A stretch of 64,000 nt of DNA, taken from IMG/VR virus record IMGVR_UViG_3300021959_006010, positions 1-64,000 of that record. One strand, written 5' to 3'. The notes beneath the pieces are model-generated. The model was not told the DNA's origin. It worked only from the letters and a program-made list of their open reading frames with translations, and searched no databases. The stretch is from a virus. Position 1 is the stretch's first letter. The number at the start of each line of letters is the position of its first letter. Both the position numbers and the translations under genes were made by a program. Of the stretch, positions 1 to 64,000 are shown one piece after another.

Positions 1-1
1 T

Positions 2-3000
2 GACAGAAACGATAGCTTTGGTAAAGGAATAACAATAAGTAACGATGGAAAATATCTTGCTATTGGTTCGCCTAACGCTAGCGAAATACCAACAAGACTA
101 AAAGGAATCTTTTCAGAATCTGAAGGCTATATCACAGGAGATATTGTAAGATATCAAGAAAACTATTGGCGTGCTAGAGGAGTTATTCAACCTGTTGATT
201 TTGCTATCGAAGTTGATACATTCAATAGCTATGCATTTGTTAAAGATCAAGATGCTAATTTAGATATAACTTTGTTGCTAATGGGCAATCCTTATGTTGA
301 GCAGCTTACAAGTCATTTATTAGTAAGAGCACCTATTGATCAGTACGACGGTTCAAAATCAACAGACAGTGTAGTTTTAGAATGGAATACATATACTAAC
401 TTAAATGTTAACGAAGATGCTTCTGAGTTTACAACTCCTACAACTAATATTCAACCTTTTGATGATTACTTTGCTGATATTAAGGATACTTTTATAAGCA
501 ATACTCATGTAATACAAGAAAAGATTGATAATATATTGGTAGTACAAAACTATTCAATTGTTCCGGTAGTTGGTCAAACTATTGTAACTTCGACTGGACA
601 GGCTAAACTACTTGACGTATATAAAGACGATAGTTATTTGGTAATGTATACTCAAGGTACTGATAACTATAAAACTGAAGTTGGAACAAACGGTACTTTA
701 CTTGAAACTGACGATGTTTATGTAGATAATACACTAATCGGAACATATACTCAACCCCATCAACCAAGCACAGGGTTACTAGGCGGCTGGTGGAAAATTA
801 ATCTAGGTGTAACTATTACCAACAACGCAGTTGATATATTTAATCAGCCATACTGGAATGAACCAGGATACGGTTTAGTATTTAGAGATTTTAAAGTTGC
901 AGGCGATGTAAGTGCAGTAAAATATTTCTATAATATTCAAGATGACATTGCTCAAAATGCTGCTGACGGATATGGAAGTTTAGAAACATCATTTATTGCA
1001 GCTCTATCATACAGAGGTGATCCTAACGATATTTTAGGAAACTATCCTAGTAACAAGTGGGTTGCAAGGATGCCTGTTTCAAACACATATACAATTAACG
1101 ATACTTTTGAATTATGGGTTAATAATAGTTCTGAAGGTTTTGATATAGAAACAGTTAATATTCCGTACAGTGTTACAAACACTACACAAACAATTACAGA
1201 TATTTGGGACGGATACATTGATGTTAGATACGACAATTTCCAAACAGTTGATGAAGACGGTGACGGAATTGGCGACCCATTTGAACCACAAATAGGTGAT
1301 ACAATATTTGTTAGTCTTTCGGGTGTTGATGCTGAAGTTGTATTCTATCAAAAAGACGGCCTAAATAATGCTAGAATGTATCTAAAAATGATTGATCCAA
1401 ATCCTGAAGTATATGCTACTGGTGCAACTGTTGTACGTAAAGGAGACGGAATTACTATACCAAATCGTGTAATGGGTAATATTGTAAAATCTAGTTTGTA
1501 TAGTGATAAAGTGGGTAAATTAGCAGTATTTGAAAATAGTTCAGATTTTGCCATAGATGAAGAGTTTGACGGAATTTATTTCGAACAATTTATTGCGCCA
1601 AATGTAGAATATTGGATTTATCAGCAATCTTTAGATATACCAGGCGCATCACGTCCTGCTAGCTATCCTAGCTCAAGTAATTCAGAATGGACAAGAGTAG
1701 GAAGTATTGCAGTTGACGAAACTGGAACTGAGATTGGTCCAAACAACCAAGGTAAGTTTTCTATATACCAAAGACAAGATCAAAAATGGCAATTTGTTAA
1801 AGAATATATAATTCCGTCATCCGGAGAAAATTCTTATGTTGGCGAAAAATTAAAGTTTGCTAAAGATAAAGATCTATACAGATTATATGTTGTAGAAAAT
1901 AAGCCAAGCGGCGAACAAAAAATACATTTTGTTTTAAATGGCACTGACGAAAATGGTGGTGTGTACGATTGGGATCTAGCAATTGATCCTAATTATAGAG
2001 GAGAGTTTGTTAATACAGTTTTTTATAAAGAAGGCGAATATGTTATATACAATAATGCAATGTATAAGTCAACTACTAATCTTGCAGCAGGCGCCTTTAA
2101 TTCAGCATTATGGACTCAAATCGACAGCGGCATAAATTATACAGGAAGTATACCTCTTCCGCTAAACGCTAACAGTGATATTTTCTACGGTGCAGACGAT
2201 TACTATGCAGAGTACAATCAAAATAACACAACAGTTGATACTATACAATTTGCTTATGATTTTGATACAACAAATGACGGCTCAGTTCTTACAGTAAGTG
2301 TTGATACTGCTCAAAACGGAGACATTGACAACAGAGTATTAGTTTACAGACTAACAGGAAACAATTACAAACTAAGTCAAGTTATTGAAAGTTTTGCTTC
2401 TGGTACAGAATTTGGAGAATCAATAAGCATTAATGAAGATGGTACAATACTTGCTATAGGTGATAGTAAAAATGATACCGTTACAAAAGATAACGGTAGA
2501 GTATACATATACAAACTTTCTAACAACGAGTTTGTTTTAGATCAAGTATTAGACTCACCAGTTGCCGACGAAGTTGAACGCTTTGGCGAAAATGTAACAT
2601 TGACTAATAATAGTTTGTATGTCAGCAGCTACAATGGAAATATGGTAACGCCTACCACCTTTAATGTTTACAGTACTTTGTTAGGAAATCAGCCACAAAT
2701 ATCAACAGACGATGAAGGTAATCCTGTATATGCAAAATATATAATAAATCCGCTGTCAAACGTAAATGAAAATAAAACTACATTTGACAACGGTTTTACA
2801 ACATTTAAGAATAAAAAAATTGATACTGGCGCAGTTAATATTTTTGAAAATTATGAAGACAAGTTTATATATGCAAATAACTTAAAATATCCTAATTCTT
2901 TTGCTAGCAATTTTGGAGAAACAATTCTTGCTAACAAAAATCACGTTTATGTAGGAATGCCAAGATTTAAAGAAAACACAAACGGACAAATTGTTGAATT

Positions 3001-6000
3001 TAGAAGTAATAAAGATTCTAAGTCTTGGAATAATTTTAGAAAAGAATTGTCTATTGTTGATGTAAACAAAATTAAAAATGCATTCTTATATAATACAAAA
3101 ACAGGCAAGCTAGTAACATATCTTGATTACATTGACCCTGTACAAGGTAAAATTGCAGGCCCGGCAGAACAAGAGCTTTACTATAAAATGTTCTTAGATC
3201 CTGCACTTTATAACAATACTAGAATTGTAGGAATGTTTAGTGATACAAACAATTGGGGACAAGAACAAGTTGGACGTTTATGGTGGGATCTTAGCACTGT
3301 TAAGTTTACAGATGCCTATCAAGGTAATGCAATTTGGCAATCGAATAACTGGAATAGTTTAATTCCTGGAAAAAGCATAGACGTTTATGAATGGGTCGAA
3401 AGCGATATAACACCAGACGACTGGGATAGTATTGCTGATACTGATGAAGGAACACGCAGAGGAATAAGCGGCCAGACTAAATATGGCAATTCGGTATTTT
3501 CTCAAAGAATGGTGTATGATGATGTAGGTAAAAACTTTACAACTAAGTTCTATTTCTGGGTTAAAAATAAAAGAACAATTCCACAGTCAGAAAACAGACG
3601 TATTAGTGCAAGTGATGTTGCAAGTTTAATTCAAAACCCATCTGCATTAAATTATAAATTTGTTGCTCTTATGTCAGATAACAGATTTGTTATACATAAT
3701 TGTGACGATTTAATTAATGACAAAGACATTGCGTTAACTGTTGGTTACTATACTCAAGATAATCAAGAACAAAACAGCCATATAGAATATCAAATACTAT
3801 CCGAAGGATTGGAAACTAGTTTGCCAAAAGCTGAACTAGAAACAAAATGGATTGACAGTTTAGTAGGTTATGACTTACAAGGACGTCAAGTTCCAGATAT
3901 GGAATTGTCTCCAAGAAACAGATATGGTAATTTGTATCAACCTAGACAAGGCTGGTTTATTAACAGATTTGAAGCATTAAAACAAGTTATAGAACGTGCT
4001 AATATTAGTTTAACTAAGAAAATTGTAGTAGATGAATATAGCTTAGAAAAATTAAATGAAAAAGATCCGTTACCTTTAGCAACTGAAAGACGTTATGATG
4101 TTAAAATCGATACAGACGATCAACTACAATTTGTAGGTACAAGCCGATCAGTTACTGCGGAATTACGTGCAATTGTATCAGAAGGTAGAATTATTGATGT
4201 AAGTATCGAGAATCCAGGAAGAGGATACAAAGATCCGACTTATGTAGCTGGCGAGTCAACAAAACGACTTGGACCGAAAGTGACTATTATTGGTACTGGT
4301 ACTGATGCTGAAATTGAATTAGAAATTGATAACTTAGGAAAAGTAATTAACGTAACCGTTCTTAACGAAGGAAGCGGATACAACGACAACACAACTATTG
4401 TTGTAAGAAAGTTAAGCACTTTAGTAGAAGTTGACAACTCTATTCAAGGACGTTGGGCAATCTATCAATGGAACGCAGCTGACGAAAAGTGGGAAAGAAC
4501 AGTTACTCAAGACTATGATGTAACAAATTACTGGGATTATATCGACTGGTATGCAGAAGGATATAACCAATTTACATCGGTAGACTATCTAATAGATTAC
4601 AGCTACCAGTTATACGGATTAAATGACGAAATTGGAGATGTAGTTAAAATTAGTAGTGTAGGCACTGGCGGCTGGTTGTTATTAAGAAAAGTTAACAATA
4701 CAGGATCTAGAGATTATACTGTTGATTATGAAACAATTGGTAGAGAAAACGGAACTATTAAGATTAAGTCTACTCTATATGATTATGTCTTTAGTGAAAC
4801 AGGATTTGACAGCTTTATATACGATGGAAGATTTTATGATAACGAACCTACTATCGAAACACGAAGAATTTTGTCTGCACTAAAAGACGATATCTTTGTT
4901 GACGATCTTGCTAAAGATTATAATGAATTATTCTTTGCAAGTTTACGATACGTGTTTACTGAACAACCAAATGTTGATTGGGCATTTAAAACTAGCTTTA
5001 TCAAAGCAAAACACAATGTAGGAAACTTAGAACAAAAAACAACATACCAAAATGATAATTTAAACAGTTACAACGATTATATAAATGAAGTAAAACCGTT
5101 TAAAACTAAAATTAGAGAATATTTAAGTTCGTATGAGAACCTAGATAACACTAATAGTGTTGTTTCAGATTTTGACTTACCAGCAACTTATGATGAAGTT
5201 AAACAAGCAATCCTTCCAAAAAAATTGCGTGTTGTAAACAGCGAAATAATAGGAGAAGAAGGATTATTTGAAGATTATCCTGATAGAAACTGGTTAGAAA
5301 ATGTTGGATTTAAAGTAGTAGGCATCCATGTTAATGATCCAGGCAAAGGTTATTTAACTCCGCCTAAGGTTGAAATTACTGGAGGAGGCGGCTCTGGCGC
5401 AACTGCACAAGCTTATATAGGTAAAGGTACAGTAACTAAAGTTATTGTTACAAATCCTGGTAGCGGATATATCACTGCTCCTACAATAAGACTATTAAGT
5501 AATGTATCAGATACTGGAGTTGAAGCAAAACTTAGTGCCGAACTAGGCGAGACTGTTATAAGAAGTATGCATGTTGCAGTTAAGTTTGATAGAGTAACTG
5601 GTGATTACACTTATACAAGTTTGCCAGAAACAGAATCATTTACTGGAACTGCTGTAAATTCTGAATTTAAACTTAAATGGCCAATGGATCTAAGATCGAA
5701 CAAAATAAAAGTTTTAGTTGACGGAATTGAAATGTTGAGAAGCCAGTATAGTTATACTAATACTGTTAAAGACACAATTACTAATTCTTATGAAGATACG
5801 AACTGGAATTATGGCGGAGAAAATGTTGCTTCAGGTCCGGGAATAGAACTTATAAAAACAGGATACAGCCAAAAACAAGGTACTGTTACATTTACTGATC
5901 CTCCAGCATTAAATGCAACTATTGAAGTACAATACTACAAAGATTTATCACTACTTAATGCAAGTGATAGACTATACCATTTCTACAAGCCTACTGACGG

Positions 6001-8524
6001 AATGTTAGGAAACAGCACTGGCATACTAATGGAAGGTGTTGATTACGGCGGAGTTGAAGTACGCAGTTTTGATTTTGATGGACCGAGCGGTTGGGATACA
6101 GACGGTTGGTATTCTACAACTTGGGATACATACGACAATACTTACGAAGACGAAGTATTTTACTTAGACGGAACTTCGGTATCATTAGAATTATCAACAC
6201 CACTCGAAGATGGTATTGTTTATAATGTTTACAAAAATGGTGTAAGAATTGACGATCCTAATTTCGGAACTCAAGATCCTGTAACAAATCCAAATGCTGA
6301 AATGCCAAGTCTAACAGGCGACGGCACAACTGCTGTAGTAAACTTAGGTGACTACGGAGTAATAGCAGGAGAAGACGATGTAATAATTGTTCGTAAAATT
6401 ACATCTGATGGAAGTTTCCTACCAGATCCGTCAACATACGATACTTTACTTTCAGGTGGTGCTCTTGATTATTCAAATGCTAAAGGTACAGCCCCAGAAG
6501 ACATGATTGTAGATGGTGACGGCTTTGTTACTCCAACAACCAGCGGCGGTCCAGAAGAATTAATTCCTGGGCAAGTTCTTGACACTGTGGATATTAAAGT
6601 GTTTGAACGTGCCGGTGATGGTCAAGGAAATATCTATAACCAAAATTATATTTCAGATGGATCAAGAACAACATATCCTTTGGGAATTATTCCTGCTACT
6701 GACGACAGCGTTATTGTTAAAATTGCTGGATTGACTTTAGAAGATGATGAGTTTACAATAGATTATAAAAATTCTGAACTAACTTTAGTTAATACTCCTA
6801 CTATTTACGATCAAATAAACATTTTAAGTATCGGTGCTAGCGGACAAGACGTTTTAGATATAAATTCTTATATTTCTACAGAAGAAACGTTAGTTGTTGA
6901 AACAAGAGTACAATGGCAAGAATCATTATCATTCTTTATATCATTGGACGGCGAAACAATTGCAACAGCAGAACTTGAAGAAGATGCAAATGGATTAGTT
7001 TCGATTGTATTAGAAGAAGCAAACAAAATTATTGTTGGCACAGCAGTAAGTTATGGTGTATATGTAGATAATAGCATACAGCAATTTAGCTTAGTACAGA
7101 GTGATAGTTTTGTTGGCGACGGCAATACAACCGAGTTTGAACTTTCAACTCCGCCGATATATAAATCACCAACTCATCATTATACAGTAGTAAGGGTTGA
7201 TGATAAAATTTTATCAGCAGGATATAACAGACAGTTTACAGTGAGCGATCTAAGAGAATACGAACTAGATAAATTCCAATATCCGGTTGGCACATTGCAA
7301 GTTGAAGATGTAGAAGTTTATTTAAACGGTACTAAATTAGAAAATATTACACAATGGACATTAAACATCGGAAATAGCAGCGTACTATTAAGAGAAGCAG
7401 TAGGACAAACTGGTGACATACTTGAAGTGTATGTAATTACTGATGGTGATTATACTATTAGTGATAATGTAGTAGAACTAAAACAAACTCCTGCAAACGG
7501 TGTTGATATCGAAATTACACAGTTTAGTAACCACGATGCTATTGGATTAGAGCGTAGAACATGGGATATTGTTAATAGAACAAGTCTTACAGTCGGAAGT
7601 GACGAAGCTACTAGGTTCAATTTGTTAACGGGTGGTAAAATTAGTTTAGTAGCACCTGCAAAAGAAACTCAGTATGTATGGATAGCTAAAAATGGTGTAC
7701 TACTAACACCTAACGTTGATTACGGATTAGATAAAACAATGTCAATAGTAGAGCTTGTAAATAATCCGGCAGCCGGAGATGTTATAGAAGTAATACACTT
7801 TAGTGATGTAAGAGATACAGGAAGATTTGCTTGGAGACAATTTAAAGATATTCTAAACAGAACACATTACAAGCGCATAGATCGTACAACAAGACTTGCA
7901 AAAGATTTAAATGCATTTGATGTAAGGATTGAAGTAGAAGATGCTAGTGTTCTACCAGAGCCAGAAAAGAGTGCTAACCGTCCAGGTATTATTTGGATTG
8001 AAGGCGAGCGCATAGAGTACTTTATTAAAGATGGTAACTTACTAAGACAAATTCGCAGAGGTACATTAGGTACAGGTGTTAAAACAAGTATTGCATCAGG
8101 AACAGTTGTTTACGACCAAGGTTCGGATAATAACGTACCGTATAAAGACGAGTTGTTAACACAAGTTTACACTGCAACAGCAGAACAAGACACGTTTACA
8201 TTAGACTTTACACCTTCTAGCGTAAACGAGTTTGAAGTATTTGTTGCAGGAACTAGACTTCGTAAAAATGCTATAAGCCGTTTTGATTTAACTATAGATC
8301 AAGATAGTCCAGCAGCAGATGTAACTATTCCTGCAGAATTTACAATAAACGGAAATGATTTGGTTTTAGACACTTCAGTTTCAAATAATATTTTAGAAGG
8401 ACAAAAGGTTATGGTAATTAGAAAACTTGGCAGAACTTGGAAACAACCTGGTGTTTCCATAAGAGTAGACAATGGAACCATTGCAAAATTCTTACGTCAA
8501 GGGCAAACAAACTTACCTAAATAA
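2..8524 (+). CDS. Giant phage structural protein, 5' end outside window
   Basis: The reading frame is open to the left edge with no start in view, so at least 2840 residues are present and the N terminus is missing. It is a mosaic of beta-rich segments. There are FG-GAP-like stretches of the form FGxxIxIxxDGxxLAIG near bases 20-80 and 2410-2460. Two glycine-rich modules of the form PGxGYxxPPxVxIxGGGGSGA lie near 4200-4400 and 5330-5500. A C-terminal segment near 7970-8130 contains the motif IWIEGERIEYF. I recognise these modules from very large virion proteins of marine T4-like phages, so a tail or fibre-associated role is likely, but I cannot name a T4 equivalent. It starts the run of virion genes and ends just before a late-promoter octamer. 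Confidence 0.8.
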   Translation, partial: DRNDSFGKGITISNDGKYLAIGSPNASEIPTRLKGIFSESEGYITGDIVRYQENYWRARGVIQPVDFAIEVDTFNSYAFVKDQDANLDITLLLMGNPYVEQLTSHLLVRAPIDQYDGSKSTDSVVLEWNTYTNLNVNEDASEFTTPTTNIQPFDDYFADIKDTFISNTHVIQEKIDNILVVQNYSIVPVVGQTIVTSTGQAKLLDVYKDDSYLVMYTQGTDNYKTEVGTNGTLLETDDVYVDNTLIGTYTQPHQPSTGLLGGWWKINLGVTITNNAVDIFNQPYWNEPGYGLVFRDFKVAGDVSAVKYFYNIQDDIAQNAADGYGSLETSFIAALSYRGDPNDILGNYPSNKWVARMPVSNTYTINDTFELWVNNSSEGFDIETVNIPYSVTNTTQTITDIWDGYIDVRYDNFQTVDEDGDGIGDPFEPQIGDTIFVSLSGVDAEVVFYQKDGLNNARMYLKMIDPNPEVYATGATVVRKGDGITIPNRVMGNIVKSSLYSDKVGKLAVFENSSDFAIDEEFDGIYFEQFIAPNVEYWIYQQSLDIPGASRPASYPSSSNSEWTRVGSIAVDETGTEIGPNNQGKFSIYQRQDQKWQFVKEYIIPSSGENSYVGEKLKFAKDKDLYRLYVVENKPSGEQKIHFVLNGTDENGGVYDWDLAIDPNYRGEFVNTVFYKEGEYVIYNNAMYKSTTNLAAGAFNSALWTQIDSGINYTGSIPLPLNANSDIFYGADDYYAEYNQNNTTVDTIQFAYDFDTTNDGSVLTVSVDTAQNGDIDNRVLVYRLTGNNYKLSQVIESFASGTEFGESISINEDGTILAIGDSKNDTVTKDNGRVYIYKLSNNEFVLDQVLDSPVADEVERFGENVTLTNNSLYVSSYNGNMVTPTTFNVYSTLLGNQPQISTDDEGNPVYAKYIINPLSNVNENKTTFDNGFTTFKNKKIDTGAVNIFENYEDKFIYANNLKYPNSFASNFGETILANKNHVYVGMPRFKENTNGQIVEFRSNKDSKSWNNFRKELSIVDVNKIKNAFLYNTKTGKLVTYLDYIDPVQGKIAGPAEQELYYKMFLDPALYNNTRIVGMFSDTNNWGQEQVGRLWWDLSTVKFTDAYQGNAIWQSNNWNSLIPGKSIDVYEWVESDITPDDWDSIADTDEGTRRGISGQTKYGNSVFSQRMVYDDVGKNFTTKFYFWVKNKRTIPQSENRRISASDVASLIQNPSALNYKFVALMSDNRFVIHNCDDLINDKDIALTVGYYTQDNQEQNSHIEYQILSEGLETSLPKAELETKWIDSLVGYDLQGRQVPDMELSPRNRYGNLYQPRQGWFINRFEALKQVIERANISLTKKIVVDEYSLEKLNEKDPLPLATERRYDVKIDTDDQLQFVGTSRSVTAELRAIVSEGRIIDVSIENPGRGYKDPTYVAGESTKRLGPKVTIIGTGTDAEIELEIDNLGKVINVTVLNEGSGYNDNTTIVVRKLSTLVEVDNSIQGRWAIYQWNAADEKWERTVTQDYDVTNYWDYIDWYAEGYNQFTSVDYLIDYSYQLYGLNDEIGDVVKISSVGTGGWLLLRKVNNTGSRDYTVDYETIGRENGTIKIKSTLYDYVFSETGFDSFIYDGRFYDNEPTIETRRILSALKDDIFVDDLAKDYNELFFASLRYVFTEQPNVDWAFKTSFIKAKHNVGNLEQKTTYQNDNLNSYNDYINEVKPFKTKIREYLSSYENLDNTNSVVSDFDLPATYDEVKQAILPKKLRVVNSEIIGEEGLFEDYPDRNWLENVGFKVVGIHVNDPGKGYLTPPKVEITGGGGSGATAQAYIGKGTVTKVIVTNPGSGYITAPTIRLLSNVSDTGVEAKLSAELGETVIRSMHVAVKFDRVTGDYTYTSLPETESFTGTAVNSEFKLKWPMDLRSNKIKVLVDGIEMLRSQYSYTNTVKDTITNSYEDTNWNYGGENVASGPGIELIKTGYSQKQGTVTFTDPPALNATIEVQYYKDLSLLNASDRLYHFYKPTDGMLGNSTGILMEGVDYGGVEVRSFDFDGPSGWDTDGWYSTTWDTYDNTYEDEVFYLDGTSVSLELSTPLEDGIVYNVYKNGVRIDDPNFGTQDPVTNPNAEMPSLTGDGTTAVVNLGDYGVIAGEDDVIIVRKITSDGSFLPDPSTYDTLLSGGALDYSNAKGTAPEDMIVDGDGFVTPTTSGGPEELIPGQVLDTVDIKVFERAGDGQGNIYNQNYISDGSRTTYPLGIIPATDDSVIVKIAGLTLEDDEFTIDYKNSELTLVNTPTIYDQINILSIGASGQDVLDINSYISTEETLVVETRVQWQESLSFFISLDGETIATAELEEDANGLVSIVLEEANKIIVGTAVSYGVYVDNSIQQFSLVQSDSFVGDGNTTEFELSTPPIYKSPTHHYTVVRVDDKILSAGYNRQFTVSDLREYELDKFQYPVGTLQVEDVEVYLNGTKLENITQWTLNIGNSSVLLREAVGQTGDILEVYVITDGDYTISDNVVELKQTPANGVDIEITQFSNHDAIGLERRTWDIVNRTSLTVGSDEATRFNLLTGGKISLVAPAKETQYVWIAKNGVLLTPNVDYGLDKTMSIVELVNNPAAGDVIEVIHFSDVRDTGRFAWRQFKDILNRTHYKRIDRTTRLAKDLNAFDVRIEVEDASVLPEPEKSANRPGIIWIEGERIEYFIKDGNLLRQIRRGTLGTGVKTSIASGTVVYDQGSDNNVPYKDELLTQVYTATAEQDTFTLDFTPSSVNEFEVFVAGTRLRKNAISRFDLTIDQDSPAADVTIPAEFTINGNDLVLDTSVSNNILEGQKVMVIRKLGRTWKQPGVSIRVDNGTIAKFLRQGQTNLPK

Positions 8525-8527
8525 ATA
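8520..8527 (+). promoter_or_regulatory. T4-type late promoter octamer (AATAAATA)
   Basis: The sequence AATAAATA overlaps the stop codon of the giant structural gene and lies 11 bases before the next start. It fits the NATAAATA late-promoter consensus described for T4-like cyanophages. The match is short and the genome AT-rich, but the same octamer recurs before other virion genes here. Confidence 0.5.
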
Positions 8528-8538
8528 CACTAGTAGAA

Positions 8539-9153
8539 ATGGAAAATAACATGATAAATGAACAAAATGGCGTATTTGTACAAGGACATATAAAAATACA
8601 TGATCCTACAACTGGTGAGGTTCTTATAAACAAAAAGAACGCAATCCATTACGAGAACATGAGTATTAGCTTGGCAGAAAGCCTTGGTAATGCCGGTCAA
8701 GGTTTTATTTACGAAATGAGCTTTGGTAACGGAGGCACAAACATTGATCCAACAGGTGTTATCACATACTTAACACCTAACTCAACTGGAACAAATGCTA
8801 GCCTTTATAATCAAACGTTTTCAAAAGTTGTAGATGATAGAAGTATTAGTAATTTAGATCCTAGTAGAAATAAAATAGAAACTAGACACGTAAGTGGAAC
8901 AAATTATACAGATATACTAGTAACATGCTTACTTGATTACGGAGAGCCCGAAGGTCAAGATGCTTTTGATACTGCAACCGATGACGATGCACTTTATGTA
9001 TTTGACGAATTAGGATTACGTAGTTATTCTTCCGATGGTTCAGGAAGATTACTTACACATGTTATTTTCCATCCTGTACAAAAATCGTTAAACAGATTGA
9101 TACAAATTGATTATACTGTGCGTGTTCAAAGTCTCTCAGGAGGTAACAACTAA
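8539..9153 (+). CDS. Conserved phage structural protein, unknown role
   Basis: A 204-residue protein of beta-rich composition with no signal peptide or membrane segment. Its N-terminal half has the pattern GHIKIHDPTTGEVL and a glycine/asparagine-rich stretch typical of virion proteins. Its last base is shared with the ATG of the next gene (TAATG), and the AGGAGG ribosome site for that gene lies inside its 3' end, so the two are translationally coupled. An internal ATG at 8551 is an alternative start; neither candidate has a strong ribosome site. Its position between a giant tail protein and a collar-domain fibre suggests a tail or baseplate-associated function, which is inference. Confidence 0.65.
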   Translation: MENNMINEQNGVFVQGHIKIHDPTTGEVLINKKNAIHYENMSISLAESLGNAGQGFIYEMSFGNGGTNIDPTGVITYLTPNSTGTNASLYNQTFSKVVDDRSISNLDPSRNKIETRHVSGTNYTDILVTCLLDYGEPEGQDAFDTATDDDALYVFDELGLRSYSSDGSGRLLTHVIFHPVQKSLNRLIQIDYTVRVQSLSGGNN

Positions 9154-11246
9154 TGCCATATGAAGTTGATTTTACAGACAGTGTTAATAAAGGTAAAATT
9201 ATTGTTCAAGATCGAACAATAAACGAAGAAACTAGTGTTAAGCTACCAGGAAGAAATACTACCAGTTACGGTGAAGTAATTGCTGAAAACTTCTTACACA
9301 TATTAGAGAACTTTGCAAGTGTTACACCTCCGGATAATCCAGTAGAAGGACAGCTTTGGTATGATACATCTAATGGTATAGAAAATCAGCTAAAAGTTTA
9401 TAACGGTACTGTTTGGGTTGCAAGCGGTGGTTTAAAGAAATCCACCGAAGCTCCTGACGTTTCAACTAGTGTTGAAGGAGATCTTTGGGTAGATACAGAC
9501 AATCAACAGCTTTATTTAAACTCAGGATCGGGATGGATTTTAGTCGGTCCAACATTTAGCGAAGGATTGTCAACTGGTCCTCGCAACACTACAATAACAG
9601 GTCAAGATGATGTAAACTATAAAGTTGTAATTATTGATATCGATGCTGTCCCTACAGTTATTATTAGCCATTCAAGCTTTACTCCAAAATCATCTATTAG
9701 CGGATTTAGCACTATAAAAAGTGGAATAAATTTAAGTAGTTTGTCTTTTGGCGGCAACTCTCTAAAGTATAATGGTGTAGCTGAAAAAGCTGAAGCATTA
9801 ATAGTACCTGGAGAAGCTGAACCTGTTGCTGCATCAAACTTCTTAAGAGGAAATGCAGTTAGTACAACAAGCTTTCCAATTAGAATTAAAAATAACGGCG
9901 GCGTACAAATAGGTTCAAATGCACAAACTGTACTAGAAAGTAGTGCGCAACAATCTGTACTTAAAAATAATGTAAGCGGTAGCGGACTAGATCTAAAAGT
10001 AATACAAAGTGACAATCCTGTAACTGCAATCAGAGTTAAAAGTAATGCAAATGATGCTCCGACAGTTGGTATTAATAAATTATTACCAGACGAAGCCTTA
10101 GATGTAGTAGGAAATATAAAAACCACAGGTAAAATATTTGTTAACAGCACAGAAGAATCAACCGACTTAGACGAGGGAAGCATTATTGCTGCTGGCGGAG
10201 CAGCAATTGCAAAAAGTCTTATAGTTGGACAAAACTTGTCAGTTGGTGGCGAATTAACTATTGGAGATATTACTCCTGATACTACAGGCAGAGAATTAGG
10301 AACATCGGACATACCATGGAATAGAGTTTATGCAACAAAGTTTGTAGGTAACTTAGAAGGAAGTGTTAGCGGAACAATCGAAGGCCGCGCAACAAGTGCA
10401 AACAAGTTAACTAGTGCAACAACATTTAACTTAGCAGGAGATGTTACAGCTAATAGTTTTACGTTTGACGGCCAAAGCGGCGGCTTAACAAAAACCTTTA
10501 CAACAGCAATTAGTAACTCATTTATTTCTACAAAACAATTAGAAAGAAGTCCAAAAGCTGAAGATGAATTACTGTTAAATAAAACTTCTGGAGATATAGG
10601 ACTTAAAAAGGTACTAGTAGAGGACTTGCTATTAGGAGTTCCAAGAATTCCAGCAGGTGCTATTACAATGTATGGCGGATCAAGTGCACCTGAAAATTGG
10701 TTGTTCTGTGACGGTGCTGAAGTTCTTAAGAGTGAGTTTCCTGACTTATGGGACGCAATTGGACATAGTTTTAAAGATCCGTCGTTGCTAGTAAACTCGA
10801 GTGCAACACACTTTGCATTACCTGATACACGAGGACGCTTTGCATTAGGTACAAACAATGGAGCAACATTATCGGATGATGATAGAGTTTATGGACCGTC
10901 TGTGCAAGATATAGGTATTTCGGGAGGTAAACAAGATGTTGATATTGCTGCTGAAAACCTACCAAACCACGAACACGATTTAAAAGACTCACAAAGTGTA
11001 CAGTACTATGCAATTACTGATAGTAACCAAACACAAACAAGTGCTGGTGAGGTAAAAGCACTTAACATATCAACAGGCGCTGCAAATACTAGTGGTATTC
11101 CGACAAGTGGCGGAGTACGTAACGGCGGCGTAACTGGAAATAATGACTGGAGAATAGATCCTAACACAGGAGACGAGCTAGGAAGCCGCTTAGATGTTGT
11201 AAACCCATTCTTAACAGTTAACTTTATCATATACACTGGGGGATAA
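9153..11246 (+). CDS. Tail fibre protein with phage tail-collar domain
   Basis: A 697-residue protein with three parts. The N-terminal module (about residues 1-140) contains the pattern YGExxxENFLxxLENFA followed by GQLWYDT, and the two downstream fibre genes share it. The middle is a repetitive beta-rich shaft. From about residue 495 there is a phage tail-collar domain: PAGAITMYGG, then NWLFCDG, then LPDTRGRFALG near residues 556-570, as in T4 short tail fibre gp12 and many receptor-binding fibres. It probably forms a trimeric fibre that contacts the host surface. The start follows an AGGAGG ribosome site and overlaps the previous stop by one base. Confidence 0.88.
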   Translation: MPYEVDFTDSVNKGKIIVQDRTINEETSVKLPGRNTTSYGEVIAENFLHILENFASVTPPDNPVEGQLWYDTSNGIENQLKVYNGTVWVASGGLKKSTEAPDVSTSVEGDLWVDTDNQQLYLNSGSGWILVGPTFSEGLSTGPRNTTITGQDDVNYKVVIIDIDAVPTVIISHSSFTPKSSISGFSTIKSGINLSSLSFGGNSLKYNGVAEKAEALIVPGEAEPVAASNFLRGNAVSTTSFPIRIKNNGGVQIGSNAQTVLESSAQQSVLKNNVSGSGLDLKVIQSDNPVTAIRVKSNANDAPTVGINKLLPDEALDVVGNIKTTGKIFVNSTEESTDLDEGSIIAAGGAAIAKSLIVGQNLSVGGELTIGDITPDTTGRELGTSDIPWNRVYATKFVGNLEGSVSGTIEGRATSANKLTSATTFNLAGDVTANSFTFDGQSGGLTKTFTTAISNSFISTKQLERSPKAEDELLLNKTSGDIGLKKVLVEDLLLGVPRIPAGAITMYGGSSAPENWLFCDGAEVLKSEFPDLWDAIGHSFKDPSLLVNSSATHFALPDTRGRFALGTNNGATLSDDDRVYGPSVQDIGISGGKQDVDIAAENLPNHEHDLKDSQSVQYYAITDSNQTQTSAGEVKALNISTGAANTSGIPTSGGVRNGGVTGNNDWRIDPNTGDELGSRLDVVNPFLTVNFIIYTGG

Positions 11247-11247
11247 A

Positions 11248-13125
11248 ATGAGTTATAGATTAAACAAGACAGACGGCACACTACTAATAGACTTAATAGA
11301 CGGGGTCATAGATACAGATAGTACAGATCTAACTCTTGTTGGTAAAAATTATACAGGATATGGTGAATCGTTTAATGAGAACTTTATTAAACTTTTAGAA
11401 AATTTTGCTAATCCAAACAGCCCAGTAAGTCCTTTGAGAGGACAACTTTGGTATGATACTAGTACTGCAAAATTAAAAGTCTTCAATGGCGAGTTATTTG
11501 AAACAGCAGCAGGTTCTTATGTTACAGATGAATTTCCTACAAACCCTAGTATAGGCGATACATGGTTAAAATTAAGTACTCAGCAGTATTATGTTTATAC
11601 AGGAAATTTAGATGATGCGTTTACTGAAGAAGCATCATCAGGATGGACGCTTATTGGTCCTGAATATACTTTGCTACAAAGAAGAACAGGATTTTTAACA
11701 GATAGTGTCCTTGATGAAACTAACCGTGCTAGAACTATAATGAGAATAGTTATCGGCGGAACTACAGTTGGTATAGTTTCTTCGTTGGAGTTTACTCCAA
11801 ACATTAACGAAAGAAGTAAAGTACAAGGATTAGTAACTGCCGGCAATCCAACTGGTAGAGTTTACAAAGGCTTTAATTTATATGAGCCAACAGAATTTGT
11901 TTACAGAGGAACAGCATCTCAAGCACTTGCATTAGAATCGTCAACAGGCGAAGAAATAACAGTTAACGATCTTGTAAGAAAAGACGGCGTTAATGAAACA
12001 ATGACAGGAAGTCTTGCTATTCGTAATAGTGCAGGTTTAACTATTGGTGCAAGTCAAAACTTAAAATTATTAATAGACAACGGAACAGTTTTACAGAATA
12101 CAAGACAAGACGAAGATTTCCGAATTAAAATTAACTCTAGCGCAAGCCAGTTGTCTGAAACAGAAGCATTTACTTTAAAAAGTGCAAGTCAAAGAATTGG
12201 TTTATTCCAAAGCAATCCTCAGTATACATTAGATGTTGCAGGTGACACTAGAATATCAGGAAATTTATTTGTTGAAGGCGATACTGTAAGCGTTGATGTT
12301 TCTACTTTGCACGTAGAAGATAAAAACATTGAACTAGGTCGTAATCAAGACGGAATAGTTTTTGACGATGCAGGAGCAAGCGGCGGCGGCATTACATTAA
12401 AGTCTACAGTTACAGATAAAACATTTAACTGGCTCAATACTACAGGTAGTTGGACAAGCTCAGAGCATATTGATCTAGCAGCCGGTAAAGATTATAAAAT
12501 AAACGGAACTACTGTTCTTTCTGCTAGCGAACTCGGATCAAGCGTAACGCAAGCACTAGGATTAACAAGAGTAGGAACTTTAACTGAACTTACAGTAGAT
12601 AATATTCAGATAAACAACAATGCAATTACTAGAATTAACGGTTCGGGCATTAGTATTGATGCAGGACTATCGCCTACTGTAGATTTCAATAATGCACGTT
12701 TACAAAATGTTGATACACCGACAGCAGATGCTGAAGGCGCAAATAAAGTTTATGTAGATCAAACTATACAAACTGAACCAATAGTGTTTAGTATGGACGT
12801 AACAGGATGGACTAATCCAGACATTGTAAACGCAGAACTAATTAATATTTTAAACACAACTTATCCGCCTAGTACTTTTGGTAACGGAAAAGAAGCTCGA
12901 ATTCCAATTTTTTGGTACAATACACAAACTGTTTCAGGTATAGATGTTGCAGGAAATACTACAACACCTACTACTTCTGTAATGAGTTTTCCTTCAGGAA
13001 CAGCAGTAACAGTTCTTCAAAGTGTTGGTTTACCTAATAATTTGTCAGCAACATTTGATCCAACAGTACAGCGTGATGTGAGAATTTTTGAGATTGCAAG
13101 TGGCGTATGGCAATTAAAGCCGTAA
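11248..13125 (+). CDS. Tail fibre or adhesin-like structural protein, paralogue 2
   Basis: A 625-residue protein sharing the N-terminal module of its neighbours: GKNYTGYGESFNENFIKLLE followed by GQLWYDT at about residues 30-75. The rest is beta-rich shaft sequence, with a segment IELGRNQDGIVFDDAGASGG near residue 360 of a kind common in marine phage fibre proteins. It lacks the collar domain of the preceding gene and ends in a different C-terminal domain (about residues 510-625) of unknown fold. The start lies one base after the previous stop, with a G-rich ribosome site at 11238-11242. It is probably an alternative or additional host-contact fibre. Confidence 0.78.
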   Translation: MSYRLNKTDGTLLIDLIDGVIDTDSTDLTLVGKNYTGYGESFNENFIKLLENFANPNSPVSPLRGQLWYDTSTAKLKVFNGELFETAAGSYVTDEFPTNPSIGDTWLKLSTQQYYVYTGNLDDAFTEEASSGWTLIGPEYTLLQRRTGFLTDSVLDETNRARTIMRIVIGGTTVGIVSSLEFTPNINERSKVQGLVTAGNPTGRVYKGFNLYEPTEFVYRGTASQALALESSTGEEITVNDLVRKDGVNETMTGSLAIRNSAGLTIGASQNLKLLIDNGTVLQNTRQDEDFRIKINSSASQLSETEAFTLKSASQRIGLFQSNPQYTLDVAGDTRISGNLFVEGDTVSVDVSTLHVEDKNIELGRNQDGIVFDDAGASGGGITLKSTVTDKTFNWLNTTGSWTSSEHIDLAAGKDYKINGTTVLSASELGSSVTQALGLTRVGTLTELTVDNIQINNNAITRINGSGISIDAGLSPTVDFNNARLQNVDTPTADAEGANKVYVDQTIQTEPIVFSMDVTGWTNPDIVNAELINILNTTYPPSTFGNGKEARIPIFWYNTQTVSGIDVAGNTTTPTTSVMSFPSGTAVTVLQSVGLPNNLSATFDPTVQRDVRIFEIASGVWQLKP

Positions 13126-13127
13126 CA

Positions 13128-13135
13128 GATAAATA
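13128..13135 (+). promoter_or_regulatory. T4-type late promoter octamer (GATAAATA)
   Basis: GATAAATA lies three bases after the stop of the previous fibre gene and about 30 bases before the next start, in a 40-base intergenic gap. It matches the NATAAATA late-promoter consensus of T4-like cyanophages, and the spacing allows a short leader with the AGGGGA ribosome site at about 13150. Confidence 0.6.
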
Positions 13136-13165
13136 CATTAAAGCATTTTAGGGGAATACTACGAG

Positions 13166-14653
13166 ATGGCTTATCAAATAGACAAGTATAATAAAGATTT
13201 CTTAACGTTAGTTGAGGACGGAACAATAGATCAAACAACTGATCTAAAATTTATCGGTAAAAACTATGCCGGTTACGGCGAAATACAAAATGAAAACTTT
13301 TTGTTTTTGCTAGAAAACTTTGCTGGAGCAAATCCTCCACCTAGAAAAATAGCAGGTCAAATATGGTTTGACACTAGCCAAAACAAGTTGAAGTTTTATG
13401 ACGGAACATATTGGAGAACCACTGGCGGTGCAGCAGTTAGTGCTACTGCACCAAGCGGGCTTACTGAAGGAGATTTTTGGTGGGACAGCGCCAACGATCA
13501 GTTATATGCGTGGGACGGAACAGAGTTTATATTAGTTGGTCCGCAAAATGCAGGAACTGGCCTAACGCAAATGCAAAGCCGTACAGTATTAGATACTTCT
13601 CAAAATGAGAGAACTATTATTGCCGCAGTAATTGAAGAAGAAGTAGTTTATATTATTTCCCCTGTAACATTTACAATTGATTCTTCAGATCCTGAAAATG
13701 CAATTGATGGTTTCTCGTATATTAGACAAGGACTAACACTAAAAAATACAACTAGTGAAGGTATTACTACTACAGATCACAGATATTGGGGCACTGCTGC
13801 AACAGCATCAGGGTTGCTAGACGGAACAGGAAACGTATACACAGCTGATGACTTTATAACTGGCGGCGAACTTGATCTTTCGTCAGGAAATGTACCAGCA
13901 AACTTCCCAAGCGAAGGTGTTACAATTGGTCCTGATAAATTATTTAAAATTTATTTAGATGCACAAAACAATGGTATTATTGAAAACGGTGCAACAACTA
14001 ACTCACAACTTTGGTTGAGCGTAGCAGATGCTAACCAACAAATTGTTACTCCGGTAAAAATTAACGAAACTAGTTTAATTCCCGGTGCTGATAATTCTTA
14101 TAACATCGGTTCAACAACATTACGTTGGTCAACAGTGTATGCTTCAAACTTTGAAGGCACAGCATCAAAAGCAGATAGCCTTTTAGTTGGTTCAACATAT
14201 AGAGTTGCTAGTGCAAGTAATGTAAATAACACTATTGTTGTTAGAGATGCTACCGGTAATATTGCTGCAAACGAATTCCAAGGTACTGCTTCGAGAGCAA
14301 AATTTGCAGACTTAGCAGAAAAGTATGCAACAGATCAAGAGTATCCTGTAGGAACAGTAATGGCAGTTGGTGGTGAAGCTGAAGCAAGAGCTGCAAAAGT
14401 AAGTGACTTTGCTATTGGAGTTATTTCAGACGCACCAGCATATATGATGAACTCAGAAGCGGAAGGGCAATACATCGGCTTAAAAGGTCGTGTTCCGGTT
14501 AGAGTTACAGGTCCTGTGTCTAAGGGTCAAGCAGTGTATGCTTGGCAGGACGGTATAGCATCAACTATAGCTTCAAATGGTTTAGTTGGAGTTGCGTTAG
14601 AAACTAACAACGACGAATCGGAAAAATTAGTTGAATGCGTGTTAAAAGTATAA
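13166..14653 (+). CDS. Structural protein, paralogue 3 of fibre N-terminal family
   Basis: A 495-residue protein with the same N-terminal module as the two previous genes: GKNYAGYGEIQNENFLFLLE, then GQIWFDTS, then a second WWDS..LYAWDG element. A spacer follows. The C-terminal domain, from about residue 390, has PVGTVMAVGG, GVISDAPAYMMN and a GRVPVRVTGPVSKG turn. Similar C-terminal domains end many marine phage structural proteins, and their role is uncertain. The gene has its own late-promoter octamer upstream. It is probably a tail fibre or decoration component. Confidence 0.75.
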   Translation: MAYQIDKYNKDFLTLVEDGTIDQTTDLKFIGKNYAGYGEIQNENFLFLLENFAGANPPPRKIAGQIWFDTSQNKLKFYDGTYWRTTGGAAVSATAPSGLTEGDFWWDSANDQLYAWDGTEFILVGPQNAGTGLTQMQSRTVLDTSQNERTIIAAVIEEEVVYIISPVTFTIDSSDPENAIDGFSYIRQGLTLKNTTSEGITTTDHRYWGTAATASGLLDGTGNVYTADDFITGGELDLSSGNVPANFPSEGVTIGPDKLFKIYLDAQNNGIIENGATTNSQLWLSVADANQQIVTPVKINETSLIPGADNSYNIGSTTLRWSTVYASNFEGTASKADSLLVGSTYRVASASNVNNTIVVRDATGNIAANEFQGTASRAKFADLAEKYATDQEYPVGTVMAVGGEAEARAAKVSDFAIGVISDAPAYMMNSEAEGQYIGLKGRVPVRVTGPVSKGQAVYAWQDGIASTIASNGLVGVALETNNDESEKLVECVLKV

Positions 14654-14664
14654 ATATATAAATA
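14649..14664 (+). promoter_or_regulatory. Two tandem late-promoter octamers (TATAAATA)
   Basis: TATAAATA occurs at 14649-14656 and again at 14657-14664, with the first overlapping the stop codon of the previous gene. This is the exact T4 late-promoter core. The following gene starts 38 bases after the second copy, with an AGGA ribosome site at about 14688. Confidence 0.65.
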
Positions 14665-14701
14665 ACATAAAGTACGTATATTAAACATAGGATGATAAAA
14701 C

Positions 14702-15775
14702 ATGGCAGTCGGTGATACAATTACAGCAGCTAGATACAATGCAATAAGAAATACTCTACGAACGGTATTAGGAACAAATAACACAGGTTCAGACGGATAT
14801 GGACAATACGTTGTTACTACTGCAAAAGCCGACAACGACATTGTTGATCACGTTGACATGTATAGACTATATGTTGATTTAGTAAGAGCTAGGACACACC
14901 AAACAGGTAATCCACCAACTTGGACAAACTCAGATGGATTAGCTGTTCCAACTACTGGTGATATTATTGGTGAGTTTGCTGGTGCAGTGGGTGCTAATCC
15001 AGGAGAGTCAAGTGCCGATGCAACAACTGATTTAGGTGAAGGATATGTTGATTACGAAAGTGCGCAAAGTAACATTTCCGCAGGCGCACAATTAGCAGAT
15101 TCGACACAAATGAGTATAGAAAGCTTAACGTCAAGTGCCCTTACTAACGCATCTTGGAACAATACAATTTCTCATGTAGTAACTATTACATTTGGCGGAT
15201 ATTCGACTACTAATCCTATTGATAGCAGCTCAGAAGCAGTTACTGGTGCAGACCATAGAAGATATTTCTTTAATGCTGGAGGAGAAATCCAGTTTGATGC
15301 TAGTTTAACAGGCGGCACATCAGGAACGTCTGGCACAAAGGACTATGATTGGTCTGTAATGTTATCAAACATGGGAACTATTACTTTTGGTGCAGGAACA
15401 ACAGGATCATCAACTGGATCAGGTACAGGTAGTAACTTGGGTAATTTTGATATGACAACATCTTACCAAACTGTTTATACTAAGACAGGTACCGGTAACT
15501 ATGCTGAAAACGACTACACTATTAGAGCTCGAGCTCCTAGCACAGATTCTTTACAATTTGAAATCACATTCAATGACGATGACACAGGTGACGAACCAAT
15601 TTCTCCACCACCAAGCGGCGGTATTGTAGGCGGTGTTGACGAAAACGTTACAGGATCAACTACTAGCAACGTTGGAATGCTAAGACCCGACGGCGACAAC
15701 CTTACAATTGGCTCATATACATATACAGCCGTTGTAGTTCCAGCACCAACTGCTGCAAATAATTCAAATCTTTAA
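14702..15775 (+). CDS. Phage structural protein, last of the virion block
   Basis: A 357-residue protein. Residues 1-80 are predicted to be helical and charged (DTITAARYNAIRNTLRTVLG). The rest is rich in Thr, Ser, Gly and Asn, with a long beta-type region and a proline-rich turn (ISPPPSGGIVGG) near residue 300, a composition typical of tail-tip or fibre proteins. No enzyme motif is visible. It follows two tandem TATAAATA octamers, and its stop codon abuts the -35 box of a strong promoter. It marks the border between virion genes and accessory genes. Confidence 0.7.
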   Translation: MAVGDTITAARYNAIRNTLRTVLGTNNTGSDGYGQYVVTTAKADNDIVDHVDMYRLYVDLVRARTHQTGNPPTWTNSDGLAVPTTGDIIGEFAGAVGANPGESSADATTDLGEGYVDYESAQSNISAGAQLADSTQMSIESLTSSALTNASWNNTISHVVTITFGGYSTTNPIDSSSEAVTGADHRRYFFNAGGEIQFDASLTGGTSGTSGTKDYDWSVMLSNMGTITFGAGTTGSSTGSGTGSNLGNFDMTTSYQTVYTKTGTGNYAENDYTIRARAPSTDSLQFEITFNDDDTGDEPISPPPSGGIVGGVDENVTGSTTSNVGMLRPDGDNLTIGSYTYTAVVVPAPTAANNSNL

Positions 15776-15804
15776 TTGACAATACACTCCTATGGTTATA
15801 TAAT
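15776..15804 (+). promoter_or_regulatory. Consensus sigma70-type promoter
   Basis: TTGACA at 15776-15781 and TATAAT at 15799-15804 are separated by exactly 17 bases, a perfect consensus. The -35 box begins on the base after the stop codon of the last virion gene. The expected transcription start, about base 15811, falls at the beginning of the right arm of a hairpin. It drives the accessory cluster that follows. Confidence 0.85.
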
Positions 15805-15828
15805 AGTAGTAACTATAGGAGTATTTTT
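15786..15828 (+). terminator. Hairpin with T-tract overlapping a promoter and a ribosome site
   Basis: The arms are ACTCCTATGGTT at 15786-15797 and AACTATAGGAGT at 15811-15822; they pair over 12 positions with one G-U. The loop is 13 bases, and TATTTTT follows at 15822-15828. In a transcript reading through from the virion genes this could act as a terminator, or as a hairpin hiding the AGGAG ribosome site (15817-15821) of the next gene. Confidence 0.6.
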
Positions 15829-16179
15829 ATGGACACAAAATTAGAAAAGGCTTTAGATTTTTCTAACTATATGGTTACACTTAATAACCAAAAAAGATTG
15901 ATACACGAACAATATTTGCAAGACTTAGTGCATTATTATAATGGTGGACAGTTTAGTGTAACTCAGCAATTAATAAGTTTTTGTCAAAGTCTTTGTGCAT
16001 TAGAGCAAGAAGACACAGTTCTAGTTGATGACAACAAACAACCTATTTTTGTAGAAGACTTGGAATCTTTTACAACTGATATTTTACATTTGTATGCAAA
16101 TGCTTCAAACTCTTATTTTTCAGAATATGACAAAATCCGTAAAAATAGAAGCGTTGAGGGCATTTTAAGTGATGACTAA
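15829..16179 (+). CDS. Small conserved phage protein of unknown function
   Basis: A 116-residue soluble protein, mostly helical by composition, starting MDTKLEKALDFSNYMVTLNN. It has no recognised motif, signal peptide or membrane segment. The start is firm: AGGAG lies seven bases upstream. It is the first gene behind the consensus promoter at 15776, and its ribosome site lies in the right arm of the hairpin there. Its 3' end overlaps the next gene by a few bases. Being first in the accessory operon, it could be regulatory or a fibre chaperone, but nothing in the sequence shows this. Confidence 0.65.
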   Translation: MDTKLEKALDFSNYMVTLNNQKRLIHEQYLQDLVHYYNGGQFSVTQQLISFCQSLCALEQEDTVLVDDNKQPIFVEDLESFTTDILHLYANASNSYFSEYDKIRKNRSVEGILSDD

Positions 16180-17029
16180 AGGCGTACTATTATTTGCTAG
16201 AAACAACAGTCAAGTTGATTATGTAAAGCAAGCATATTGGCTTGCTAAACGAGTAAGCAAGTATTTAAACTTGCCCACAACTTTAGTAACAGACGATGTT
16301 GGATATCTAGAATCAGCGTATCCTGATTACAATGATGTATTTGATAGTGTAGTTGCTCGCGAGTACACTACTAATTTTACATTAAAAAGGTATCATGACG
16401 GAACATTGGCTCAAAAACGTTTAGAATTTAAAAACGATACTAGGCCTTTAGCATATGATCTATCGCCTTACGACGAAACTCTTTTATTAGATACTGATGT
16501 TGTTATTGCAGACACAAACTTTTTAGAATGTTTTGAACAAAATAAAGATTTTTTAATATATAAAGATGCTTATGATTTAGCACAATATAGAGATTATAGC
16601 GAGTTTTGTTATATTTCAGATACAAGTGTAGACTTTTATTGGGCAACTTGTATATTTTTTAGAAAAACAGACGAAAATAAGATATTCTTTGACTTAGTTC
16701 AGCATATACAAGAAAATTGGCAACACTATAACAGTATTTTTCAAATAAACTCTTCTGTATATAGAAATGATCATGCTTTTAGTGTAGCAATACACATTAT
16801 GAATGGTTATCAAAGCGGAGATTTTGCAGGGAAAATGCCAGGAAAGCTTTTCTATACACTAGATAAAGACGAACTAGTTGAACTTAATGACAAAAACTTT
16901 ATGTTTCTTATAGAGAAAGAAAATCATTTAGGAGAATACACTGCTGTTAAGTTTAAACGAAACACAGTGCATGTAATGAATAAATTTAGTTTGAATAGAA
17001 TAATAGATAAGGAGTTAGCAGATGTCTAA
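16172..17029 (+). CDS. Glycosyltransferase-like protein (GT-A type, DTD motif)
   Basis: A 285-residue protein. The N-terminal strand GVLLFARNN is followed by a helix and a second strand, and residues 98-111 (SPYDETLLLDTDVV) hold the metal- and nucleotide-sugar-binding DxD motif of GT-A-fold glycosyltransferases. The layout resembles family GT8-like enzymes. It is closely related to the next gene, which has the same SPYDET(L/I)xLDTDV block. The ATG at 16172 is preferred over an in-frame GTG three bases earlier. It overlaps the previous gene by eight bases. The acceptor is unknown; the context suggests a surface glycan or protein target. Confidence 0.65.
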   Translation: MTKGVLLFARNNSQVDYVKQAYWLAKRVSKYLNLPTTLVTDDVGYLESAYPDYNDVFDSVVAREYTTNFTLKRYHDGTLAQKRLEFKNDTRPLAYDLSPYDETLLLDTDVVIADTNFLECFEQNKDFLIYKDAYDLAQYRDYSEFCYISDTSVDFYWATCIFFRKTDENKIFFDLVQHIQENWQHYNSIFQINSSVYRNDHAFSVAIHIMNGYQSGDFAGKMPGKLFYTLDKDELVELNDKNFMFLIEKENHLGEYTAVKFKRNTVHVMNKFSLNRIIDKELADV

Positions 17030-17858
17030 AGGCTTTGTAATGTTGGCTCAAAATTCTGAATACAACTATGTAGAACAAGCATGTTTAGCAGCAATGAGTT
17101 TGCATGCTACAAATACAGACTGTAAAATTTCTTTAATAACAAATGATGATGTTCCTAAAGAGTATATTTCTTTGTTTGACAAAATTATTGAAATACCTTG
17201 GACTGATCAAGCATCTGAGTCTGATTGGAAAGTTGAAAATAGATGGAAAATTTATCATGCTAGTCCGTATGATGAAACTATAGTTTTAGATACTGATGTT
17301 CTTGTATTACAAGATATTAGTAGTTGGTGGAAATTTCTTTCTAACTACGATTTGTATTTTACAAGCAAAGTCTACTCTTATAGAGACAAAGAAATAAACG
17401 ATACAACATATCGCAAAGCCTTTATAGCAAACAATCTTCCAAATTTGTATGTGGGATTCCATTACTTTAAAAAAGGAGAAAAGGCTCATCAGTTTTATAA
17501 AATGCTTGAACTAGTAATGAATAACTGGGAATTGTTTTACGGAACATATGTTAAGCATCATTATCCTAAACGCCCAAGTGTTGATGTTAGTGCAGCTATT
17601 GTAGCTAAAATTCTTGACTGTGACACAGAAGTTACTAATTCAATTGCTAAGTATCCAAGTTTTACACATATGAAGCCTGCTATTCAAGAATGGAAACATG
17701 TTCCGGACAAATGGCAAGAACGTGTTGGGACGTATCTTACAAAAGACTTAAAATTAGTAATAGGTAACCACCAACAAAAAGGTATCTTCCATTACACAGA
17801 AAAAGATTTTGTAACAGATGATATTTTAAATAGATATAAAGATTATATAGGAATTTAA
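17022..17858 (+). CDS. Glycosyltransferase-like protein (GT-A type), paralogue
   Basis: A 278-residue paralogue of the preceding gene. KGFVMLAQNSEYNYVEQA at the N terminus corresponds to KGVLLFARNNSQVDYVKQA, and the block SPYDETIVLDTDVL at residues 81-94 carries the DxD motif (90-92). An HxxKG-type segment (IGNHQQKGIFHY) near residue 250 may complete the metal site, as in GT8-like enzymes. It overlaps the previous gene by eight bases. The two tandem enzymes probably add successive or alternative sugars. Fold assignment is from motif and layout only. Confidence 0.65.
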   Translation: MSKGFVMLAQNSEYNYVEQACLAAMSLHATNTDCKISLITNDDVPKEYISLFDKIIEIPWTDQASESDWKVENRWKIYHASPYDETIVLDTDVLVLQDISSWWKFLSNYDLYFTSKVYSYRDKEINDTTYRKAFIANNLPNLYVGFHYFKKGEKAHQFYKMLELVMNNWELFYGTYVKHHYPKRPSVDVSAAIVAKILDCDTEVTNSIAKYPSFTHMKPAIQEWKHVPDKWQERVGTYLTKDLKLVIGNHQQKGIFHYTEKDFVTDDILNRYKDYIGI

Positions 17859-18461
17859 ATGAGAGTAGAATTTCCACCTATAGTAAAAGTAGATACAAAT
17901 TATGCTGTAATTTTTAATCCAGATAATTTTTTAGTTACTGCTATTAAAAAGAACAGGGATATTCCTAAAGATGTTTCTTATCTAGAGACAACATTTGAAG
18001 ATGTTAGAGATATCATCGAAGGTAAAGAAACATTAAAGTCATGTAAAGTGGCATATGATATTAAAACAAAGCAATATCAATTAGTACGAAACAACATAGA
18101 ACAACCTGTATATACTGTTTCAGAACTAATTTATAAGATCCCAATTGAGGAAGAATCTGAGGCTGAAATACAAGTAATACAAGACATTGAAAATACTTGT
18201 TGGAAAATTTTTATGAGCGATGACCTTAGAACAAAGTTGACAAACGATGCAGTTAATGTTAATATAGATGTAAGTCTAAGTGTAACTGAAGAAAATAACC
18301 CTAATATTCTTTACCGAACATTAAAGTTTTCTTTGAAAGAGCTTATGCAGAAGTTTTACATTATTATAGACTTTAAACAAGAAAGAGAATTTAATGCAGA
18401 GCCGGTAAGTTTGTATACAATACAACGTTTTCAAACTTACTCTTACGAGGTTAAAAAATGA
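17859..18461 (+). CDS. Protein of unknown function
   Basis: A 200-residue soluble protein, rich in acidic residues and Ile/Val, with no cysteine cluster, signal peptide or membrane segment. I do not recognise it. It starts directly after the stop of the second glycosyltransferase-like gene and overlaps the next by ATGA, so it is a coupled member of the operon between two glycosyltransferase-like neighbours. Confidence 0.6.
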   Translation: MRVEFPPIVKVDTNYAVIFNPDNFLVTAIKKNRDIPKDVSYLETTFEDVRDIIEGKETLKSCKVAYDIKTKQYQLVRNNIEQPVYTVSELIYKIPIEEESEAEIQVIQDIENTCWKIFMSDDLRTKLTNDAVNVNIDVSLSVTEENNPNILYRTLKFSLKELMQKFYIIIDFKQEREFNAEPVSLYTIQRFQTYSYEVKK

Positions 18462-19405
18462 GCGACAAATTTAAAATTTTAGATTATGATATCATTTATC
18501 TAAGTTACGACGAGCCAAACGCAGAAAAAAACTATGCAGATCTGTGTAGTAAAGTACCGTGGGCTAAACGTGTACACGGTGTAGAAGGATCAGATGCTGC
18601 ACACAAAGCATGTGCCGAATTATCAGAAACAGAACGATTTATTACGATCGACGGCGACAATATTGTAAACGCTAAGTTCTTGCATCAAGAATATGATCTT
18701 AACAATCACGAAGACGTACATTGGAATAGAGAAGTTGACTTTGATCAGTGCGTAGTAAGTTGGACTGCCCGTAATACTATTAACGGATTAATGTACGGCA
18801 ACGGTGGCATTAAATGTTGGCCTAAAGATAAAGTGCTTAACATGAAGACACACGAAAATGCTGATCCCGACAACGTACATGCACAAGTTGATTTTTGTTG
18901 GGATTTACAATACATACAAATGAATACTTGTTATAGTGAGATTATGAATAATTATACTCCGCATCAAGCTTGGCGTGCCGGATTCCGCGAAGGTGTTAAG
19001 ATGGCGCTAGATCGCGGCATTAAACCTAGCAAAGAAGAGTTTCTAGCAGGACATTGGAAAAACTTGCATAGACTATGGATCTGGCTAATGGTAGGTGCTG
19101 ATGTAGAAAACGGACGTTGGGCTATCTACGGTGCTCGTGAAGGCTTGTACAAAACAATGTGTACAGACTGGGACTTTGTAAATGTGCGTGACTTTGAATG
19201 GTTGAATACTTATTGGGATAGTAAAAACTTAGACGAAGTGGATATGGATAGCGAAACAGACGAACTTGGTGATAAACTTATACACGAGTTAGGTATTCCT
19301 ATTGCAGTAGATCCGTTAAATGCAGATCAGAGTGCATTCTTTAAAACAGTGTACCAAAATCCTAGCCGTAATCCTAAACAGCAATTTGTGGTTGCTCCTG
19401 AATGA
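18458..19405 (+). CDS. Glycosyltransferase-like phage protein (DGD motif)
   Basis: A 315-residue protein. The N-terminal block DYDIIYLSYDEPNAEKNY is followed by RVHGVEG and by RFITIDGDNIV (DGD at residues 65-67), a GT-A-like nucleotide-binding layout. The same block (YDIVFISYNEPNANENF, RVHGIKG, WIVDGDAKIV) forms the last third of the repeat protein at 40203-42173, so the two are homologous. The C-terminal half is rich in Trp and has no recognised motif. Its local G+C looks higher than in its neighbours. It overlaps both neighbours by ATGA. The glycosyltransferase call is by fold analogy only. Confidence 0.55.
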   Translation: MSDKFKILDYDIIYLSYDEPNAEKNYADLCSKVPWAKRVHGVEGSDAAHKACAELSETERFITIDGDNIVNAKFLHQEYDLNNHEDVHWNREVDFDQCVVSWTARNTINGLMYGNGGIKCWPKDKVLNMKTHENADPDNVHAQVDFCWDLQYIQMNTCYSEIMNNYTPHQAWRAGFREGVKMALDRGIKPSKEEFLAGHWKNLHRLWIWLMVGADVENGRWAIYGAREGLYKTMCTDWDFVNVRDFEWLNTYWDSKNLDEVDMDSETDELGDKLIHELGIPIAVDPLNADQSAFFKTVYQNPSRNPKQQFVVAPE

Positions 19406-20991
19406 AACTAAATGATATAAAATGGATCAGAGATAAAAATGGCGAATTAACTAGTGATCCGGTTAACGTTGAAAACGTTAACAAACTACTTAATTCGAAA
19501 GGTTGTGGATTTTGTCTTGCAAAATTTACACAAGTTACTATGCATCTTGGTACAGGACATATACATAGTTGCCACCATCCAAGGATGCATAAAATCTCTC
19601 TTGACGAGATACAAAACGATCATAGAGCATTGTTTAATACACAGCATTTAAAATATGCAAGAAAGCAAATGCTAAACAACGAAAAACCTCCTGAGTGCGA
19701 TTATTGCTGGCGTGTTGAAGCAGACGGTAATTTAAGTGATAGGAGTTTCAAGAGTAGCAAGATGTGGGCTCTTGAAAAGTATGACGATATTGTAGAATAT
19801 ACAGGCAATGAAAATATTGCTCCTAGTTATTTAGAAGTAAGTTTTTCTAATGTTTGTAATATGAGTTGTTTGTATTGCGGTCCAGAATTTAGTTCTAAAT
19901 GGGTAGAAGATTTAAAACAAAAAGGTCCAATAAAAGTTTTAGAAGGAACAGACCACGAAAGATGGGTACAAGGATGGCAGGACCTTGATACATTAAATAT
20001 ACCTAATAGAGAACACAATCCTTACATAGAAGCATTTTGGAAATGGTTCCCAGAAGTTTATCCTAATCTTGAAACTTACCGCATTACAGGCGGCGAGCCT
20101 TTAATGAGTAAAGAAACTTTTCGAAGCATGGATTGGCTTGCTGAAAATCCTAATCTAAAACTTGATTTTAGTATCAACACAAATCTAAGTGTACCGGATA
20201 AACTTTGGGATACGTTTATTGAAAAGCTTGTTAAGATTAAAGATAATACAGTTAAAGGAGTAACTGTATTTACAAGTGTTGAAGCATGGGGTAAACGTGC
20301 AGAGTATCTGCGTAGAGGTTTAGATTTTGAAGTATTTAAAAAACGTTATGAGCAACTTGCACAGTTAGGTAATGTTAAAGTTGTAATTATGGCTGCATAC
20401 AATGTTTTAAGTATTACAAGTTTTAAAGACTTGCTCGAATGGCAACTTGAAATGAAGAAAAAATACAATTACAATAGTGCAGTTCTTTGGTGGGAAGAAA
20501 ATACACCTTACAAGTTTAGAGAAGGACTTTCTAATGCAGAACTTAAAAAGAGATCACCGTCTCATATTTTGCCACTAGGTTTAGACATTCCCTATCTAAG
20601 ACATCCTCCGTTTTTGGATGCACAAATCTGCACCGACGAACTTACACAAGAATATATGATTCCTGCTATGGAATATATGGCACGTAATACTGTAGACAAC
20701 AAATGGGTTATGCATATGAGTTTTGAATTAAACGAAATGTATAAATTAAAACAAATTACAGATCACAAAATGAGTGTAACATATTCTGTGCATCCAGGCA
20801 CTGAAGATTATTTTAAAAAAATTACGCACCCTCGAGCAGAATTTTTTGATTTTATTAATGCAAAGGACAAAAGAGACGGAACAGACTTTTTAGAAGTATT
20901 TCCTGAAATGGAAGACTTTTATATGAAGTGCTACGAAGCAAAGCAAGAAGTAGAAAAAAGAAATTCAAAAAATGTTAGTACTGGCACATGA
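19402..20991 (+). CDS. Radical SAM protein with N-terminal twitch-like module (CxHP subgroup)
   Basis: A 529-residue protein. The radical SAM cluster motif CNMSCLYC is at residues 152-159 (C152, C156, C159), and the SAM-binding GGEP is at 230-233. Ahead of the core lies a cysteine module: C35, C38, C57 (in SCHHP), and C99/C102 in PPECDYCW. This resembles the SPASM/twitch auxiliary-cluster domain, but at the N terminus, as in proteins annotated as twitch domain-containing radical SAM. It is the closest paralogue of the gene at 27263, sharing FCLAK..xVxMHLxTG and SDRxxxSS. The reaction is unknown; this superfamily uses a 5'-deoxyadenosyl radical to modify peptides, sugars or small molecules. 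It is coupled to the previous gene by ATGA. Confidence 0.85.
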   Translation: MKLNDIKWIRDKNGELTSDPVNVENVNKLLNSKGCGFCLAKFTQVTMHLGTGHIHSCHHPRMHKISLDEIQNDHRALFNTQHLKYARKQMLNNEKPPECDYCWRVEADGNLSDRSFKSSKMWALEKYDDIVEYTGNENIAPSYLEVSFSNVCNMSCLYCGPEFSSKWVEDLKQKGPIKVLEGTDHERWVQGWQDLDTLNIPNREHNPYIEAFWKWFPEVYPNLETYRITGGEPLMSKETFRSMDWLAENPNLKLDFSINTNLSVPDKLWDTFIEKLVKIKDNTVKGVTVFTSVEAWGKRAEYLRRGLDFEVFKKRYEQLAQLGNVKVVIMAAYNVLSITSFKDLLEWQLEMKKKYNYNSAVLWWEENTPYKFREGLSNAELKKRSPSHILPLGLDIPYLRHPPFLDAQICTDELTQEYMIPAMEYMARNTVDNKWVMHMSFELNEMYKLKQITDHKMSVTYSVHPGTEDYFKKITHPRAEFFDFINAKDKRDGTDFLEVFPEMEDFYMKCYEAKQEVEKRNSKNVSTGT

Positions 20992-22192
20992 TTGGGTTGG
21001 GCCAGAAGGAATATGGCCAAACGGACAAAATTTAGATTTCTACAGCAATCCTCGTTCTTACGAAAAGTCGTACTATTCTATTAGTAATATACATCCTTAC
21101 AATTTAGAAAGTTATAGACATCTTTTTACGTATTCTAAATTAGAATCTGTAATAGGTAATGTCTTTACTCGTAAACACATATCCGAATGCAAAGGAAAAT
21201 TTATATACGAGATAACACCTCTACTGAAACCTTATCAGTGGGCAGACAGAGCATTTGATAATGTTAGTAAATTAGCAATTACTAAACAGCAACAAGGAAT
21301 GTGTTTGTTTGTTATAAACGATATGAATGAAGGATACTCTAATGTAGAATATAATTTTTTTGATGCATTGCATAGACAAATAGAAAGGTATAATTTATTA
21401 CCTGAAAATGTTTTATATATTACAATGAACGCAGTTCTTGAACAGTTTTACAAAGAATGGTGTTTGTCTAATAATATTAACAAGCAAATAAGAATACATT
21501 CTGTTTTTATATTCGAAAACAAGTACAATACAGGAAGTATTACTAATTGTAGTAAGCATTACATTTGTCTAAACAGACAACCTAATCCTTATAGACAGTG
21601 TTTAGTATACGAACTTTGGTGTCGAGGCTTGTTAAAATATGGATATGTTAGTATGCCTGATCCTAGCATACCACTAGATGTTAGTTTTAATAAAGAAAAT
21701 CTAAAGTTATTTAATTTGGACGATTCAAGGTGGGACGAATTTATTTCAACGTTGCCGTACGAAGTTGACGGAAGAGATTTTACATCACAAAGTTGCGATT
21801 TAAATAGTATAAGTGATTTTTATAAAGATAGTGTTTATGCTATTATTTCTGAAAATACATATGGAGAACAAGACTGCATCAAATTTTCAGAAAAAACGTT
21901 TAATGCTTTTGACAATTATTGCATACCTCTTTATTTTTATAATGCAGGAATAGCTAAGGAGTTAAATAAAATTGGATACGTTGCTGACGACAGCATCGAT
22001 AGTGTTTCAAACTTACAAGAAAAATTTTATGCGTTTGTCAACAGGGTTGAAGATATTTGCAAAATTCCAATAGTTCAATTGAATAAGAATACTAGTAGTA
22101 CTAGAAGTAAAAATTTTAAAAATTTACAATTGAGAAGCAAAGACCGTAAAGATAGATATTTGGAGATGTTTAACGGATGGGAAGAATATTAG
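20972..22192 (+). CDS. Glycosyltransferase-like protein (SEKTF family)
   Basis: A 406-residue soluble protein that overlaps its neighbours by 20 and 16 bases. Its C-terminal part (about residues 285-340) reads ENTYGEQDCIKFSEKTFNAF and then CIPLYFYNAGIAKEL. This resembles the donor-site region of GT-B-like exostosin or fucosyltransferase families (TEK..., then iPIyxG). The genes at 35866 and 43335 carry the same SEKT(F/W) element, so this is one of three paralogues. An earlier strand reads KHYICLNRQPNPYRQ. The glycosyltransferase assignment is tentative; homology to the two paralogues is clearer. Confidence 0.5.
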   Translation: MLVLAHDWVGPEGIWPNGQNLDFYSNPRSYEKSYYSISNIHPYNLESYRHLFTYSKLESVIGNVFTRKHISECKGKFIYEITPLLKPYQWADRAFDNVSKLAITKQQQGMCLFVINDMNEGYSNVEYNFFDALHRQIERYNLLPENVLYITMNAVLEQFYKEWCLSNNINKQIRIHSVFIFENKYNTGSITNCSKHYICLNRQPNPYRQCLVYELWCRGLLKYGYVSMPDPSIPLDVSFNKENLKLFNLDDSRWDEFISTLPYEVDGRDFTSQSCDLNSISDFYKDSVYAIISENTYGEQDCIKFSEKTFNAFDNYCIPLYFYNAGIAKELNKIGYVADDSIDSVSNLQEKFYAFVNRVEDICKIPIVQLNKNTSSTRSKNFKNLQLRSKDRKDRYLEMFNGWEEY

Positions 22193-23067
22193 TAACAGGA
22201 AGTAGTGGTTTTTTAGGAAACGCTCTCTGCAAAAGATTGTCTAATCTCGGTTATTTAGATGTTGACGGATTAGACATGGTTCCTGGCCAGTATACTAATA
22301 TTAGAGATTCGGTAGAAAACTTAAACGAAACGTATGATGTGATTTTCCATTTTGCTGCATTTGTAGGAGGCAGAGAAGGCATCGAAAACGATTATCTTAG
22401 AGTTGCAGAAAACATAGAGTTAGATCGAAATCTTTTTGGATTTGTTCAGCGTAACAACATAAAAAAGTTTATATATCCTAGTAGTAGTGCAGTCTATCCT
22501 ATAATTAATCAAGGAACAGATAATATTCCGCTATCTGAAGATATAATTGATTTTGCAACTAATAAAATAGGAGTTAGCGATCATTTGTACGGCTGGACAA
22601 AACTAACAGCAGAAAGAATGCTATGGGAAATAAACAAACACTGTGATACTAAAATATCTGTTGTTCGTCCGTTTAGTGGATACGGGCCTACACAAAGTAC
22701 AGACTATCCTGTTCCTAATCTTATTAACATTATCAAAAACAATCCTGATAATATAGAAGTTTGGGGTACAGGAGAACAAACAAGAGATTTTGTATATATT
22801 GATGATGTAGTTAAAACTTTAACATGGTGTATGGCCGATAATCAAAAATATAAAACATTAAATATAGGTACTGGTATACAAACTAGTTTTATAGATTTAA
22901 TCAATACTGCACATACAATTATACACGGCCGAAAGCCAAAAAATATTAAAAAATTAGTACATAAGCCAGTTGGTGTAATGCACCGTTACTGTGATCCAAC
23001 TCTACAACAAAAACTTAGAGTTTATCCTACTACTAGTTTAGAAGAAGGTATTAAAAAGTTTCTATGA
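22177..23067 (+). CDS. NAD-dependent sugar epimerase/dehydratase
   Basis: A 296-residue extended short-chain dehydrogenase, close to the usual length of the family. The Rossmann motif TGSSGFLG is at residues 7-14, FHFAAFVGG lies near 57-65, the catalytic serines are in PSSSAVYP (101-108), and the YxxxK pair is Y138/K142 in YGWTK. A later RDFVYIDDVV segment is typical of sugar-nucleotide epimerases and dehydratases of the GalE/GDP-fucose type. It probably produces an activated sugar for the neighbouring glycosyltransferase-like enzymes. The exact substrate cannot be read from the sequence. Confidence 0.88.
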   Translation: MGRILVTGSSGFLGNALCKRLSNLGYLDVDGLDMVPGQYTNIRDSVENLNETYDVIFHFAAFVGGREGIENDYLRVAENIELDRNLFGFVQRNNIKKFIYPSSSAVYPIINQGTDNIPLSEDIIDFATNKIGVSDHLYGWTKLTAERMLWEINKHCDTKISVVRPFSGYGPTQSTDYPVPNLINIIKNNPDNIEVWGTGEQTRDFVYIDDVVKTLTWCMADNQKYKTLNIGTGIQTSFIDLINTAHTIIHGRKPKNIKKLVHKPVGVMHRYCDPTLQQKLRVYPTTSLEEGIKKFL

Positions 23068-24851
23068 AAAGCATTATATTTTTTCAAGTAAACTTTCCGA
23101 TTGGGTTTGGACATTTTCAAACTCATTGGCTTCCTTATGCAGTAGCACGATTGTGGAGTTACGCTAAAACACATCCTGAAATTGAAAAAAACTATATTGC
23201 AAAAGATTTTATTTTTGAAAGACTGCCGATTGAAAGCTTTGTTGACAATTTAGAAAATGTTGACGTTGCGGCTTTTAGCTCTTATATATGGAACGAAAAT
23301 TATAACTTAGCAGTTGCAAAGAAGATTAAGGAAAAGTTTCCAAAATGTAAAATTGTATTCGGCGGTCCGCAAGTTCCAGACAACAGTAAAAATTACATAA
23401 TAGAACATCCCTTTATAGATCATTTATTCCACGGAGAGTCTGAGTACAATTTTGCAGACTTCTTATTAGGAAATAATACCGATAAAGATATCAGAGGAAA
23501 TCGCATAGAAGATTTAGATACTATTGTTAGTCCGTTTTTAGATGGTGTAATGGATAGCATCGTCGAAAAGCATCCAAATAAAAACTTTAGTGTGACACTT
23601 GAAACAAATAGGGGTTGTCCTTATGCGTGTACGTTTTGTGATTGGGGTAGTTTAACTTACAGCAAAGTTAAAAAGTTTGATACTGAAATTGTAAAAAAAG
23701 AAATAGAGTGGATTAGCAAAAACGGTATTAAGTTTGTTGATGTTGCTGATGCAAATTTTGGAATATTTAAAGAGAGAGATTTTGAAATTTTACGCCATAT
23801 GATTCGATACAAGAAAAAATATAAGTATCCCGAAACTTATAGTTTTAATTGGCAGAAAAATAGTACAGAAAAAACACTAGAAATGGTAAAGTATCTTACA
23901 AATAATAATAGTGCAAGAGGTATGACATTAAGTGTTCAAAGTATGTCTGAAAATGTATTAGAAAACATCAAACGTAAAAATATGGAAGTTAGTAACTACG
24001 AAAAAATATTACAAGAATGTAATGTTAAAAATATACAGACCTATACAGAATTGATTTTAGGACTTCCTGGAGAAACATACGAATCTTGGGTAAGCGGAAT
24101 AGATAAACTTTTAACAACAGGCCAACATAATAATATAGAAGTGTGGTTATGTCAAATGCTAGTAAACGCTGAATTAAGCAGCACTGAAAGCAAAAAGGAA
24201 CACGGCATTGAAACAGCAAATATTAAAAATTATATAAGTGGTGATACTGAAGACTTAGAAGGCATTGAAATAATAAAAAGCACTAATACGCTAACTTATA
24301 AAGAATTATTAGATTGTTATATGTATAGTTGGATGATTACTAACTATCATAGTTTTGGCTGGACGCAAATAATTAGTAGATGGTTGCACAATACACAAGG
24401 AATATCTTACAGAGAGTTTTATGATAAACTATTTGAAGCAGTAAAAGATACAAGTTTTTATTACGAAGTTAAAATTAATATACACAAGGCTTTTGAATCA
24501 GGTCTTATACAAGAAAAAGGCATGCACTATTACATTGCCGAATTTCAAAAAAAATTACACCAAAGCAGAAACAAAACATTACGTTTTGTAAAAGAGTTTG
24601 CTTTAAAAAATTATAGTGTACCTGAAGATGTTTTTACATTTACAGAATACTTTGTTACCGACTATGGAAATCAAAAAGACAGAACAAAAACTTTTAATAC
24701 TCCAGTATGGAGCATAATTAACAATATTGATCATACATATAAGTACAGATTTAAAATTACACAGCGAGTAAACACAGAAAATGAGTATTACGATAGTTTC
24801 TATTTTAGAAGAAGAAAAGGATGGGGCAAATGCATAGTAACATCCTTGTAG
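23064..24851 (+). CDS. B12-binding-type radical SAM protein
   Basis: A 595-residue protein. The N-terminal Rossmann-like domain (1-160) ends in KIVFGGPQV at about 97-104, as in cobalamin-binding radical SAM enzymes, but I see no DxHxxG cobalamin ligand motif. The radical SAM motif CPYACTFC is at residues 185-192, followed by the DANFG signature near 229-233 and ELILGLPGET near 330. It is a clear paralogue of the genes at 37026 and 62908, sharing the ETNRGCPYACTFCDWGSLTY block with 37026. Family members act as methyltransferases or ring-forming enzymes; the reaction here is unknown. It is coupled to the epimerase by ATGA. Confidence 0.85.
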   Translation: MKSIIFFQVNFPIGFGHFQTHWLPYAVARLWSYAKTHPEIEKNYIAKDFIFERLPIESFVDNLENVDVAAFSSYIWNENYNLAVAKKIKEKFPKCKIVFGGPQVPDNSKNYIIEHPFIDHLFHGESEYNFADFLLGNNTDKDIRGNRIEDLDTIVSPFLDGVMDSIVEKHPNKNFSVTLETNRGCPYACTFCDWGSLTYSKVKKFDTEIVKKEIEWISKNGIKFVDVADANFGIFKERDFEILRHMIRYKKKYKYPETYSFNWQKNSTEKTLEMVKYLTNNNSARGMTLSVQSMSENVLENIKRKNMEVSNYEKILQECNVKNIQTYTELILGLPGETYESWVSGIDKLLTTGQHNNIEVWLCQMLVNAELSSTESKKEHGIETANIKNYISGDTEDLEGIEIIKSTNTLTYKELLDCYMYSWMITNYHSFGWTQIISRWLHNTQGISYREFYDKLFEAVKDTSFYYEVKINIHKAFESGLIQEKGMHYYIAEFQKKLHQSRNKTLRFVKEFALKNYSVPEDVFTFTEYFVTDYGNQKDRTKTFNTPVWSIINNIDHTYKYRFKITQRVNTENEYYDSFYFRRRKGWGKCIVTSL

Positions 24852-25450
24852 TTGCACAGCCTCGCAGCGGCGGCACATTAGCGTGTGCAGTGTTAAGTAA
24901 AATACATAACATTCCTTATATAGGAGAATATTTTAATTCTCACAGATACGGTTATAATATACATAATCAATTGAGAGATTTTCCTAGTCCTGCTATAGTT
25001 AAAGCCAGCTTTTACGATTTAAAAGATAATTTTGATGAAGTAATGGAGTTGGGATTCAAAGAAATATATCACGTCAACAGAACAGATCCAGTAGGAATGG
25101 TATGTAGTAGTTTTATTTCCTCTATCACAGATGTTTTCCATGTTACAAAGAACGAAACTCATGAGCCAGTAAAAGATAAAATTATGGACAAGGATTTTGT
25201 TAAATGGTTTTTTTCAAAAGACAATCCCGGCGGATGGTTTTATAATAATTCTGCTAACATTCCTTTTATGGAAAAAGTAAATTATCATTCGTTATACTAT
25301 AACGACACAGTTGATGAAAACATTATGTTAGTACAAATAGCAAACGATTGTTATGGTATAAGTGTGGACATAAAAAAACTTTACAAAGATAAATCTCTAG
25401 CAATTAAAAACATAGACGAAGTTAAAGGCTGGGTTAGTGAATACATTTAA
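24821..25450 (+). CDS. Sulfotransferase-like protein
   Basis: A 209-residue protein. The N-terminal strand ILVVAQ is followed by PRSGGT at about residues 14-19, which matches the PAPS-binding loop of sulfotransferases (PRSGTT or RSGST forms). HVNRTDPVGMVCSSF near residues 85-99 could be the 3'-phosphate-binding segment (R and S). It is shorter than typical sulfotransferases (about 250-300 residues). An ATG at 24830 is an alternative start. The gene overlaps the B12-type radical SAM gene by 31 bases. A role in sulfating a glycan would fit the context but is inference. Confidence 0.6.
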   Translation: MGQMHSNILVVAQPRSGGTLACAVLSKIHNIPYIGEYFNSHRYGYNIHNQLRDFPSPAIVKASFYDLKDNFDEVMELGFKEIYHVNRTDPVGMVCSSFISSITDVFHVTKNETHEPVKDKIMDKDFVKWFFSKDNPGGWFYNNSANIPFMEKVNYHSLYYNDTVDENIMLVQIANDCYGISVDIKKLYKDKSLAIKNIDEVKGWVSEYI

Positions 25451-26180
25451 TAAAAATACTTTAGTTGTTTTTGGCGATAGTAATGTTTGGGGAGCAGAAT
25501 TAAAAGATGTGCCTCATAGACAACCAGACTTCAAAAGTGTTGTTTACGATCCAAAAGATATTGATAACTGGCCCTATCATATTAGACATAGTTTTTCAGG
25601 AGTCATTGCTGAAAAGAATAATATGCGTATATTAAACTTATCAATACCTGGATGCAGCAATGATACAATTTTTAGAAGGATAAACAAATTTTTACAAGGA
25701 AATTATCCTGTTGATCTTGATGACTGCTTTGTAATGGTTTTTTGGACAGGCATACTTCGTAGAGAATTTTTTAGATCAGACATAAACAAATATCTAAACT
25801 ATTCTCCTTTATGGGAAGAAAAACTACAACTGTTTCCTAAATTCCATAAAATTTATTCTAAACTTTTTATGCACGAAGGATATGATTTAGTTAAATCATT
25901 TAACTATCTAAATTCAGTTAATGCATTACTAACATACAACAATGTTGAATTTTGTCAAGGGTTTAGTTTAATGGAAACAGAATTAATTGAAACAGCTAAA
26001 AATGCAAACCTTCCTAAGTTTTTATCGTTCGATCCAAATGATGCAATTACTGCTATGGTTATTATTGCAGGCAACGGGTTTGAAAACAATGACTATATAT
26101 TAGAAGGCCATCATCCGTCCGAAAAAGGGCACCAACTAATTGCAAATAGATTTACTGAACTTCTTGACAAACTAGTATAA
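25437..26180 (+). CDS. SGNH/GDSL-like hydrolase
   Basis: A 247-residue protein starting at GTG and overlapping the previous gene by 14 bases. Residues 9-16 (LVVFGDSN) are block I of SGNH hydrolases with the nucleophile serine. LSIPGCSNDTI near residues 65-75 may be block II (Gly), and the C-terminal GHHPSEKGHQ (H225/H226) supplies the catalytic histidine in block V. Such enzymes hydrolyse or transfer acyl groups, often O-acetyl groups on glycans. It is one of three SGNH-like genes in the cluster. The next promoter's -35 box lies inside its last codons. Confidence 0.72.
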   Translation: MNTFNKNTLVVFGDSNVWGAELKDVPHRQPDFKSVVYDPKDIDNWPYHIRHSFSGVIAEKNNMRILNLSIPGCSNDTIFRRINKFLQGNYPVDLDDCFVMVFWTGILRREFFRSDINKYLNYSPLWEEKLQLFPKFHKIYSKLFMHEGYDLVKSFNYLNSVNALLTYNNVEFCQGFSLMETELIETAKNANLPKFLSFDPNDAITAMVIIAGNGFENNDYILEGHHPSEKGHQLIANRFTELLDKLV

Positions 26181-26192
26181 AAGTTGTATAAT
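26164..26192 (+). promoter_or_regulatory. Consensus sigma70-type promoter
   Basis: TTGACA at 26164-26169 and TATAAT at 26187-26192 are spaced by 17 bases. The -35 box is inside the last codons of the SGNH-like gene. The predicted start near 26199 gives a very short leader carrying AAGG before the ATG at 26209. Confidence 0.82.
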
Positions 26193-26208
26193 TAAGAAAA
26201 GGTATACC

Positions 26209-27261
26209 ATGAAGAGACATTTAATTTTAACTATATCAGACCCGCAAGACAAAGCTGATACACTTGACTTGAGAATTGACGTAAACGATACTGATATTTC
26301 CGAGCATTGGTTTAGTCACGTATGTAAATGCTTAGATACTAAGTTACATTTAGAGAAAAACTTTTGTTGGGTAGGCTGGCCCGATCCAGGACGTAACGTA
26401 GATTACTTAAAGAACGAACTACAAGAATGTGTTAACCAAATTAACACATTTGCTAAAACTAGTAACGAGTGGAACGGATATCGAATAGAAGAAGATTGGG
26501 ACGATATAGGTAGCCACGATGCTTTAAATAAATTACACCATCACTTCGAAATACTAATGGGTCAAGTGTGGGACGTAAGTCATTACATGATTACAGCAGA
26601 TGACAATACAAAGTATCAAATACGACAGTTGAATAATCTGGTACACGAATTACAAAGCAGACAAGTTGCTGTCGGATGTCCAATAGAATACTGTCAACCA
26701 CATACTATTGCAAGTTATCTTAATGTAGAACGAGAATTGTTTGAAGATCATTACTTTGATTACTTTAGCCATACACGAGAGTTTGGAGAAGTTTACTTGC
26801 ACTACTCACAAACAGGTAAAACTCCTGTAGAAGCGTATTCAGACAATGATGATGACGTGTTTGATAACAATATTAATGCACTAAGATACGTGTCCGGCGA
26901 ATATAACATTTGGTGGGGAGACCCTATGTCTGAAAAAGATGTTTTGTATTTTAAAGATCAAGTAAGAGGTTATTTAAACGAACGTAATCTTATTGTAGAG
27001 GAAGGTCCGGAATTTAATTATTATGTTGACAGTCAAGGAAACAAACAAGGAATAGGATATGTTCCGGTAGCAAAAGTTGTTAATCCGTACGATACTAGCC
27101 ACGAACTCAAGGCAGCTGTGCTTGATAAATTAAATATACATGCACTTGCTGCTTATATCGACGATACCGAAGTTGCTAAACACGTTTGGGATTACTCTTG
27201 GGCTGATAGTGACTATAAAGAAAAAGAAATAGACACACTAAGAGAGTTTTTCCCGAGATAA
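26209..27261 (+). CDS. Radical SAM-adjacent unknown protein, family A member 1
   Basis: A 350-residue soluble protein, the longest of three homologues (others at 30587 and 32671). Shared elements in order are an N-terminal strand followed by NDTDISEHWF, a helix with NKLHHHFE at residues 107-114, VHELQS at 145-150, and YxxxGKxxxEAYxDxD around 199-214. It has many His, Trp and Asp residues but no known motif. All three homologues lie directly beside a twitch-type radical SAM gene; this one is two bases upstream of that at 27263. A role as partner, chaperone or substrate carrier is possible. It is first behind its own promoter. Confidence 0.65.
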   Translation: MKRHLILTISDPQDKADTLDLRIDVNDTDISEHWFSHVCKCLDTKLHLEKNFCWVGWPDPGRNVDYLKNELQECVNQINTFAKTSNEWNGYRIEEDWDDIGSHDALNKLHHHFEILMGQVWDVSHYMITADDNTKYQIRQLNNLVHELQSRQVAVGCPIEYCQPHTIASYLNVERELFEDHYFDYFSHTREFGEVYLHYSQTGKTPVEAYSDNDDDVFDNNINALRYVSGEYNIWWGDPMSEKDVLYFKDQVRGYLNERNLIVEEGPEFNYYVDSQGNKQGIGYVPVAKVVNPYDTSHELKAAVLDKLNIHALAAYIDDTEVAKHVWDYSWADSDYKEKEIDTLREFFPR

Positions 27262-27262
27262 T

Positions 27263-28669
27263 ATGGCTGACTATAATAATGACTATCATAAATTAGTAAA
27301 CAAAGTAAAAGTTGACTTAGATAAAGTTGGCAAAGGATTTTGCTTGGCAAAATGGTACCATGTAAGTATGCATTTGCACACAGGGCAAAACCACAGTTGT
27401 TATCATCCACATGTACACAAGATTCCTTTAGAAGAAATTAAAGATGATGTAAATGCATTACACAACACAAAGTGGAAAAAGCAACAACGTAAAACTATGT
27501 TAGAAGGAGGACGTCCTCCAGAATGTAGCTATTGCTGGGACATTGAAGACCTTCCAGGCGATAACATATCAGATAGACATTTAAGATCAAGTGAGCATTG
27601 GGCATTGCCTAAGATGCAACAAGCTATAGACACTCCTTGGGACGCTAATGTGTATCCAACTTATTTAGAAGTAAATTTTGGTCATGAGTGTCAATTAAAA
27701 TGCAGCTATTGTGCGCCAATGGCAAGTTCTAGTTGGTTTAATGAAACTAAAAAACATGGTGATTGGCCCTTAGAAGGTAATGCAAACCGCGGGCAATATA
27801 ATATTAGAGGATTGTTGGAGCCTGGTGCGTTATACAAAAAAGAATCTGAAAACCCATATATAGAAGCATTTTGGAAATGGTTTCCAAATGCTTATCCTAA
27901 TCTAGAAACACTTAGATTTACAGGCGGAGAGCCTTTATTAAGTTCAAACGTATTTAAAGTTATTGACTATATTAGAGAAAATCCTAGAGATGACTTAGAG
28001 TTTGCTATTAATAGCAATATGTGTATTCCAAAACGTAACTTAGACAAGTTTTGCAAGCAAGTTGATGACCTATTGCGTTCTAATAAAATACGTCAAGCAA
28101 ATATTTTTACAAGTGTAGACACATGGGGCACACAAGCTGAATGGATTCGTAATGGACTAGACATTGAAAAGTACGAAGATAACTTACATTATTTTATGAA
28201 TAATGTTTACAATTCTAGTTTTAGTTTTATGATTACGTTTTGTTTGCTTAGTATTCCGAACTTTAATTTATTACTAGATAAAATATTGGAATTCCGTCAA
28301 AAGTACAACGATCCGGATAGTATGTTTCAGCGTATTAATTTTGATACTCCGTATATGCTAGAACCTCCGCATTTAACAGCACGTATTGCTGACGACGAAA
28401 CTGTTGCTAAACTACGTAGTCATTTAGACTATATGGAAACATTAGTTGATAATAAAGATATTAACAAATTTAATACTACTGAATATATGAAATTTAAACG
28501 TGTTGTCGAATGGGTCGAAAACAATAGGTATCAAGGCGACGAACTAAAAACTAATAGAAGAGATTTTGCAAAATTTATAGACGAACACGATCGTCGACGC
28601 AAGACTGACTGGCATTCTGCATTTCCTGAAATGGAAAACTTTTATTTAATGTGTAAGGGCGATCTATGA
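27263..28669 (+). CDS. Radical SAM protein with N-terminal twitch-like module (CxHP subgroup)
   Basis: A 468-residue protein. The N-terminal module contains C27 (GFCLAKW), C46 in SCYHP, and C88/C91 in PPECSYCW. The radical SAM motif CQLKCSYC spans residues 143-150, followed by FTGGEP near 213-218. It is the closest paralogue of the gene at 19402, about 60 residues shorter. Unlike most other copies it has a single Cys followed by xHP where they have Cys-Cys, so its auxiliary cluster may use a histidine ligand. That idea is inference. It starts two bases after the family A gene and overlaps the next gene by ATGA. Confidence 0.85.
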   Translation: MADYNNDYHKLVNKVKVDLDKVGKGFCLAKWYHVSMHLHTGQNHSCYHPHVHKIPLEEIKDDVNALHNTKWKKQQRKTMLEGGRPPECSYCWDIEDLPGDNISDRHLRSSEHWALPKMQQAIDTPWDANVYPTYLEVNFGHECQLKCSYCAPMASSSWFNETKKHGDWPLEGNANRGQYNIRGLLEPGALYKKESENPYIEAFWKWFPNAYPNLETLRFTGGEPLLSSNVFKVIDYIRENPRDDLEFAINSNMCIPKRNLDKFCKQVDDLLRSNKIRQANIFTSVDTWGTQAEWIRNGLDIEKYEDNLHYFMNNVYNSSFSFMITFCLLSIPNFNLLLDKILEFRQKYNDPDSMFQRINFDTPYMLEPPHLTARIADDETVAKLRSHLDYMETLVDNKDINKFNTTEYMKFKRVVEWVENNRYQGDELKTNRRDFAKFIDEHDRRRKTDWHSAFPEMENFYLMCKGDL

Positions 28670-29379
28670 GAGTAGGAATATTTGGTGATAGTTTTGCTAC
28701 TCACGGTAAACATGGAATCTCTGAAATAGGAGAAAGCTGGGTTTCGCTTTTAGAAAAAACACCTGGTCTCGATGTTACAGCCAACGGTCAAATGGCGGAT
28801 AATATTTACGGAACATATTCTAATATATTAGAGAATTATCATCATTTTGACACTATTATTTTTGTAATTACTTCTCCTGAGAGAGCAATTACGTCATTCC
28901 GTAAATTGGCTAGTTATCCTATGATGGAACATGTTCTTAAAACTGAAAAATTTACAAGAGAGCAAAAAGACATTATAAAATCTATCAAAGATTATCATTT
29001 TTATGCATTACAAGATAGCGCAGTTTATAATCAACTAATCGAATCTAATAAATTAATGATCGAAAAAGTTAGAAGAATTATAACTAATAGCAGACGTAAC
29101 TTAATACTAGTGCCAGCGTTCGAAGCAAGTAAAAAAGTATGTAAGGATCTAAAAGGTATCTCGCTTAGTTGCGTAACTGAATATGAAGATTTAAATACAG
29201 ACATTAAAAAAAGTAGCAAAAAAGGATACGATCTAAGACACTGCCACATGTCAGAAGAAAATAATAGAATTTTTTATGATTATATAATGAGTATTTTAAA
29301 AACTCCTGGAGTACAGACTACTAATTTAAATTTAGATATGTTTGTTATACCAGACAGCGTAGAGAAATATGCAACATGA
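28666..29379 (+). CDS. SGNH-like hydrolase
   Basis: A 237-residue protein. RVGIFGDSFATHG at residues 2-14 is an SGNH block I with the candidate nucleophile Ser9. TIIFVITSPERA near residues 64-75 fits the central strand with block III. The C-terminal DLRHCHMSEENNRIF provides a candidate catalytic His. Divergent SGNH-like proteins of this type are common in marine phage genomes. It is sandwiched by ATGA overlaps between two radical SAM genes. It may be an acyl esterase or acyltransferase on a glycan; the substrate is unknown. Confidence 0.62.
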   Translation: MRVGIFGDSFATHGKHGISEIGESWVSLLEKTPGLDVTANGQMADNIYGTYSNILENYHHFDTIIFVITSPERAITSFRKLASYPMMEHVLKTEKFTREQKDIIKSIKDYHFYALQDSAVYNQLIESNKLMIEKVRRIITNSRRNLILVPAFEASKKVCKDLKGISLSCVTEYEDLNTDIKKSSKKGYDLRHCHMSEENNRIFYDYIMSILKTPGVQTTNLNLDMFVIPDSVEKYAT

Positions 29380-30590
29380 TAAAAAACAATAAAACATTTT
29401 GTATATTGCCGTGGATACATACACACCTTAATACCGAAGGAGATGTATTTCCTTGTTGTATTAGTTGGAGTCCTGAAAGAAAATCTCGTGTTGGTTGGCT
29501 CAAAGACAATAGTTTAGAAGAACTGTTTAATAATGATTTTATGAAGCAGTTGAGATTAGACATGCTAGCCGGCGTCGAACGTCCAGATGTATGTTCTAAT
29601 TGTTACGATCGCGAGAACGGTGGCTTTAGAAGTGCTAGACAAGGATATAACTTAGATCACGAAAAAGATATGAGTATTGTTGATAGCACAGCCACTGATG
29701 GATATGTAGAACCGAAAATCAAAAGTTGGGATATACGGTTTAGTAATTTGTGTAATCTTAAATGTCGCACCTGTGGTCCGTTGTTTAGTACTACATGGGC
29801 TCAAGAAAAAACAGAAGAAGATTATGTAAAACTTAATGCAATCGAAAAAGGTACAGATCCATTAGAACAACAGTACGATCATGTTGAAAAGTTATACTTT
29901 GCAGGCGGCGAACCTTTAATTATGCCCGAGCATTACAAGACGCTCAAAGAGTTAATAAGTAGAGGTAGAGCAAAAGATATACAGATAATTTATAATAGTA
30001 ATCTAACAAAATTAGACTATAATAAAAATGATCTAGTAGGCTTATGGAAAGAATTTAAGAGTGTAGTAATTGGTGCAAGTATAGATGCTGTAGGTTCAAG
30101 AGCTGAATATATTAGAAATGGTGTTCCTTGGAAGACCATTGAATCTAATCTAAAAAGATTAATGGAATTTAAAAACGAATGTCCTACATTTGATTTTTAT
30201 TATAGTCCGACTGTAGGATTATTAAATATTGCACATATTACAGACATGCATAGATACATATACGAAAACAATTTAATTCCTAATATTAACTCTATTAATT
30301 TTAATTTGCTGTTATATCCATTACATTATGATATGAGAATATTACCTACTGAAATTAAAAACGATATTACAGAAAAATTTCAATTACACAAGAAGTGGTT
30401 AATTAGTATCGATGCACCAAAAGAAACAGTTGACAAGTTTAGTAATTTACGGCAATATTTAAATCAAACAGTTGAAAACTCTAATAGTTTATTAGAAGAA
30501 TTTATAACAGTTACAAAAAGACTTGATTCTTTAAGAGACGAGGACTTTAATATGTCCTTGCCAGAGTATAAAAGAATTGGAGTGCAATGA
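29376..30590 (+). CDS. Radical SAM protein with N-terminal twitch-like module
   Basis: A 404-residue protein and a good type example of the family. The N-terminal module has C9 in FCILPWIHTH, C27/C28 in FPCCIS, and C73/C76 in VCSNCYDRE. The radical SAM motif CNLKCRTC is at 126-133 and AGGEP at 176-180. The core continues with a YNSN strand and IGASIDAVGSRAEYIRNG, a common block among these paralogues. The order (twitch-like cysteines first, then the SAM core) is the reverse of ordinary SPASM enzymes. It is coupled by ATGA to the SGNH-like gene before it and the family A gene after it. Confidence 0.87.
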   Translation: MIKNNKTFCILPWIHTHLNTEGDVFPCCISWSPERKSRVGWLKDNSLEELFNNDFMKQLRLDMLAGVERPDVCSNCYDRENGGFRSARQGYNLDHEKDMSIVDSTATDGYVEPKIKSWDIRFSNLCNLKCRTCGPLFSTTWAQEKTEEDYVKLNAIEKGTDPLEQQYDHVEKLYFAGGEPLIMPEHYKTLKELISRGRAKDIQIIYNSNLTKLDYNKNDLVGLWKEFKSVVIGASIDAVGSRAEYIRNGVPWKTIESNLKRLMEFKNECPTFDFYYSPTVGLLNIAHITDMHRYIYENNLIPNINSINFNLLLYPLHYDMRILPTEIKNDITEKFQLHKKWLISIDAPKETVDKFSNLRQYLNQTVENSNSLLEEFITVTKRLDSLRDEDFNMSLPEYKRIGVQ

Positions 30591-31444
30591 AATTTATAAT
30601 TGAATATAAGACTTGGAAAAATGAAACTGACACATTAACTTATAAATTAAGAGATAATGAGTTAGTTGATGCTTGGTTACATTGTTTACAAAGTCAACCT
30701 CCACGTATGAATTATGGATTTTATAATTTAGAAACTATTGATTTTAAAAGAACTGCAATTGAAATAGCAAATGCATATTATAGATTGTATCCAAAGTTTT
30801 TAGAAAAAGATAGAGAAATAAATGCTGAACTTTTAGTCGACAAAAACGATAATATAAATCAAGATATTTTGAATAAACTGCACATGGTTTATCATTATTA
30901 CCAAGACAGGATTGAAGAGTATAATTTAACTGACAAGGACTCGTTAAATAGATTACAAGTTCTTAATGGAGGAATACATAGACTTGAATCATATTCAAAC
31001 GGAAGTCCTTCTTATCAAATTATGATAAATCCAACAAGATTTTCTCACGGAATGGAAATACCTGCATCATGGTATAAGAAGTATTTTAATGAGGAAGCTG
31101 AAAACGGTGATTTGCTTTTAGGTTATGCTACTATTGGTAAAGATTTACTAGAAATATATAATACTCGTGATGTTGAAAATTTACATTTAATAACTCCTCA
31201 GAAATACATCTATTCAGAGTTTAGACAAATGTTTGATGTCTTTGAAAAAAAGAGCAAACTAACAACGCATATTTTGCGCAAATGGTGTTACGATCACGGT
31301 AAAAAGAATTTGTCTGAAGCTGAATTGTATACGTTTAGGCCTAAACTAGGAAAAATAGAAACTGATCTAAATTTTTACGAGCTAAAAGAAAAGTGTAGAA
31401 ATTTTAAAGAACCGATTGGATGGAAAACAAAACATGAAAGATAA
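30587..31444 (+). CDS. Radical SAM-adjacent unknown protein, family A member 2
   Basis: A 285-residue homologue of the genes at 26209 and 32671. It shares NKLH at residues 96-99, IHRLES at 130-135 and a GYxTIGKDLLEIYNTRD segment near 200. The N terminus is a strand pair followed by NELVDAWLHCLQ. It has no known catalytic motif, signal peptide or membrane segment. It lies between two twitch-type radical SAM genes, coupled by ATGA to the first and overlapping the second by 11 bases. Its function is unknown, and its repeated placement is the only clue. Confidence 0.62.
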   Translation: MKFIIEYKTWKNETDTLTYKLRDNELVDAWLHCLQSQPPRMNYGFYNLETIDFKRTAIEIANAYYRLYPKFLEKDREINAELLVDKNDNINQDILNKLHMVYHYYQDRIEEYNLTDKDSLNRLQVLNGGIHRLESYSNGSPSYQIMINPTRFSHGMEIPASWYKKYFNEEAENGDLLLGYATIGKDLLEIYNTRDVENLHLITPQKYIYSEFRQMFDVFEKKSKLTTHILRKWCYDHGKKNLSEAELYTFRPKLGKIETDLNFYELKEKCRNFKEPIGWKTKHER

Positions 31445-32696
31445 TAAATCATTTTGCGTAATGCCTTGGCTACACTTACATGCTTGGCCTGCTGGAGAAG
31501 CATATCTTTGCTGTATCGGAGGAACAGGACGAGAAGAAAACGAGGTAGGCGATCTGTCAACACAATCAATAGCTGAAGTAATGAATGGCGACAAAATGAA
31601 ATCCATTCGAAAGAAGATGCTAGCTGGCGAAAAAATACCAAACTGTAAAAATTGTTACGAAGCTGAAGCAGGTAAAGGATATAGTTGGCGAGAAGGGTTT
31701 AATGCACAGTTTGCTGATGAAATAGAAGGCATTGTAGAAAACACAGCTGAAGACGGTACAATTGATCCAAAATTGCTTTATGTGGATTTTAGATTTAGTA
31801 ATTTGTGTAATCTTGAATGTAGAACGTGTGGCAGTGAGCTTAGTAGCAGTATTGCTAGTACGCTAGGACGAAATTTTCCAATCAAGCGCCAAGCTGAACT
31901 AGAAGAAAAAGGAGTAATGGGCAAAGGTAATATTGTTGCTTACTCTAATAAGAATAAACTTTTTACAGACGATCTAAAACAGTATCTTAAAGACACAAAA
32001 TGTTTTTATTTTGCAGGTGGCGAACCATTAATGCAAAAAGAGCACCACGAAGTTTTAAAGTATGTGCATGATAACAAATGGTTTGACAAAGAATTACGTT
32101 ATAGCACTAACTTGTCAAACCTACATTATAAGCAAACAGACTTTGTTGAAATGTGGAAAGATTTTGAAAATGTATGGTTAATGTGTAGTATCGATCACTA
32201 CGGAGATAAACTAGAACATATCCGTCAAAATGTTAACAGTGATCGACTTTGGAAAAATTTTGATAGACTAGTTAGCACACATTTCAAATTATCTATAACA
32301 TTTGTTGTTAGTATATATAACATATATTATTTGTATGACTTCTTTAAATTCTTAGATGACAAAGGATATATTGACAGATTACATTCTTTAGAAATGCTAT
32401 ATGTATTTGGTGATACCGAATCACCTGCTTGTTTACCAGATTTTGCTAAAGCAGAATTAATAGAAAAGTTAAAGGCTGACGAAGAAAGCGAGTTATATAA
32501 GCGTTTGTGTGACAAGTTCTCATACTTAGCTTCAGGTATACAAGGTCTACCTGGATTTGTAAACGGGCAGTCAACCTTTACATTTGAACAATTTATTGAT
32601 AGAGTAGAAAAGTTTGACAAGATGTATAATAGAAATACTAGCGAAACATTTCCGTGGTTAGGAGAAGTAATTGAAAAAAGTAAAACTTCTAATTAA
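31434..32696 (+). CDS. Radical SAM protein with N-terminal twitch-like module
   Basis: A 420-residue protein from the ATG at 31434; an in-frame TTG at 31416 is less likely. The N-terminal module has C8 in FCVMPWLHLH, C26/C27 in YLCCIG, and C71/C74 in NCKNCYE. The radical SAM motif CNLECRTC is at 125-132, and FAGGEP follows near residue 193. It is closest in layout to the gene at 29376. It overlaps family A member 2 by 11 bases, and family A member 3 starts inside its last codons. The substrate is unknown. Confidence 0.87.
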   Translation: MKDNKSFCVMPWLHLHAWPAGEAYLCCIGGTGREENEVGDLSTQSIAEVMNGDKMKSIRKKMLAGEKIPNCKNCYEAEAGKGYSWREGFNAQFADEIEGIVENTAEDGTIDPKLLYVDFRFSNLCNLECRTCGSELSSSIASTLGRNFPIKRQAELEEKGVMGKGNIVAYSNKNKLFTDDLKQYLKDTKCFYFAGGEPLMQKEHHEVLKYVHDNKWFDKELRYSTNLSNLHYKQTDFVEMWKDFENVWLMCSIDHYGDKLEHIRQNVNSDRLWKNFDRLVSTHFKLSITFVVSIYNIYYLYDFFKFLDDKGYIDRLHSLEMLYVFGDTESPACLPDFAKAELIEKLKADEESELYKRLCDKFSYLASGIQGLPGFVNGQSTFTFEQFIDRVEKFDKMYNRNTSETFPWLGEVIEKSKTSN

Positions 32697-33531
32697 CGAA
32701 GATTATATTGTTATTGAATTAAAAAATAACGATATATCATCCTTGTGGCTTAATAATATACGTCAACAAAATGATATGTCAATACGTTCTGTAAGCGATC
32801 CTCATTATATAGATCCAGTTAACAATCAAGATTATACTTCTGGTGTTTGGAATAAAATTAAAGAAAACATAAACACTATAGAAACGGAATTTAATATTAA
32901 ATGGCCTGAAGAAGTTCCAGATGTATTTAATTTTGATCAGCAAATAATGAATAGATATCATAGATATTTTGCACAGTCAACGATGTTTTATAATAGATGG
33001 CAAATAGATCACGATTATAGATTTGACGAAATTCCTGTAGAAAAGCAAAAAAGATTTTCAGACTTGTTAGAAGAAATAAATTTTTCTATACACGAACTTG
33101 AAAGCTATACAATTACTCCAAGAATACAAAAGTATAAAAATAAAATTAAAAAGTTGTATATCGATTTCTCACCAACTAATTGGATAAATTTACCTCATAA
33201 TACTGTACACAGTGCCGACAAAGAATACAATGTGTGTATTGCTATGGAAGTACACGGAAAAAATTATTTGCAAGCATTTATAGATGACGATGTACCTTTC
33301 CATCCCGATGTGCATGGACAGCGAGGAATGTTTGGAAGGATTGATATTTACACAGACGATACAGTTTTTGATATTTTAGAAAGTGAAGAATTTAAAAATT
33401 GGTTAGGAACTGAAAGTATAAAAGATTATTCTTTAGTGCAATTAGGGAAAGTTATTGAATCATCACAGCCGCTTTCTAAATTGTACGATGTTTTAGCAAG
33501 TGGAGTAGCAATGGAGATTATTGAGCTATGA
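32671..33531 (+). CDS. Radical SAM-adjacent unknown protein, family A member 3
   Basis: A 286-residue protein. The start is TTG at 32671 with GGAG at 32661-32664; no in-frame ATG occurs until residue 36. It shares with the genes at 26209 and 30587 the elements NRYHRYF at 94-100, IHELES at 140-145, and MEVHGKNYLQAFIDDD near 196-211. It overlaps the radical SAM gene upstream by 26 bases and is coupled by ATGA to the radical SAM gene downstream. I do not recognise the family. A substrate-presenting or scaffold role for the adjacent enzymes is possible. Confidence 0.62.
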   Translation: MKKVKLLINEDYIVIELKNNDISSLWLNNIRQQNDMSIRSVSDPHYIDPVNNQDYTSGVWNKIKENINTIETEFNIKWPEEVPDVFNFDQQIMNRYHRYFAQSTMFYNRWQIDHDYRFDEIPVEKQKRFSDLLEEINFSIHELESYTITPRIQKYKNKIKKLYIDFSPTNWINLPHNTVHSADKEYNVCIAMEVHGKNYLQAFIDDDVPFHPDVHGQRGMFGRIDIYTDDTVFDILESEEFKNWLGTESIKDYSLVQLGKVIESSQPLSKLYDVLASGVAMEIIEL

Positions 33532-34697
33532 TTAAATGTATAAATGCAAAAAATGGAATCAGAGCTTATAACGATGGATCAGTTATGCTATGCTGTATGA
33601 GTACAGAAAAATTAACAGACAAAGACGGCAACATTGCGTCTGTTAAAAATACCCCAATTAATGATATTAGAAACGGAAAGAAATCTAAAGAAATACTAGA
33701 TGCGTTAGCACGGGGAGAAAAACACCCTAATTGTGAACGTTGTTGGAAAGAAGAAGATGCTGGATTATACAGCAAACGTTTGCGAGACAACGACACATTT
33801 AAATACGTACCTAGTAATGATACTAGTTTAGTACTAGCAGAATTAAATTTAGGAACCACATGTAATTTGAAGTGTAGAATTTGCGGCCCTTGGAGCAGTA
33901 GCCAATGGAATAAAGAATTTTTACAAATAGGCCAATGGGGAAGTGATAAAGACTCGTATAAAAAATGGCTACATGACCTTAACCATAGTTATGACGACGA
34001 CAGCCAATTTTGGGAAGAATTTAAAGCCCAGCTTCCTTCTTTAAAGAGAATAGAAATGTATGGAGGTGAACCCTTTCTAGTAAAGAAGCAGTGGGAAATG
34101 CTAAAGTATGCTATTGATCAAGGATACAGTAAAAAACAAAGTTTAAATTTTAATACAAACGGTACTGTTTTTGATATGGACAAAGTAAACATACTTAGAG
34201 AATTTAAACATGTACACATTAGTTTTAGTATAGACGGTATTAAAGACAAATTTGAATATCAAAGACATCCTGCAAAATGGGATGAAGTAAGTGACAATAT
34301 AAAAAGGTATCAGTATCTAGCAAATAAGTATGACTGGAATCTTGCAGTATGTATTACTGTTAACAATTACAATGTATTCTATTTACAAGAAACAATGGAA
34401 TATTTTGAAAATATTAATATGGAATATTATCTTAATTTTTTACATGATCCGTCGAGATATTCTGTTGTAAACCTACATCAAGACATTAAAGATCATCTCA
34501 CATATAAGTATAATAGATATAAGGGAATGCCTAACATAGAAATGTGGCTTAAGAAAGCAGCAGAATATATGAATCTAAAAACTAGTAAGGAAGATTATTG
34601 GGATGCCTTTTTAAATATTACTAAACAGTTAGATGATCTAAGACAAGAAAAGTTTAGTGATGTGTTTCCCGAATTAGCAGAGTTTATAAAAAAATGA
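33528..34697 (+). CDS. Radical SAM protein with N-terminal twitch-like module
   Basis: A 389-residue protein with an abbreviated N terminus: C4 (IKCINAKNG), C22/C23 in MLCCMS, and C69/C72 in NCERCWKEE. The radical SAM motif CNLKCRIC is at 112-119, followed by MYGGEP near residue 184. It lacks the usual PW.H after the first Cys, so it is a divergent member. It is coupled by ATGA to family A member 3 and to the SPASM-type gene downstream. The core has the familiar ISFSIDGIKDKFEYQR block. The reaction is unknown. Confidence 0.86.
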   Translation: MIKCINAKNGIRAYNDGSVMLCCMSTEKLTDKDGNIASVKNTPINDIRNGKKSKEILDALARGEKHPNCERCWKEEDAGLYSKRLRDNDTFKYVPSNDTSLVLAELNLGTTCNLKCRICGPWSSSQWNKEFLQIGQWGSDKDSYKKWLHDLNHSYDDDSQFWEEFKAQLPSLKRIEMYGGEPFLVKKQWEMLKYAIDQGYSKKQSLNFNTNGTVFDMDKVNILREFKHVHISFSIDGIKDKFEYQRHPAKWDEVSDNIKRYQYLANKYDWNLAVCITVNNYNVFYLQETMEYFENINMEYYLNFLHDPSRYSVVNLHQDIKDHLTYKYNRYKGMPNIEMWLKKAAEYMNLKTSKEDYWDAFLNITKQLDDLRQEKFSDVFPELAEFIKK

Positions 34698-35869
34698 AAA
34701 CATGGAATTTAGAAAATGTAGGATATCTGCATATTGAATTAAGTAACTTTTGTAATGCTGCTTGTCCAATGTGTCCTAGATATATCTATCATACAGAAAT
34801 AATAGATCCGTCTTTGTCTCTTAATCAAATGAGTTTTGAAGATTTTAAAACTTATTTTCCTAGAACACTGTTAGAAAACATACACAGGGTAACATTTTGT
34901 GGAACACACGGTGATCCCATGACAGCAAAAGATGTTATTCCTATAGTTGAATACTTGTATTCGTGCAATCCAAAAATGTATATTTCAGTTAATACTAATG
35001 GCGGTTTACGCAATCCGGAATTCTGGAACGAGCTCGGTAAATTAATGTCGGATAAAATGCATGCTGTAACTTTTAGTATTGACGGCCTTGAAGATACGAA
35101 TCATTTATATAGACGTAGAGTACGCTGGAATACTTTAATTAACAATGTAAAAAGTTTTATTAATGCAGGAGGCACAGCATACTGGGATTATTTGATTTTT
35201 GAACACAATGAACATCAAATAGACACTGCAAAAAAGATGAGCATAGATTTAGGATTTGAAAAATTCTTTTCTAAAAGAGCATTAGGATTTTCGTCAAATG
35301 TTGACGGGTCTTATAAGCCTAGTCCAGTTTACGATAAAAACGGAGATTTTGAATATTACCTATCGCCACCAAACGATGAAGAGTATGTTAATTCTGGTAG
35401 CAAGAAAGTAAAGCATAACTTAACTGAAAAAGTTAATCCGGAATGGTATTTAAATTTTAGAAATAATTTAACTACAGACAATCTTGACGAAAAATATAAA
35501 ATACACATAGACAAAGAAATTGATTGTAAATTCTTACATAGAGATAAACAAAATAGTTTTACTGAGCTATACATTAATGCAAATGGATTAGTTATACCTT
35601 GTTGTTATATGGGCTCAGCAATTACAGGTTCGTTTGGAGAAGAACAAGAATTACAAGTAAGAAACATAATAGACAATCATAAAGATGAGCTTGATTTAAA
35701 TAAACAGTCGTTAGAAAAAATATTAGAGAGTAGAATATTAGATAGACTCTTTATTAAACAATGGAGTAAAGAAAAATTCTCAGACGGAAAACCTGTATTT
35801 TGTTCTTTGATGTGCGGAAAAAACAATAGCATTGATCGGATATTCGTAGACGACGGAAAGATACAATGA
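34694..35869 (+). CDS. SPASM-type radical SAM protein
   Basis: A 391-residue protein with normal domain order. The radical SAM motif CNAACPMC is at residues 20-27, close to the N terminus. FCGTHGDPM takes the place of GGEP. A C-terminal SPASM-like cysteine set lies at about C278, C303/C304 (VIPCCYMG), C370 and C374. FSIDGLEDTNHLYRR is shared with the gene at 44622, its paralogue. SPASM enzymes commonly modify peptides or proteins, but some act on sugars. It is coupled by ATGA on both sides. Its different domain order sets it apart from the twitch-first genes beside it. Confidence 0.87.
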   Translation: MKTWNLENVGYLHIELSNFCNAACPMCPRYIYHTEIIDPSLSLNQMSFEDFKTYFPRTLLENIHRVTFCGTHGDPMTAKDVIPIVEYLYSCNPKMYISVNTNGGLRNPEFWNELGKLMSDKMHAVTFSIDGLEDTNHLYRRRVRWNTLINNVKSFINAGGTAYWDYLIFEHNEHQIDTAKKMSIDLGFEKFFSKRALGFSSNVDGSYKPSPVYDKNGDFEYYLSPPNDEEYVNSGSKKVKHNLTEKVNPEWYLNFRNNLTTDNLDEKYKIHIDKEIDCKFLHRDKQNSFTELYINANGLVIPCCYMGSAITGSFGEEQELQVRNIIDNHKDELDLNKQSLEKILESRILDRLFIKQWSKEKFSDGKPVFCSLMCGKNNSIDRIFVDDGKIQ

Positions 35870-37029
35870 TATATGAGAATATTTATGATCACTTAAATAA
35901 AGACTTACTTGAAACACTTACTGATAAAAAAGAAGTTTTTTCTTTTGAGTATATGTGCAAATTTTTAAATGTAGCAAAAACTACAAGTGAAATTACTAGC
36001 TCTAAAGTATTTGTTGTAAATGTTTTAAATTTTTTAGGCTTTGTAGAAAAGCTAAGTCCTACAGGATTTTTAGACAGAGAGATAAAAAACAAAATAAATT
36101 CTGGCAATGCTAAATTAGTAATAAATCATTGTCACGAACGCACACACAAATATTCTAATCCATTCTACCGTACTATTTGGAATACCTTAATAGAAAAAAT
36201 TCAAACAGCAGGGATAGATCTAAGACAGGTTACTTTTTTAAGCGGTGATCGATATATTGAAAAATCCTTTGCAGTCGAAAGTCCTTTGTACAAAGTAATA
36301 GGACTAGATACAATGGAGTTCGTGTACAACAGATGGTCACAATATCACAATGTTTATTCTGTGCCGTTTTCGCTTGATAAAGATATTGATTTTTTGTTTT
36401 TAAATGCAGTTCCAAGAGAGCATCGGTGTGTTATAAGATATCTTTTAAATGAAAAGGATTTTTTAAAAAATTCTATTAACAGTTGGGTTATTGGAGATAG
36501 ACGGCCTGTACTTGAAGATATTAAAACATTTATTAAGCATACACAGTTAACTATAGATCCGCAAGAAATATATAACTATTCTTTGGTACAAAAGACACTA
36601 GACAGCACATCAAAGAATCTCCGAGGACAAGGTAACCAAAATTTTATGCAACTAAACTGGTTAAAAGAAACTAAGTTTAGTTTTGTATTAGAGACAGGCT
36701 ATCAAGAAAACATAATGTTAGTATCGGAAAAGACTTTTAAACCTATGCTGTTCAAACATCCTTTTATGGTTTATAGTCATCCTAACCATTTAACCTATTT
36801 AAAAGAATGCGGGTACGAAACATATCCAGAGCTATTTGACGAATCGTACGATTTACAAGACGACAGTGTAAAGATTAATACAATGCTACAAAATTTAGAG
36901 TCGTTTAAAGATCGTGCAGAAGGCAAAGAAAAAATTATAAATGAAAAACTAGAACATAACCGACAGCAGTTTTTATCACAACCATGTCTAAAAACTACAA
37001 AGCAATCTCTGATAAGTATTTTTGAATGA
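35866..37029 (+). CDS. Glycosyltransferase-like protein (SEKTF family)
   Basis: A 387-residue soluble protein. The C-terminal part contains FSFVLETGYQENIMLVSEKT, then FKPMLFKHPFMVYSHP and a CGYETYPELFDESYD tail. The genes at 43335 and 20972 have the same SEKT(F/W) element. The pattern looks like the donor-binding half of GT-B-type enzymes, but I see no decisive catalytic motif. It is coupled by ATGA between a SPASM-type and a B12-type radical SAM gene. Its other half has no recognised features. Confidence 0.48.
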   Translation: MIYENIYDHLNKDLLETLTDKKEVFSFEYMCKFLNVAKTTSEITSSKVFVVNVLNFLGFVEKLSPTGFLDREIKNKINSGNAKLVINHCHERTHKYSNPFYRTIWNTLIEKIQTAGIDLRQVTFLSGDRYIEKSFAVESPLYKVIGLDTMEFVYNRWSQYHNVYSVPFSLDKDIDFLFLNAVPREHRCVIRYLLNEKDFLKNSINSWVIGDRRPVLEDIKTFIKHTQLTIDPQEIYNYSLVQKTLDSTSKNLRGQGNQNFMQLNWLKETKFSFVLETGYQENIMLVSEKTFKPMLFKHPFMVYSHPNHLTYLKECGYETYPELFDESYDLQDDSVKINTMLQNLESFKDRAEGKEKIINEKLEHNRQQFLSQPCLKTTKQSLISIFE

Positions 37030-38912
37030 AGAATATTATTTTAGTACAACCGAACTTTAGGCAAGGACCTAAAGAATTAAACGCTTACTATTTGCCTTAC
37101 TCAGTAGGAGTTCTATGGGCATACGCCACGCAATCTGCTTATGTAAAAAAGAACTATAATCTTATAGACATTATATGGAAACGTGACTTGATAGAAGATA
37201 TCATTTCTCGATTTGATAATGCAGACGTTGTTGCTTTTAGTACATATGTTTGGAACAAAAATTATATCTACAAATTAGCATCACTAATCAAAGAACGAAA
37301 TCCTAAGTGCATTACAGTGTTTGGCGGACCTGAAATTGAAATCGAAAACAAAGACCTATTTGAAAAATATCCATTTATGGATTATGTAGTAAAAACAGAA
37401 GGCGAGCATGTTTTCCAAAGTTTATTAGAATGTTTTGAATGTGCTGAACATACAGAAGGGTTACTAATAAACAGAAACGGAAAAGTTTTTGACACCGGAG
37501 CGGCCAAGCGAATAGACGATTTAGATAGCATACCTAGTCCTTACTTGGCAGGAGTATTTGATAATCTTGTAGCTGGTAATCCAGATGTTGAATGGAATGC
37601 AACACTAGAAACAAATAGAGGGTGTCCGTATGCTTGCACTTTTTGCGATTGGGGGAGTTTAACTTATAGTAAAGTTAAAAAATTCAAACTAGAAAGAGTG
37701 TATGCAGAATTAGAATGGATAGCGCAAAACAAATGTGGATTTGTAAGTGTTACTGATGCTAACTTTGGAATATTTTTAGAGAGAGACAGTTTAATTGCAG
37801 ATAAGCTTCTTGAAGTACAAGAAGAATATGGTTATCCGTATACGTTCAGTGTAACGTGGGCTAAAAATCAAAAAGATGGTGTTATAGATATTGTTAAAAA
37901 ATTAACAGATAGTCCTAAGTTTAATCAAGGACTAACAGTTAGTGTACAAAGCATGGATTTAAAAGTTTTAGAAAACATTAAACGTAAAAATTTAAACCAG
38001 CATAAAATTGAAGAAATATTTGATATATGCGAAAGTCGTAGAATACCAACATATACAGAAGTTATACTAGGACTACCTGGCGAAACACTTGACTCTTGGA
38101 AAAACAACTTTTGGGAATTATTTAACGCTGGCGCACATACTGGCTTGAATATATTTCAAGCACAATTGTTAGAAAATGCAGAAATGAATTTAGCCCAAAC
38201 AGAAAGTTTCTCTATGACATACCAAACAGTATATGATTATATGAGCGGTAGCTATGATGAAGATCCTGTTAAAGAAGGCGTTAAAGTAGTTACATCTACA
38301 AGTACTTTAAGTTTTGAAGAAATGCTAGACGCACAAGTGTTTAGTTGGTATTTAAATACGTTCCATGTCAATGGATTGACAAACTATATAAGTAGATACT
38401 TGAATAAAAACAATATTAAATCTTATAAAGAGTTTTATGAGGGACTATACGAGATTTTAAAACTTGACGAATGGTTTAACACGCAGATGCAAGAAACAAG
38501 ATACTATTATAATAAATGGATGACTGAAGGAGCAATTAACCATCCTAAGATTGCTGGTGTTGAAATACATGGTTGGAATTTAATACATCGAACTATTTTA
38601 AGTATGCATTCTGAAAAGATGACAGGTCATCTTTATAAACTGATTTATTCTTATTGCTATGATTTGTTTGATGATAAAAATCTCTTTGAAGAATTATTTA
38701 AACTTCAACGCAACTACTTTATTGATTACGATAACGTTAACAGCTATCCTATGACAATAAGTTTTAATTATGATTTCCTAGGTTTAGACATTGATAAGCC
38801 AGCAACTTATATTTTAGACTTTCCTGAAGATAAAACTATGAAGCAAGAAACCTTTCTTGAAAACATTTATTTTAGAAGACGCAGAAACTTTGGTAAAGCA
38901 ACAATAAGTTAA
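37026..38912 (+). CDS. B12-binding-type radical SAM protein
   Basis: A 628-residue paralogue of the gene at 23064. The N-terminal Rossmann-like domain has TVFGGPEI at residues 97-104, with no DxHxxG visible. The radical SAM motif CPYACTFC is at 200-207 in the shared ETNRGCPYACTFCDWGSLTY block. TDANFGIF lies near 248-255 and EVILGLPGETLDSW near 345-358. The C-terminal region (400-628) is helical and ends in NIYFRRRRNFGKA, matching FYFRRRKGWGKC in the paralogue. It is coupled by ATGA to the previous gene. The substrate is unknown. Confidence 0.86.
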   Translation: MKNIILVQPNFRQGPKELNAYYLPYSVGVLWAYATQSAYVKKNYNLIDIIWKRDLIEDIISRFDNADVVAFSTYVWNKNYIYKLASLIKERNPKCITVFGGPEIEIENKDLFEKYPFMDYVVKTEGEHVFQSLLECFECAEHTEGLLINRNGKVFDTGAAKRIDDLDSIPSPYLAGVFDNLVAGNPDVEWNATLETNRGCPYACTFCDWGSLTYSKVKKFKLERVYAELEWIAQNKCGFVSVTDANFGIFLERDSLIADKLLEVQEEYGYPYTFSVTWAKNQKDGVIDIVKKLTDSPKFNQGLTVSVQSMDLKVLENIKRKNLNQHKIEEIFDICESRRIPTYTEVILGLPGETLDSWKNNFWELFNAGAHTGLNIFQAQLLENAEMNLAQTESFSMTYQTVYDYMSGSYDEDPVKEGVKVVTSTSTLSFEEMLDAQVFSWYLNTFHVNGLTNYISRYLNKNNIKSYKEFYEGLYEILKLDEWFNTQMQETRYYYNKWMTEGAINHPKIAGVEIHGWNLIHRTILSMHSEKMTGHLYKLIYSYCYDLFDDKNLFEELFKLQRNYFIDYDNVNSYPMTISFNYDFLGLDIDKPATYILDFPEDKTMKQETFLENIYFRRRRNFGKATIS

Positions 38913-38956
38913 TCCAAATATAGTACAAATTTTACTTTGATAGGTTAAGTAATTGT

Positions 38957-40183
38957 ATGAATATTGGATTTATCGGAACAGGAAAATTAGGTATGCCTTG
39001 TGCAGAAGCAATTGCTGCCAAAGGACATACTGTTAAAGGATATGACATAGTAAAACAGTCTAGCAAGTCTGTAACTATGTTTCCTACAATAGAAGGATGT
39101 GTTACAAATTGTGACATTGTATTTGTTGCAGTTCCAACACCTCATGACCCTCTTTATGACGGCAATGCACCTACTTCTCACTTAGAGCCAAAAGACTTTA
39201 GTTATGATATTGTAAAAGAAGTATTAGCTGAAGCAAACAAGTATATGCACCCGCATCAATTATTAGTATTAATTAGTACAGTTCTTCCGGGCACAGTTCG
39301 TCGTGAGCTTGAGCCTCTTGTAACTGAATCTCGATTTGTTTACAATCCTTATCTTATTGCTATGGGAAGTGTAGCATGGGACATGGTCAATCCAGAAATG
39401 GTAATGATAGGTACAGAAGATGGCACAACAAATGGTGATGCAAAGGAACTGGTAGACTTTTATAAAACTATTATGGAGAATGATCCTAGATATGTGATAG
39501 GTACCTGGGACGAATGTGAATGTATCAAAGTATTTTATAACACCTTTATAAGTGCTAAAATAGGTCTTGTAAACATGATACAGGACGTTGCTATGCAACA
39601 GGGCAACATTAACGTAGACGTTGTTACAGACGCTCTAGCGCAGTCTACGATGCGTATTATGGGCCCACAGTATATGAAAGCAGGTATGGGTGACGGTGGC
39701 GCATGCCATCCTAGAGATAATATTGCATTACGTTACATGGCAAAAGAACTAGATTTAGGTTACGACTTGTTTGATAGTATTATGACTGCACGAGAAATAC
39801 AAGCTGAAAATCTTGCTAAGTTTTTAGTTGATATTGCAAACGAAAGAAACATGCCTATATACATACACGGCAAAGCATACAAGCCTAAAGTTCCGTACTG
39901 CGATGGTAGTTACAGTTTGTTAATAGGACATTACTGTGAACACTATGGATTTGCACCAACTTATATTGATCCGTATACAGGAAATGATTTCCAGCCAGAT
40001 ATTCCGGGTGTATTTTTAATGGCACATTCCGCAAGCACAACTTACGAATACACAGGAAACAAAAACAATGATGAAATATACTGTGTAATACCGATGGGAA
40101 GCGTAGTAGTTGATCCTTGGAGGAAGTTTATTTCAAATGCTAGTGAAGTAATTTATTACGGAAACACTAGACATATTAAATAA
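38957..40183 (+). CDS. Nucleotide-sugar dehydrogenase, UDP-glucose/GDP-mannose dehydrogenase family
   Basis: A 408-residue protein. The NAD-binding motif GTGKLG is at residues 7-12. AVPTPHDP near 58-65 is the family's VPTP element, and ISTVLPGT near 106-113 its STVxPGT. The central helix holds K191 and N195 (ECIKVFYNTF), and the catalytic Cys250 lies in GDGGACHPRDN. These are the hallmarks of the four-electron dehydrogenases that make UDP-glucuronate or similar uronic acids. It is slightly shorter than most and divergent. It follows a 44-base gap with a weak AGG ribosome site and no obvious promoter. Confidence 0.82.
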   Translation: MNIGFIGTGKLGMPCAEAIAAKGHTVKGYDIVKQSSKSVTMFPTIEGCVTNCDIVFVAVPTPHDPLYDGNAPTSHLEPKDFSYDIVKEVLAEANKYMHPHQLLVLISTVLPGTVRRELEPLVTESRFVYNPYLIAMGSVAWDMVNPEMVMIGTEDGTTNGDAKELVDFYKTIMENDPRYVIGTWDECECIKVFYNTFISAKIGLVNMIQDVAMQQGNINVDVVTDALAQSTMRIMGPQYMKAGMGDGGACHPRDNIALRYMAKELDLGYDLFDSIMTAREIQAENLAKFLVDIANERNMPIYIHGKAYKPKVPYCDGSYSLLIGHYCEHYGFAPTYIDPYTGNDFQPDIPGVFLMAHSASTTYEYTGNKNNDEIYCVIPMGSVVVDPWRKFISNASEVIYYGNTRHIK

Positions 40184-40196
40184 AAGGTGTTATAAT
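40168..40196 (+). promoter_or_regulatory. Sigma70-type promoter with a probable leaderless start
   Basis: TAGACA at 40168-40173 (five of six to consensus) and TATAAT at 40191-40196 are spaced by 17 bases. Counting seven bases on gives a start at about 40203, which is the A of the next gene's ATG, and no ribosome site lies close to that ATG. Confidence 0.7.
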
Positions 40197-40202
40197 ACAA
40201 GC

Positions 40203-42173
40203 ATGTATGATATCGTTTTTATAGGTCCTGCAGACTCACAATGGAAAAAAATTAAATCAAAGTATATTACTGCAAAACGTGCTGACACATTTTTGTCAGC
40301 TAAGAAAAAAGCATTTACTAAATTCTTTTGGGCAGTATCTTCTGATTTAGAAATAGCAGATAATTTTAATTTTGATTATGTTCCTGACGACTACAGTCAA
40401 GACGTAATACACGTTTTTAAAAATGACAAGCATTTTGATGGATTGTTTTTATCTCCTAGAGATGCTAATCCGTCCCAGCGAGAACTAGATCATAGATTCT
40501 TTGTACATAAAAAAGAAGTTGACATTCTAGCAAGTGTACCTTTACCTTTTGATTACTTCGAAATTGATTCTTACGAAGATTACGAGTACGCACTTGAAAA
40601 TAGCAAAACACAAATGTTTTGGATGGGCAGTAGAAATATAGAACCTAGCAAAGAGCTAATAGAAAATTTTTATATATCGCATCATGAAAAAATTGATCGT
40701 ACTCAAAATCATGCATTTAAGCATCTTACAAAAGACGGCGAAACGTATAACGGACTGTTTCTGTGTACAAAAGACCGAAAACTTTCAAAACGAGAAGTCG
40801 AATATCGATTTCCTGTCGATCGTAAAGAATGGGATATTGTTGGTAGCGGTCCTAAAAAATATGATGTTTTTACAATTGAAACTTATGACGATTATCTAGA
40901 AGCAGTTAACAATAGTACAACTGAAATGTTTTGGGCATTAAAGCCGTCAATTGATACATCTGAGTTTGACTTTGACATTTATTTTAGTTTTGAAAACACT
41001 TATGATAGAGAAACTAATCACGCCTTTTTGCACAACGAACAAGGCGAAATGTTAAGAAACAGTGTTTGGTTGTTATCAAAAACACAGCCGGTTTCTAAGA
41101 GAGAAATTGAATATAGATTTATTGTAAATGCAAAAGAATGGGACGTTGTTGCTAGTAAAACAAAATTGTACGATCAATTTATTGTAGACACCTATGATGA
41201 TTATTTGAAAGCATTAGAAAATACTTCAACAGAAATGTTCTGGGCAATTCCTAGTCGAATTAAAGATATAAATGAAGAAATTTTTAATAAAGTTTTTACA
41301 TACAAAAATATGCACGACAAAGAAAACGAATATGATCTTAATATAAATCATGTCTATAAAAACGGTGAATACTTTGATGGTATAATTTTATGTAGCACAA
41401 CTTGTAAGATTAGTAAAAGAGAGTTTTATTTCGGATTTATAGTGCAAAAGAAAGAAGTAGATATAGTTGCTAGTCAGCCAAAGCCCTATGACATAGTGTT
41501 TATTAGCTATAACGAACCAAACGCAAACGAAAACTTTGACCAGTTAATGGATCAATTCCCTGATAGAGTAATACATCGTGTACACGGTATAAAAGGAATA
41601 CACCAAGCTCACATTGAAGCAGCAAAAATTTGTGATACTGAAATGGTATGGATTGTTGACGGCGATGCAAAAATAGTCGACGGATTTAATTTTGATTATC
41701 AGGTTCCTGCATGGGAGAGAACTACAGTACACGTTTGGCGAAGTCAGAATCCTATTAATAAATTAGTATACGGCTATGGCGGCATTAAACTATTTCCTAC
41801 ACAACTAACAATAGACATGAACGTAAATAAACCCGACATGACTACAAGTATTAGCGAAAAGTTTAAAGCAGTTAAAGATGTTAGTAACATTACAGCATTT
41901 AACACAGATCCGTTTAACACTTGGAAAAGTGCATTTAGAGAATGTTGTAAGTTAAGTTCTAAGATTATTGATCGTCAAAAAGACGACGAAACAAACGAGC
42001 GTTTAAACATATGGTGTACAGCAGGAGAAGATGAGCTTTACGGTAAGTATTCTATAGAAGGAGCAAAGGCTGGTGCAGCATATGGTGCAAGAAACAAAGA
42101 CGATGTTAAAGCCTTAAAAATGATTAACGACTTTGACTGGTTAAAGGAGCAGTTTGATGCTACAGACATTTGA
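40203..42173 (+). CDS. Repeat protein with C-terminal glycosyltransferase-like domain
   Basis: A 656-residue protein built of four degenerate repeats of about 104 residues (approximately 1-115, 116-218, 219-321, 322-427). Each begins YD.F.I.(T/S)Y(D/E)DY..A..NS.T.MFWA and ends with a VDILAS or WDIVGS strand. The last third (428-656) is the domain of the gene at 18458: YDIVFISYNEPNANENF, RVHGIKG, and WIVDGDAKIV with DGD at 486-488. The repeats look like truncated copies of part of that domain. No signal peptide or membrane segment is present. The gene follows a promoter whose start site may coincide with the ATG. Confidence 0.62.
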   Translation: MYDIVFIGPADSQWKKIKSKYITAKRADTFLSAKKKAFTKFFWAVSSDLEIADNFNFDYVPDDYSQDVIHVFKNDKHFDGLFLSPRDANPSQRELDHRFFVHKKEVDILASVPLPFDYFEIDSYEDYEYALENSKTQMFWMGSRNIEPSKELIENFYISHHEKIDRTQNHAFKHLTKDGETYNGLFLCTKDRKLSKREVEYRFPVDRKEWDIVGSGPKKYDVFTIETYDDYLEAVNNSTTEMFWALKPSIDTSEFDFDIYFSFENTYDRETNHAFLHNEQGEMLRNSVWLLSKTQPVSKREIEYRFIVNAKEWDVVASKTKLYDQFIVDTYDDYLKALENTSTEMFWAIPSRIKDINEEIFNKVFTYKNMHDKENEYDLNINHVYKNGEYFDGIILCSTTCKISKREFYFGFIVQKKEVDIVASQPKPYDIVFISYNEPNANENFDQLMDQFPDRVIHRVHGIKGIHQAHIEAAKICDTEMVWIVDGDAKIVDGFNFDYQVPAWERTTVHVWRSQNPINKLVYGYGGIKLFPTQLTIDMNVNKPDMTTSISEKFKAVKDVSNITAFNTDPFNTWKSAFRECCKLSSKIIDRQKDDETNERLNIWCTAGEDELYGKYSIEGAKAGAAYGARNKDDVKALKMINDFDWLKEQFDATDI

Positions 42174-43125
42174 GTTGCTTGATAGATTTGAACTACTTTA
42201 TTCTGATAATTCTAAGTTAGCAGATCTAAGACGTACATTTATTGATATGGATCTGAGTAGTTTATTTAGATTAACTGATACCGACGACGAACTACGTAAA
42301 GCAATATTGGAAGAAAACTTACATAGTATTTTTAGAGTTATTGAAGAATACGACACAGAAGATCTTCGTAAAGCAGTCATTGAAAAAAATATGCACAGCA
42401 TATTTAGATTAATCAATGACGAAGATTTGCGAAAACTTGTGCTAGAAGATAATACATGGAAATTATGGCCAGTGCTGAATAGGTATGTTGATACACAATT
42501 TGTTGCAGCATTTAAAAGTTTCTTTGTTAATGACACTGAAATATGGGATGATTGCTTCAGTAGAGGCCAACTTAAAAGCAAGTTGTGGTTAGTTGAAGAA
42601 CTTGAAAAACAAAAGGTAGAATTAGGTACAGTATATTTGTGTGCTGGCTGGTATGCTACATTGGCTACTATGTTGTTTGAAAGCGATATTGCTGTAGATA
42701 AAATCCGTAGTTTTGATATTGACGAAAGTTGTATCGAAATTGCTAAAACCTTCAATAAACCTTGGGTAATGAAAAATTGGCAGTTTCAAGCAAGTGTTGA
42801 AGACATTTGCAATATCAATTATACAAATCATACATATACAGTGACTCGCAGTAACGGCTCTACCGCAGAACTTAGCGATAGTCCTGATACTATTATTAAT
42901 ACGAGTTGCGAACATATTGAAAATTTTGCAGATTGGTATGCTAAAATACCAGACGGTAAATTAGTAATTTTGCAAAGTAATAATTTTTTCGATGTAGACG
43001 AGCATGTAAATTGTTCTAGAGATGCAGAAGAATTTAGCATCTCAGCACCTATGAGCAATTGTCTTTATCTAGGTGAGTTAGTTTTAGAAAAGTATTCGAG
43101 GTTTATGAAAATTGGATATAAATGA
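42157..43125 (+). CDS. Repeat-bearing methyltransferase-like protein
   Basis: A 322-residue protein from the ATG at 42157, with AGGAG at 42145-42149. The N-terminal part (about 25-110) has three or four short repeats of the form (D/E)DLRKAxxExNxHSIFRxI. The C-terminal part (about 145-322) has a class I methyltransferase-like layout: VYLCAGWYATLATMLF, RSFDIDESCIEIAK with an acidic residue for SAM, then PDTIINTSCEHIENFADWY. Methylation is plausible but not proven, because the glycine-rich loop is degenerate (CAGWYA). It overlaps the previous gene by 17 bases. Confidence 0.58.
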   Translation: MLQTFELLDRFELLYSDNSKLADLRRTFIDMDLSSLFRLTDTDDELRKAILEENLHSIFRVIEEYDTEDLRKAVIEKNMHSIFRLINDEDLRKLVLEDNTWKLWPVLNRYVDTQFVAAFKSFFVNDTEIWDDCFSRGQLKSKLWLVEELEKQKVELGTVYLCAGWYATLATMLFESDIAVDKIRSFDIDESCIEIAKTFNKPWVMKNWQFQASVEDICNINYTNHTYTVTRSNGSTAELSDSPDTIINTSCEHIENFADWYAKIPDGKLVILQSNNFFDVDEHVNCSRDAEEFSISAPMSNCLYLGELVLEKYSRFMKIGYK

Positions 43126-43333
43126 TCTAAGTATGAGAGAGTTGCAAACTGAAAGTGCTAGAGCACTAAGTACTATGCAAGCAACGAACAATAACATACA
43201 TCAATTTAACAAACGTGCTCACCATAATAGTCAAAATTGGTACAAGGCTGTAATTGAATGGTATGTAGAACAGTACGGTGGTTTACCTAGTAAAACAGGT
43301 CCAGGTAAAGATGTAAAGCTGGTATTAGAATAA
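43112..43333 (+). CDS. Small protein of unknown function
   Basis: A 73-residue polar protein that starts at TTG 43112 (or ATG 43133) and overlaps the methyltransferase-like gene. It is mostly helical by composition, with an HNSQNWYKAVIEWYVEQYGG segment and a lysine/glycine-rich tail. It has no cysteine and no leader-peptide signature, so it is a poor candidate for a radical SAM-modified precursor. It is tightly packed between genes, which supports it being real. Confidence 0.5.
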   Translation: MDINDLSMRELQTESARALSTMQATNNNIHQFNKRAHHNSQNWYKAVIEWYVEQYGGLPSKTGPGKDVKLVLE

Positions 43334-43334
43334 T

Positions 43335-44213
43335 ATGGGTGTGCTTAATCATATTGATATTTTGACTTTACTTAAAGAAAAGGAAGAATATAAATTGCTT
43401 GATTCTTTAAGTGAAATTAACGATACTTGGTGCATACCAGGTGAGCCCATTGAAACATTAATAGACAGAGTAAACTTAGATCAAAAATATATCAAAAACA
43501 AAAAAATAATAACTTGTAATAGCGAAGAGGTTAAAGATTATAATGTTGAACGTCATCCTTTTATCTGGCCGAAAAAAGTAAACAGTTATACAATAGATCT
43601 TCAAAAGGAACATAAAGAAAAAAAATTTGTTTCAATGATGATTCTTCGTACTAAAACACGAGAAGCTCTTGCAAACAACTTGTTAAAATATAAAGAGTTT
43701 GGTTATTATAACTTTTCAGGTAATTCTAACATAGAAACTACAACGTGGAGCCAATCTCATTTACCATCAGAATATCATTCTGCTATTTGGGAGTTCGGTA
43801 TCGAAACAGGAGGATATAGGGACGAGTCTTATATGTATACAGTAATAAGTGAAAAAACTTGGAGACCTATAAAATTTGGAAAACCTTTTTTAGTATTCGG
43901 TTATCCTGGAATGTATAAAAGATTAAAAAGTTACGGATTTATATTATCTAAAGATGTTAACTATGAGTTTGATGACGATTTGCCTAATCGATTTAAATTG
44001 TTTTGTAATGAAGTAGAAAGAATAATTAATATTGAAAACTATGACAGTATGGTGCAAGACGCACTATACAACAAAGAAATTTTTGACAAACTGTGTATTG
44101 AAAGCACTGTTAACATAGAACATACTATTTTACAACTAGCACCAGAACATCTTAAATTTTTCCTAAAACACAAAGGACATCATCTTTTAAAATCTTTTTG
44201 GGGACAAGTATGA
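43335..44213 (+). CDS. Glycosyltransferase-like protein (SEKTW family)
   Basis: A 292-residue soluble protein. The C-terminal segment MYTVISEKTWRPIKFGKPFL, then VFGYPGMYKRLKSYGF, aligns by eye with LVSEKTFKPMLFKHPFMVYS..HLTYLKECGY of the gene at 35866. This is therefore a shorter paralogue of that family. WEFGIETGG precedes it, as FVLETGYQ does there. No catalytic residue can be fixed. It overlaps the next gene by ATGA. A sugar-transfer role is a tentative inference. Confidence 0.48.
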   Translation: MGVLNHIDILTLLKEKEEYKLLDSLSEINDTWCIPGEPIETLIDRVNLDQKYIKNKKIITCNSEEVKDYNVERHPFIWPKKVNSYTIDLQKEHKEKKFVSMMILRTKTREALANNLLKYKEFGYYNFSGNSNIETTTWSQSHLPSEYHSAIWEFGIETGGYRDESYMYTVISEKTWRPIKFGKPFLVFGYPGMYKRLKSYGFILSKDVNYEFDDDLPNRFKLFCNEVERIINIENYDSMVQDALYNKEIFDKLCIESTVNIEHTILQLAPEHLKFFLKHKGHHLLKSFWGQV

Positions 44214-44635
44214 AAACTATAATAGTAGTAGATGCATGGAAAAATTGTCTTGAAAAGGATGTTTTAATGTTTCCTTTTTTAGAAAAAGAAACTAAGTCCT
44301 TTGGTCAATATCTTAATGTTTGTCTTTCAAATTTAAGAAATAATTATAAAATAGTACACTGCCCAGGTGATCGAACTATTATGGAAGAAATTGATACGAG
44401 CAGCGATCAAATTATAAGCAGTGTCGATGTTTTAGATAAAGAGGGCGAATATTACTTTTGCGGGTTCCATCTTGGAAGGTGTATACAAAGAAAATATAGA
44501 GAGCTTGAAGCTGAAAATAAAAAAATTATATATAATCTTAGTTTACTTTTTCCTGCAGACACACTTAATAATATTGACAAATCTTTAAACTACTGCTATT
44601 ATACATACAAAGGTTTTACAGATGTACAAATATGA
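44210..44635 (+). CDS. Protein of unknown function
   Basis: A 141-residue protein from the ATG at 44210, coupled by ATGA to the previous gene and overlapping the next by 14 bases. The N-terminal strand TIIVVDAWKNCLEKD, a central HCPGD and YYFCGFHLGRCIQ give a faint resemblance to isochorismatase-like cysteine hydrolases (VVD..., HxPGD, GxxxxxC). The key lysine is not evident. I would treat it as unknown. Confidence 0.5.
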   Translation: MKTIIVVDAWKNCLEKDVLMFPFLEKETKSFGQYLNVCLSNLRNNYKIVHCPGDRTIMEEIDTSSDQIISSVDVLDKEGEYYFCGFHLGRCIQRKYRELEAENKKIIYNLSLLFPADTLNNIDKSLNYCYYTYKGFTDVQI

Positions 44636-45701
44636 AGACATAAGAACGATCCATTTGGAAAACACACAAAACTGCCAGGCGAGTTGTCCTATGTGTGATC
44701 GTAATCAAAATGGCGGAGATTTAAATCCGCATATTGATTTAAGCGAATTAACACTTGAAGATTGCAAACGTATTTTTGAACCGGAGTTTATTGCACAGCT
44801 TAAAACAATGTATATGTGCGGTAACTTAGGTGATCCGATTGTTGCAAGAGATACATTAGAAATTTTCAAATACTTCCGAGAGCATAACGCAGACATGTGG
44901 CTTTCAATGAATACAAACGCAGGAGCAAAAAGTGTTGAATGGTGGCAAGAACTTGCCCAAGTCTTTGGTAGAATGGGTGCTGTTATTTTTAGTGTGGATG
45001 GTCTTAGTGACACTAATCATTTATACAGGCAGGGTGTTGTCTGGGACAATGTAGAACGTAATATGCAGGCGTTTATTGACGCTGGCGGCAGAGCACGTTG
45101 GGACTTTTTAATATTTGAACACAATCAACATCAAGTAAAAGAAGCTGAGGCACTAGCATGGGAATGGGGTTGTGAAAGATTTATACCTAAAAAGACAGGT
45201 AGGTTTATTACAGCAGACAGTAAAAAGAAAGAATCTCATCAGGCTGTAAATCGCAAAGGCAAAGAAACTACAGAACTCAAAAAGCCGGACGAAAAATACC
45301 TTAACAAAGCATTAAGTAAACAAGATTCTCTTTTAGAAAAGTACGGCAGCATGGATGCATACTATGATGTAGTACCTATCAACTGTAAAGTCAAAGACGA
45401 AGGAAATTTGTTTATTACAGCAGAAGGACTTGCTATGCCTTGCTGTTGGACTGCTGGGCGTATGTACAAATGGTGGCACAAAGATCCTAAGGTAGAACAG
45501 GTATGGGACTTTATTGATGCTGTAGGCGGCAAAGATGCCATTAATGCTAAAAAACACGGATTACGTGCAGTATTTGAAACAGGAATATTTGATAATATTG
45601 AAGATAGCTGGAGCGTAAAAGGTTGCTCAAACGGAAAATTAAAAGTATGCTCGATGAAGTGCGGAGTTGAATTTGATCCTTTCGGAGCTCAATTCGAGTA
45701 A
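44622..45701 (+). CDS. SPASM-type radical SAM protein
   Basis: A 359-residue paralogue of the gene at 34694. The radical SAM motif CQASCPMC is at residues 18-25. MCGNLGDPI takes the place of GGEP. IFSVDGLSDTNHLYRQG and WDFLIFEHNQHQVKEA are shared blocks. The C-terminal SPASM-like cysteines include MPCCWTAG, CSNG and VCSMKCG. Domain order is the usual core first, SPASM last. It starts within the end of the previous gene. A nine-base gap separates it from the next radical SAM gene. The reaction is unknown; related SPASM enzymes often act on peptides. Confidence 0.87.
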   Translation: MYKYEDIRTIHLENTQNCQASCPMCDRNQNGGDLNPHIDLSELTLEDCKRIFEPEFIAQLKTMYMCGNLGDPIVARDTLEIFKYFREHNADMWLSMNTNAGAKSVEWWQELAQVFGRMGAVIFSVDGLSDTNHLYRQGVVWDNVERNMQAFIDAGGRARWDFLIFEHNQHQVKEAEALAWEWGCERFIPKKTGRFITADSKKKESHQAVNRKGKETTELKKPDEKYLNKALSKQDSLLEKYGSMDAYYDVVPINCKVKDEGNLFITAEGLAMPCCWTAGRMYKWWHKDPKVEQVWDFIDAVGGKDAINAKKHGLRAVFETGIFDNIEDSWSVKGCSNGKLKVCSMKCGVEFDPFGAQFE

Positions 45702-45709
45702 ATATACAT

Positions 45710-46960
45710 ATGAAAGTTAAAAATTTACCTAACAATATATGTGCTCTTCCTTGGACTGCTGTTAATTATAGACCTACCGGAAAAATGGCACCGTGCTGTG
45801 ACTTTGATGCGTTTCAAGCATTTGAAGGAACAAACATTGAAGAATACAAAAACAGTGATCAATTAAAAAAAATAAAAGAACAGTTCTTGCAAGGATTCTG
45901 GCCTGGAGGATGTCATGGATGTAAAAAGCAAGAAGAGGCAACCGGACATTCTCGTCGTATACAAGAAAGTGAAAACTATATCGGACATATAGGAAAAGAT
46001 ACTCTTACTAAAGAAGATTTGCTAGCAGAAGAAAAACATTTTTATTTAAACTTAGCATTAAATAATAAATGTAACTTAGGTTGTATTATGTGCAATACAG
46101 GAAACAGTTCTTTCCTTTTACGTGAACAAAGACAAAATTCCCAGCACTTTTTTGAAAATATTGACTTTCGTAATCAACAGGTAAGATCTACACCAGTATT
46201 ACCAAATGTAAAAGACGAAACAGTTAAAGTGCATAATCCGTTTAATCCAGAATGGGGAATAAATGATGTAGACGAATTAGTTAACACCATTGACACTAAC
46301 CATAAAATAAAATCTAGAATTACATTCCACGGCGGCGAACCTACCATAATGAAGCAACCTTATGAAATTTTAGAAAATGTAAAGGCAAAAGGACTTCAAG
46401 ATAAAGTAATTATCGAGTTCAATTCTAATTTTCAACAGTATAATCCAAAATGGTTCGGAGCATTAGAAGGATTTCAAGGGCATGCTATGGTTAGTTTAGA
46501 TGCTATTGGAGTTCCAGGAGAATATATACGATATCCGAGCAAATGGAACGTTATAGAGCAAAATATTTTAAGATTCAAAGAAGAATATGGAGATACATTT
46601 AGACTTACTATATGTCCTACTTTGCAAATAACAAATGTTTTTTACATGGAAGATCTAATAGATTGGTGTTATAAGCACGAGTTAGGATTAACACTAAATG
46701 GAATTTTAAGATTTCCGAGTCAATTAGCAGCTAATAATCTTCCTAAAAATATCAAAGACGATCTTATAAGAAGATTAAAAGATATAAAATATCAACAAAG
46801 TTTTGGAAGAGATGAAAGACCTGCAATAGTATCTCTTTTAAGACAAGCACCAACTGTTTCCACTGATCTTACTATAAATTATTTAGAAAAGGTTGATAAT
46901 GTTCGTGGAACTAATTGGAAAGAATCTCTACCTGAATTGTATAACTCAATAAAGTCTTGA
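45710..46960 (+). CDS. Radical SAM protein with N-terminal twitch-like module
   Basis: A 416-residue protein. The N-terminal module has C11 in ICALPWTAVN, C29/C30 in APCCDF, and C68/C71 in CHGCKKQEE. The radical SAM motif CNLGCIMC is at 121-128, followed by FHGGEP near residue 208. The variant DAIGVPGEYIRYPSKW block replaces the SIDA..EYIR of other copies. No clear ribosome site precedes the ATG, and the upstream gap is only eight bases. Its last codons contain the start of the promoter for the next gene. Confidence 0.86.
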   Translation: MKVKNLPNNICALPWTAVNYRPTGKMAPCCDFDAFQAFEGTNIEEYKNSDQLKKIKEQFLQGFWPGGCHGCKKQEEATGHSRRIQESENYIGHIGKDTLTKEDLLAEEKHFYLNLALNNKCNLGCIMCNTGNSSFLLREQRQNSQHFFENIDFRNQQVRSTPVLPNVKDETVKVHNPFNPEWGINDVDELVNTIDTNHKIKSRITFHGGEPTIMKQPYEILENVKAKGLQDKVIIEFNSNFQQYNPKWFGALEGFQGHAMVSLDAIGVPGEYIRYPSKWNVIEQNILRFKEEYGDTFRLTICPTLQITNVFYMEDLIDWCYKHELGLTLNGILRFPSQLAANNLPKNIKDDLIRRLKDIKYQQSFGRDERPAIVSLLRQAPTVSTDLTINYLEKVDNVRGTNWKESLPELYNSIKS

Positions 46961-46985
46961 CATCTAGTTAAAATCAATATATAAT
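46957..46985 (+). promoter_or_regulatory. Consensus sigma70-type promoter
   Basis: TTGACA at 46957-46962 and TATAAT at 46980-46985 are spaced by 17 bases, a perfect consensus overlapping the stop codon of the previous gene. The expected start is near 46992, and AGGA at 46997-47000 serves the ATG at 47008. Confidence 0.85.
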
Positions 46986-47007
46986 ATTGTAAACATAGGA
47001 CTTTTTA

Positions 47008-48417
47008 ATGAACAAATACGATAAAATTTCTCCCACATTTTGTGCGCTTCCGTGGCTACACTTATCAAGTAGGCCAGACGGTAAAATGCGCACCTGCTGT
47101 ACTAGTAATGCTAGTAGTGTACAAGACCCTAATAGTATGATAAAAAGCGGAGGCGGAGAAGTTGGCGTTATCAAAAATGACAAAGGCGAAAGTGTAAATT
47201 TTAATAACACATCTTTAGAAGAAGCGTGGAATAGTTCTTATATGCGAAATGTACGTAATATGATGTTACGTGGAGAACAGCCTGCTAGTTGTATAAAGTG
47301 TTATAAAGAAGAAGCAGCAGGCCATTTAAGTAAAAGAAACTGGGAAACAGAATACTGGGGCAACAGATATAATCTTCAAGAACTAGTAGACGAAACAGCC
47401 GAAGATGGCACTATACCTCCTAAGATACGCTATATTGATCTACGAATGGGGTCAAAGTGTCAACTTGCATGTGTTATGTGTAGTCCACACGATAGTAGCG
47501 GCTGGATTAAAGAGTGGCAACAAATACATCCTCAAATAGAAAACGAAAGACTAAAGAGTAGTTCGCAATGGGATAATAAAGGTCTCAGCTACGGTAGCAG
47601 TTATAACTGGCATAAGAACAATCCTCGTTTTTGGAACGATCTTATGGATCAGATTCCGCACATGTATCAGTTATACTTTGCAGGTGGCGAGAGTCTTATT
47701 ATTGACGAACATTATGATTTGCTTGAAGAATGTATTAAACGTGGACATGCAAAAAATATAGAACTAAGGTATAATAGTAATGCTGTTGAATGGCGCCCTG
47801 GATTGGCTTCTTTGTGGGCAGAGTTTAAACGTGTAAGATTCCATTACTCAATTGATGCACTCGGAGAACAAAATGATTACATACGATATCCAAGCCAATG
47901 GGAGCACCAAGAAGAGGTATTTTGGAAATTAGATAATACACCATCTCAAGTTGAAGTAACAACTGCAACAACAATTATGGCGTTAAATGCTGCATACATT
48001 CCTGACTTTATTAAGTGGAAGGTAAACGCTGGATTTAAAAAAATAAACAAATGGCCTTTAGGAGCAGGAGGTATTAATATGCATTTTGCATACTGGCCAC
48101 CGCAGTTAAATGTAAAAGTTTTACCTCAAGATATTAAACAACAAATTACAGACAAGTACGAAAACGAGTTTTATCCTTGGGTAGAAGAAAATTGGCAAAA
48201 CTTTACAGGTGTTAAAGAAGCCGGTATAACTAAAGAGCAATTCTTAAATGCACCTTACGGTCTAAAGCGTTATAAAGGAATTATTAATTTTATGAATAGC
48301 GAAGACTGGAGTGAAAGACTTCCTGAAACAAAAGAATGGTTACAACTTGTAAACAAGCAACGAGGATGGACTGAAAGATTTCCTAAAGTATTTCCAATAC
48401 TAAAGGATCTTGTATAA
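47008..48417 (+). CDS. Radical SAM protein with N-terminal twitch-like module
   Basis: A 469-residue protein. The N-terminal module has C12 in FCALPWLHLS, C30/C31 in RTCCTS, and C95/C98 in SCIKCYKEE, with an insertion of about 20 residues between them. The radical SAM motif CQLACVMC is at 151-158, followed by FAGGES near residue 226, where Ser replaces the usual Pro of GGEP. DALGEQNDYIRYPSQW is the shared block. It is first behind a consensus promoter, and its stop overlaps the next ATG (TAATG). The substrate is unknown. Confidence 0.87.
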   Translation: MNKYDKISPTFCALPWLHLSSRPDGKMRTCCTSNASSVQDPNSMIKSGGGEVGVIKNDKGESVNFNNTSLEEAWNSSYMRNVRNMMLRGEQPASCIKCYKEEAAGHLSKRNWETEYWGNRYNLQELVDETAEDGTIPPKIRYIDLRMGSKCQLACVMCSPHDSSGWIKEWQQIHPQIENERLKSSSQWDNKGLSYGSSYNWHKNNPRFWNDLMDQIPHMYQLYFAGGESLIIDEHYDLLEECIKRGHAKNIELRYNSNAVEWRPGLASLWAEFKRVRFHYSIDALGEQNDYIRYPSQWEHQEEVFWKLDNTPSQVEVTTATTIMALNAAYIPDFIKWKVNAGFKKINKWPLGAGGINMHFAYWPPQLNVKVLPQDIKQQITDKYENEFYPWVEENWQNFTGVKEAGITKEQFLNAPYGLKRYKGIINFMNSEDWSERLPETKEWLQLVNKQRGWTERFPKVFPILKDLV

Positions 48418-49538
48418 TGTATTGTAGTGCTCCGTGGACAACTGTCCAAATTAAAAACGATGGTCAGTTTAGTTATTGCTGTATGAGTAGAGATCCTATC
48501 GGTAAAGAATTAAATGATCCCGATTTGGTAGATGGACGCAATAGAATGATATCTGGAGAAATACTGCCAGTATGCCAGACTCAATGTTTTGATAATGAAA
48601 AATTCTTTAGCAGTCAGCGATTAGATTTAAACAGACGATATCCTATAAAAAACGATATTTCTCCAGCTGCAAATCCTGAACATATAGAATACATTGATTT
48701 ACGAATGGGTAATATATGTAATTATATGTGTTTAATGTGCGGTGACAGAGATAGCCACTTATGGGGTAAAGCAAACAAAAAAGAAAATCCTTATATTAGC
48801 TGGGCTAAAGATCCTGTGCAGTATCAGCGTATTATGGATTTTATTGCAAGTTGTAAAAATCTAAAGTGTATTAGTTTAGCCGGCGGAGAACCTTTTTATA
48901 ATAAAAAACAATTGTTTGATGTTATTGATAGATTGCCTAGAGATTTAGAATTAAAATTTATTACTAATGTTAGTTTTTGTGATGACGAAATTATAGCAAA
49001 ACTAAACGAATTTAAAACCGGAAGGTTACACTGTAGTATCGACGGTGTAGGACGTTGGGTAGAAGCACAAAGGTATCGTAGCAGCTGGGAACTTATTGAA
49101 AAAAATATGATGAAGTTTGCTACTGAACTACACGAGCATTGGGTAACTAGACTAGTGCCTACTTTTAGTGCAATCAACACTTATGGGTTAGAAGAGTTTG
49201 CAGACTGGATTATGAATGTGTATACTCCGACTAGGAAGTATGCTAGAATGGGATTTACTTTGGTTAAATGGCCAGACCATATGACCTTGTATAATATTCC
49301 GTTAGCAACTCGCAGACAAATTGTATCTAACATTAGAAGTAAAAATTATAAACATCCTGAAATTGACCGTTTATTAGAAGCTATTGAAAAGGATATTAAG
49401 CCTGACGAAAAAACAGTTGATGATTTTCGTAAGTATTTAGAATATGTAAAACATTCTACAGGGTTTGATACATTAGATGCTATACCTGAACTTAAAGAAA
49501 TAGTTGGAGATGATGATCTTGGACAGTGGCAAAAATAA
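48417..49538 (+). CDS. Radical SAM protein with N-terminal twitch-like module
   Basis: A 373-residue protein. The N terminus begins at once with the module: C3 in YCSAPWTTVQ, C21/C22 in SYCCMS, and C53/C57 in VCQTQC, where the spacing is CxxxC rather than CxxC. The radical SAM motif CNYMCLMC is at 101-108, and LAGGEP is near 158-163. The shared block reads CSIDGVGRWVEAQRYRSSW. It starts on the last base of the previous stop codon. The modified second cysteine pair may alter the auxiliary cluster. Confidence 0.86.
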   Translation: MYCSAPWTTVQIKNDGQFSYCCMSRDPIGKELNDPDLVDGRNRMISGEILPVCQTQCFDNEKFFSSQRLDLNRRYPIKNDISPAANPEHIEYIDLRMGNICNYMCLMCGDRDSHLWGKANKKENPYISWAKDPVQYQRIMDFIASCKNLKCISLAGGEPFYNKKQLFDVIDRLPRDLELKFITNVSFCDDEIIAKLNEFKTGRLHCSIDGVGRWVEAQRYRSSWELIEKNMMKFATELHEHWVTRLVPTFSAINTYGLEEFADWIMNVYTPTRKYARMGFTLVKWPDHMTLYNIPLATRRQIVSNIRSKNYKHPEIDRLLEAIEKDIKPDEKTVDDFRKYLEYVKHSTGFDTLDAIPELKEIVGDDDLGQWQK

Positions 49539-50748
49539 AGTATTATGTCCTTTACCCTTTGTACATCCTTTCTTTGATGTAAGAGGATATTATAGTGCAT
49601 GCTGTAACGGGTCATTTTTTCCTGATAGCAAACATGTTTCTCAACTAACGGCCGAAGAATGGTTTTACAGTGATGATATGGTACAACTTCGGCAAGACAT
49701 GATTGATGGTACTAGAAATAAAATGTGCGACCATTGTTGGAAAAAGGACGATTTAGGAATTCCAAGTCCTCGTATGCAGCATATAGATTATTGGAGTTGG
49801 AAAACAATCGACTACGATAATCCAAAGCCAAAATATTTTGATTTAAAACCGAGCAATCATTGTAACCTAGCTTGTTTATTTTGTACTGCAAGTAGTAGTG
49901 ACAAAATAATAAAAATTACTGAAAATCTTGACGAAGCTGATCAGCCTATAAGATGGAAGGGATCTTTAGAAAATATAAAACGGTTAAACAAATTAGGAAC
50001 GTTTGACAGTTCTGTTGTTGAATATATAAAAGATAATATAGAAGATTTAGAATTACTTAAATTTACAGGCGGCGAGCCATTTTTATCAAAAGAAGTACTT
50101 GAAATACTTACAATGGTTAGCGAGATAAAACCTGAAGTAGAAATTAAAATTACAACAAACGGAACAGTTATAACAAAAGATTTTTACCCTATACTAGAAA
50201 AAATGAAGAAGACTAGTATAAAGTTTAGTATTGATGCAGTTGAAGATGTATACGACTATTTACGTTTTCCGAGTAAATGGAGTCAATTCCAAAAACGAAT
50301 AGAAAACAACATGAGTAGTTTGCCAAATGTATCATTTAATGTTAATACATTAATTACTAATATGAGTTTAGAGCAAATTCCTAAAATAAGAAATTGGTTT
50401 AAAGAATTGCAAAGCAAATACACTAATCTTTCTTATATTATTATAGATCCTAATTTGAATCCAGATAATAACGAAGCTGGTATTTTTCTAATGAATCCTG
50501 AGCATCTAAAGAGAATAAAACATTACTTAGAAGAAGAAACAAAAAATTGGGATTTTACAGACGATACTGATTACCAAATTAATTTTGTTTATAAGAAAAT
50601 AGATGAAGCATTAGATAAAAATCTTTATAAAAAGCATCAACATATACTGAAGCAAGAATTTGAAAAACATAACTCTATTAGACAGCTTGACGTTCGTAAT
50701 GTAGTTGACCCTATTACAAAAGAGTTTTTTCAGGAACTGTTAGAATGA
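49510..50748 (+). CDS. Radical SAM protein with N-terminal twitch-like module
   Basis: A 412-residue protein counted from the ATG at 49510; a second ATG is at 49513 and an in-frame TTG at 49504. The N-terminal module has C13 in LCPLPFVHPF, C31/C32 in SACCNG, and C73/C76 in MCDHCWKKD. The radical SAM motif CNLACLFC is at 118-125, and FTGGEP lies near residues 188-193. The shared block reads SIDAVEDVYDYLRFPSKW. It overlaps the previous gene by 29 bases and is coupled by ATGA to the SGNH-like gene after it, the same pairing as at 28666/29376 in reverse order. Confidence 0.86.
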   Translation: MMILDSGKNKVLCPLPFVHPFFDVRGYYSACCNGSFFPDSKHVSQLTAEEWFYSDDMVQLRQDMIDGTRNKMCDHCWKKDDLGIPSPRMQHIDYWSWKTIDYDNPKPKYFDLKPSNHCNLACLFCTASSSDKIIKITENLDEADQPIRWKGSLENIKRLNKLGTFDSSVVEYIKDNIEDLELLKFTGGEPFLSKEVLEILTMVSEIKPEVEIKITTNGTVITKDFYPILEKMKKTSIKFSIDAVEDVYDYLRFPSKWSQFQKRIENNMSSLPNVSFNVNTLITNMSLEQIPKIRNWFKELQSKYTNLSYIIIDPNLNPDNNEAGIFLMNPEHLKRIKHYLEEETKNWDFTDDTDYQINFVYKKIDEALDKNLYKKHQHILKQEFEKHNSIRQLDVRNVVDPITKEFFQELLE

Positions 50749-51437
50749 CATCTATAGCAACGTTTGGGTGTAGTTATACTGAAGGTATAACAGGATCAGA
50801 TTATAATTGGCCAGCTGAACTTGCTATGCTAAACGACAACTTTGAAATTTATAATTGTGCAAAATCAGGAACTAGTGTAGACTATTCTTTACATGTACTC
50901 GAAAATTTTCTAAAAATAAAAACGCCTGATATAGTTTTATTTCAAGTAACAACACCGCATCGTTTTACATATATCACAAACACTGAATCTAATATTTTTG
51001 AAATTAAAAAGCATAGTAAAAACTATTATAAGTTTGATATTAAAGACAACAAAGACTTAGGATTTATAAATGCTGGATCAATGAGTTTAAAAAACAACAT
51101 GCGAAGAGGTTTTACAAATGCTAAGACTGTACAGGAATTTGCTTTACTATATTATAAACTAGTAGGTAAGAATGTTATAGATAAAACTAAATTTAATGCA
51201 TATTTTTCCTACATAAAAAAATTATTAAAAGATATACCGCACTTGATAATAGCACACGATCTTTCAGAAGACGAATGGATTACTTTTAACTTTATCGATT
51301 TTGATATAAGAAAAAGGTTATCCGACCCAATTTTTGAAAGTTATATAATCGACAACGGACGTCACTTATCAAGGGATGGATTAGTTAATGTGGCTAAATT
51401 ATTATTACAAGAGATCGAAGAAAGGAATATGATATGA
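50745..51437 (+). CDS. SGNH-like hydrolase (GCSYTEG type)
   Basis: A 230-residue protein. IATFGCSYTEG at residues 4-14 is a divergent SGNH block I in which GCS replaces GDS; this form is common in phage and bacterial relatives. NCAKSGTSVDYS near 39-50 is a block II-like turn, and VLFQVTTPHR a central strand. The C-terminal DNGRHLSRDGLVNVAKLL supplies a possible D..H pair. It is the third SGNH-like gene of the cluster. It is coupled by ATGA on both sides, between a radical SAM gene and an oxygenase. Confidence 0.6.
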   Translation: MTSIATFGCSYTEGITGSDYNWPAELAMLNDNFEIYNCAKSGTSVDYSLHVLENFLKIKTPDIVLFQVTTPHRFTYITNTESNIFEIKKHSKNYYKFDIKDNKDLGFINAGSMSLKNNMRRGFTNAKTVQEFALLYYKLVGKNVIDKTKFNAYFSYIKKLLKDIPHLIIAHDLSEDEWITFNFIDFDIRKRLSDPIFESYIIDNGRHLSRDGLVNVAKLLLQEIEERNMI

Positions 51438-52252
51438 CCGATGATGCAATGCCGTTACAACCTAGAGACAGATGGCCACAAGAATTAGATTCTGTAATGC
51501 CTAAATACTTTAGCGAGGCTGAAGCAATTCCTAACTTCTTTACACAAGAAGAATTAGATATGTGTCTTTTTCAGTTGTTCCATAGTTTTACAAAACACAG
51601 ACACTATGGCGGCGGCACTTTTAAACTTGAAAAATTTGACGAATATCCTATTTGGAAATTAGTCTATCCAAGATTAAAAGAACGGTTTGACTGGCTAAGA
51701 GAAGATGACATACTAACAGGCAACGGATACATAACTGCTACAAACTATGCATTACACATGGATAGTTGTAACCCTGTTGCATATTTTGATTACGATCAGT
51801 TAGCTATAAAAAGTTTTATCATTCCTCTTTTTGTATGCCAACCTGCATCAGCACAAGAAAGAGATGCAAGTTTTGTGTTGTTTAAGAATAGATTGCTAGG
51901 ATGGGAGTGTAATTTTAGTAACGGAGGTAGCAACGATGTTAAAATGACTTATCAAAAAAATGTTACTTCGTATGACAATTTGCCTTGGGTAGACGTTAAC
52001 GGAAACCCTATAGATATTGACACATCTAAAATGCATGATAGTACTGCTGAAATTTACGATGACCATTTAAAGCAGTTACCTAAAGAAACTTATTACGGAA
52101 TGCAATTAGAAACAATTGTTCCTTATTCTCCTAAGAGTATCATTTTGTTTGATCCGTATCAGCCACATGTAACTGGTAATAAAGATTGGAGCAAAACAAG
52201 ACTTAAAGGTGGCATACGATTTAATATACAAAGGAAAATAGACAAATTATAA
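51434..52252 (+). CDS. Fe(II)/2-oxoglutarate oxygenase-like protein
   Basis: A 272-residue protein. YALHMDS gives the HxD iron ligands (H108, D110). The distal histidine is H245 in PHVTGN, and the 2-oxoglutarate-binding arginine is probably R256 in KTRLKGGIRFN. Spacing and the beta-strand context fit the double-stranded beta-helix oxygenases. It would hydroxylate or desaturate a substrate using O2 and 2-oxoglutarate; the substrate is unknown. It is coupled by ATGA to the SGNH-like gene and by TAATG to the QueC-like gene. Confidence 0.68.
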   Translation: MTDDAMPLQPRDRWPQELDSVMPKYFSEAEAIPNFFTQEELDMCLFQLFHSFTKHRHYGGGTFKLEKFDEYPIWKLVYPRLKERFDWLREDDILTGNGYITATNYALHMDSCNPVAYFDYDQLAIKSFIIPLFVCQPASAQERDASFVLFKNRLLGWECNFSNGGSNDVKMTYQKNVTSYDNLPWVDVNGNPIDIDTSKMHDSTAEIYDDHLKQLPKETYYGMQLETIVPYSPKSIILFDPYQPHVTGNKDWSKTRLKGGIRFNIQRKIDKL

Positions 52253-52953
52253 TGGGTAAGATATATTCTTATAATTCCGAGTCGATTGAGTTACCTGACT
52301 TAGATGTTGATGTTATAGCATTGTCACTTAGTGGCGGTGCAGATAGTGCGCTATTAGCATTTCTTATAGCTAAAGATATAGTTGAGTCTAATTCTAAAAC
52401 TAAAATTTTGCCTTTTACAAGATACAGACCTTGGCCTGAAGAAGCACCAAGAAACTGGAACGTTACAAGAGCTAAAGATGTAATACAAAAAATAGTTGAA
52501 ATTTTAGAAACAAATGTTTTTCTAGACTTGCATGTAGAATATCCGCAGATTCAAAGGATGATGACTGTTGCAGAAGAACGAGAACACGTAAAAGATTTAC
52601 ATAAAAAACTTGTTGATTTTACTAAAAATCAAGGGTACAAAAGTTGTAAATTTTATTACGGTGTAACATCAAATCCTAGCAAGGAAGTAATGATCGAAAA
52701 TGATTTTTTATATGATTATAGAATCAAAGACAGAGATGTAAAAAATAGACAAAAAAGAGATACTCGTCCTTTTGACTTAGTTGATAAAAAGTTTATTGCA
52801 GAAATTTATAAGTTAGAAAACTTACTAGATACACTTTTTCCTATCACATATTCTTGTGAAGGAGACCATAATTCTACAAAAAATTATTCTGTACACTGTG
52901 AAACGTGCTGGTGGTGCAAAGAAAGATTATGGGCATTTGGGAGACTTATTTAA
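52252..52953 (+). CDS. QueC-like PP-loop ATPase
   Basis: A 233-residue protein. SLSGGADS at residues 25-32 is the PP-loop of N-type ATP pyrophosphatases. Near the C terminus four cysteines, C202, C216, C219 and C222 (HCETCWWCKER), copy the zinc site of QueC, the 7-cyano-7-deazaguanine synthase. It is about the length of QueC. No QueD, QueE, QueF or transglycosylase gene is visible here, so a role in 7-deazaguanine synthesis is uncertain; a related adenylation or amidation reaction is equally possible. Its stop shares a base with the next radical SAM gene's ATG. Confidence 0.7.
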   Translation: MGKIYSYNSESIELPDLDVDVIALSLSGGADSALLAFLIAKDIVESNSKTKILPFTRYRPWPEEAPRNWNVTRAKDVIQKIVEILETNVFLDLHVEYPQIQRMMTVAEEREHVKDLHKKLVDFTKNQGYKSCKFYYGVTSNPSKEVMIENDFLYDYRIKDRDVKNRQKRDTRPFDLVDKKFIAEIYKLENLLDTLFPITYSCEGDHNSTKNYSVHCETCWWCKERLWAFGRLI

Positions 52954-54071
52954 TGCCAGAATGTAATATGCTAGAAAATCATATGTGTATTACTGTTAAC
53001 GGAGCATGGCGTCCTTGTTGCCGGTTTAACGAAGATGTGCAACCGTGGAATGAAAGAATGAGAGTAGAAGACTACTCTTTTCAAGAATACCGTAGTAGTA
53101 AATTTTATCAAGAAATAAAGGCAGCACAAAAGACAGGCTGGCACGAAGGCTGCAAGGGTTGCGAAATCGCAGAACAAACAGGCACATCTAGCACTAGACT
53201 TATATTTGGAGAAAAGCTTTCTGGTGTTAAAGATCAAGTAGAATATATAGAAATAAGTTTAAGTGACGAATGTAATCTTGCTTGTAAAATGTGCGGACCG
53301 TGGGCTAGTAGTACATGGAATAAAATTGCTCTCGAAAATACCGAAACATTAGAAGGATTTATTAAACCTCAAAAATTTACTTTTACAGCCGATGTTGAAA
53401 AAGTGTTTAATGATATAGATTTTACACATATTAATTCTGTAAAAATATTAGGAGGAGAGCCCTTTATTGTTCCCGAAACTAAAAAATTTTTAGAGTTATT
53501 AGACAATAACGGAATATTACCAAATGTTAATATTATGACTAATACTAATGTTACATTTTTTCCTAAAAAGCTAGTAAAATATCTTACTAAAGCAAAGACA
53601 CTATCTATTGCAATGAGCTTAGATGGAGTTAACAGAATAAACGATTATATTAGATACAAAAGTGATTGGCAAACTGTTCTTGATGTTATAGCACAGTGGA
53701 AAGAATTTTATAAAAATAGACATGACAAAAATTCTTTAAAATTTGCAAGTGTTATAAATGCCTACAATGTACATCAAGTAACTGAAATGAGAGAGTTTGC
53801 AGAAAGTAATAATATAGAATTACAGTATAATATTATAAACAGTCCGAGATATTTGAGACTTGATGCTCTTCCTTTAACTTATGTAGACGAACTAGCCAAT
53901 AAATACAAAGATACCAAAGACCACGGTGTTTATAGATATTTAAATTCTATAAAATGTAACGAGAAGTACCTCAAAGAATTGAAAGAATATACTGTTCGAA
54001 TGGATAAAATTACAGGTATAAATTTAAAAGATTATAATCTTTCTTTAGCAAAGGCACTTGACATTTTGTAA
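52953..54071 (+). CDS. Radical SAM protein with N-terminal twitch-like module
   Basis: A 372-residue protein from the ATG at 52953, which shares a base with the previous stop (TAATG) and has GGGAG upstream. The N-terminal module has C12 (NHMCITVNGAW), C22/C23 in RPCCRF, and C67/C70 in GCKGCE. The radical SAM motif CNLACKMC is at 107-114, followed by LGGEP near residue 170. The shared block reads SLDGVNRINDYIRYKSDW. It lacks the usual first-Cys PW.H. Its 3' end carries the -35 box of the promoter at 54058. Confidence 0.86.
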   Translation: MPECNMLENHMCITVNGAWRPCCRFNEDVQPWNERMRVEDYSFQEYRSSKFYQEIKAAQKTGWHEGCKGCEIAEQTGTSSTRLIFGEKLSGVKDQVEYIEISLSDECNLACKMCGPWASSTWNKIALENTETLEGFIKPQKFTFTADVEKVFNDIDFTHINSVKILGGEPFIVPETKKFLELLDNNGILPNVNIMTNTNVTFFPKKLVKYLTKAKTLSIAMSLDGVNRINDYIRYKSDWQTVLDVIAQWKEFYKNRHDKNSLKFASVINAYNVHQVTEMREFAESNNIELQYNIINSPRYLRLDALPLTYVDELANKYKDTKDHGVYRYLNSIKCNEKYLKELKEYTVRMDKITGINLKDYNLSLAKALDIL

Positions 54072-54085
54072 AGATGTGTTATCAT
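54058..54085 (+). promoter_or_regulatory. Sigma70-type promoter
   Basis: TTGACA at 54058-54063 and TATCAT at 54080-54085 are spaced by 16 bases. The -35 box overlaps the last codons of the radical SAM gene. The expected start near 54092 leaves a short leader with AGGAG at 54096-54100 before the ATG at 54108. Confidence 0.72.
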
Positions 54086-54107
54086 ATATGTAACTAGGAG
54101 AAAAACG

Positions 54108-55172
54108 ATGCCAGCTACTCAACAAGAACTGGAGCAATTGAAACAAGATAAAGAATTTATTGTTTCTACAGTAGCAGAATGGGTTAAAGATGTATACCCA
54201 AATAGAACAAACGAACCAGAAAAGTGTGTGCGAGATTTAGGATACATATATGATGCATTTGTTAATACTGTTGAATATATAGATATAAATTATGCACACG
54301 ATATAGCTGCTAAGTTTTGGCATAAGGGTGTAATGCAGTTGGTAGAACCAGAAGTAGAAGTACATACATACGCTCATACTTCTGAACTTATAAAATTGAG
54401 ACATCCTACTTTAGAAAGATTTGCTATATCCTTCTTTAGAGAATTAACAAATGGGTTAAGTAATAAACCTAAATTTAAAGTAGGGAACGAAAGTGATCCT
54501 GAACTTACTAATAAAATACATAACTTAGCTAAAAACAGACATAACTGGAAACCGTTAACCGGAGACAAACCGACACCGGAGCATTTAGAGTTAATATTAG
54601 AAGCAGCAGCAGGTATGACACCAGCTTTGTCAAATGAATATAATTATCGAGTAGACGAAGTTCCTGATTATTTAAAAGAAGAATTGTTTACAGATCTTAT
54701 ACAATGGTCAGATGCAGCCGAAGAGTCTGGTAATACTTTATATGCAAGAGACCAAAACGATCAATTAAAAGCACCTACCTTGTTGTGTTGGTGTTTACGT
54801 TATAATCCAGAAAATGACAGTCACTATCAGTTTTGTGGAGATATGACAGATAGAGATCCAAATTTAATTAATATTGGACTAAGCGTATGGCACACTTGTT
54901 TAACTGCTGAAAGCTTAGGATATAAAACGTCCTTTTGTCAAGTTACAGGATGGAAACGAGACACTGCTAAAGAAATATTAGGATTAACTACTGACGAAGT
55001 TCAATCAGAACACCTTACTAAACGCAATGGACAGTGTGATTTTATGCCTATGATATTTTTAGCTATTGGTACTGAAGGACGAACTAATACCAACACTCGA
55101 GCTTTTAAGTCAGAAGATATTATTAACAAGATGCAATTTAGAGAAGAGAGACTCGTTTCAAATAATGACTGA
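54108..55172 (+). CDS. Nitroreductase-like protein with extra N-terminal domain
   Basis: A 354-residue protein. Residues 1-150 are helical and contain KCVRDLGYIYDAFVNTVEYI, a pattern (CxRDxGYIxDA) I know from virion proteins of marine T4-like phages. The rest has nitroreductase-family traits: a GMTPALSNEYNY segment near 165, NIGLSVWHTCLTAESLGYKT near 270, and FLAIGTEG near 325, matching the helix and last strand of FMN-dependent nitroreductases. Flavin-binding residues are not certain. It has its own promoter and overlaps the next radical SAM gene by eight bases. Confidence 0.58.
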   Translation: MPATQQELEQLKQDKEFIVSTVAEWVKDVYPNRTNEPEKCVRDLGYIYDAFVNTVEYIDINYAHDIAAKFWHKGVMQLVEPEVEVHTYAHTSELIKLRHPTLERFAISFFRELTNGLSNKPKFKVGNESDPELTNKIHNLAKNRHNWKPLTGDKPTPEHLELILEAAAGMTPALSNEYNYRVDEVPDYLKEELFTDLIQWSDAAEESGNTLYARDQNDQLKAPTLLCWCLRYNPENDSHYQFCGDMTDRDPNLINIGLSVWHTCLTAESLGYKTSFCQVTGWKRDTAKEILGLTTDEVQSEHLTKRNGQCDFMPMIFLAIGTEGRTNTNTRAFKSEDIINKMQFREERLVSNND

Positions 55173-56286
55173 AGATTTAAAATGGAGCAATTACGATTTT
55201 ACTAAAATACCTTTTGACGATCTTGTCAGTGTCGGCCAACGTACTCTTTTGTATCGTGATATATTTACAGTATCATGGTTACTTGGCCGTTTCTGTAACT
55301 ATCGTTGCTCCTACTGCTGGCCCTACGCCAGAAGCGATCGTAAAGACCACCGTCCTACCGAGCTCTGCTTGCTTACAGTGGATGAAATTAAACGTCAAGC
55401 CCGAGACAACGGCTTCAATTCTTTCCACTTCTCCTTGTCAGGAGGAGAGCCTACTTTCCATCCTGGATACCTCGATATACTAAAGCATTTGGCAAATGAT
55501 GTGCCAAACACAAACTATACAAGCATACACATGACTAGCAATTGCAGTCGTCCTATGAGCTGGTTCGAACAGTATGTTGAACTTGCAAAACCATTCCACA
55601 GAGCAAGTATTACAGCAAGTCTGCACACAGAACATTTAAACACAAAGGAGAAGATGCAGGACTTTGCAGACAAGTTGATCCTGTGTCAAGAACATGATGT
55701 ACAAGTTACAATCAATATGGTTATGGTGCCAGACTGGTTTGAACGTGATTGGGAAAATGCTTTGTTCTTCCATGAGCAAGGTATCAATGTCACCCTTAAG
55801 CCGCAGTCCGACCCTACGGCATCGAGAATCGTTGAAGGATACCGAGAAGAAGACCTAAAGCGTTTGTGGAATGGAATGCCACAACGTGCATACACCGAAA
55901 GCAAACGTAAATGGCAAGGACGTCCTAAACCAACGTATCAAATACCTACAGGAGTAAACGGTAAGTTAGACGCTAGTGTTCCGTGGCATATGCAAGTAGA
56001 ATTTGAAGATAAAGATGGTAAGAAATGGTTTATGGATCAAGCAGAAAGATTTAATGCTTTTAATTTTAATAAATTTAAAGGCTGGAATTGTAACGCTGGC
56101 TACCAAGGAATTATCATACGTGAACCCGACGGCAGTATTAAACGTAGTTACAGTTGTCATGATGTGCCTCTTGGTAATATTGAAACAGGTTTTAAATTAT
56201 TTGACAAACCTATGCCTTGTATAACAGACAGTTGTGTAAGCTCAGCAGATAGCAAAATTCCGAAACGAAAAGAAAGGTTCAATTAA
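55165..56286 (+). CDS. SPASM-type radical SAM protein, compositionally distinct
   Basis: A 373-residue protein from the ATG at 55165, overlapping the previous gene by eight bases. The radical SAM motif CNYRCSYC is at 44-51, with no cysteine module before it, and LSGGEPTFHP lies near 93-102. The C-terminal part holds a SPASM-like set: NCNAGYQG, SYSCHD, and PCITDSC. Parts of the gene (about 55250-55490 and 55780-55860) reach roughly 45-57% G+C by my count, well above the neighbouring genes. That suggests a different history from the other radical SAM genes. The reaction is unknown. Confidence 0.86.
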   Translation: MTEDLKWSNYDFTKIPFDDLVSVGQRTLLYRDIFTVSWLLGRFCNYRCSYCWPYARSDRKDHRPTELCLLTVDEIKRQARDNGFNSFHFSLSGGEPTFHPGYLDILKHLANDVPNTNYTSIHMTSNCSRPMSWFEQYVELAKPFHRASITASLHTEHLNTKEKMQDFADKLILCQEHDVQVTINMVMVPDWFERDWENALFFHEQGINVTLKPQSDPTASRIVEGYREEDLKRLWNGMPQRAYTESKRKWQGRPKPTYQIPTGVNGKLDASVPWHMQVEFEDKDGKKWFMDQAERFNAFNFNKFKGWNCNAGYQGIIIREPDGSIKRSYSCHDVPLGNIETGFKLFDKPMPCITDSCVSSADSKIPKRKERFN

Positions 56287-56287
56287 A

Positions 56288-57046
56288 ATGGATTTAAAAA
56301 AGTTTGACAAAAACGGCAATCCTCTTAATCTTACAGAACGAGATTTACGACATTTAAGAGGAAAATATTACGAGTATTGGTTAAAAGATCCTGCTCTTAC
56401 AATGCCGACAGAAGAGCAAGTATTGTGCGAACTTCAATTAACAGCACTAGGAAATTTTGAAGAATTGAATTTTGATTTAGATAGCAATTTATTCCACAAA
56501 GAAATAGAAGCTTACAACGATAAATGGGTGCCATATCTTAGAAGAGAAGGAGTGTCTAATGACAGAGAAGGACTTTTGCTAGTAGGTCTAGAAGGAGATA
56601 CTCCTAGTGATAGTTTGAGTCGCCCTGAAGCAATTAAGCGAGCAGGAAGAAATTTAAACGAAACTGATTTTACGTATCCTACACAAGCATATAAAGATTT
56701 AACTAGCCTGCATCCTATACTAGATTACTGGACAGATCTTGGTAGAACTATGTTGATTCGAACACACGAAGGCGGATGGTTCCCTCCGCATAGAGATCAG
56801 CCGCATTTAAAAAGAGATACTTTTCGGGTCATTATGTTTATTGGTAGAGAAGTGGGTATGAGTTCGTACGAGTGGTTTTTAGGCGACGAACGTCAAGTAA
56901 TTTGTTCAAACAGTGCATATTATGTAGATACTAGAAAAGTACACAGAACACACAGCTGGGAAAGAAATAGCACACATTTGATTTTAAACATTCCTAAAAC
57001 ATGGGAAAATGTAATGAAGTTGATGAGTGTATTACGTCACTTGTAA
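56288..57046 (+). CDS. Fe(II)/2-oxoglutarate oxygenase, Asp/Asn hydroxylase-like
   Basis: A 252-residue protein. GGWFPPHRDQPH gives the HxD ligands (H168, D170). R180 follows in DTFRVIMFIG, and the distal histidine is H219 or H222 in KVHRTHSWERN, before the strand THLILNI. This order (H.D, R, H, then hLhLNi) resembles aspartyl/asparaginyl beta-hydroxylase-type oxygenases. It starts two bases after the radical SAM gene and shares a base with the next ATG (TAATG). Confidence 0.68.
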   Translation: MDLKKFDKNGNPLNLTERDLRHLRGKYYEYWLKDPALTMPTEEQVLCELQLTALGNFEELNFDLDSNLFHKEIEAYNDKWVPYLRREGVSNDREGLLLVGLEGDTPSDSLSRPEAIKRAGRNLNETDFTYPTQAYKDLTSLHPILDYWTDLGRTMLIRTHEGGWFPPHRDQPHLKRDTFRVIMFIGREVGMSSYEWFLGDERQVICSNSAYYVDTRKVHRTHSWERNSTHLILNIPKTWENVMKLMSVLRHL

Positions 57047-57732
57047 TGAGAACCAAAGAACAAATAGATAGAATACAATCAACACACGGAAATCCTATTT
57101 CCATAAAAAATATTGTTGATGTAGAACCTCTTAAAAATTATTATAAAGATAATAGTAATAAAATAATACAGAAAAATACAGGTCCTAAAATTTTAGAAGT
57201 TGACCCGAACGAGTTGCTATTCTCTAATTTAATTTATAATATTAAAAGAAGTGTTGGTGAGTTTGAGGTAAGATACATACATTATTTTGATGTTACACAT
57301 CCTCATATTATACACAACGACGATACTTTTGAATACCCTAACTGCTATAAAGCATTTACTATTCCTTTAGAAATTTATGGCGACAGTGATGATATAAAGT
57401 TAGTAGTTTATGATCAATATTATTATGGCGGACCTGCCAAGTTTTTCAACGGAGAAACTAAAAAAGACGGCCAAGTTTATTACAATACACCAATAACTGA
57501 TTATAATGATGTATATGGTGTAAACGAAAATGGAATACCTGAAAACATTAAAAATAATTACTTAACACATTTAAAAGATAATTGGCTTAAAGGGTTAAGT
57601 ATTAATGCCATGCTTGATTGGAAAATAGGCGATGTTTTGTGTTTTGATAGTTTAGCTTTACATTCGTCATCTGACTTTATAAATAAAAATGTATCGAGAA
57701 AAATAGGAATATCTATTTTTACCACATTATAG
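57046..57732 (+). CDS. Fe(II)/2-oxoglutarate oxygenase-like protein
   Basis: A 228-residue protein from the ATG at 57046, coupled to the previous stop (TAATG); an upstream in-frame ATG at 57001 lies inside the previous gene and is less likely. THPHIIHNDD provides an HxD pair (H90, D92). The distal histidine is H206 in LALHSSSDF, and R218 in SRKIGISIF fits the 2-oxoglutarate arginine. The layout fits the double-stranded beta-helix oxygenases. The substrate is unknown. It forms a pair with the oxygenase before it. Confidence 0.62.
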   Translation: MRTKEQIDRIQSTHGNPISIKNIVDVEPLKNYYKDNSNKIIQKNTGPKILEVDPNELLFSNLIYNIKRSVGEFEVRYIHYFDVTHPHIIHNDDTFEYPNCYKAFTIPLEIYGDSDDIKLVVYDQYYYGGPAKFFNGETKKDGQVYYNTPITDYNDVYGVNENGIPENIKNNYLTHLKDNWLKGLSINAMLDWKIGDVLCFDSLALHSSSDFINKNVSRKIGISIFTTL

Positions 57733-57740
57733 GATATCTT

Positions 57741-58397
57741 ATGGATTGGCAAGAATTAATTAATAAAAGACATACAACATTTGCATGGGACGATTCAAAA
57801 GTTCCGAGTAGAAGTGTAATAGAAGAAGTATTTGAAGAAGCATATTTACATGTTCCTACAAAAAACTTAATGTATCCATACGAAGCAATAGCATATAGAA
57901 ACGATGATGACGAAATTCGAAAAGAGATAATGACAATATGTCATCGTAACAAAGATATGCCTGTTGAAACAGATCGAGGAAATCCACAAGTGTTAGCACC
58001 TTGGTTAATCGGATTTACTGGAAGATATACACAGGATTTAGAAAAAAGATACGAAAGAAGTTCTTATCGAGAAAGACCTATACAAAGAGACAGTGAGCAA
58101 ATGGAAATTGGAATGTGTGCTATGTTCTTTGCATATGCCTTTGCTAGTAGAGGCATACAAACAGGCTATTGCCAGAATATATTGAATAATCCTCTTAGAG
58201 GAGGAGAAATATTTGGTTTAGAACCTGGTAGGAAATTAAGATTTATAATGGGTGTAGGATACGGAAAAGATAGTGCAACAAGGCACGAATACTACGATCC
58301 GAGAGTAAATCAAAATAAGAGTATTCCTTATACTCCAGATCATGTTGGTGTAATTTATCCGAGACCGGATATAGAAAAGGTATTTAGAGTGCTGTAA
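57741..58397 (+). CDS. Nitroreductase-like protein
   Basis: A 218-residue protein of typical nitroreductase length. The N terminus MDWQELINKRHTTFAWDDSK fits the family's LIxxRrSxRxF opening with changes (RHTTFAW). EMEIGMCAMFFAYAFASRG near 130-148 is the long helix, and LRFIMGVGYG near 176-185 the last strand (lGyp equivalent). An AGGA ribosome site precedes the ATG. Flavin-dependent reduction or oxidation, such as dehydrogenation, is plausible. It ends inside a perfect hairpin shared with the convergent gene. Confidence 0.62.
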   Translation: MDWQELINKRHTTFAWDDSKVPSRSVIEEVFEEAYLHVPTKNLMYPYEAIAYRNDDDEIRKEIMTICHRNKDMPVETDRGNPQVLAPWLIGFTGRYTQDLEKRYERSSYRERPIQRDSEQMEIGMCAMFFAYAFASRGIQTGYCQNILNNPLRGGEIFGLEPGRKLRFIMGVGYGKDSATRHEYYDPRVNQNKSIPYTPDHVGVIYPRPDIEKVFRVL

Positions 58398-58407
58398 GCA
58401 CTCTAAA
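58383..58407. terminator. Perfect hairpin between convergent genes
   Basis: The ten-base arms TTTAGAGTGC (58383-58392) and GCACTCTAAA (58398-58407) pair perfectly around a five-base loop, TGTAA, which contains the stop codon of the plus-strand gene. The minus-strand gene ends directly beside it. A short T-run follows only in the minus direction, so termination may be stronger there. Confidence 0.6.
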
Positions 58408-59223
58408 CTAAGCAGCTACTAGTTCTTCTTCTTTGTCCCAGTATTGTTCGTCTGCTTCTAAAATTCCACCTTGACCTGTTACAACTACTACTAGATGTAC
58501 ACGGTCGATGTCGCTGTCATTCTTAACCCAGTGCTCGTACGCTTGATTTAAGAACCACACACTGCCGTCAGCTGGCATATGCTTCTCTACAGTACGTTTT
58601 TTTCCTTTGGTGCCTACAACAACGTCTTCGTGCGTAATTAACGGTATATGTATACGAACTGCTTTATCTGTGTTTATGTCAAGATGTGGTTTAATTTCTT
58701 CTCCTGCTTTAAGCACAGCATATCTTGTACGTGCAACATGGCCTACGTGTTCTTCAATCATGTCAAGAACTTCTGCTACATAACCTTTACAAAACTCGTT
58801 ACGTTTATCATACAATTTTTCGTCTGCAATAGGGGTGTAATCAGGATGGCTTGGGTCTGAAATCTTTTCCATACGTCTTGCAAATTTGCGAGGATCCATT
58901 CCTGTTTCCTCTAGTTTTTTAGCAAGATCTTTATTGTGATCATCTGGATTACCATTAAATTCGGTTAAACACAACATTTTATATGCTTCGCCGCCGTCCG
59001 CAACAAGTTTTCCTTCTCTTTCAGCTTTTTCTTCGTCTGTAAGAAAATATTCAAGAAGCACTCTTCGAACTACAAGTCCATCTTCAGTATTATTGCCGTA
59101 ACTTAATCCGTTATACATATCCCAATTGTCGTAACCCAATTCAAAAAATTCTTTACGCAAGCGATCGATATCTACCTTAAAATTAAGTTTTGCCATTAAT
59201 GGTAAGTGTTGTCTTTTAAGCAT
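58408..59223 (-). CDS. Aspartyl/asparaginyl beta-hydroxylase-like oxygenase
   Basis: A 271-residue protein. KPHLDIN gives the HxD ligands (H180, D182). R190 lies in AVRIHIPL, the distal histidine is H231 in AYEHWVKND, and R241 in DRVHLVVVV binds the co-substrate. This order and the loop PADGSVWFLN match aspartyl/asparaginyl beta-hydroxylase-type Fe(II) oxygenases. The ATG at 59223 has GAGG about ten bases upstream; an internal ATG at 59196 is an alternative. It has its own late-promoter octamer and stands apart from the minus-strand operon before it. Confidence 0.75.
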   Translation of the reverse strand: MLKRQHLPLMAKLNFKVDIDRLRKEFFELGYDNWDMYNGLSYGNNTEDGLVVRRVLLEYFLTDEEKAEREGKLVADGGEAYKMLCLTEFNGNPDDHNKDLAKKLEETGMDPRKFARRMEKISDPSHPDYTPIADEKLYDKRNEFCKGYVAEVLDMIEEHVGHVARTRYAVLKAGEEIKPHLDINTDKAVRIHIPLITHEDVVVGTKGKKRTVEKHMPADGSVWFLNQAYEHWVKNDSDIDRVHLVVVVTGQGGILEADEQYWDKEEELVAA

Positions 59224-59251
59224 GTTTAGTAACCTCTACTCTTTCTATGTG

Positions 59252-59259
59252 TATTTATC
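59252..59259 (-). promoter_or_regulatory. T4-type late promoter octamer (GATAAATA on minus strand)
   Basis: The plus-strand TATTTATC reads GATAAATA on the minus strand, 28 bases before the ATG of the hydroxylase-like gene, inside a 42-base intergenic gap. It matches the octamer found before the fibre gene at 13166. Confidence 0.55.
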
Positions 59260-59265
59260 TATTGG

Positions 59266-59820
59266 TTAATATGTGTGTGTTATTTCTTTAAATTTATGTT
59301 TTGATTCTATCATAAACATAATTGTTTTAGCACATTCTTTCGGATCCATTAATTGTGCTAGTACACGTTGCTGATCAGCAACTGGCCATTCGTCTATTCC
59401 TTGTCGAGCTAGTAAAGTATCAACATACCCTGGATTATACATCATGCTCTTAAATAAAGTTTCGTTATCGCTTATCCAAAAGCTATATGTTTCGAGAGAT
59501 TTTTTAGCAACATTATAATTTAATCTCGATAGAGGTCGACCTTTAAGGACGTCTTTATGCCATGTCCCAACATTAATAACTTTTTTTGAAGTATTAGTCC
59601 AGTTTTTGTGTGCGTACTTTAAGAGTTCTAACTGTCCAGTATAATGATACGCATTGTTAACGAGTACATCGTATTCTAAAACTTGCGAATAAACATCAGG
59701 ATTACTAATATCAAATCCAGTACTTTTACTTCCGCCAGTAACAGTATATCCTTTTTCTTTAGCAAGTTCGTAAATTGCTTTACCTATACCACTTGTGTGT
59801 CCGGTTATAAAAATACGCAT
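59266..59820 (-). CDS. Short-chain dehydrogenase/reductase
   Basis: A 184-residue protein, shorter than the usual 240-260. The Rossmann motif TGHTSGIG is at residues 6-13, NNAY at 55-58 stands for NNAG, YNVAK supplies the active-site Tyr102/Lys106, and YNPGYVDT is the PG motif. The usual catalytic Ser before the Tyr appears replaced (INVGTWH, with Thr86). The C-terminal substrate-binding part is reduced. It is probably an NAD(P)-dependent oxidoreductase. It follows the desaturase by ten bases, suggesting the two work in one pathway. Confidence 0.75.
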   Translation of the reverse strand: MRIFITGHTSGIGKAIYELAKEKGYTVTGGSKSTGFDISNPDVYSQVLEYDVLVNNAYHYTGQLELLKYAHKNWTNTSKKVINVGTWHKDVLKGRPLSRLNYNVAKKSLETYSFWISDNETLFKSMMYNPGYVDTLLARQGIDEWPVADQQRVLAQLMDPKECAKTIMFMIESKHKFKEITHTY

Positions 59821-59830
59821 TAATATACCA

Positions 59831-60619
59831 TTATTTTACAAATGCATGTTTTATGATCCATCCAGTAGGATCAAGTTCGTATGGTCGTACCTTGTAATAG
59901 TACGCACTAGGATTTCCATGATGATTGTTATGTAATGCTTCTCCAAGTAATCCAAAACCAGTTAATGCATTAATAAGAAGACCATTACGTGTGTCATCGT
60001 TAGAATCATAGTTTCGGTATCCTATATTAGGAAATACTCCGTGACCGAATATATTATTAACTCCGAAGTTAAAGCGAATTAAAAATACCGGAATTAAGTA
60101 CGCATTTAATACAAATGTCCATCCGCCTATAATATACCATGCTACACAATATCCTAAAATAACAAACCAATACCAGTCATGCATAAATTTAACTGCTGGA
60201 TTTCTTAATTCTTTAACTACTGCTCGTGGTCGAATACGCTGAAAATGTTCTTTGTCTTGTAAACAAAAGAAACTTCTAAATATTCCGATAGCACTTGGTG
60301 CGATAGGATCGTGTTCGGTGTCGGCGTATGCATGATGTATTCTGTGTATATCTACCCACCATGCAATGCTACCTTGTGTACTTAATGTAGCAGTAAATGC
60401 TAAAAACCAATGACGCAATTTTCCTGTATTGAAGCTTTTATGACCGAAGTATCGATGCATTCCTGCACTACTGCCCATCATTGATACTAAAAATGTCCCA
60501 ATAATAAATGGCCATAATTCAAAGTACTGTGGCTGTAGAATTAAAAAAGGAGCACTTAACCAGCATAAACGCTGTACTCCGGCTAACAACCAAGTTCGAT
60601 GGAATGCTTTAATTGTCAT
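59831..60619 (-). CDS. Fatty acid desaturase, acyl-CoA delta-9 type
   Basis: A 262-residue membrane enzyme with all three histidine boxes: HRYFGH at 55-60, HRIHH at 92-96 and HNNHH at 230-234. About four or five hydrophobic segments are visible (roughly 12-32, 36-54, 71-88, 148-168, 170-188). The pattern HRIHHAYADTEHDP is characteristic of stearoyl-CoA-type desaturases, as is the late HNNHHGNP. It would introduce a double bond in membrane acyl chains at a di-iron site in the host membrane. It overlaps the TauD-like gene by 11 bases. Confidence 0.9.
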   Translation of the reverse strand: MTIKAFHRTWLLAGVQRLCWLSAPFLILQPQYFELWPFIIGTFLVSMMGSSAGMHRYFGHKSFNTGKLRHWFLAFTATLSTQGSIAWWVDIHRIHHAYADTEHDPIAPSAIGIFRSFFCLQDKEHFQRIRPRAVVKELRNPAVKFMHDWYWFVILGYCVAWYIIGGWTFVLNAYLIPVFLIRFNFGVNNIFGHGVFPNIGYRNYDSNDDTRNGLLINALTGFGLLGEALHNNHHGNPSAYYYKVRPYELDPTGWIIKHAFVK

Positions 60620-61649
60620 TAAAATTCTCTTTCATAAAATTATTTAGCTCGTTGAGTTTGTTAGAATAAATGTCTGCATGTTCTTTTTGGAAATAAGGAT
60701 TATAGTTAGATACTTGAATGTTTTCATAGCCATGTTGTACACGGTATGCCAAACGTCCTTCTACATCACCTAAACGTCGATGGTTAGTAATACTATTATC
60801 AAAGAACAACCAATCGTTATTGTTTTCATACCAATGATCCCACATATAACGTTCAGTCATAAGTTCTTTGTTTAGACGATCAAATAGTGCATTGCTTTCT
60901 TCTTGACTCATGCCTACAATGCCGTCTACTGTATTAATACTATAGTGTAGACCTTTAATGCCGCCTGGGCTTTGTATAACCATAGGCAAATAACTTTCTA
61001 GCTCAGGATTCATATTGATACGCATCATTTCGTCTTGATCGCCTAGGTCTTTAACGTGTAGCATACCTGGCTTATGCCGATGGATGACAATCATATCATC
61101 TAGTTCGCTGCGGAAACTTTCGGAAATATCTTCATAGTAAGTAGCAGTTTGTAAAAATCCTGTACTAGAACCAATCATATTTTCTTGTCCTAATAGTGCA
61201 ACACCGGGTGCAAAAATATGATTGCCCGCCTCGTTACTGTGCCACTTTAGCTCGCCGTCTGGAAAAATACCTGTATAATCTCCACGCTTATCACGAATGT
61301 TTGTTACACGCTGCGTCCCCGAAGGACCTTTAGTTTTAAACCTCTGTTTAATTACATTAATATGTTCGGGTTTAATACTAGGATCGTTTTTAATTGCTTT
61401 ACTAATTACTTCTTTAGCCGGAACTCCAGGATAGTGACTGCAAATATTAAGCATACCACTATAGCGTAAAGGTCCCCATTTTGTGATATACTTAGTTACA
61501 TCTTTTGGAGAAACGTTACAATTACGAATAATTGTAACTAAGTTATCCATATGTATCTTACCAATTTCTAACCATTGGTCGTCGGTCATATTCTCAAAGT
61601 CTACATCGTCGATATAGACAGCATAATTATGTGGGTAAGATATTTTCAT
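60609..61649 (-). CDS. TauD/TfdA-like oxygenase with altered iron-ligand motif
   Basis: A 346-residue protein. LKWHSNEAGNH at about 134-144 aligns with the WHxD motif of TauD-type Fe(II)/2-oxoglutarate oxygenases, but Asn139 stands where Asp is expected, with Glu140 next. The distal part FFDNSITNHRR (H290) and GRLAYRVQ (R299/R303) are as expected. The domain KWGPLRYSGML near the N terminus is also family-like. It may have an unusual iron site or another activity. It overlaps the genes on both sides (11 and 23 bases). Confidence 0.72.
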   Translation of the reverse strand: MKISYPHNYAVYIDDVDFENMTDDQWLEIGKIHMDNLVTIIRNCNVSPKDVTKYITKWGPLRYSGMLNICSHYPGVPAKEVISKAIKNDPSIKPEHINVIKQRFKTKGPSGTQRVTNIRDKRGDYTGIFPDGELKWHSNEAGNHIFAPGVALLGQENMIGSSTGFLQTATYYEDISESFRSELDDMIVIHRHKPGMLHVKDLGDQDEMMRINMNPELESYLPMVIQSPGGIKGLHYSINTVDGIVGMSQEESNALFDRLNKELMTERYMWDHWYENNNDWLFFDNSITNHRRLGDVEGRLAYRVQHGYENIQVSNYNPYFQKEHADIYSNKLNELNNFMKENFNDN

Positions 61650-62223
61650 AGTTAAAGTCCCTTCGGTTATTGTATATTATGTACTGCCAGCATTCCGGAT
61701 CTGGTGGGTTAGGTGCTACTAAGCACGGTTCGTCTGATACTTTCCATTCTTCGTTAGTATAATTAGTTATCATCTCGGCTAATTGTCGAGTCCTTCTTCC
61801 GGATGTTTTCGTTTCTTCTCTACCGATAAAGAAATCGGTATATCCTAAGTTATTACAAAAATCTATCTGTTGTGTAATATGATCTATTGTATCTAAACGC
61901 ATGCCATCAGTGCCCTTACCAAAATTTTTCATTTTATACTTAGGTACAATGCAGTATCGAGTACACAAACGTATAATACCGTTATACATAGGTCGTGTCC
62001 AAGCTAAAGATGCAAGCACTGGTTCTTCGTCAACTGTTGTCACGGTATAACAAAGTGTATTATTTTTTAAGTTTTCGTCTATAACATAGTTAGGAGATCT
62101 TAACTGATCAGACTTTGCTACTTCTTTAAAAATGTAAATAATTTCTTCAGAAGGAACTTCTGTTGTAAAGGTATTAGAATTACCATCTAGCTTTTCGTAT
62201 AGTTTTAAAGGTTTGAATCTCAT
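61627..62223 (-). CDS. Unknown protein, possible GNAT-like acyltransferase
   Basis: A 198-residue soluble protein. The middle PVLASLAWTRPMYNGIIRLC and then TRYCIVPKYK resembles the beta-strand core of GNAT acyltransferases, and GYTDFFIGREETKTSGRR a later strand and helix. The canonical acetyl-CoA loop (Q/RxxGxG/A) is not evident, although NFGKGTDGMRLDT is near the right place. It overlaps the TauD-like gene by 23 bases and the gene before it by ATGA (four bases). The assignment is weak. Confidence 0.4.
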   Translation of the reverse strand: MRFKPLKLYEKLDGNSNTFTTEVPSEEIIYIFKEVAKSDQLRSPNYVIDENLKNNTLCYTVTTVDEEPVLASLAWTRPMYNGIIRLCTRYCIVPKYKMKNFGKGTDGMRLDTIDHITQQIDFCNNLGYTDFFIGREETKTSGRRTRQLAEMITNYTNEEWKVSDEPCLVAPNPPDPECWQYIIYNNRRDFNYENILPT

Positions 62224-62936
62224 AATGTAAACTTGTTTGATTTTTGGAATAGTCTTTTTCTTGCTTTCAGTAAAATATTTTCGTCTGCTACTTTTAGTTC
62301 TAACGGAATTTTTTCTTTACGCACTGGTACTAATTGACACAGAGGAGTTCCTGCAGGAATAGTTACACGACCTTTTGTTGTGTGCCAAAACATATGTATA
62401 TTAAAGTCACTTTGAAATCCTTCGCATTTGCCAGGACATGCTGTAAATTTTGGATCGTCATCATAGTAGACAGGAAGGATTTGTAATTCATATCCTTTAG
62501 GAATATCAAAACTATAAGGTATAAACACTTTAAAAATATGATTATGATAATTTCCTGTAGGTATCTTCATTGGACCTTTATTTGTATCAAATGTAGTAAT
62601 TAACGGGTGTTTAAAATCTATAGTATCGAGAAACTCTTTTAGATTAGTTGGATAAAATATTTCAAATTTATCTCCGTCTGTTTCTATTGTAAAGTCATGC
62701 CAAGTAGTAGCTATGTAACCAGATTCCATTACATTACGCACACCTGGACACTTTGCTACACTAATAGTACTTGCTCTGCCGTCTGTGACCTTCTTGTATT
62801 TTTGAAACGCTGTAGCACACTGTTTGACCCATTTACGCTTATAATCGCGAGCCGGGTAAATAGGGTACTCGTCTGTAATAGCAGTTGCTTCGCTATAAAA
62901 TTTAACGCTAGGCTTTTTCAGAAAGGGTATATTCAT
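62220..62936 (-). CDS. Unknown conserved protein (beta-sandwich-like)
   Basis: A 238-residue soluble protein with many short hydrophobic strands. The C-terminal TIPAGTPLCQLVPVRKEKIP and the earlier DIPKGYELQILPVYY give a pattern I associate with DUF6065-like proteins of unknown function, a recollection not checked. No catalytic motif is visible. Its start lies inside the end of the B12-type radical SAM gene (29-base overlap), and it is coupled to the next gene by ATGA. It often helps to consider such proteins as sensors or oxygenase-fold relatives, but nothing here decides. Confidence 0.5.
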   Translation of the reverse strand: MNIPFLKKPSVKFYSEATAITDEYPIYPARDYKRKWVKQCATAFQKYKKVTDGRASTISVAKCPGVRNVMESGYIATTWHDFTIETDGDKFEIFYPTNLKEFLDTIDFKHPLITTFDTNKGPMKIPTGNYHNHIFKVFIPYSFDIPKGYELQILPVYYDDDPKFTACPGKCEGFQSDFNIHMFWHTTKGRVTIPAGTPLCQLVPVRKEKIPLELKVADENILLKARKRLFQKSNKFTL

Positions 62937-63999
62937 AATCGTATGCTCTTAGTGATTTTCTAAACGGTGTTAATTTACGTCCTAGTTCGTCTTGTGCTTG
63001 CTCAAAATTTTCTGCAACATACATTAGTTCGTCTGCCCTAAACATTGTATGGAACCAGTAACGTATTGCTCCTGTGCTACGTATTTTACCCTCGACCATT
63101 GCTTCTCGCCAGTGTGTTCGATGTTCTTCCACACGAGCCTTCCAAAATGGCATTTTGTCTAAGTTGTCAAAAAACTCAAGTATTTCGGCACTTGGTTTTA
63201 AAATATCAGTTAACAATTTTGTGTTATTAAATGTATTCATCCACCAAGTATAATCGTACATTGTTAACAGATCTTCTGTGCTAAAACTAAAACAACTGTT
63301 TATAAGATCTTTTCTTACAATATTTGTTTTATCTTGTTTAGTATCAAAATCTTCAAATATTAAATCTCTGTTTCGGTGATAGAATTTATTTGATGTTTGA
63401 TAGATATTATCTCTGTATGCATATGCATGATGTACTTGTAGTTCGTAATCTTCTCTATGGTTTAACAAAAGCGGCATATTAGGAACTGCTTCTAATGCAT
63501 GGAACGCCTGTGTCTCAACACCATGTCCGAAATCTTTGTCTAGTGTGTATAACCAACTTTCAGGTGTTTCTCCCGGAAGACCGAGAATAAGTTCACTGTG
63601 ATAAGGAATGTTATTTTCTTTATAATAGTTGAGAAGATATTCTAGTTGTTCTGTTTTAATATTACTACGGTCATTATATGCAAGAGTTTTCTTACTCCAA
63701 CTTTGAATACCTAATTTTAATGGTGTCCAATGTCCGCTTTCTGCTGCAAAATTATCTTTAAAAAATATTTTACTAATTTCAGGTACATACTTAACACTAT
63801 TTTTAGCAGTGCCGCATAGACTAATAAACACATCATCACGCTTGTGATCACGCATATACTTTGTCATGTCTAGATCACGCTCATACATTCCCCAATTTGC
63901 ATCTATAATTTTAACACCAGTAATTGACTCGCTTTTTAAAAGTTTATCTATAGTCTGATAGTTTACATCGTTGTCATATTTGCTAACAACACTACCTGT
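62908..63999 (-). CDS. B12-type radical SAM protein, 5' end outside window
   Basis: The minus-strand frame is open to the right edge, so about 363 C-terminal residues are present and the cluster-binding CxxxCxxC lies outside. KIIDANWGMYERDLDM near the visible N terminus matches the DANFGIFxERD block of the genes at 23064 and 37026. SELILGLPGETPESW, further on, matches ELILGLPGETYESW. It is therefore a third paralogue. The ATG at 63888 is internal to the conserved block and is not the real start. It is the first visible gene of the minus-strand operon. Confidence 0.78.
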   Translation of the reverse strand, partial: TGSVVSKYDNDVNYQTIDKLLKSESITGVKIIDANWGMYERDLDMTKYMRDHKRDDVFISLCGTAKNSVKYVPEISKIFFKDNFAAESGHWTPLKLGIQSWSKKTLAYNDRSNIKTEQLEYLLNYYKENNIPYHSELILGLPGETPESWLYTLDKDFGHGVETQAFHALEAVPNMPLLLNHREDYELQVHHAYAYRDNIYQTSNKFYHRNRDLIFEDFDTKQDKTNIVRKDLINSCFSFSTEDLLTMYDYTWWMNTFNNTKLLTDILKPSAEILEFFDNLDKMPFWKARVEEHRTHWREAMVEGKIRSTGAIRYWFHTMFRADELMYVAENFEQAQDELGRKLTPFRKSLRAYDYEYTLSEKA

Positions 64000-64000
64000 A

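Follow-up and report, generated by a model that had tools for sequence, protein, structure and literature searches.

Why would a bacterial virus carry at least 16 radical SAM (rSAM) genes within about 45 kb? The question is raised by a stretch of 64,000 nucleotides (positions 1 to 64,000 of IMG/VR record IMGVR_UViG_3300021959_006010; hereafter the window), in which a first-pass annotation had noticed such an array and proposed a dedicated biosynthetic or surface-modification system. Our results suggest that the island probably serves to decorate a surface with unusual sugars, because related phages keep the same gene order behind their tail fibres. Genes are named below by the first position given in Table 1.

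The array is real. The PF04055 profile, run over the whole 275-kb record, gave 18 matches (15 above and 3 below the curated cut-off), of which 15 fall within the window or straddle its edge. Gene 44622 was added by hmmscan, which brings the window total to the proposed 16. All 16 genes encode rSAM enzymes and all contain CxxxCxxC, including the one cut by the window edge, which had been recognized by paralogy and whose motif lies past that edge. For 27263, 45710 and 47008 the PF04055 match is below the Pfam cut-off, and their assignment comes from the NF033640 score or from alignment with members of that family. With one domain recurring in 16 of about 50 genes in a row, a chance result need not be considered. 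Beyond the window the record has three more rSAM genes (156588-157715, 92883-93821 and 94206-95214, the last split over two ORFs), which makes 19 of these oxygen-sensitive enzymes in total.

The division into ten twitch-first, three cobalamin-type and three other genes also held, except that the SPASM labels have to be weakened. Seven of the ten twitch-first genes were scanned with NF033640 (N_Twi_rSAM, curated cut-off 170 bits) and all seven passed, with 214-386 bits; 47008, 48417 and 49504 were assigned by alignment across the cysteine motifs alone, outside the NCBIfam scan. In an alignment of 11 twitch proteins, C9, C27, C73, C76, C126, C130 and C133 are invariant, with the twitch cysteines on the N-terminal side of CxxxCxxC. 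Each of the three B12-type genes matches TokK/CysS over a long region that spans the B12 and rSAM domains. The B12-binding domain PF02310 is above cut-off in 37026 only, and this protein falls outside the KedN5 family NF033712 (244.9 bits against a cut-off of 700). Of the two genes labelled SPASM, both rSAM, 34694 scores right at the SPASM cut-off and weakly matches cytosylglucuronate decarboxylase (E 0.002), and the Pfam scan gave no SPASM match for 44622. Gene 55165, called a distinct SPASM enzyme, stands as an rSAM enzyme of another type, without a Pfam SPASM match. Its ORF was listed from 55066; the first ATG is at 55165.

Table 1. Features at the fibre end and in the rSAM array of the island.
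Feature	Position	Strand	Evidence
Three paralogous tail-fibre genes (9153-11246, 11248-13125, 13166-14653)	9153..14653	+	mutual paralogy; 13166 matches PHROG tail fiber protein, E 9e-20
Two conserved structural-type genes (14702, 15829), anchors "s" and "a"	14702..16179	+	same place in other phage loci; function by position only
Paralogous GT8-like pair, anchor "GG"	16169..17858	+	paralogy, conserved order; LDTDV motifs read from sequence
GT-A-like protein, anchor "K"	18458..19405	+	AlphaFold model, invariant DxD
Twitch-first rSAM	19402..20991	+	NF033640 297 bits; CNMSCLYC
GT-like, groups with 35866	20972..22192	+	family of 35 proteins in 28 loci; no profile match
NAD-dependent sugar epimerase/dehydratase	22177..23067	+	PF01370 E 9e-38
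Cobalamin-type rSAM	23064..24851	+	TokK E 6.5e-80; PF04055
Putative P-loop/sulfotransferase-like protein	24821..25450	+	sequence impression
SGNH/GDSL hydrolase	25437..26180	+	PF00657 E 1.7e-4, below cut-off; GDSN motif
Cluster-family protein, distant relatives 30587-31444 and 32671-33531	26209..27261	+	family alignments
Twitch-first rSAM	27263..28669	+	NF033640 302 bits
SGNH-like hydrolase	28666..29379	+	GDSF and DxxH motifs; no profile match
Twitch-first rSAM	29376..30590	+	NF033640 386 bits
Twitch-first rSAM	31416..32696	+	NF033640 324 bits
Twitch-first rSAM	33528..34697	+	NF033640 314 bits
rSAM with C-terminal SPASM-like domain	34694..35869	+	PF04055 E 7e-10; SPASM at cut-off
GT-like	35866..37029	+	one family with 20972; no profile match
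Cobalamin-type rSAM	37026..38912	+	TokK E 2.4e-76; PF02310 E 1.4e-12
UDP-glucose/GDP-mannose dehydrogenase	38957..40183	+	PF03721/PF00984; GGACHPRD with catalytic-type Cys
Four tandem ~104-aa modules and C-terminal GT-A-like domain	40203..42173	+	
Methyltransferase-like, conserved beside 40203-type genes	42154..43125	+	synteny; no Pfam support
SPASM-like rSAM	44622..45701	+	PF04055 E 1.9e-7; paralogue of 34694 (33% identity)
Twitch-first rSAM	45710..46960	+	NF033640 277 bits
Twitch-first rSAM	47008..48417	+	SPASM and rSAM Pfam (PF04055 below cut-off)
Twitch-first rSAM	48417..49538	+	PF04055 E 1.6e-9; family alignment
Twitch-first rSAM	49504..50748	+	PF04055 E 2.6e-14; family alignment
PP-loop ATPase, QueC-like	52252..52953	+	SGGADS and CETCWWC
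Twitch-first rSAM	52905..54071	+	NF033640 214 bits
rSAM of another type	55165..56286	+	PF04055 E 8e-16
Two 2OG-oxygenase-like genes and nitroreductase	56288..58397	+	HxD motifs in first two; PF00881 for 57741
Asp/Asn hydroxylase, SDR-like gene, fatty-acid desaturase, TauD oxygenase, two further genes	58408..62936	-	Pfam for 58408, 59831, 60609; SDR-like by sequence impression
Cobalamin-type rSAM	62908..64569 (past window end 63999)	-	PF04055 E 2.3e-8; TokK E 5.9e-35; CPFKCAYC at residue 178, outside window

Could the array have arisen by recent tandem amplification? This was ruled out, as in a tree none of the 11 twitch proteins has its nearest neighbour within this phage. In the same tree, 19402 and 27263 lie fairly close to each other. 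Orthologues of gene 47008 share 61-76% identity with it, among them a gene of another phage with 76%, and 55165 is 86% identical to one in viral contig G020.

The record is that of a phage. It encodes a T4-type DNA polymerase (87008-89680), a ribonucleotide reductase (196435-198744) and a terminase large subunit (250128-251723), and the cluster directly adjoins the tail-fibre genes, as first described. It also encodes an A-type Fe-S carrier and a glutaredoxin; no match was found on the record for IscU or PaaD. A glycosyltransferase island at the tail fibres of a T4-like genome is the hallmark of T4-like host-recognition clusters and is found here, the glycosyltransferases being recognized partly by fold or motif. 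These phage genes, and the synteny with viral contigs independent of this one, rule out bacterial contamination.

Searching viral contigs with single proteins gave no relatives. A subsequent motif scan matched at least 119 stretches; because such a scan selects for the motif itself, the match of 28 of 28 records is circular and only copy numbers are informative, which may include SPASM-type cross-matches. Among the matches listed, related viral contigs carry up to 20 rSAM genes. Vibrio phage K566, an isolated relative, has NF033640 genes in fewer copies. Syntenic clusters, which the first-pass annotation had suggested looking for, exist: 14 viral loci on 13 contigs share the order tail fibre, s, a, GT-like pair, x, GT-like, twitch rSAM. 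The cluster is viral and has counterparts elsewhere, and related large marine phages keep the same order. A candidate late-promoter motif, TATAAATA, which could have linked the cluster to virion genes, precedes 14702 and the corresponding genes of two relatives and is absent in other loci; genome-wide it occurs 22 times against roughly 25-38 expected, and is thus not enriched.

The content of neighbouring genes fits the proposed dedicated biosynthetic or surface role. The number of rSAM genes does not make this phage exceptional among large marine phages, and precedents are published. The AlphaFold model of 18458 (pLDDT 87.6) finds glycosyltransferases as its best PDB matches (E 1e-4, but with a low TM of ~0.3), and D65/D67 of its DxD are invariant. 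The GT-like genes 16169, 17022, 20972 and 35866 gave no Pfam match, and the profile search lent no support to the sulfotransferase label of 24821. For the 26209 family the predicted model is poor and fold comparison gave no match. A relative of 52252 in another locus (L143:5502-6170) matches QueC (PF06508) at cut-off.

Bacterial relatives point in a similar direction. In Bacteroidota contigs, some N_Twi genes adjoin a NodU-type carbamoyltransferase, GDSL/SGNH hydrolase, UbiA, GT4 glycosyltransferase and epimerase, which suggests glycan tailoring; the carbamoyltransferase, SGNH and epimerase families are common to the phage clusters. Many other bacterial N_Twi loci have no obvious glycan genes. 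Three or more membrane-like segments occur in only 1 of 257 proteins near viral twitch genes but in 23 of 129 near their bacterial counterparts, and the viral neighbourhoods show no flippase, polymerase or ABC exporter. In this island, hydropathy identifies no multi-TM protein between 8539 and 58397, where O-antigen or capsule export would call for one. The near lack of membrane proteins makes an acceptor in the cytoplasm, perhaps the tail fibres, slightly more likely than lipid-linked export. Phage genomes are generally poor in membrane proteins (any membrane segment in 42 of 361 proteins of this phage).

We tentatively read the locus as a host-recognition or glycan island of a large T4-like phage, with its product placed most likely on tail-fibre or other virion proteins. 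That a glycan of some kind is made seems reasonably probable to us; that a virion protein accepts it is a possibility we would not yet call probable. The dehydrogenase and epimerase would make activated sugars, the TokK/CysS-like enzymes would C-methylate, and twitch and SPASM enzymes may perform radical dehydrogenation, epimerisation, decarboxylation or similar steps. The QueC-like enzyme may amidate a uronic acid. Phage glycosyltransferases would then attach the product, still in the cytoplasm, most likely to the neighbouring fibres or other virion proteins, and the decorated virion could encounter hosts differently. The Fe-S carrier and glutaredoxin would help to fill the many clusters. We count in favour of virion decoration the gene content, the fixed order, the Bacteroidota neighbourhoods, the few membrane proteins and the GT-A-type fold and DxD of 18458, as well as the TokK/CysS relationship, the Fe-S carrier and glutaredoxin, and the pairing of rSAM and sugar-transferase genes in phage CP220. 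We count against it the four GT-like genes without a Pfam match, the weak fold match of 18458, the bacterial loci without glycan genes, and the fact that membrane proteins are scarce in phages generally while host export machinery could be used.

One could also argue that a host surface glycan (O-chain or capsule) is remodelled during infection through the host's lipid carrier and export, blocking superinfection or protecting the infected cell. This is the published reading of pelagimyophage host-recognition clusters with glycosyltransferases and rSAM cassettes (PMC7029224), and the sugar dehydrogenase, the epimerase and the glycan-type loci of bacterial relatives agree with it. However, the cluster shows no initiating transferase bound to the membrane, nor any flippase, polymerase or acetyltransferase, viral clusters as a whole have hardly any membrane proteins, and virion decoration explains the fibre-side location equally well; we consider host remodelling somewhat unlikely.

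Alternatively, the rSAM enzymes could act directly on a polypeptide, for instance a hidden peptide or the tail fibres, in the manner of RiPP maturases, by epimerisation, C-methylation or cross-linking, with the oxygenases hydroxylating. Many SPASM/twitch families are peptide maturases and match weakly here, an aspartyl/asparaginyl hydroxylase lies in the region, and many ancient, separate paralogues would fit many sites or steps. Yet the cluster contains no conserved small ORF that could be a precursor (the sole free one, 43112-43333, 73 aa with a TTG start, has no relative found), the Pfam search found neither a leader-binding domain nor a protease, and the sugar-nucleotide enzymes would be left unexplained, which makes this reading unlikely in our view. 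Even less probable is an island that makes a small molecule or modifies nucleotides or DNA (deazaguanine-type), unrelated to surfaces. The QueC-like PP-loop gene adjoins twitch genes in several phages and a QueD-like gene lies near the rSAM module of CP220, but QueC is matched no better than at the cut-off, the region yielded no gene of QueD/QueE/FolE type, and neither the glycosyltransferase content nor the fixed place behind the tail fibres would be accounted for.

If the product and its acceptor were found, the role of a large set of uncharacterised metabolic genes in phages would be explained and new radical enzymes would become available for study. rSAM-rich islands behind tail fibres recur with conserved order in large marine T4-like phages, and hold many ancient enzyme subfamilies. 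It would be bolder, and rather doubtful, to claim that large marine phages of one widespread lineage run a complete cytoplasmic pathway of at least a dozen distinct radical enzymes for a highly modified sugar or peptide decoration on its tail fibres, for which we found no described precedent.

How does the island compare with known systems? Islands rich in rSAM genes are not exceptional among large marine phages, and T4-like phages with many such genes have been published. The pelagimyophage clusters are hypervariable islands at the tail fibres of T4-like phages, with glycosyltransferases, UDP-glucose 6-dehydrogenase and rSAM cassettes, the last mentioned only briefly (PMC7029224). Our island likewise has fibre-side glycosyltransferases, a sugar dehydrogenase and rSAM genes, but here the rSAM genes dominate; to that account we add that the genes next to the fibres keep a fixed order, as well as the connection with loci in bacteria. 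Another report (PMC5332604) describes TARA_ERS488813_N000010, a T4-like genome that resembles our phage in combining many rSAM genes (12) with an A-type Fe-S carrier and glutaredoxin. It differs in its length of 183 kb, and it also carries PaaD, unmatched here, and Cas4. TokK and CysS share long similarity with 23064, 37026 and 62908, which are phage-borne and predicted from sequence to methylate. The Campylobacter phages CP220 and CPt10, with 11 and 12 rSAM genes, carry a five-gene interchangeable rSAM module (PMC2853527); counting PF04055 matches in CP220 ourselves, we likewise obtain 11. The genes of this module do not belong to the twitch-first type (with one weak A1 match) and lack the tail-fibre order of our island. 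Nevertheless CP220, a separate lineage in which rSAM genes are paired with nucleotide-diphospho-sugar transferases, has GT-like neighbours, and the SPASM-like, 55165-like and amidinotransferase families are common to it and the marine clusters.

Our results show that the cluster of radical SAM (rSAM) genes is real and well supported, and that it belongs to a known but little-explained kind. The first-pass annotation counted at least 16 rSAM genes in the window, and 16 are borne out by PF04055 (the rSAM profile), by profile scans of each protein and by reading of the CxxxCxxC motif. The 16th gene runs past the window edge, to 64569. The whole record is 275,366 bases long, of which the window is bases 1–64,000, and a profile search of it gives 18 PF04055 matches. 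Three rSAM genes outside the window (see table) bring the total over the whole record to 19.

Most of the proposed division into four types also stands: ten twitch-first proteins, the pair 34694 and 44622, and three B12-type proteins. Scores against the NF033640 family place seven of the ten twitch-first proteins (214–386 bits, cut-off 170 bits), and the remaining three are grouped with these seven by alignment. The cobalamin-type proteins (23064, 37026 and 62908–64569) have strong matches to the cobalamin-dependent methylases TokK and CysS. The label of "distinct SPASM" for 55165 has no profile support: this rSAM protein represents a third type, and Pfam gives no SPASM match for it. The SPASM-type gene outside the window (94206–95214, stretch L002) consists of two ORFs with an 11-base overlap. 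It may have been divided into two genes, may carry a frameshift, or may be misassembled.

Positions on the record of rSAM genes outside the window and of Fe-S supply genes
Feature	Position	Location
Twitch-first rSAM	156588–157715	outside window
rSAM, paralogue of 55165	92883–93821	outside window
SPASM-like rSAM in two ORFs	94206–94544 + 94534–95214	outside window, record stretch L002
A-type Fe-S carrier	136532–136900	
Glutaredoxin	194892–195149	

The record carries genes for a terminase large subunit, a T4-type DNA polymerase, a phage DNA helicase and a ribonucleotide reductase, and tail-fibre genes adjoin the rSAM cluster. No tRNA genes were found in the 64-kb window. The terminase is 57–64% identical to those of the viral contigs G013 and G024, of two G026 fragments and of two contigs in a Rickettsiales MAG assembly, which also contains the same phage locus. 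Contigs NZHE01000012 and NZHE01000008 (stretches L168, L173, L178 and L182) are filed as Rickettsiales MAG MED657, yet carry the phage locus. A terminase of the phage group occurs in the same assembly as well, so the bacterial bin contains phage DNA. Judged from its relatives instead of from a sample record, the virus is probably a marine phage.

The first-pass annotation had proposed looking for syntenic clusters in other phages, and these exist. All 14 viral loci that hold GT-like genes of the 16169 type share the order tail fibre, s, a, G, G, x, K, twitch rSAM array, where s and a are the structural-type genes 14702 and 15829, G and G the GT8-like pair 16169–17858, and K the GT-A-like gene 18458. 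These loci lie on 13 contigs, the record under study included, and the order was read as far as each contig extends, with small variations. Two further contigs, from the bacterial bin, show the same fibre-to-rSAM order. Farther along, several phages again have carbamoyltransferase, large GT-like, methyltransferase-like, SPASM rSAM, QueC-like, twitch and 55165-type genes. Three genes of the cluster (26209–27261, 30587–31444 and 32671–33531) form a cluster-specific family with invariant N, H and GK that repeatedly adjoins twitch rSAM genes. The gene at 40203–42173 encodes about four tandem modules of ~104 residues (31–43% identical), followed by a C-terminal GT-like domain. Its homologues span about 220 to 1494 aa, so the number of modules may differ among phages.

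Are so many paralogues a matter of dosage? The nearest neighbour of each twitch protein is a protein from another source and never a sibling, and some orthologues are 61–86% identical between phages, compared with 20–37% among twitch siblings. By these sequence comparisons the paralogues are ancient, and the pattern argues for separate enzyme roles instead of dosage.

Most likely, the cluster's function is to make and attach an unusual glycan; the acceptor and the chemistry in this reading are what we infer. Among the window's genes are SGNH-like hydrolases and GT-like proteins, together with an epimerase and a UDP-sugar dehydrogenase that keeps an active-site-type cysteine. For the 18458 protein, a structure predicted with confidence gives weak GT-A matches in PDB and viral libraries, and the protein carries an invariant DxD motif. 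In Bacteroidota contigs, genes of the twitch-first family (N_Twi) adjoin a NodU-type carbamoyltransferase, a GDSL hydrolase, a UbiA prenyltransferase, a GT4 and an epimerase. The carbamoyltransferase family of these loci is common in phage clusters but absent from the cluster under study. Because other bacterial N_Twi loci have no such neighbours, the tie to glycans is suggestive.

Membrane-like segments are rare near viral twitch genes: 8 of 257 proteins have any and one has three or more, compared with three or more in 23 of 129 proteins near bacterial twitch genes (Fisher P = 5e-11 for three or more, by simple hydropathy and with loci that are not independent). The cluster thus has no visible export machinery, a finding that would fit either a protein acceptor in the cytoplasm, such as the fibres, or reliance on the machinery of the host.

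The cluster is not unique. A motif scan of viral contigs found at least 119 stretches matching a specific CNLxCRxCGP-type motif, and PF04055 counts reach 20 in G013 (342 kb), 20 in G024 (198 kb), 14 in G015 and 13 in G020 (54 kb). As a control, the same counting gave 11 for CP220, in agreement with the published count (PMC2853527). Among annotated phage records, the twitch protein 29376 has matches only in Vibrio phages K566 and K567. An amidinotransferase is common to a marine phage rSAM cluster (L147:8949–10040) and the rSAM module of CP220 (gp086, L205), with 35% identity.

Phages with several rSAM genes were described earlier in CP220/CPt10 (PMC2853527) and TARA_ERS488813_N000010 (PMC5332604), and rSAM-bearing islands in the host-recognition clusters of pelagimyophages (PMC7029224). 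For Fe-S supply, IscU and PaaD were searched for and not found. The likeness to TARA_ERS488813_N000010 lies in the A-type carrier and the glutaredoxin, which both genomes encode.

Follow-up and report, generated by a model that had tools for sequence, protein, structure and literature searches.

Radical-SAM genes are numerous in large marine phages. One report (PMC5332604) describes T4-like representatives with as many as 12 such genes, together with Fe-S carriers, and the section of it that deals with these genomes covers the enzymes and carriers without mention of the protein family characterized here, which we call F. Among the closest known systems are the RiPP recognition elements and PqqD-type partners, which F resembles in being encoded by a small non-radical-SAM gene that overlaps a radical-SAM gene and in having no recognized enzyme domain. 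F proteins differ from the PqqD type in that they lack a PqqD or Pfam match, are larger (285 to 350 aa), have a different predicted fold and are not obligately linked to radical-SAM genes; a functional relation between the two is conjecture. A partial literature search, mostly of titles and abstracts, found neither a description of the family nor radical-SAM modification of virion proteins. Radical-SAM-rich accessory islands of phages are already known; what is new is the family and its fold, and with this analysis an unannotated, new-fold family gains a signature and a first census.

The Locus and Its Radical-SAM Neighbors

The window, the whole stretch of DNA that we analyzed, comprises bases 1 to 64,000 of a viral record of 275,366 bases. 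Structural and tail genes come first, to about 15.8 kb, and include homologues of genes of Sinorhizobium phage Phosso (E = 4e-69 for 8539-9153 and 8e-42 for 13166-14653). The accessory island that lies 3' of them holds, besides its radical-SAM genes and three F copies, glycosyltransferase-like, SGNH-like and oxygenase-like genes. Genes were assigned to the N_Twi_rSAM (twitch) type at an NF033640 score of at least 170, a cut-off that 11 genes in the record pass, 10 of which lie in the window. The relevant features are as follows.

8539-14653, plus strand: virion and tail genes 5' of the island, whose homologues adjoin the radical-SAM/F operon of phage Phosso
15829-58397, plus strand: one-strand accessory island with 15 radical-SAM genes in a total of 41
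26209-27261, plus strand: F26209, 350 aa, with NKLH, VHELQS and TGK
27263-28669, plus strand: r27263, twitch radical-SAM, 3' neighbor of F26209 (NF033640, 302 bits)
28666-29379, plus strand: 237-aa protein, judged by eye to resemble SGNH hydrolases, between r27263 and r29376
29376-30590, plus strand: r29376, twitch radical-SAM (NF033640, 386 bits)
30587-31444, plus strand: F30587, 285 aa, with NKLH, IHRLES and IGK
31434-32696, plus strand: r31434, twitch radical-SAM (NF033640, 324 bits)
32671-33531, plus strand: F32671, 286 aa, TTG start, the most divergent copy, with NRYH, IHELES and HGK
33528-34697, plus strand: r33528, twitch radical-SAM (NF033640, 314 bits)

Each F copy is in contact with radical-SAM genes, as the original prediction had it, and all four of these neighbors pass NF033640: r27263 begins 1 nt after the end of F26209, F30587 shares 4 nt with r29376 and 11 nt with r31434, and F32671 shares 26 nt with r31434 and 4 nt with r33528. 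In this island, 15 of the 26 other (non-radical-SAM) genes touch a radical-SAM gene, and the probability that three such genes drawn at random would all do so is P = 0.175; the adjacency of the F copies to radical-SAM genes within the window is not above chance. The 237-aa protein between r27263 and r29376 has no Pfam match, and the related genomes G001 and G015 have no gene at the corresponding place.

Sequence Family and Predicted Fold

The three proteins share three motifs in the same order, just as predicted from the open reading frames: N107KLH, VHELQS (145-150) and GK (203-204) in F26209; N96KLH, IHRLES (130-135) and GK (184-185) in F30587; and N94RYH, IHELES (140-145) and then GK in F32671. 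All three carry the ordered signature NxxHxx(F/Y), N(x3)HxLE/Q, GK, then D, and a DNA pattern of two of the motifs has two matches in the window and none in 100 shuffles. In a phmmer search of 1040 ORFs from this genome, F26209 and F30587 find one another at E = 1.7e-5. F32671 is the weakest in pairwise comparison (BLASTP E-values of 0.001 and 0.026, with about 20% identity to the other two), which would favor the view that the proteins are unrelated and their motif likeness coincidental. Profile searches refute that view and leave it practically no probability: a G001 member held out from a six-sequence profile is recovered by it at E = 2e-52, and all members keep the order of the signature. 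Against the family profile, which includes them, the three window proteins score E = 1e-56 to 1e-67, and F32671, with every signature residue kept, is found by the profile of relatives, which includes it, at E ~1e-56. Judged by this homology, F26209, F30587 and F32671 are one new protein family, and the prediction of a single family stands.

To take a census, we ran the pattern NxLH, gap, LNxxIHxLE over IMG/VR contigs, blind to neighboring genes, and obtained 57 near-full-length members including the window copies, or 35 after dereplication at 85%. In all, about 60 members besides the window copies were recovered from viral contigs, and degenerate relatives are present in the jumbo phages Atu_ph07 and Phosso. 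The invariance of the N, H, F/Y, N, H, L and E/Q positions is partly by construction, because the sampling used them; G184, K185, D193 and W30 (F30587 numbering) lie outside the sampling patterns and are invariant or at least 90% conserved among the 35 dereplicated members. The N/H/H/E-Q/GK residues are also kept in copies that were not sampled by motif, namely F32671, the third copy of G001, the second copy of G015 and that of contig L238; L211/L230 keep N96, H99, H131, E134 and GK, with N127 the exception. The family has no conserved cysteine. Six contigs (L082, L086, L087, L094, L108 and L113) encode a possible sister group, barely reached by the F profile, with the same helix motifs and GR in place of GK.

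Other searches returned no confirmed members. Scans for close relatives with single window proteins as queries gave nothing usable, and their candidate L001 was rejected as a chance peptide; tblastn of isolate phages with window or contig members gave no credible match; a three-sequence profile scan yielded 104 stretches, none confirmed; and a pattern scan of genome contigs yielded 30 matches, none of them family members by HMM.

In domain searches, no Pfam, PHROGs or NCBIfam model matched F at or above its cut-off. A hit to HdcB (PF17528) was rejected, as it reached 20.2 bits in F30587 alone (gathering threshold 30.4) and was absent from the other 34 members. None of the 35 members has an HNH, GIY-YIG, LAGLIDADG or NUMOD domain, and no PqqD-type domain was found by Pfam, NCBIfam or PDB-fold search.

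AlphaFold models of F26209 (pLDDT 79.5, pTM 0.79) and F30587 (pLDDT 84.4, pTM 0.78) predict a beta hairpin and a helix at the N-terminus, a pair of long helices bearing NxxH and NxxxHxLE, and a mixed alpha/beta part that contains the GK loop. Neither model matches a PDB chain at E < 1e-3, and the fold therefore looks new. BFVD gave ten significant matches, all of them uncharacterized phage proteins, one from the isolate Agrobacterium phage Atu_ph07. The best structural match, A0A6J5T9P3, is a 768-aa phage protein of which about 350 aa match F and about 400 aa fall outside the F domain, a possible fusion.

Genomic Contexts of Family F

F is most often found in large T4-like phages between gp32 and uvsX, where no radical-SAM gene touches it. 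The copies at this site form one clade of 20 dereplicated rows (support 98/97), and seven pairs within it give dN/dS values of 0.08-0.14, by which these F genes are under purifying selection. In the window genome gp32 and uvsX adjoin with no space for an F member, and in Atu_ph07, Phosso and a Vibrio jumbo phage the two genes are likewise adjacent without F. Elsewhere (neighbors without a cited family match being named from their sequence), F lies beside a desaturase and an aminotransferase (G003/G022), beside internal virion-protein-like genes (G018), next to an HNH-like gene (G004/G005) or a NUMOD3 gene (G016/G017), as a tandem pair close to a UvsW-like helicase (G032), and beside an RNase-H-like gene. 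In G019 its neighbor is an overlapping gene for an A-type Fe-S carrier (Fe-S_biosyn, E = 3e-16), and in G004/G005 a carrier-like gene lies about 2-3 kb away. Contig L111, which has no twitch radical-SAM matches, carries an A-type Fe-S carrier gene and F overlapping one another (2013-2345 and 2342-3262). A desaturase-like gene adjoins F in L097 and L033; in the window, a fatty acid desaturase (E = 8e-18) is encoded on the minus strand shortly beyond the island, at 59831-60619.

Among the 32 dereplicated members sampled by motif, 28 have no radical-SAM gene in contact with them, and 20 of these belong to the gp32-uvsX clade. By count, the outcome that the original prediction named as refuting it, a family found mostly without such neighbors, is largely what is seen, and the claim that it always sits beside them does not hold. 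Because F is so often fixed at sites without a radical-SAM gene, it is not a dedicated radical-SAM partner.

Contact nonetheless recurs, in several deep lineages. It is seen for three copies in G000, for three in G001 (one beside a B12-type enzyme), in G010 and in G012, and in G015 one copy touches a radical-SAM gene while another lies one gene away. A reverse search with r27263 added L188-L191, L211/L230 and L238 and, over whole records, G044 and a second F copy in G038; this sample was found in part by radical-SAM anchoring, and its size is not a frequency. When contact is mapped on the tree, the label changes five times, with at least four of the changes forced by well-supported branches. 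The F26209-r27263 pair, with F directly upstream, is kept in seven genomes (G000, G001, G015 and L188-L191), and the F26209 orthologues in G001, G015 and L188-L191 are about 51-55% identical. The trio of twitch radical-SAM, F and MoaA-like radical-SAM genes recurs in G012 and G044, and L274 and L273 hold radical-SAM and F pairs. The pair in L273 (G043), at 120-3804, has a twitch radical-SAM gene and lies shortly upstream of a tail-sheath-like gene.

The other two pairings fare differently. In G001 and G015 the orthologues of r29376, r31434 and r33528 lie together with no F in between, and the F30587 orthologue of G001 (49% identity) is flanked by a B12-type radical-SAM gene and a nucleotide-sugar-dehydrogenase-like gene, which correspond to window genes 37026 and 38957. 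The F-free orthologous loci and the displaced F30587 orthologue suggest that two of the three window pairings, those of F30587 and F32671 with their radical-SAM neighbors, are phage-local; in G001 and G015 neither is conserved. Among 80 loci related to r27263, 72 lack an F member at a distance of up to 4 kb, and no F was detected in the large radical-SAM-bearing records G047 (270 kb), G051 (276 kb), G050 (183 kb), G049 (160 kb) and G048 (147 kb). Thus, the repeated pairing proposed in the original prediction survives as repeated gain of contact on the tree and in the operons of Atu_ph07 and Phosso (below), and as a specific pair for F26209 and r27263; as a general association of such enzymes with F, or of F30587 and F32671 with particular partners, it does not.

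Relatives in Isolate Phages

The Atu_ph07 relative, AUZ94948 (probably BFVD entry A0A2L0UZJ4, an assignment made from its length of 300 aa and by inspection), was invisible to sequence profiles and was reached through Foldseek only, which gave the same fold in BFVD at E = 1.3e-8 with a probability of 1.00. AUZ94948 and its Phosso homologue are 28.5% identical (E = 1e-26), and hhalign aligns the two together to the F profile across 242 columns (E = 1.1e-5), with most of the NxxH, NxxxHxLE and GK residues lost. Both belong to operons that also encode radical-SAM/SPASM enzymes, a cupin/JmjC-like product and, at about 300 aa, a protein with a cysteine-rich tail (Atu_ph07, MF403008 121118-122008; Phosso, PV764938 190414-191334). 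The C-terminal ends of the latter, CHSSCHASCHNSRSRR and CHTSCHASCHSSRSRR, contain His-Xaa-Ser triads interleaved with Cys, and the proteins look like modification substrates, candidates for a RiPP-like class. In Phosso the operon comes after structural genes whose homologues lie at 8539-14653 of the window, and its position thus corresponds to that of the window island. The two systems share the F fold, a radical-SAM operon and a corresponding genome position; they differ in that the radical-SAM neighbors in Atu_ph07 and Phosso are of the SPASM type, whereas those in the window are of the twitch type, and in that the window yielded no counterpart of the cupin/JmjC-like gene or of the Cys-tail protein. 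A search of the window genome and its relatives for a substrate with a Cys/His tail resembling the Atu_ph07 one was likewise negative. Since F repeatedly overlaps radical-SAM genes and adjoins tail genes, and its relatives in the cultivable phages Atu_ph07 and Phosso lie beside a Cys-rich-tailed candidate substrate, the system can be tested at the bench.

Possible Roles of Family F

We tentatively favor a role for F as a mobile phage accessory protein that acts in trans as an adaptor in tail-side modification islands. F genes would be compact single-gene modules, many of them in translational overlap with a neighbor, that pass from operon to operon and, once settled, are maintained by purifying selection, and in several lineages, including that of the window, they may have been recruited into twitch/SPASM radical-SAM islands located next to tail genes. 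Such islands probably modify polypeptides or glycans of the phage or host surface. F would bind a polypeptide or ligand in a polar cleft that would hold the conserved residues (in F30587 numbering, N96 and H99 from one helix, N127, H131 and E134 from the following helix, G184-K185 and D193) and might present or stabilize the bound partner for the island enzymes, in trans rather than as a fixed one-to-one subunit. The recurrence of radical-SAM contact on the tree, the retention of the F26209-r27263 pair and the radical-SAM/SPASM operons of the Atu_ph07 and Phosso relatives support the adaptor; the size of the gp32-uvsX clade, which is the largest and has no radical-SAM gene in contact, the large radical-SAM-bearing records without a detected F, the unconserved F30587 and F32671 pairings, the in-window P = 0.175 and the loss of most signature residues in the Atu_ph07 and Phosso relatives weaken it. 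It is nearly tied with the possibility, to which we give about the same tentative weight, that F acts apart from radical-SAM chemistry, as an independent factor of the phage or a small enzyme that depends on metal, and lands in radical-SAM islands solely because these are accessory hot spots; the data do not separate the two. The stable gp32-uvsX clade, the copies beside RNase-H-like, UvsW-like helicase, internal virion-protein-like, desaturase and aminotransferase genes, and the two F copies that in G000 lie between radical-SAM genes contiguous in G001 and G015 all fit such a factor, and the conserved two His, Glu, Asp and Lys could form an active site. The repeated origin of radical-SAM contact and the F26209-r27263 pair kept in seven genomes argue against it, as do the Atu_ph07 and Phosso relatives, which are without the putative active-site residues.

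A stronger form of the adaptor reading, in which F would be a new class of substrate-presenting adaptor for phage radical-SAM/twitch and SPASM enzymes in RiPP-like post-translational modification of tails or adhesins, and the gp32-uvsX phages would express it from a separate early locus, seems to us rather doubtful. Less probable still is that F loads or protects Fe-S clusters or metal in phage Fe-S enzymes, as a companion of radical-SAM genes in some phages and of Fe-S carrier genes in others. We retain this reading in view of the overlap between F and an Fe-S carrier gene in G019; the carrier-like gene near F in G004/G005, the invariant or nearly invariant His/Glu residues and the combination of Fe-S carriers with up to 12 radical-SAM genes described for marine T4-like genomes (PMC5332604) are in keeping with it, but F has no conserved cysteine, no Fe-S carrier was seen beside the other inspected F copies, and the His-less relatives in Atu_ph07 and Phosso sit in radical-SAM operons all the same. 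The insertion of F between conserved genes, with NUMOD3 adjacent in G016/G017 and an HNH-like gene in G004/G005, would suit a free-standing, selfish gene of the homing type that spreads through T4-like phages; with no nuclease family match in any of the 35 members, strong purifying selection and a gp32-uvsX group that is one vertical clade, we consider this very improbable.

Other Features of the Window

A PP-loop-like gene at 52252-52953 (LSGGADSALLA), with weak QueC similarity, overlaps a twitch radical-SAM gene at 52905-54071; in a different island, on contig L133, a PP-loop-like gene (4001-4738) likewise overlaps a twitch radical-SAM gene (4671-5975). The gene at 40203-42173 encodes a 656-aa protein of several repeated units, the C-terminal part of which is a weak glycosyltransferase match.
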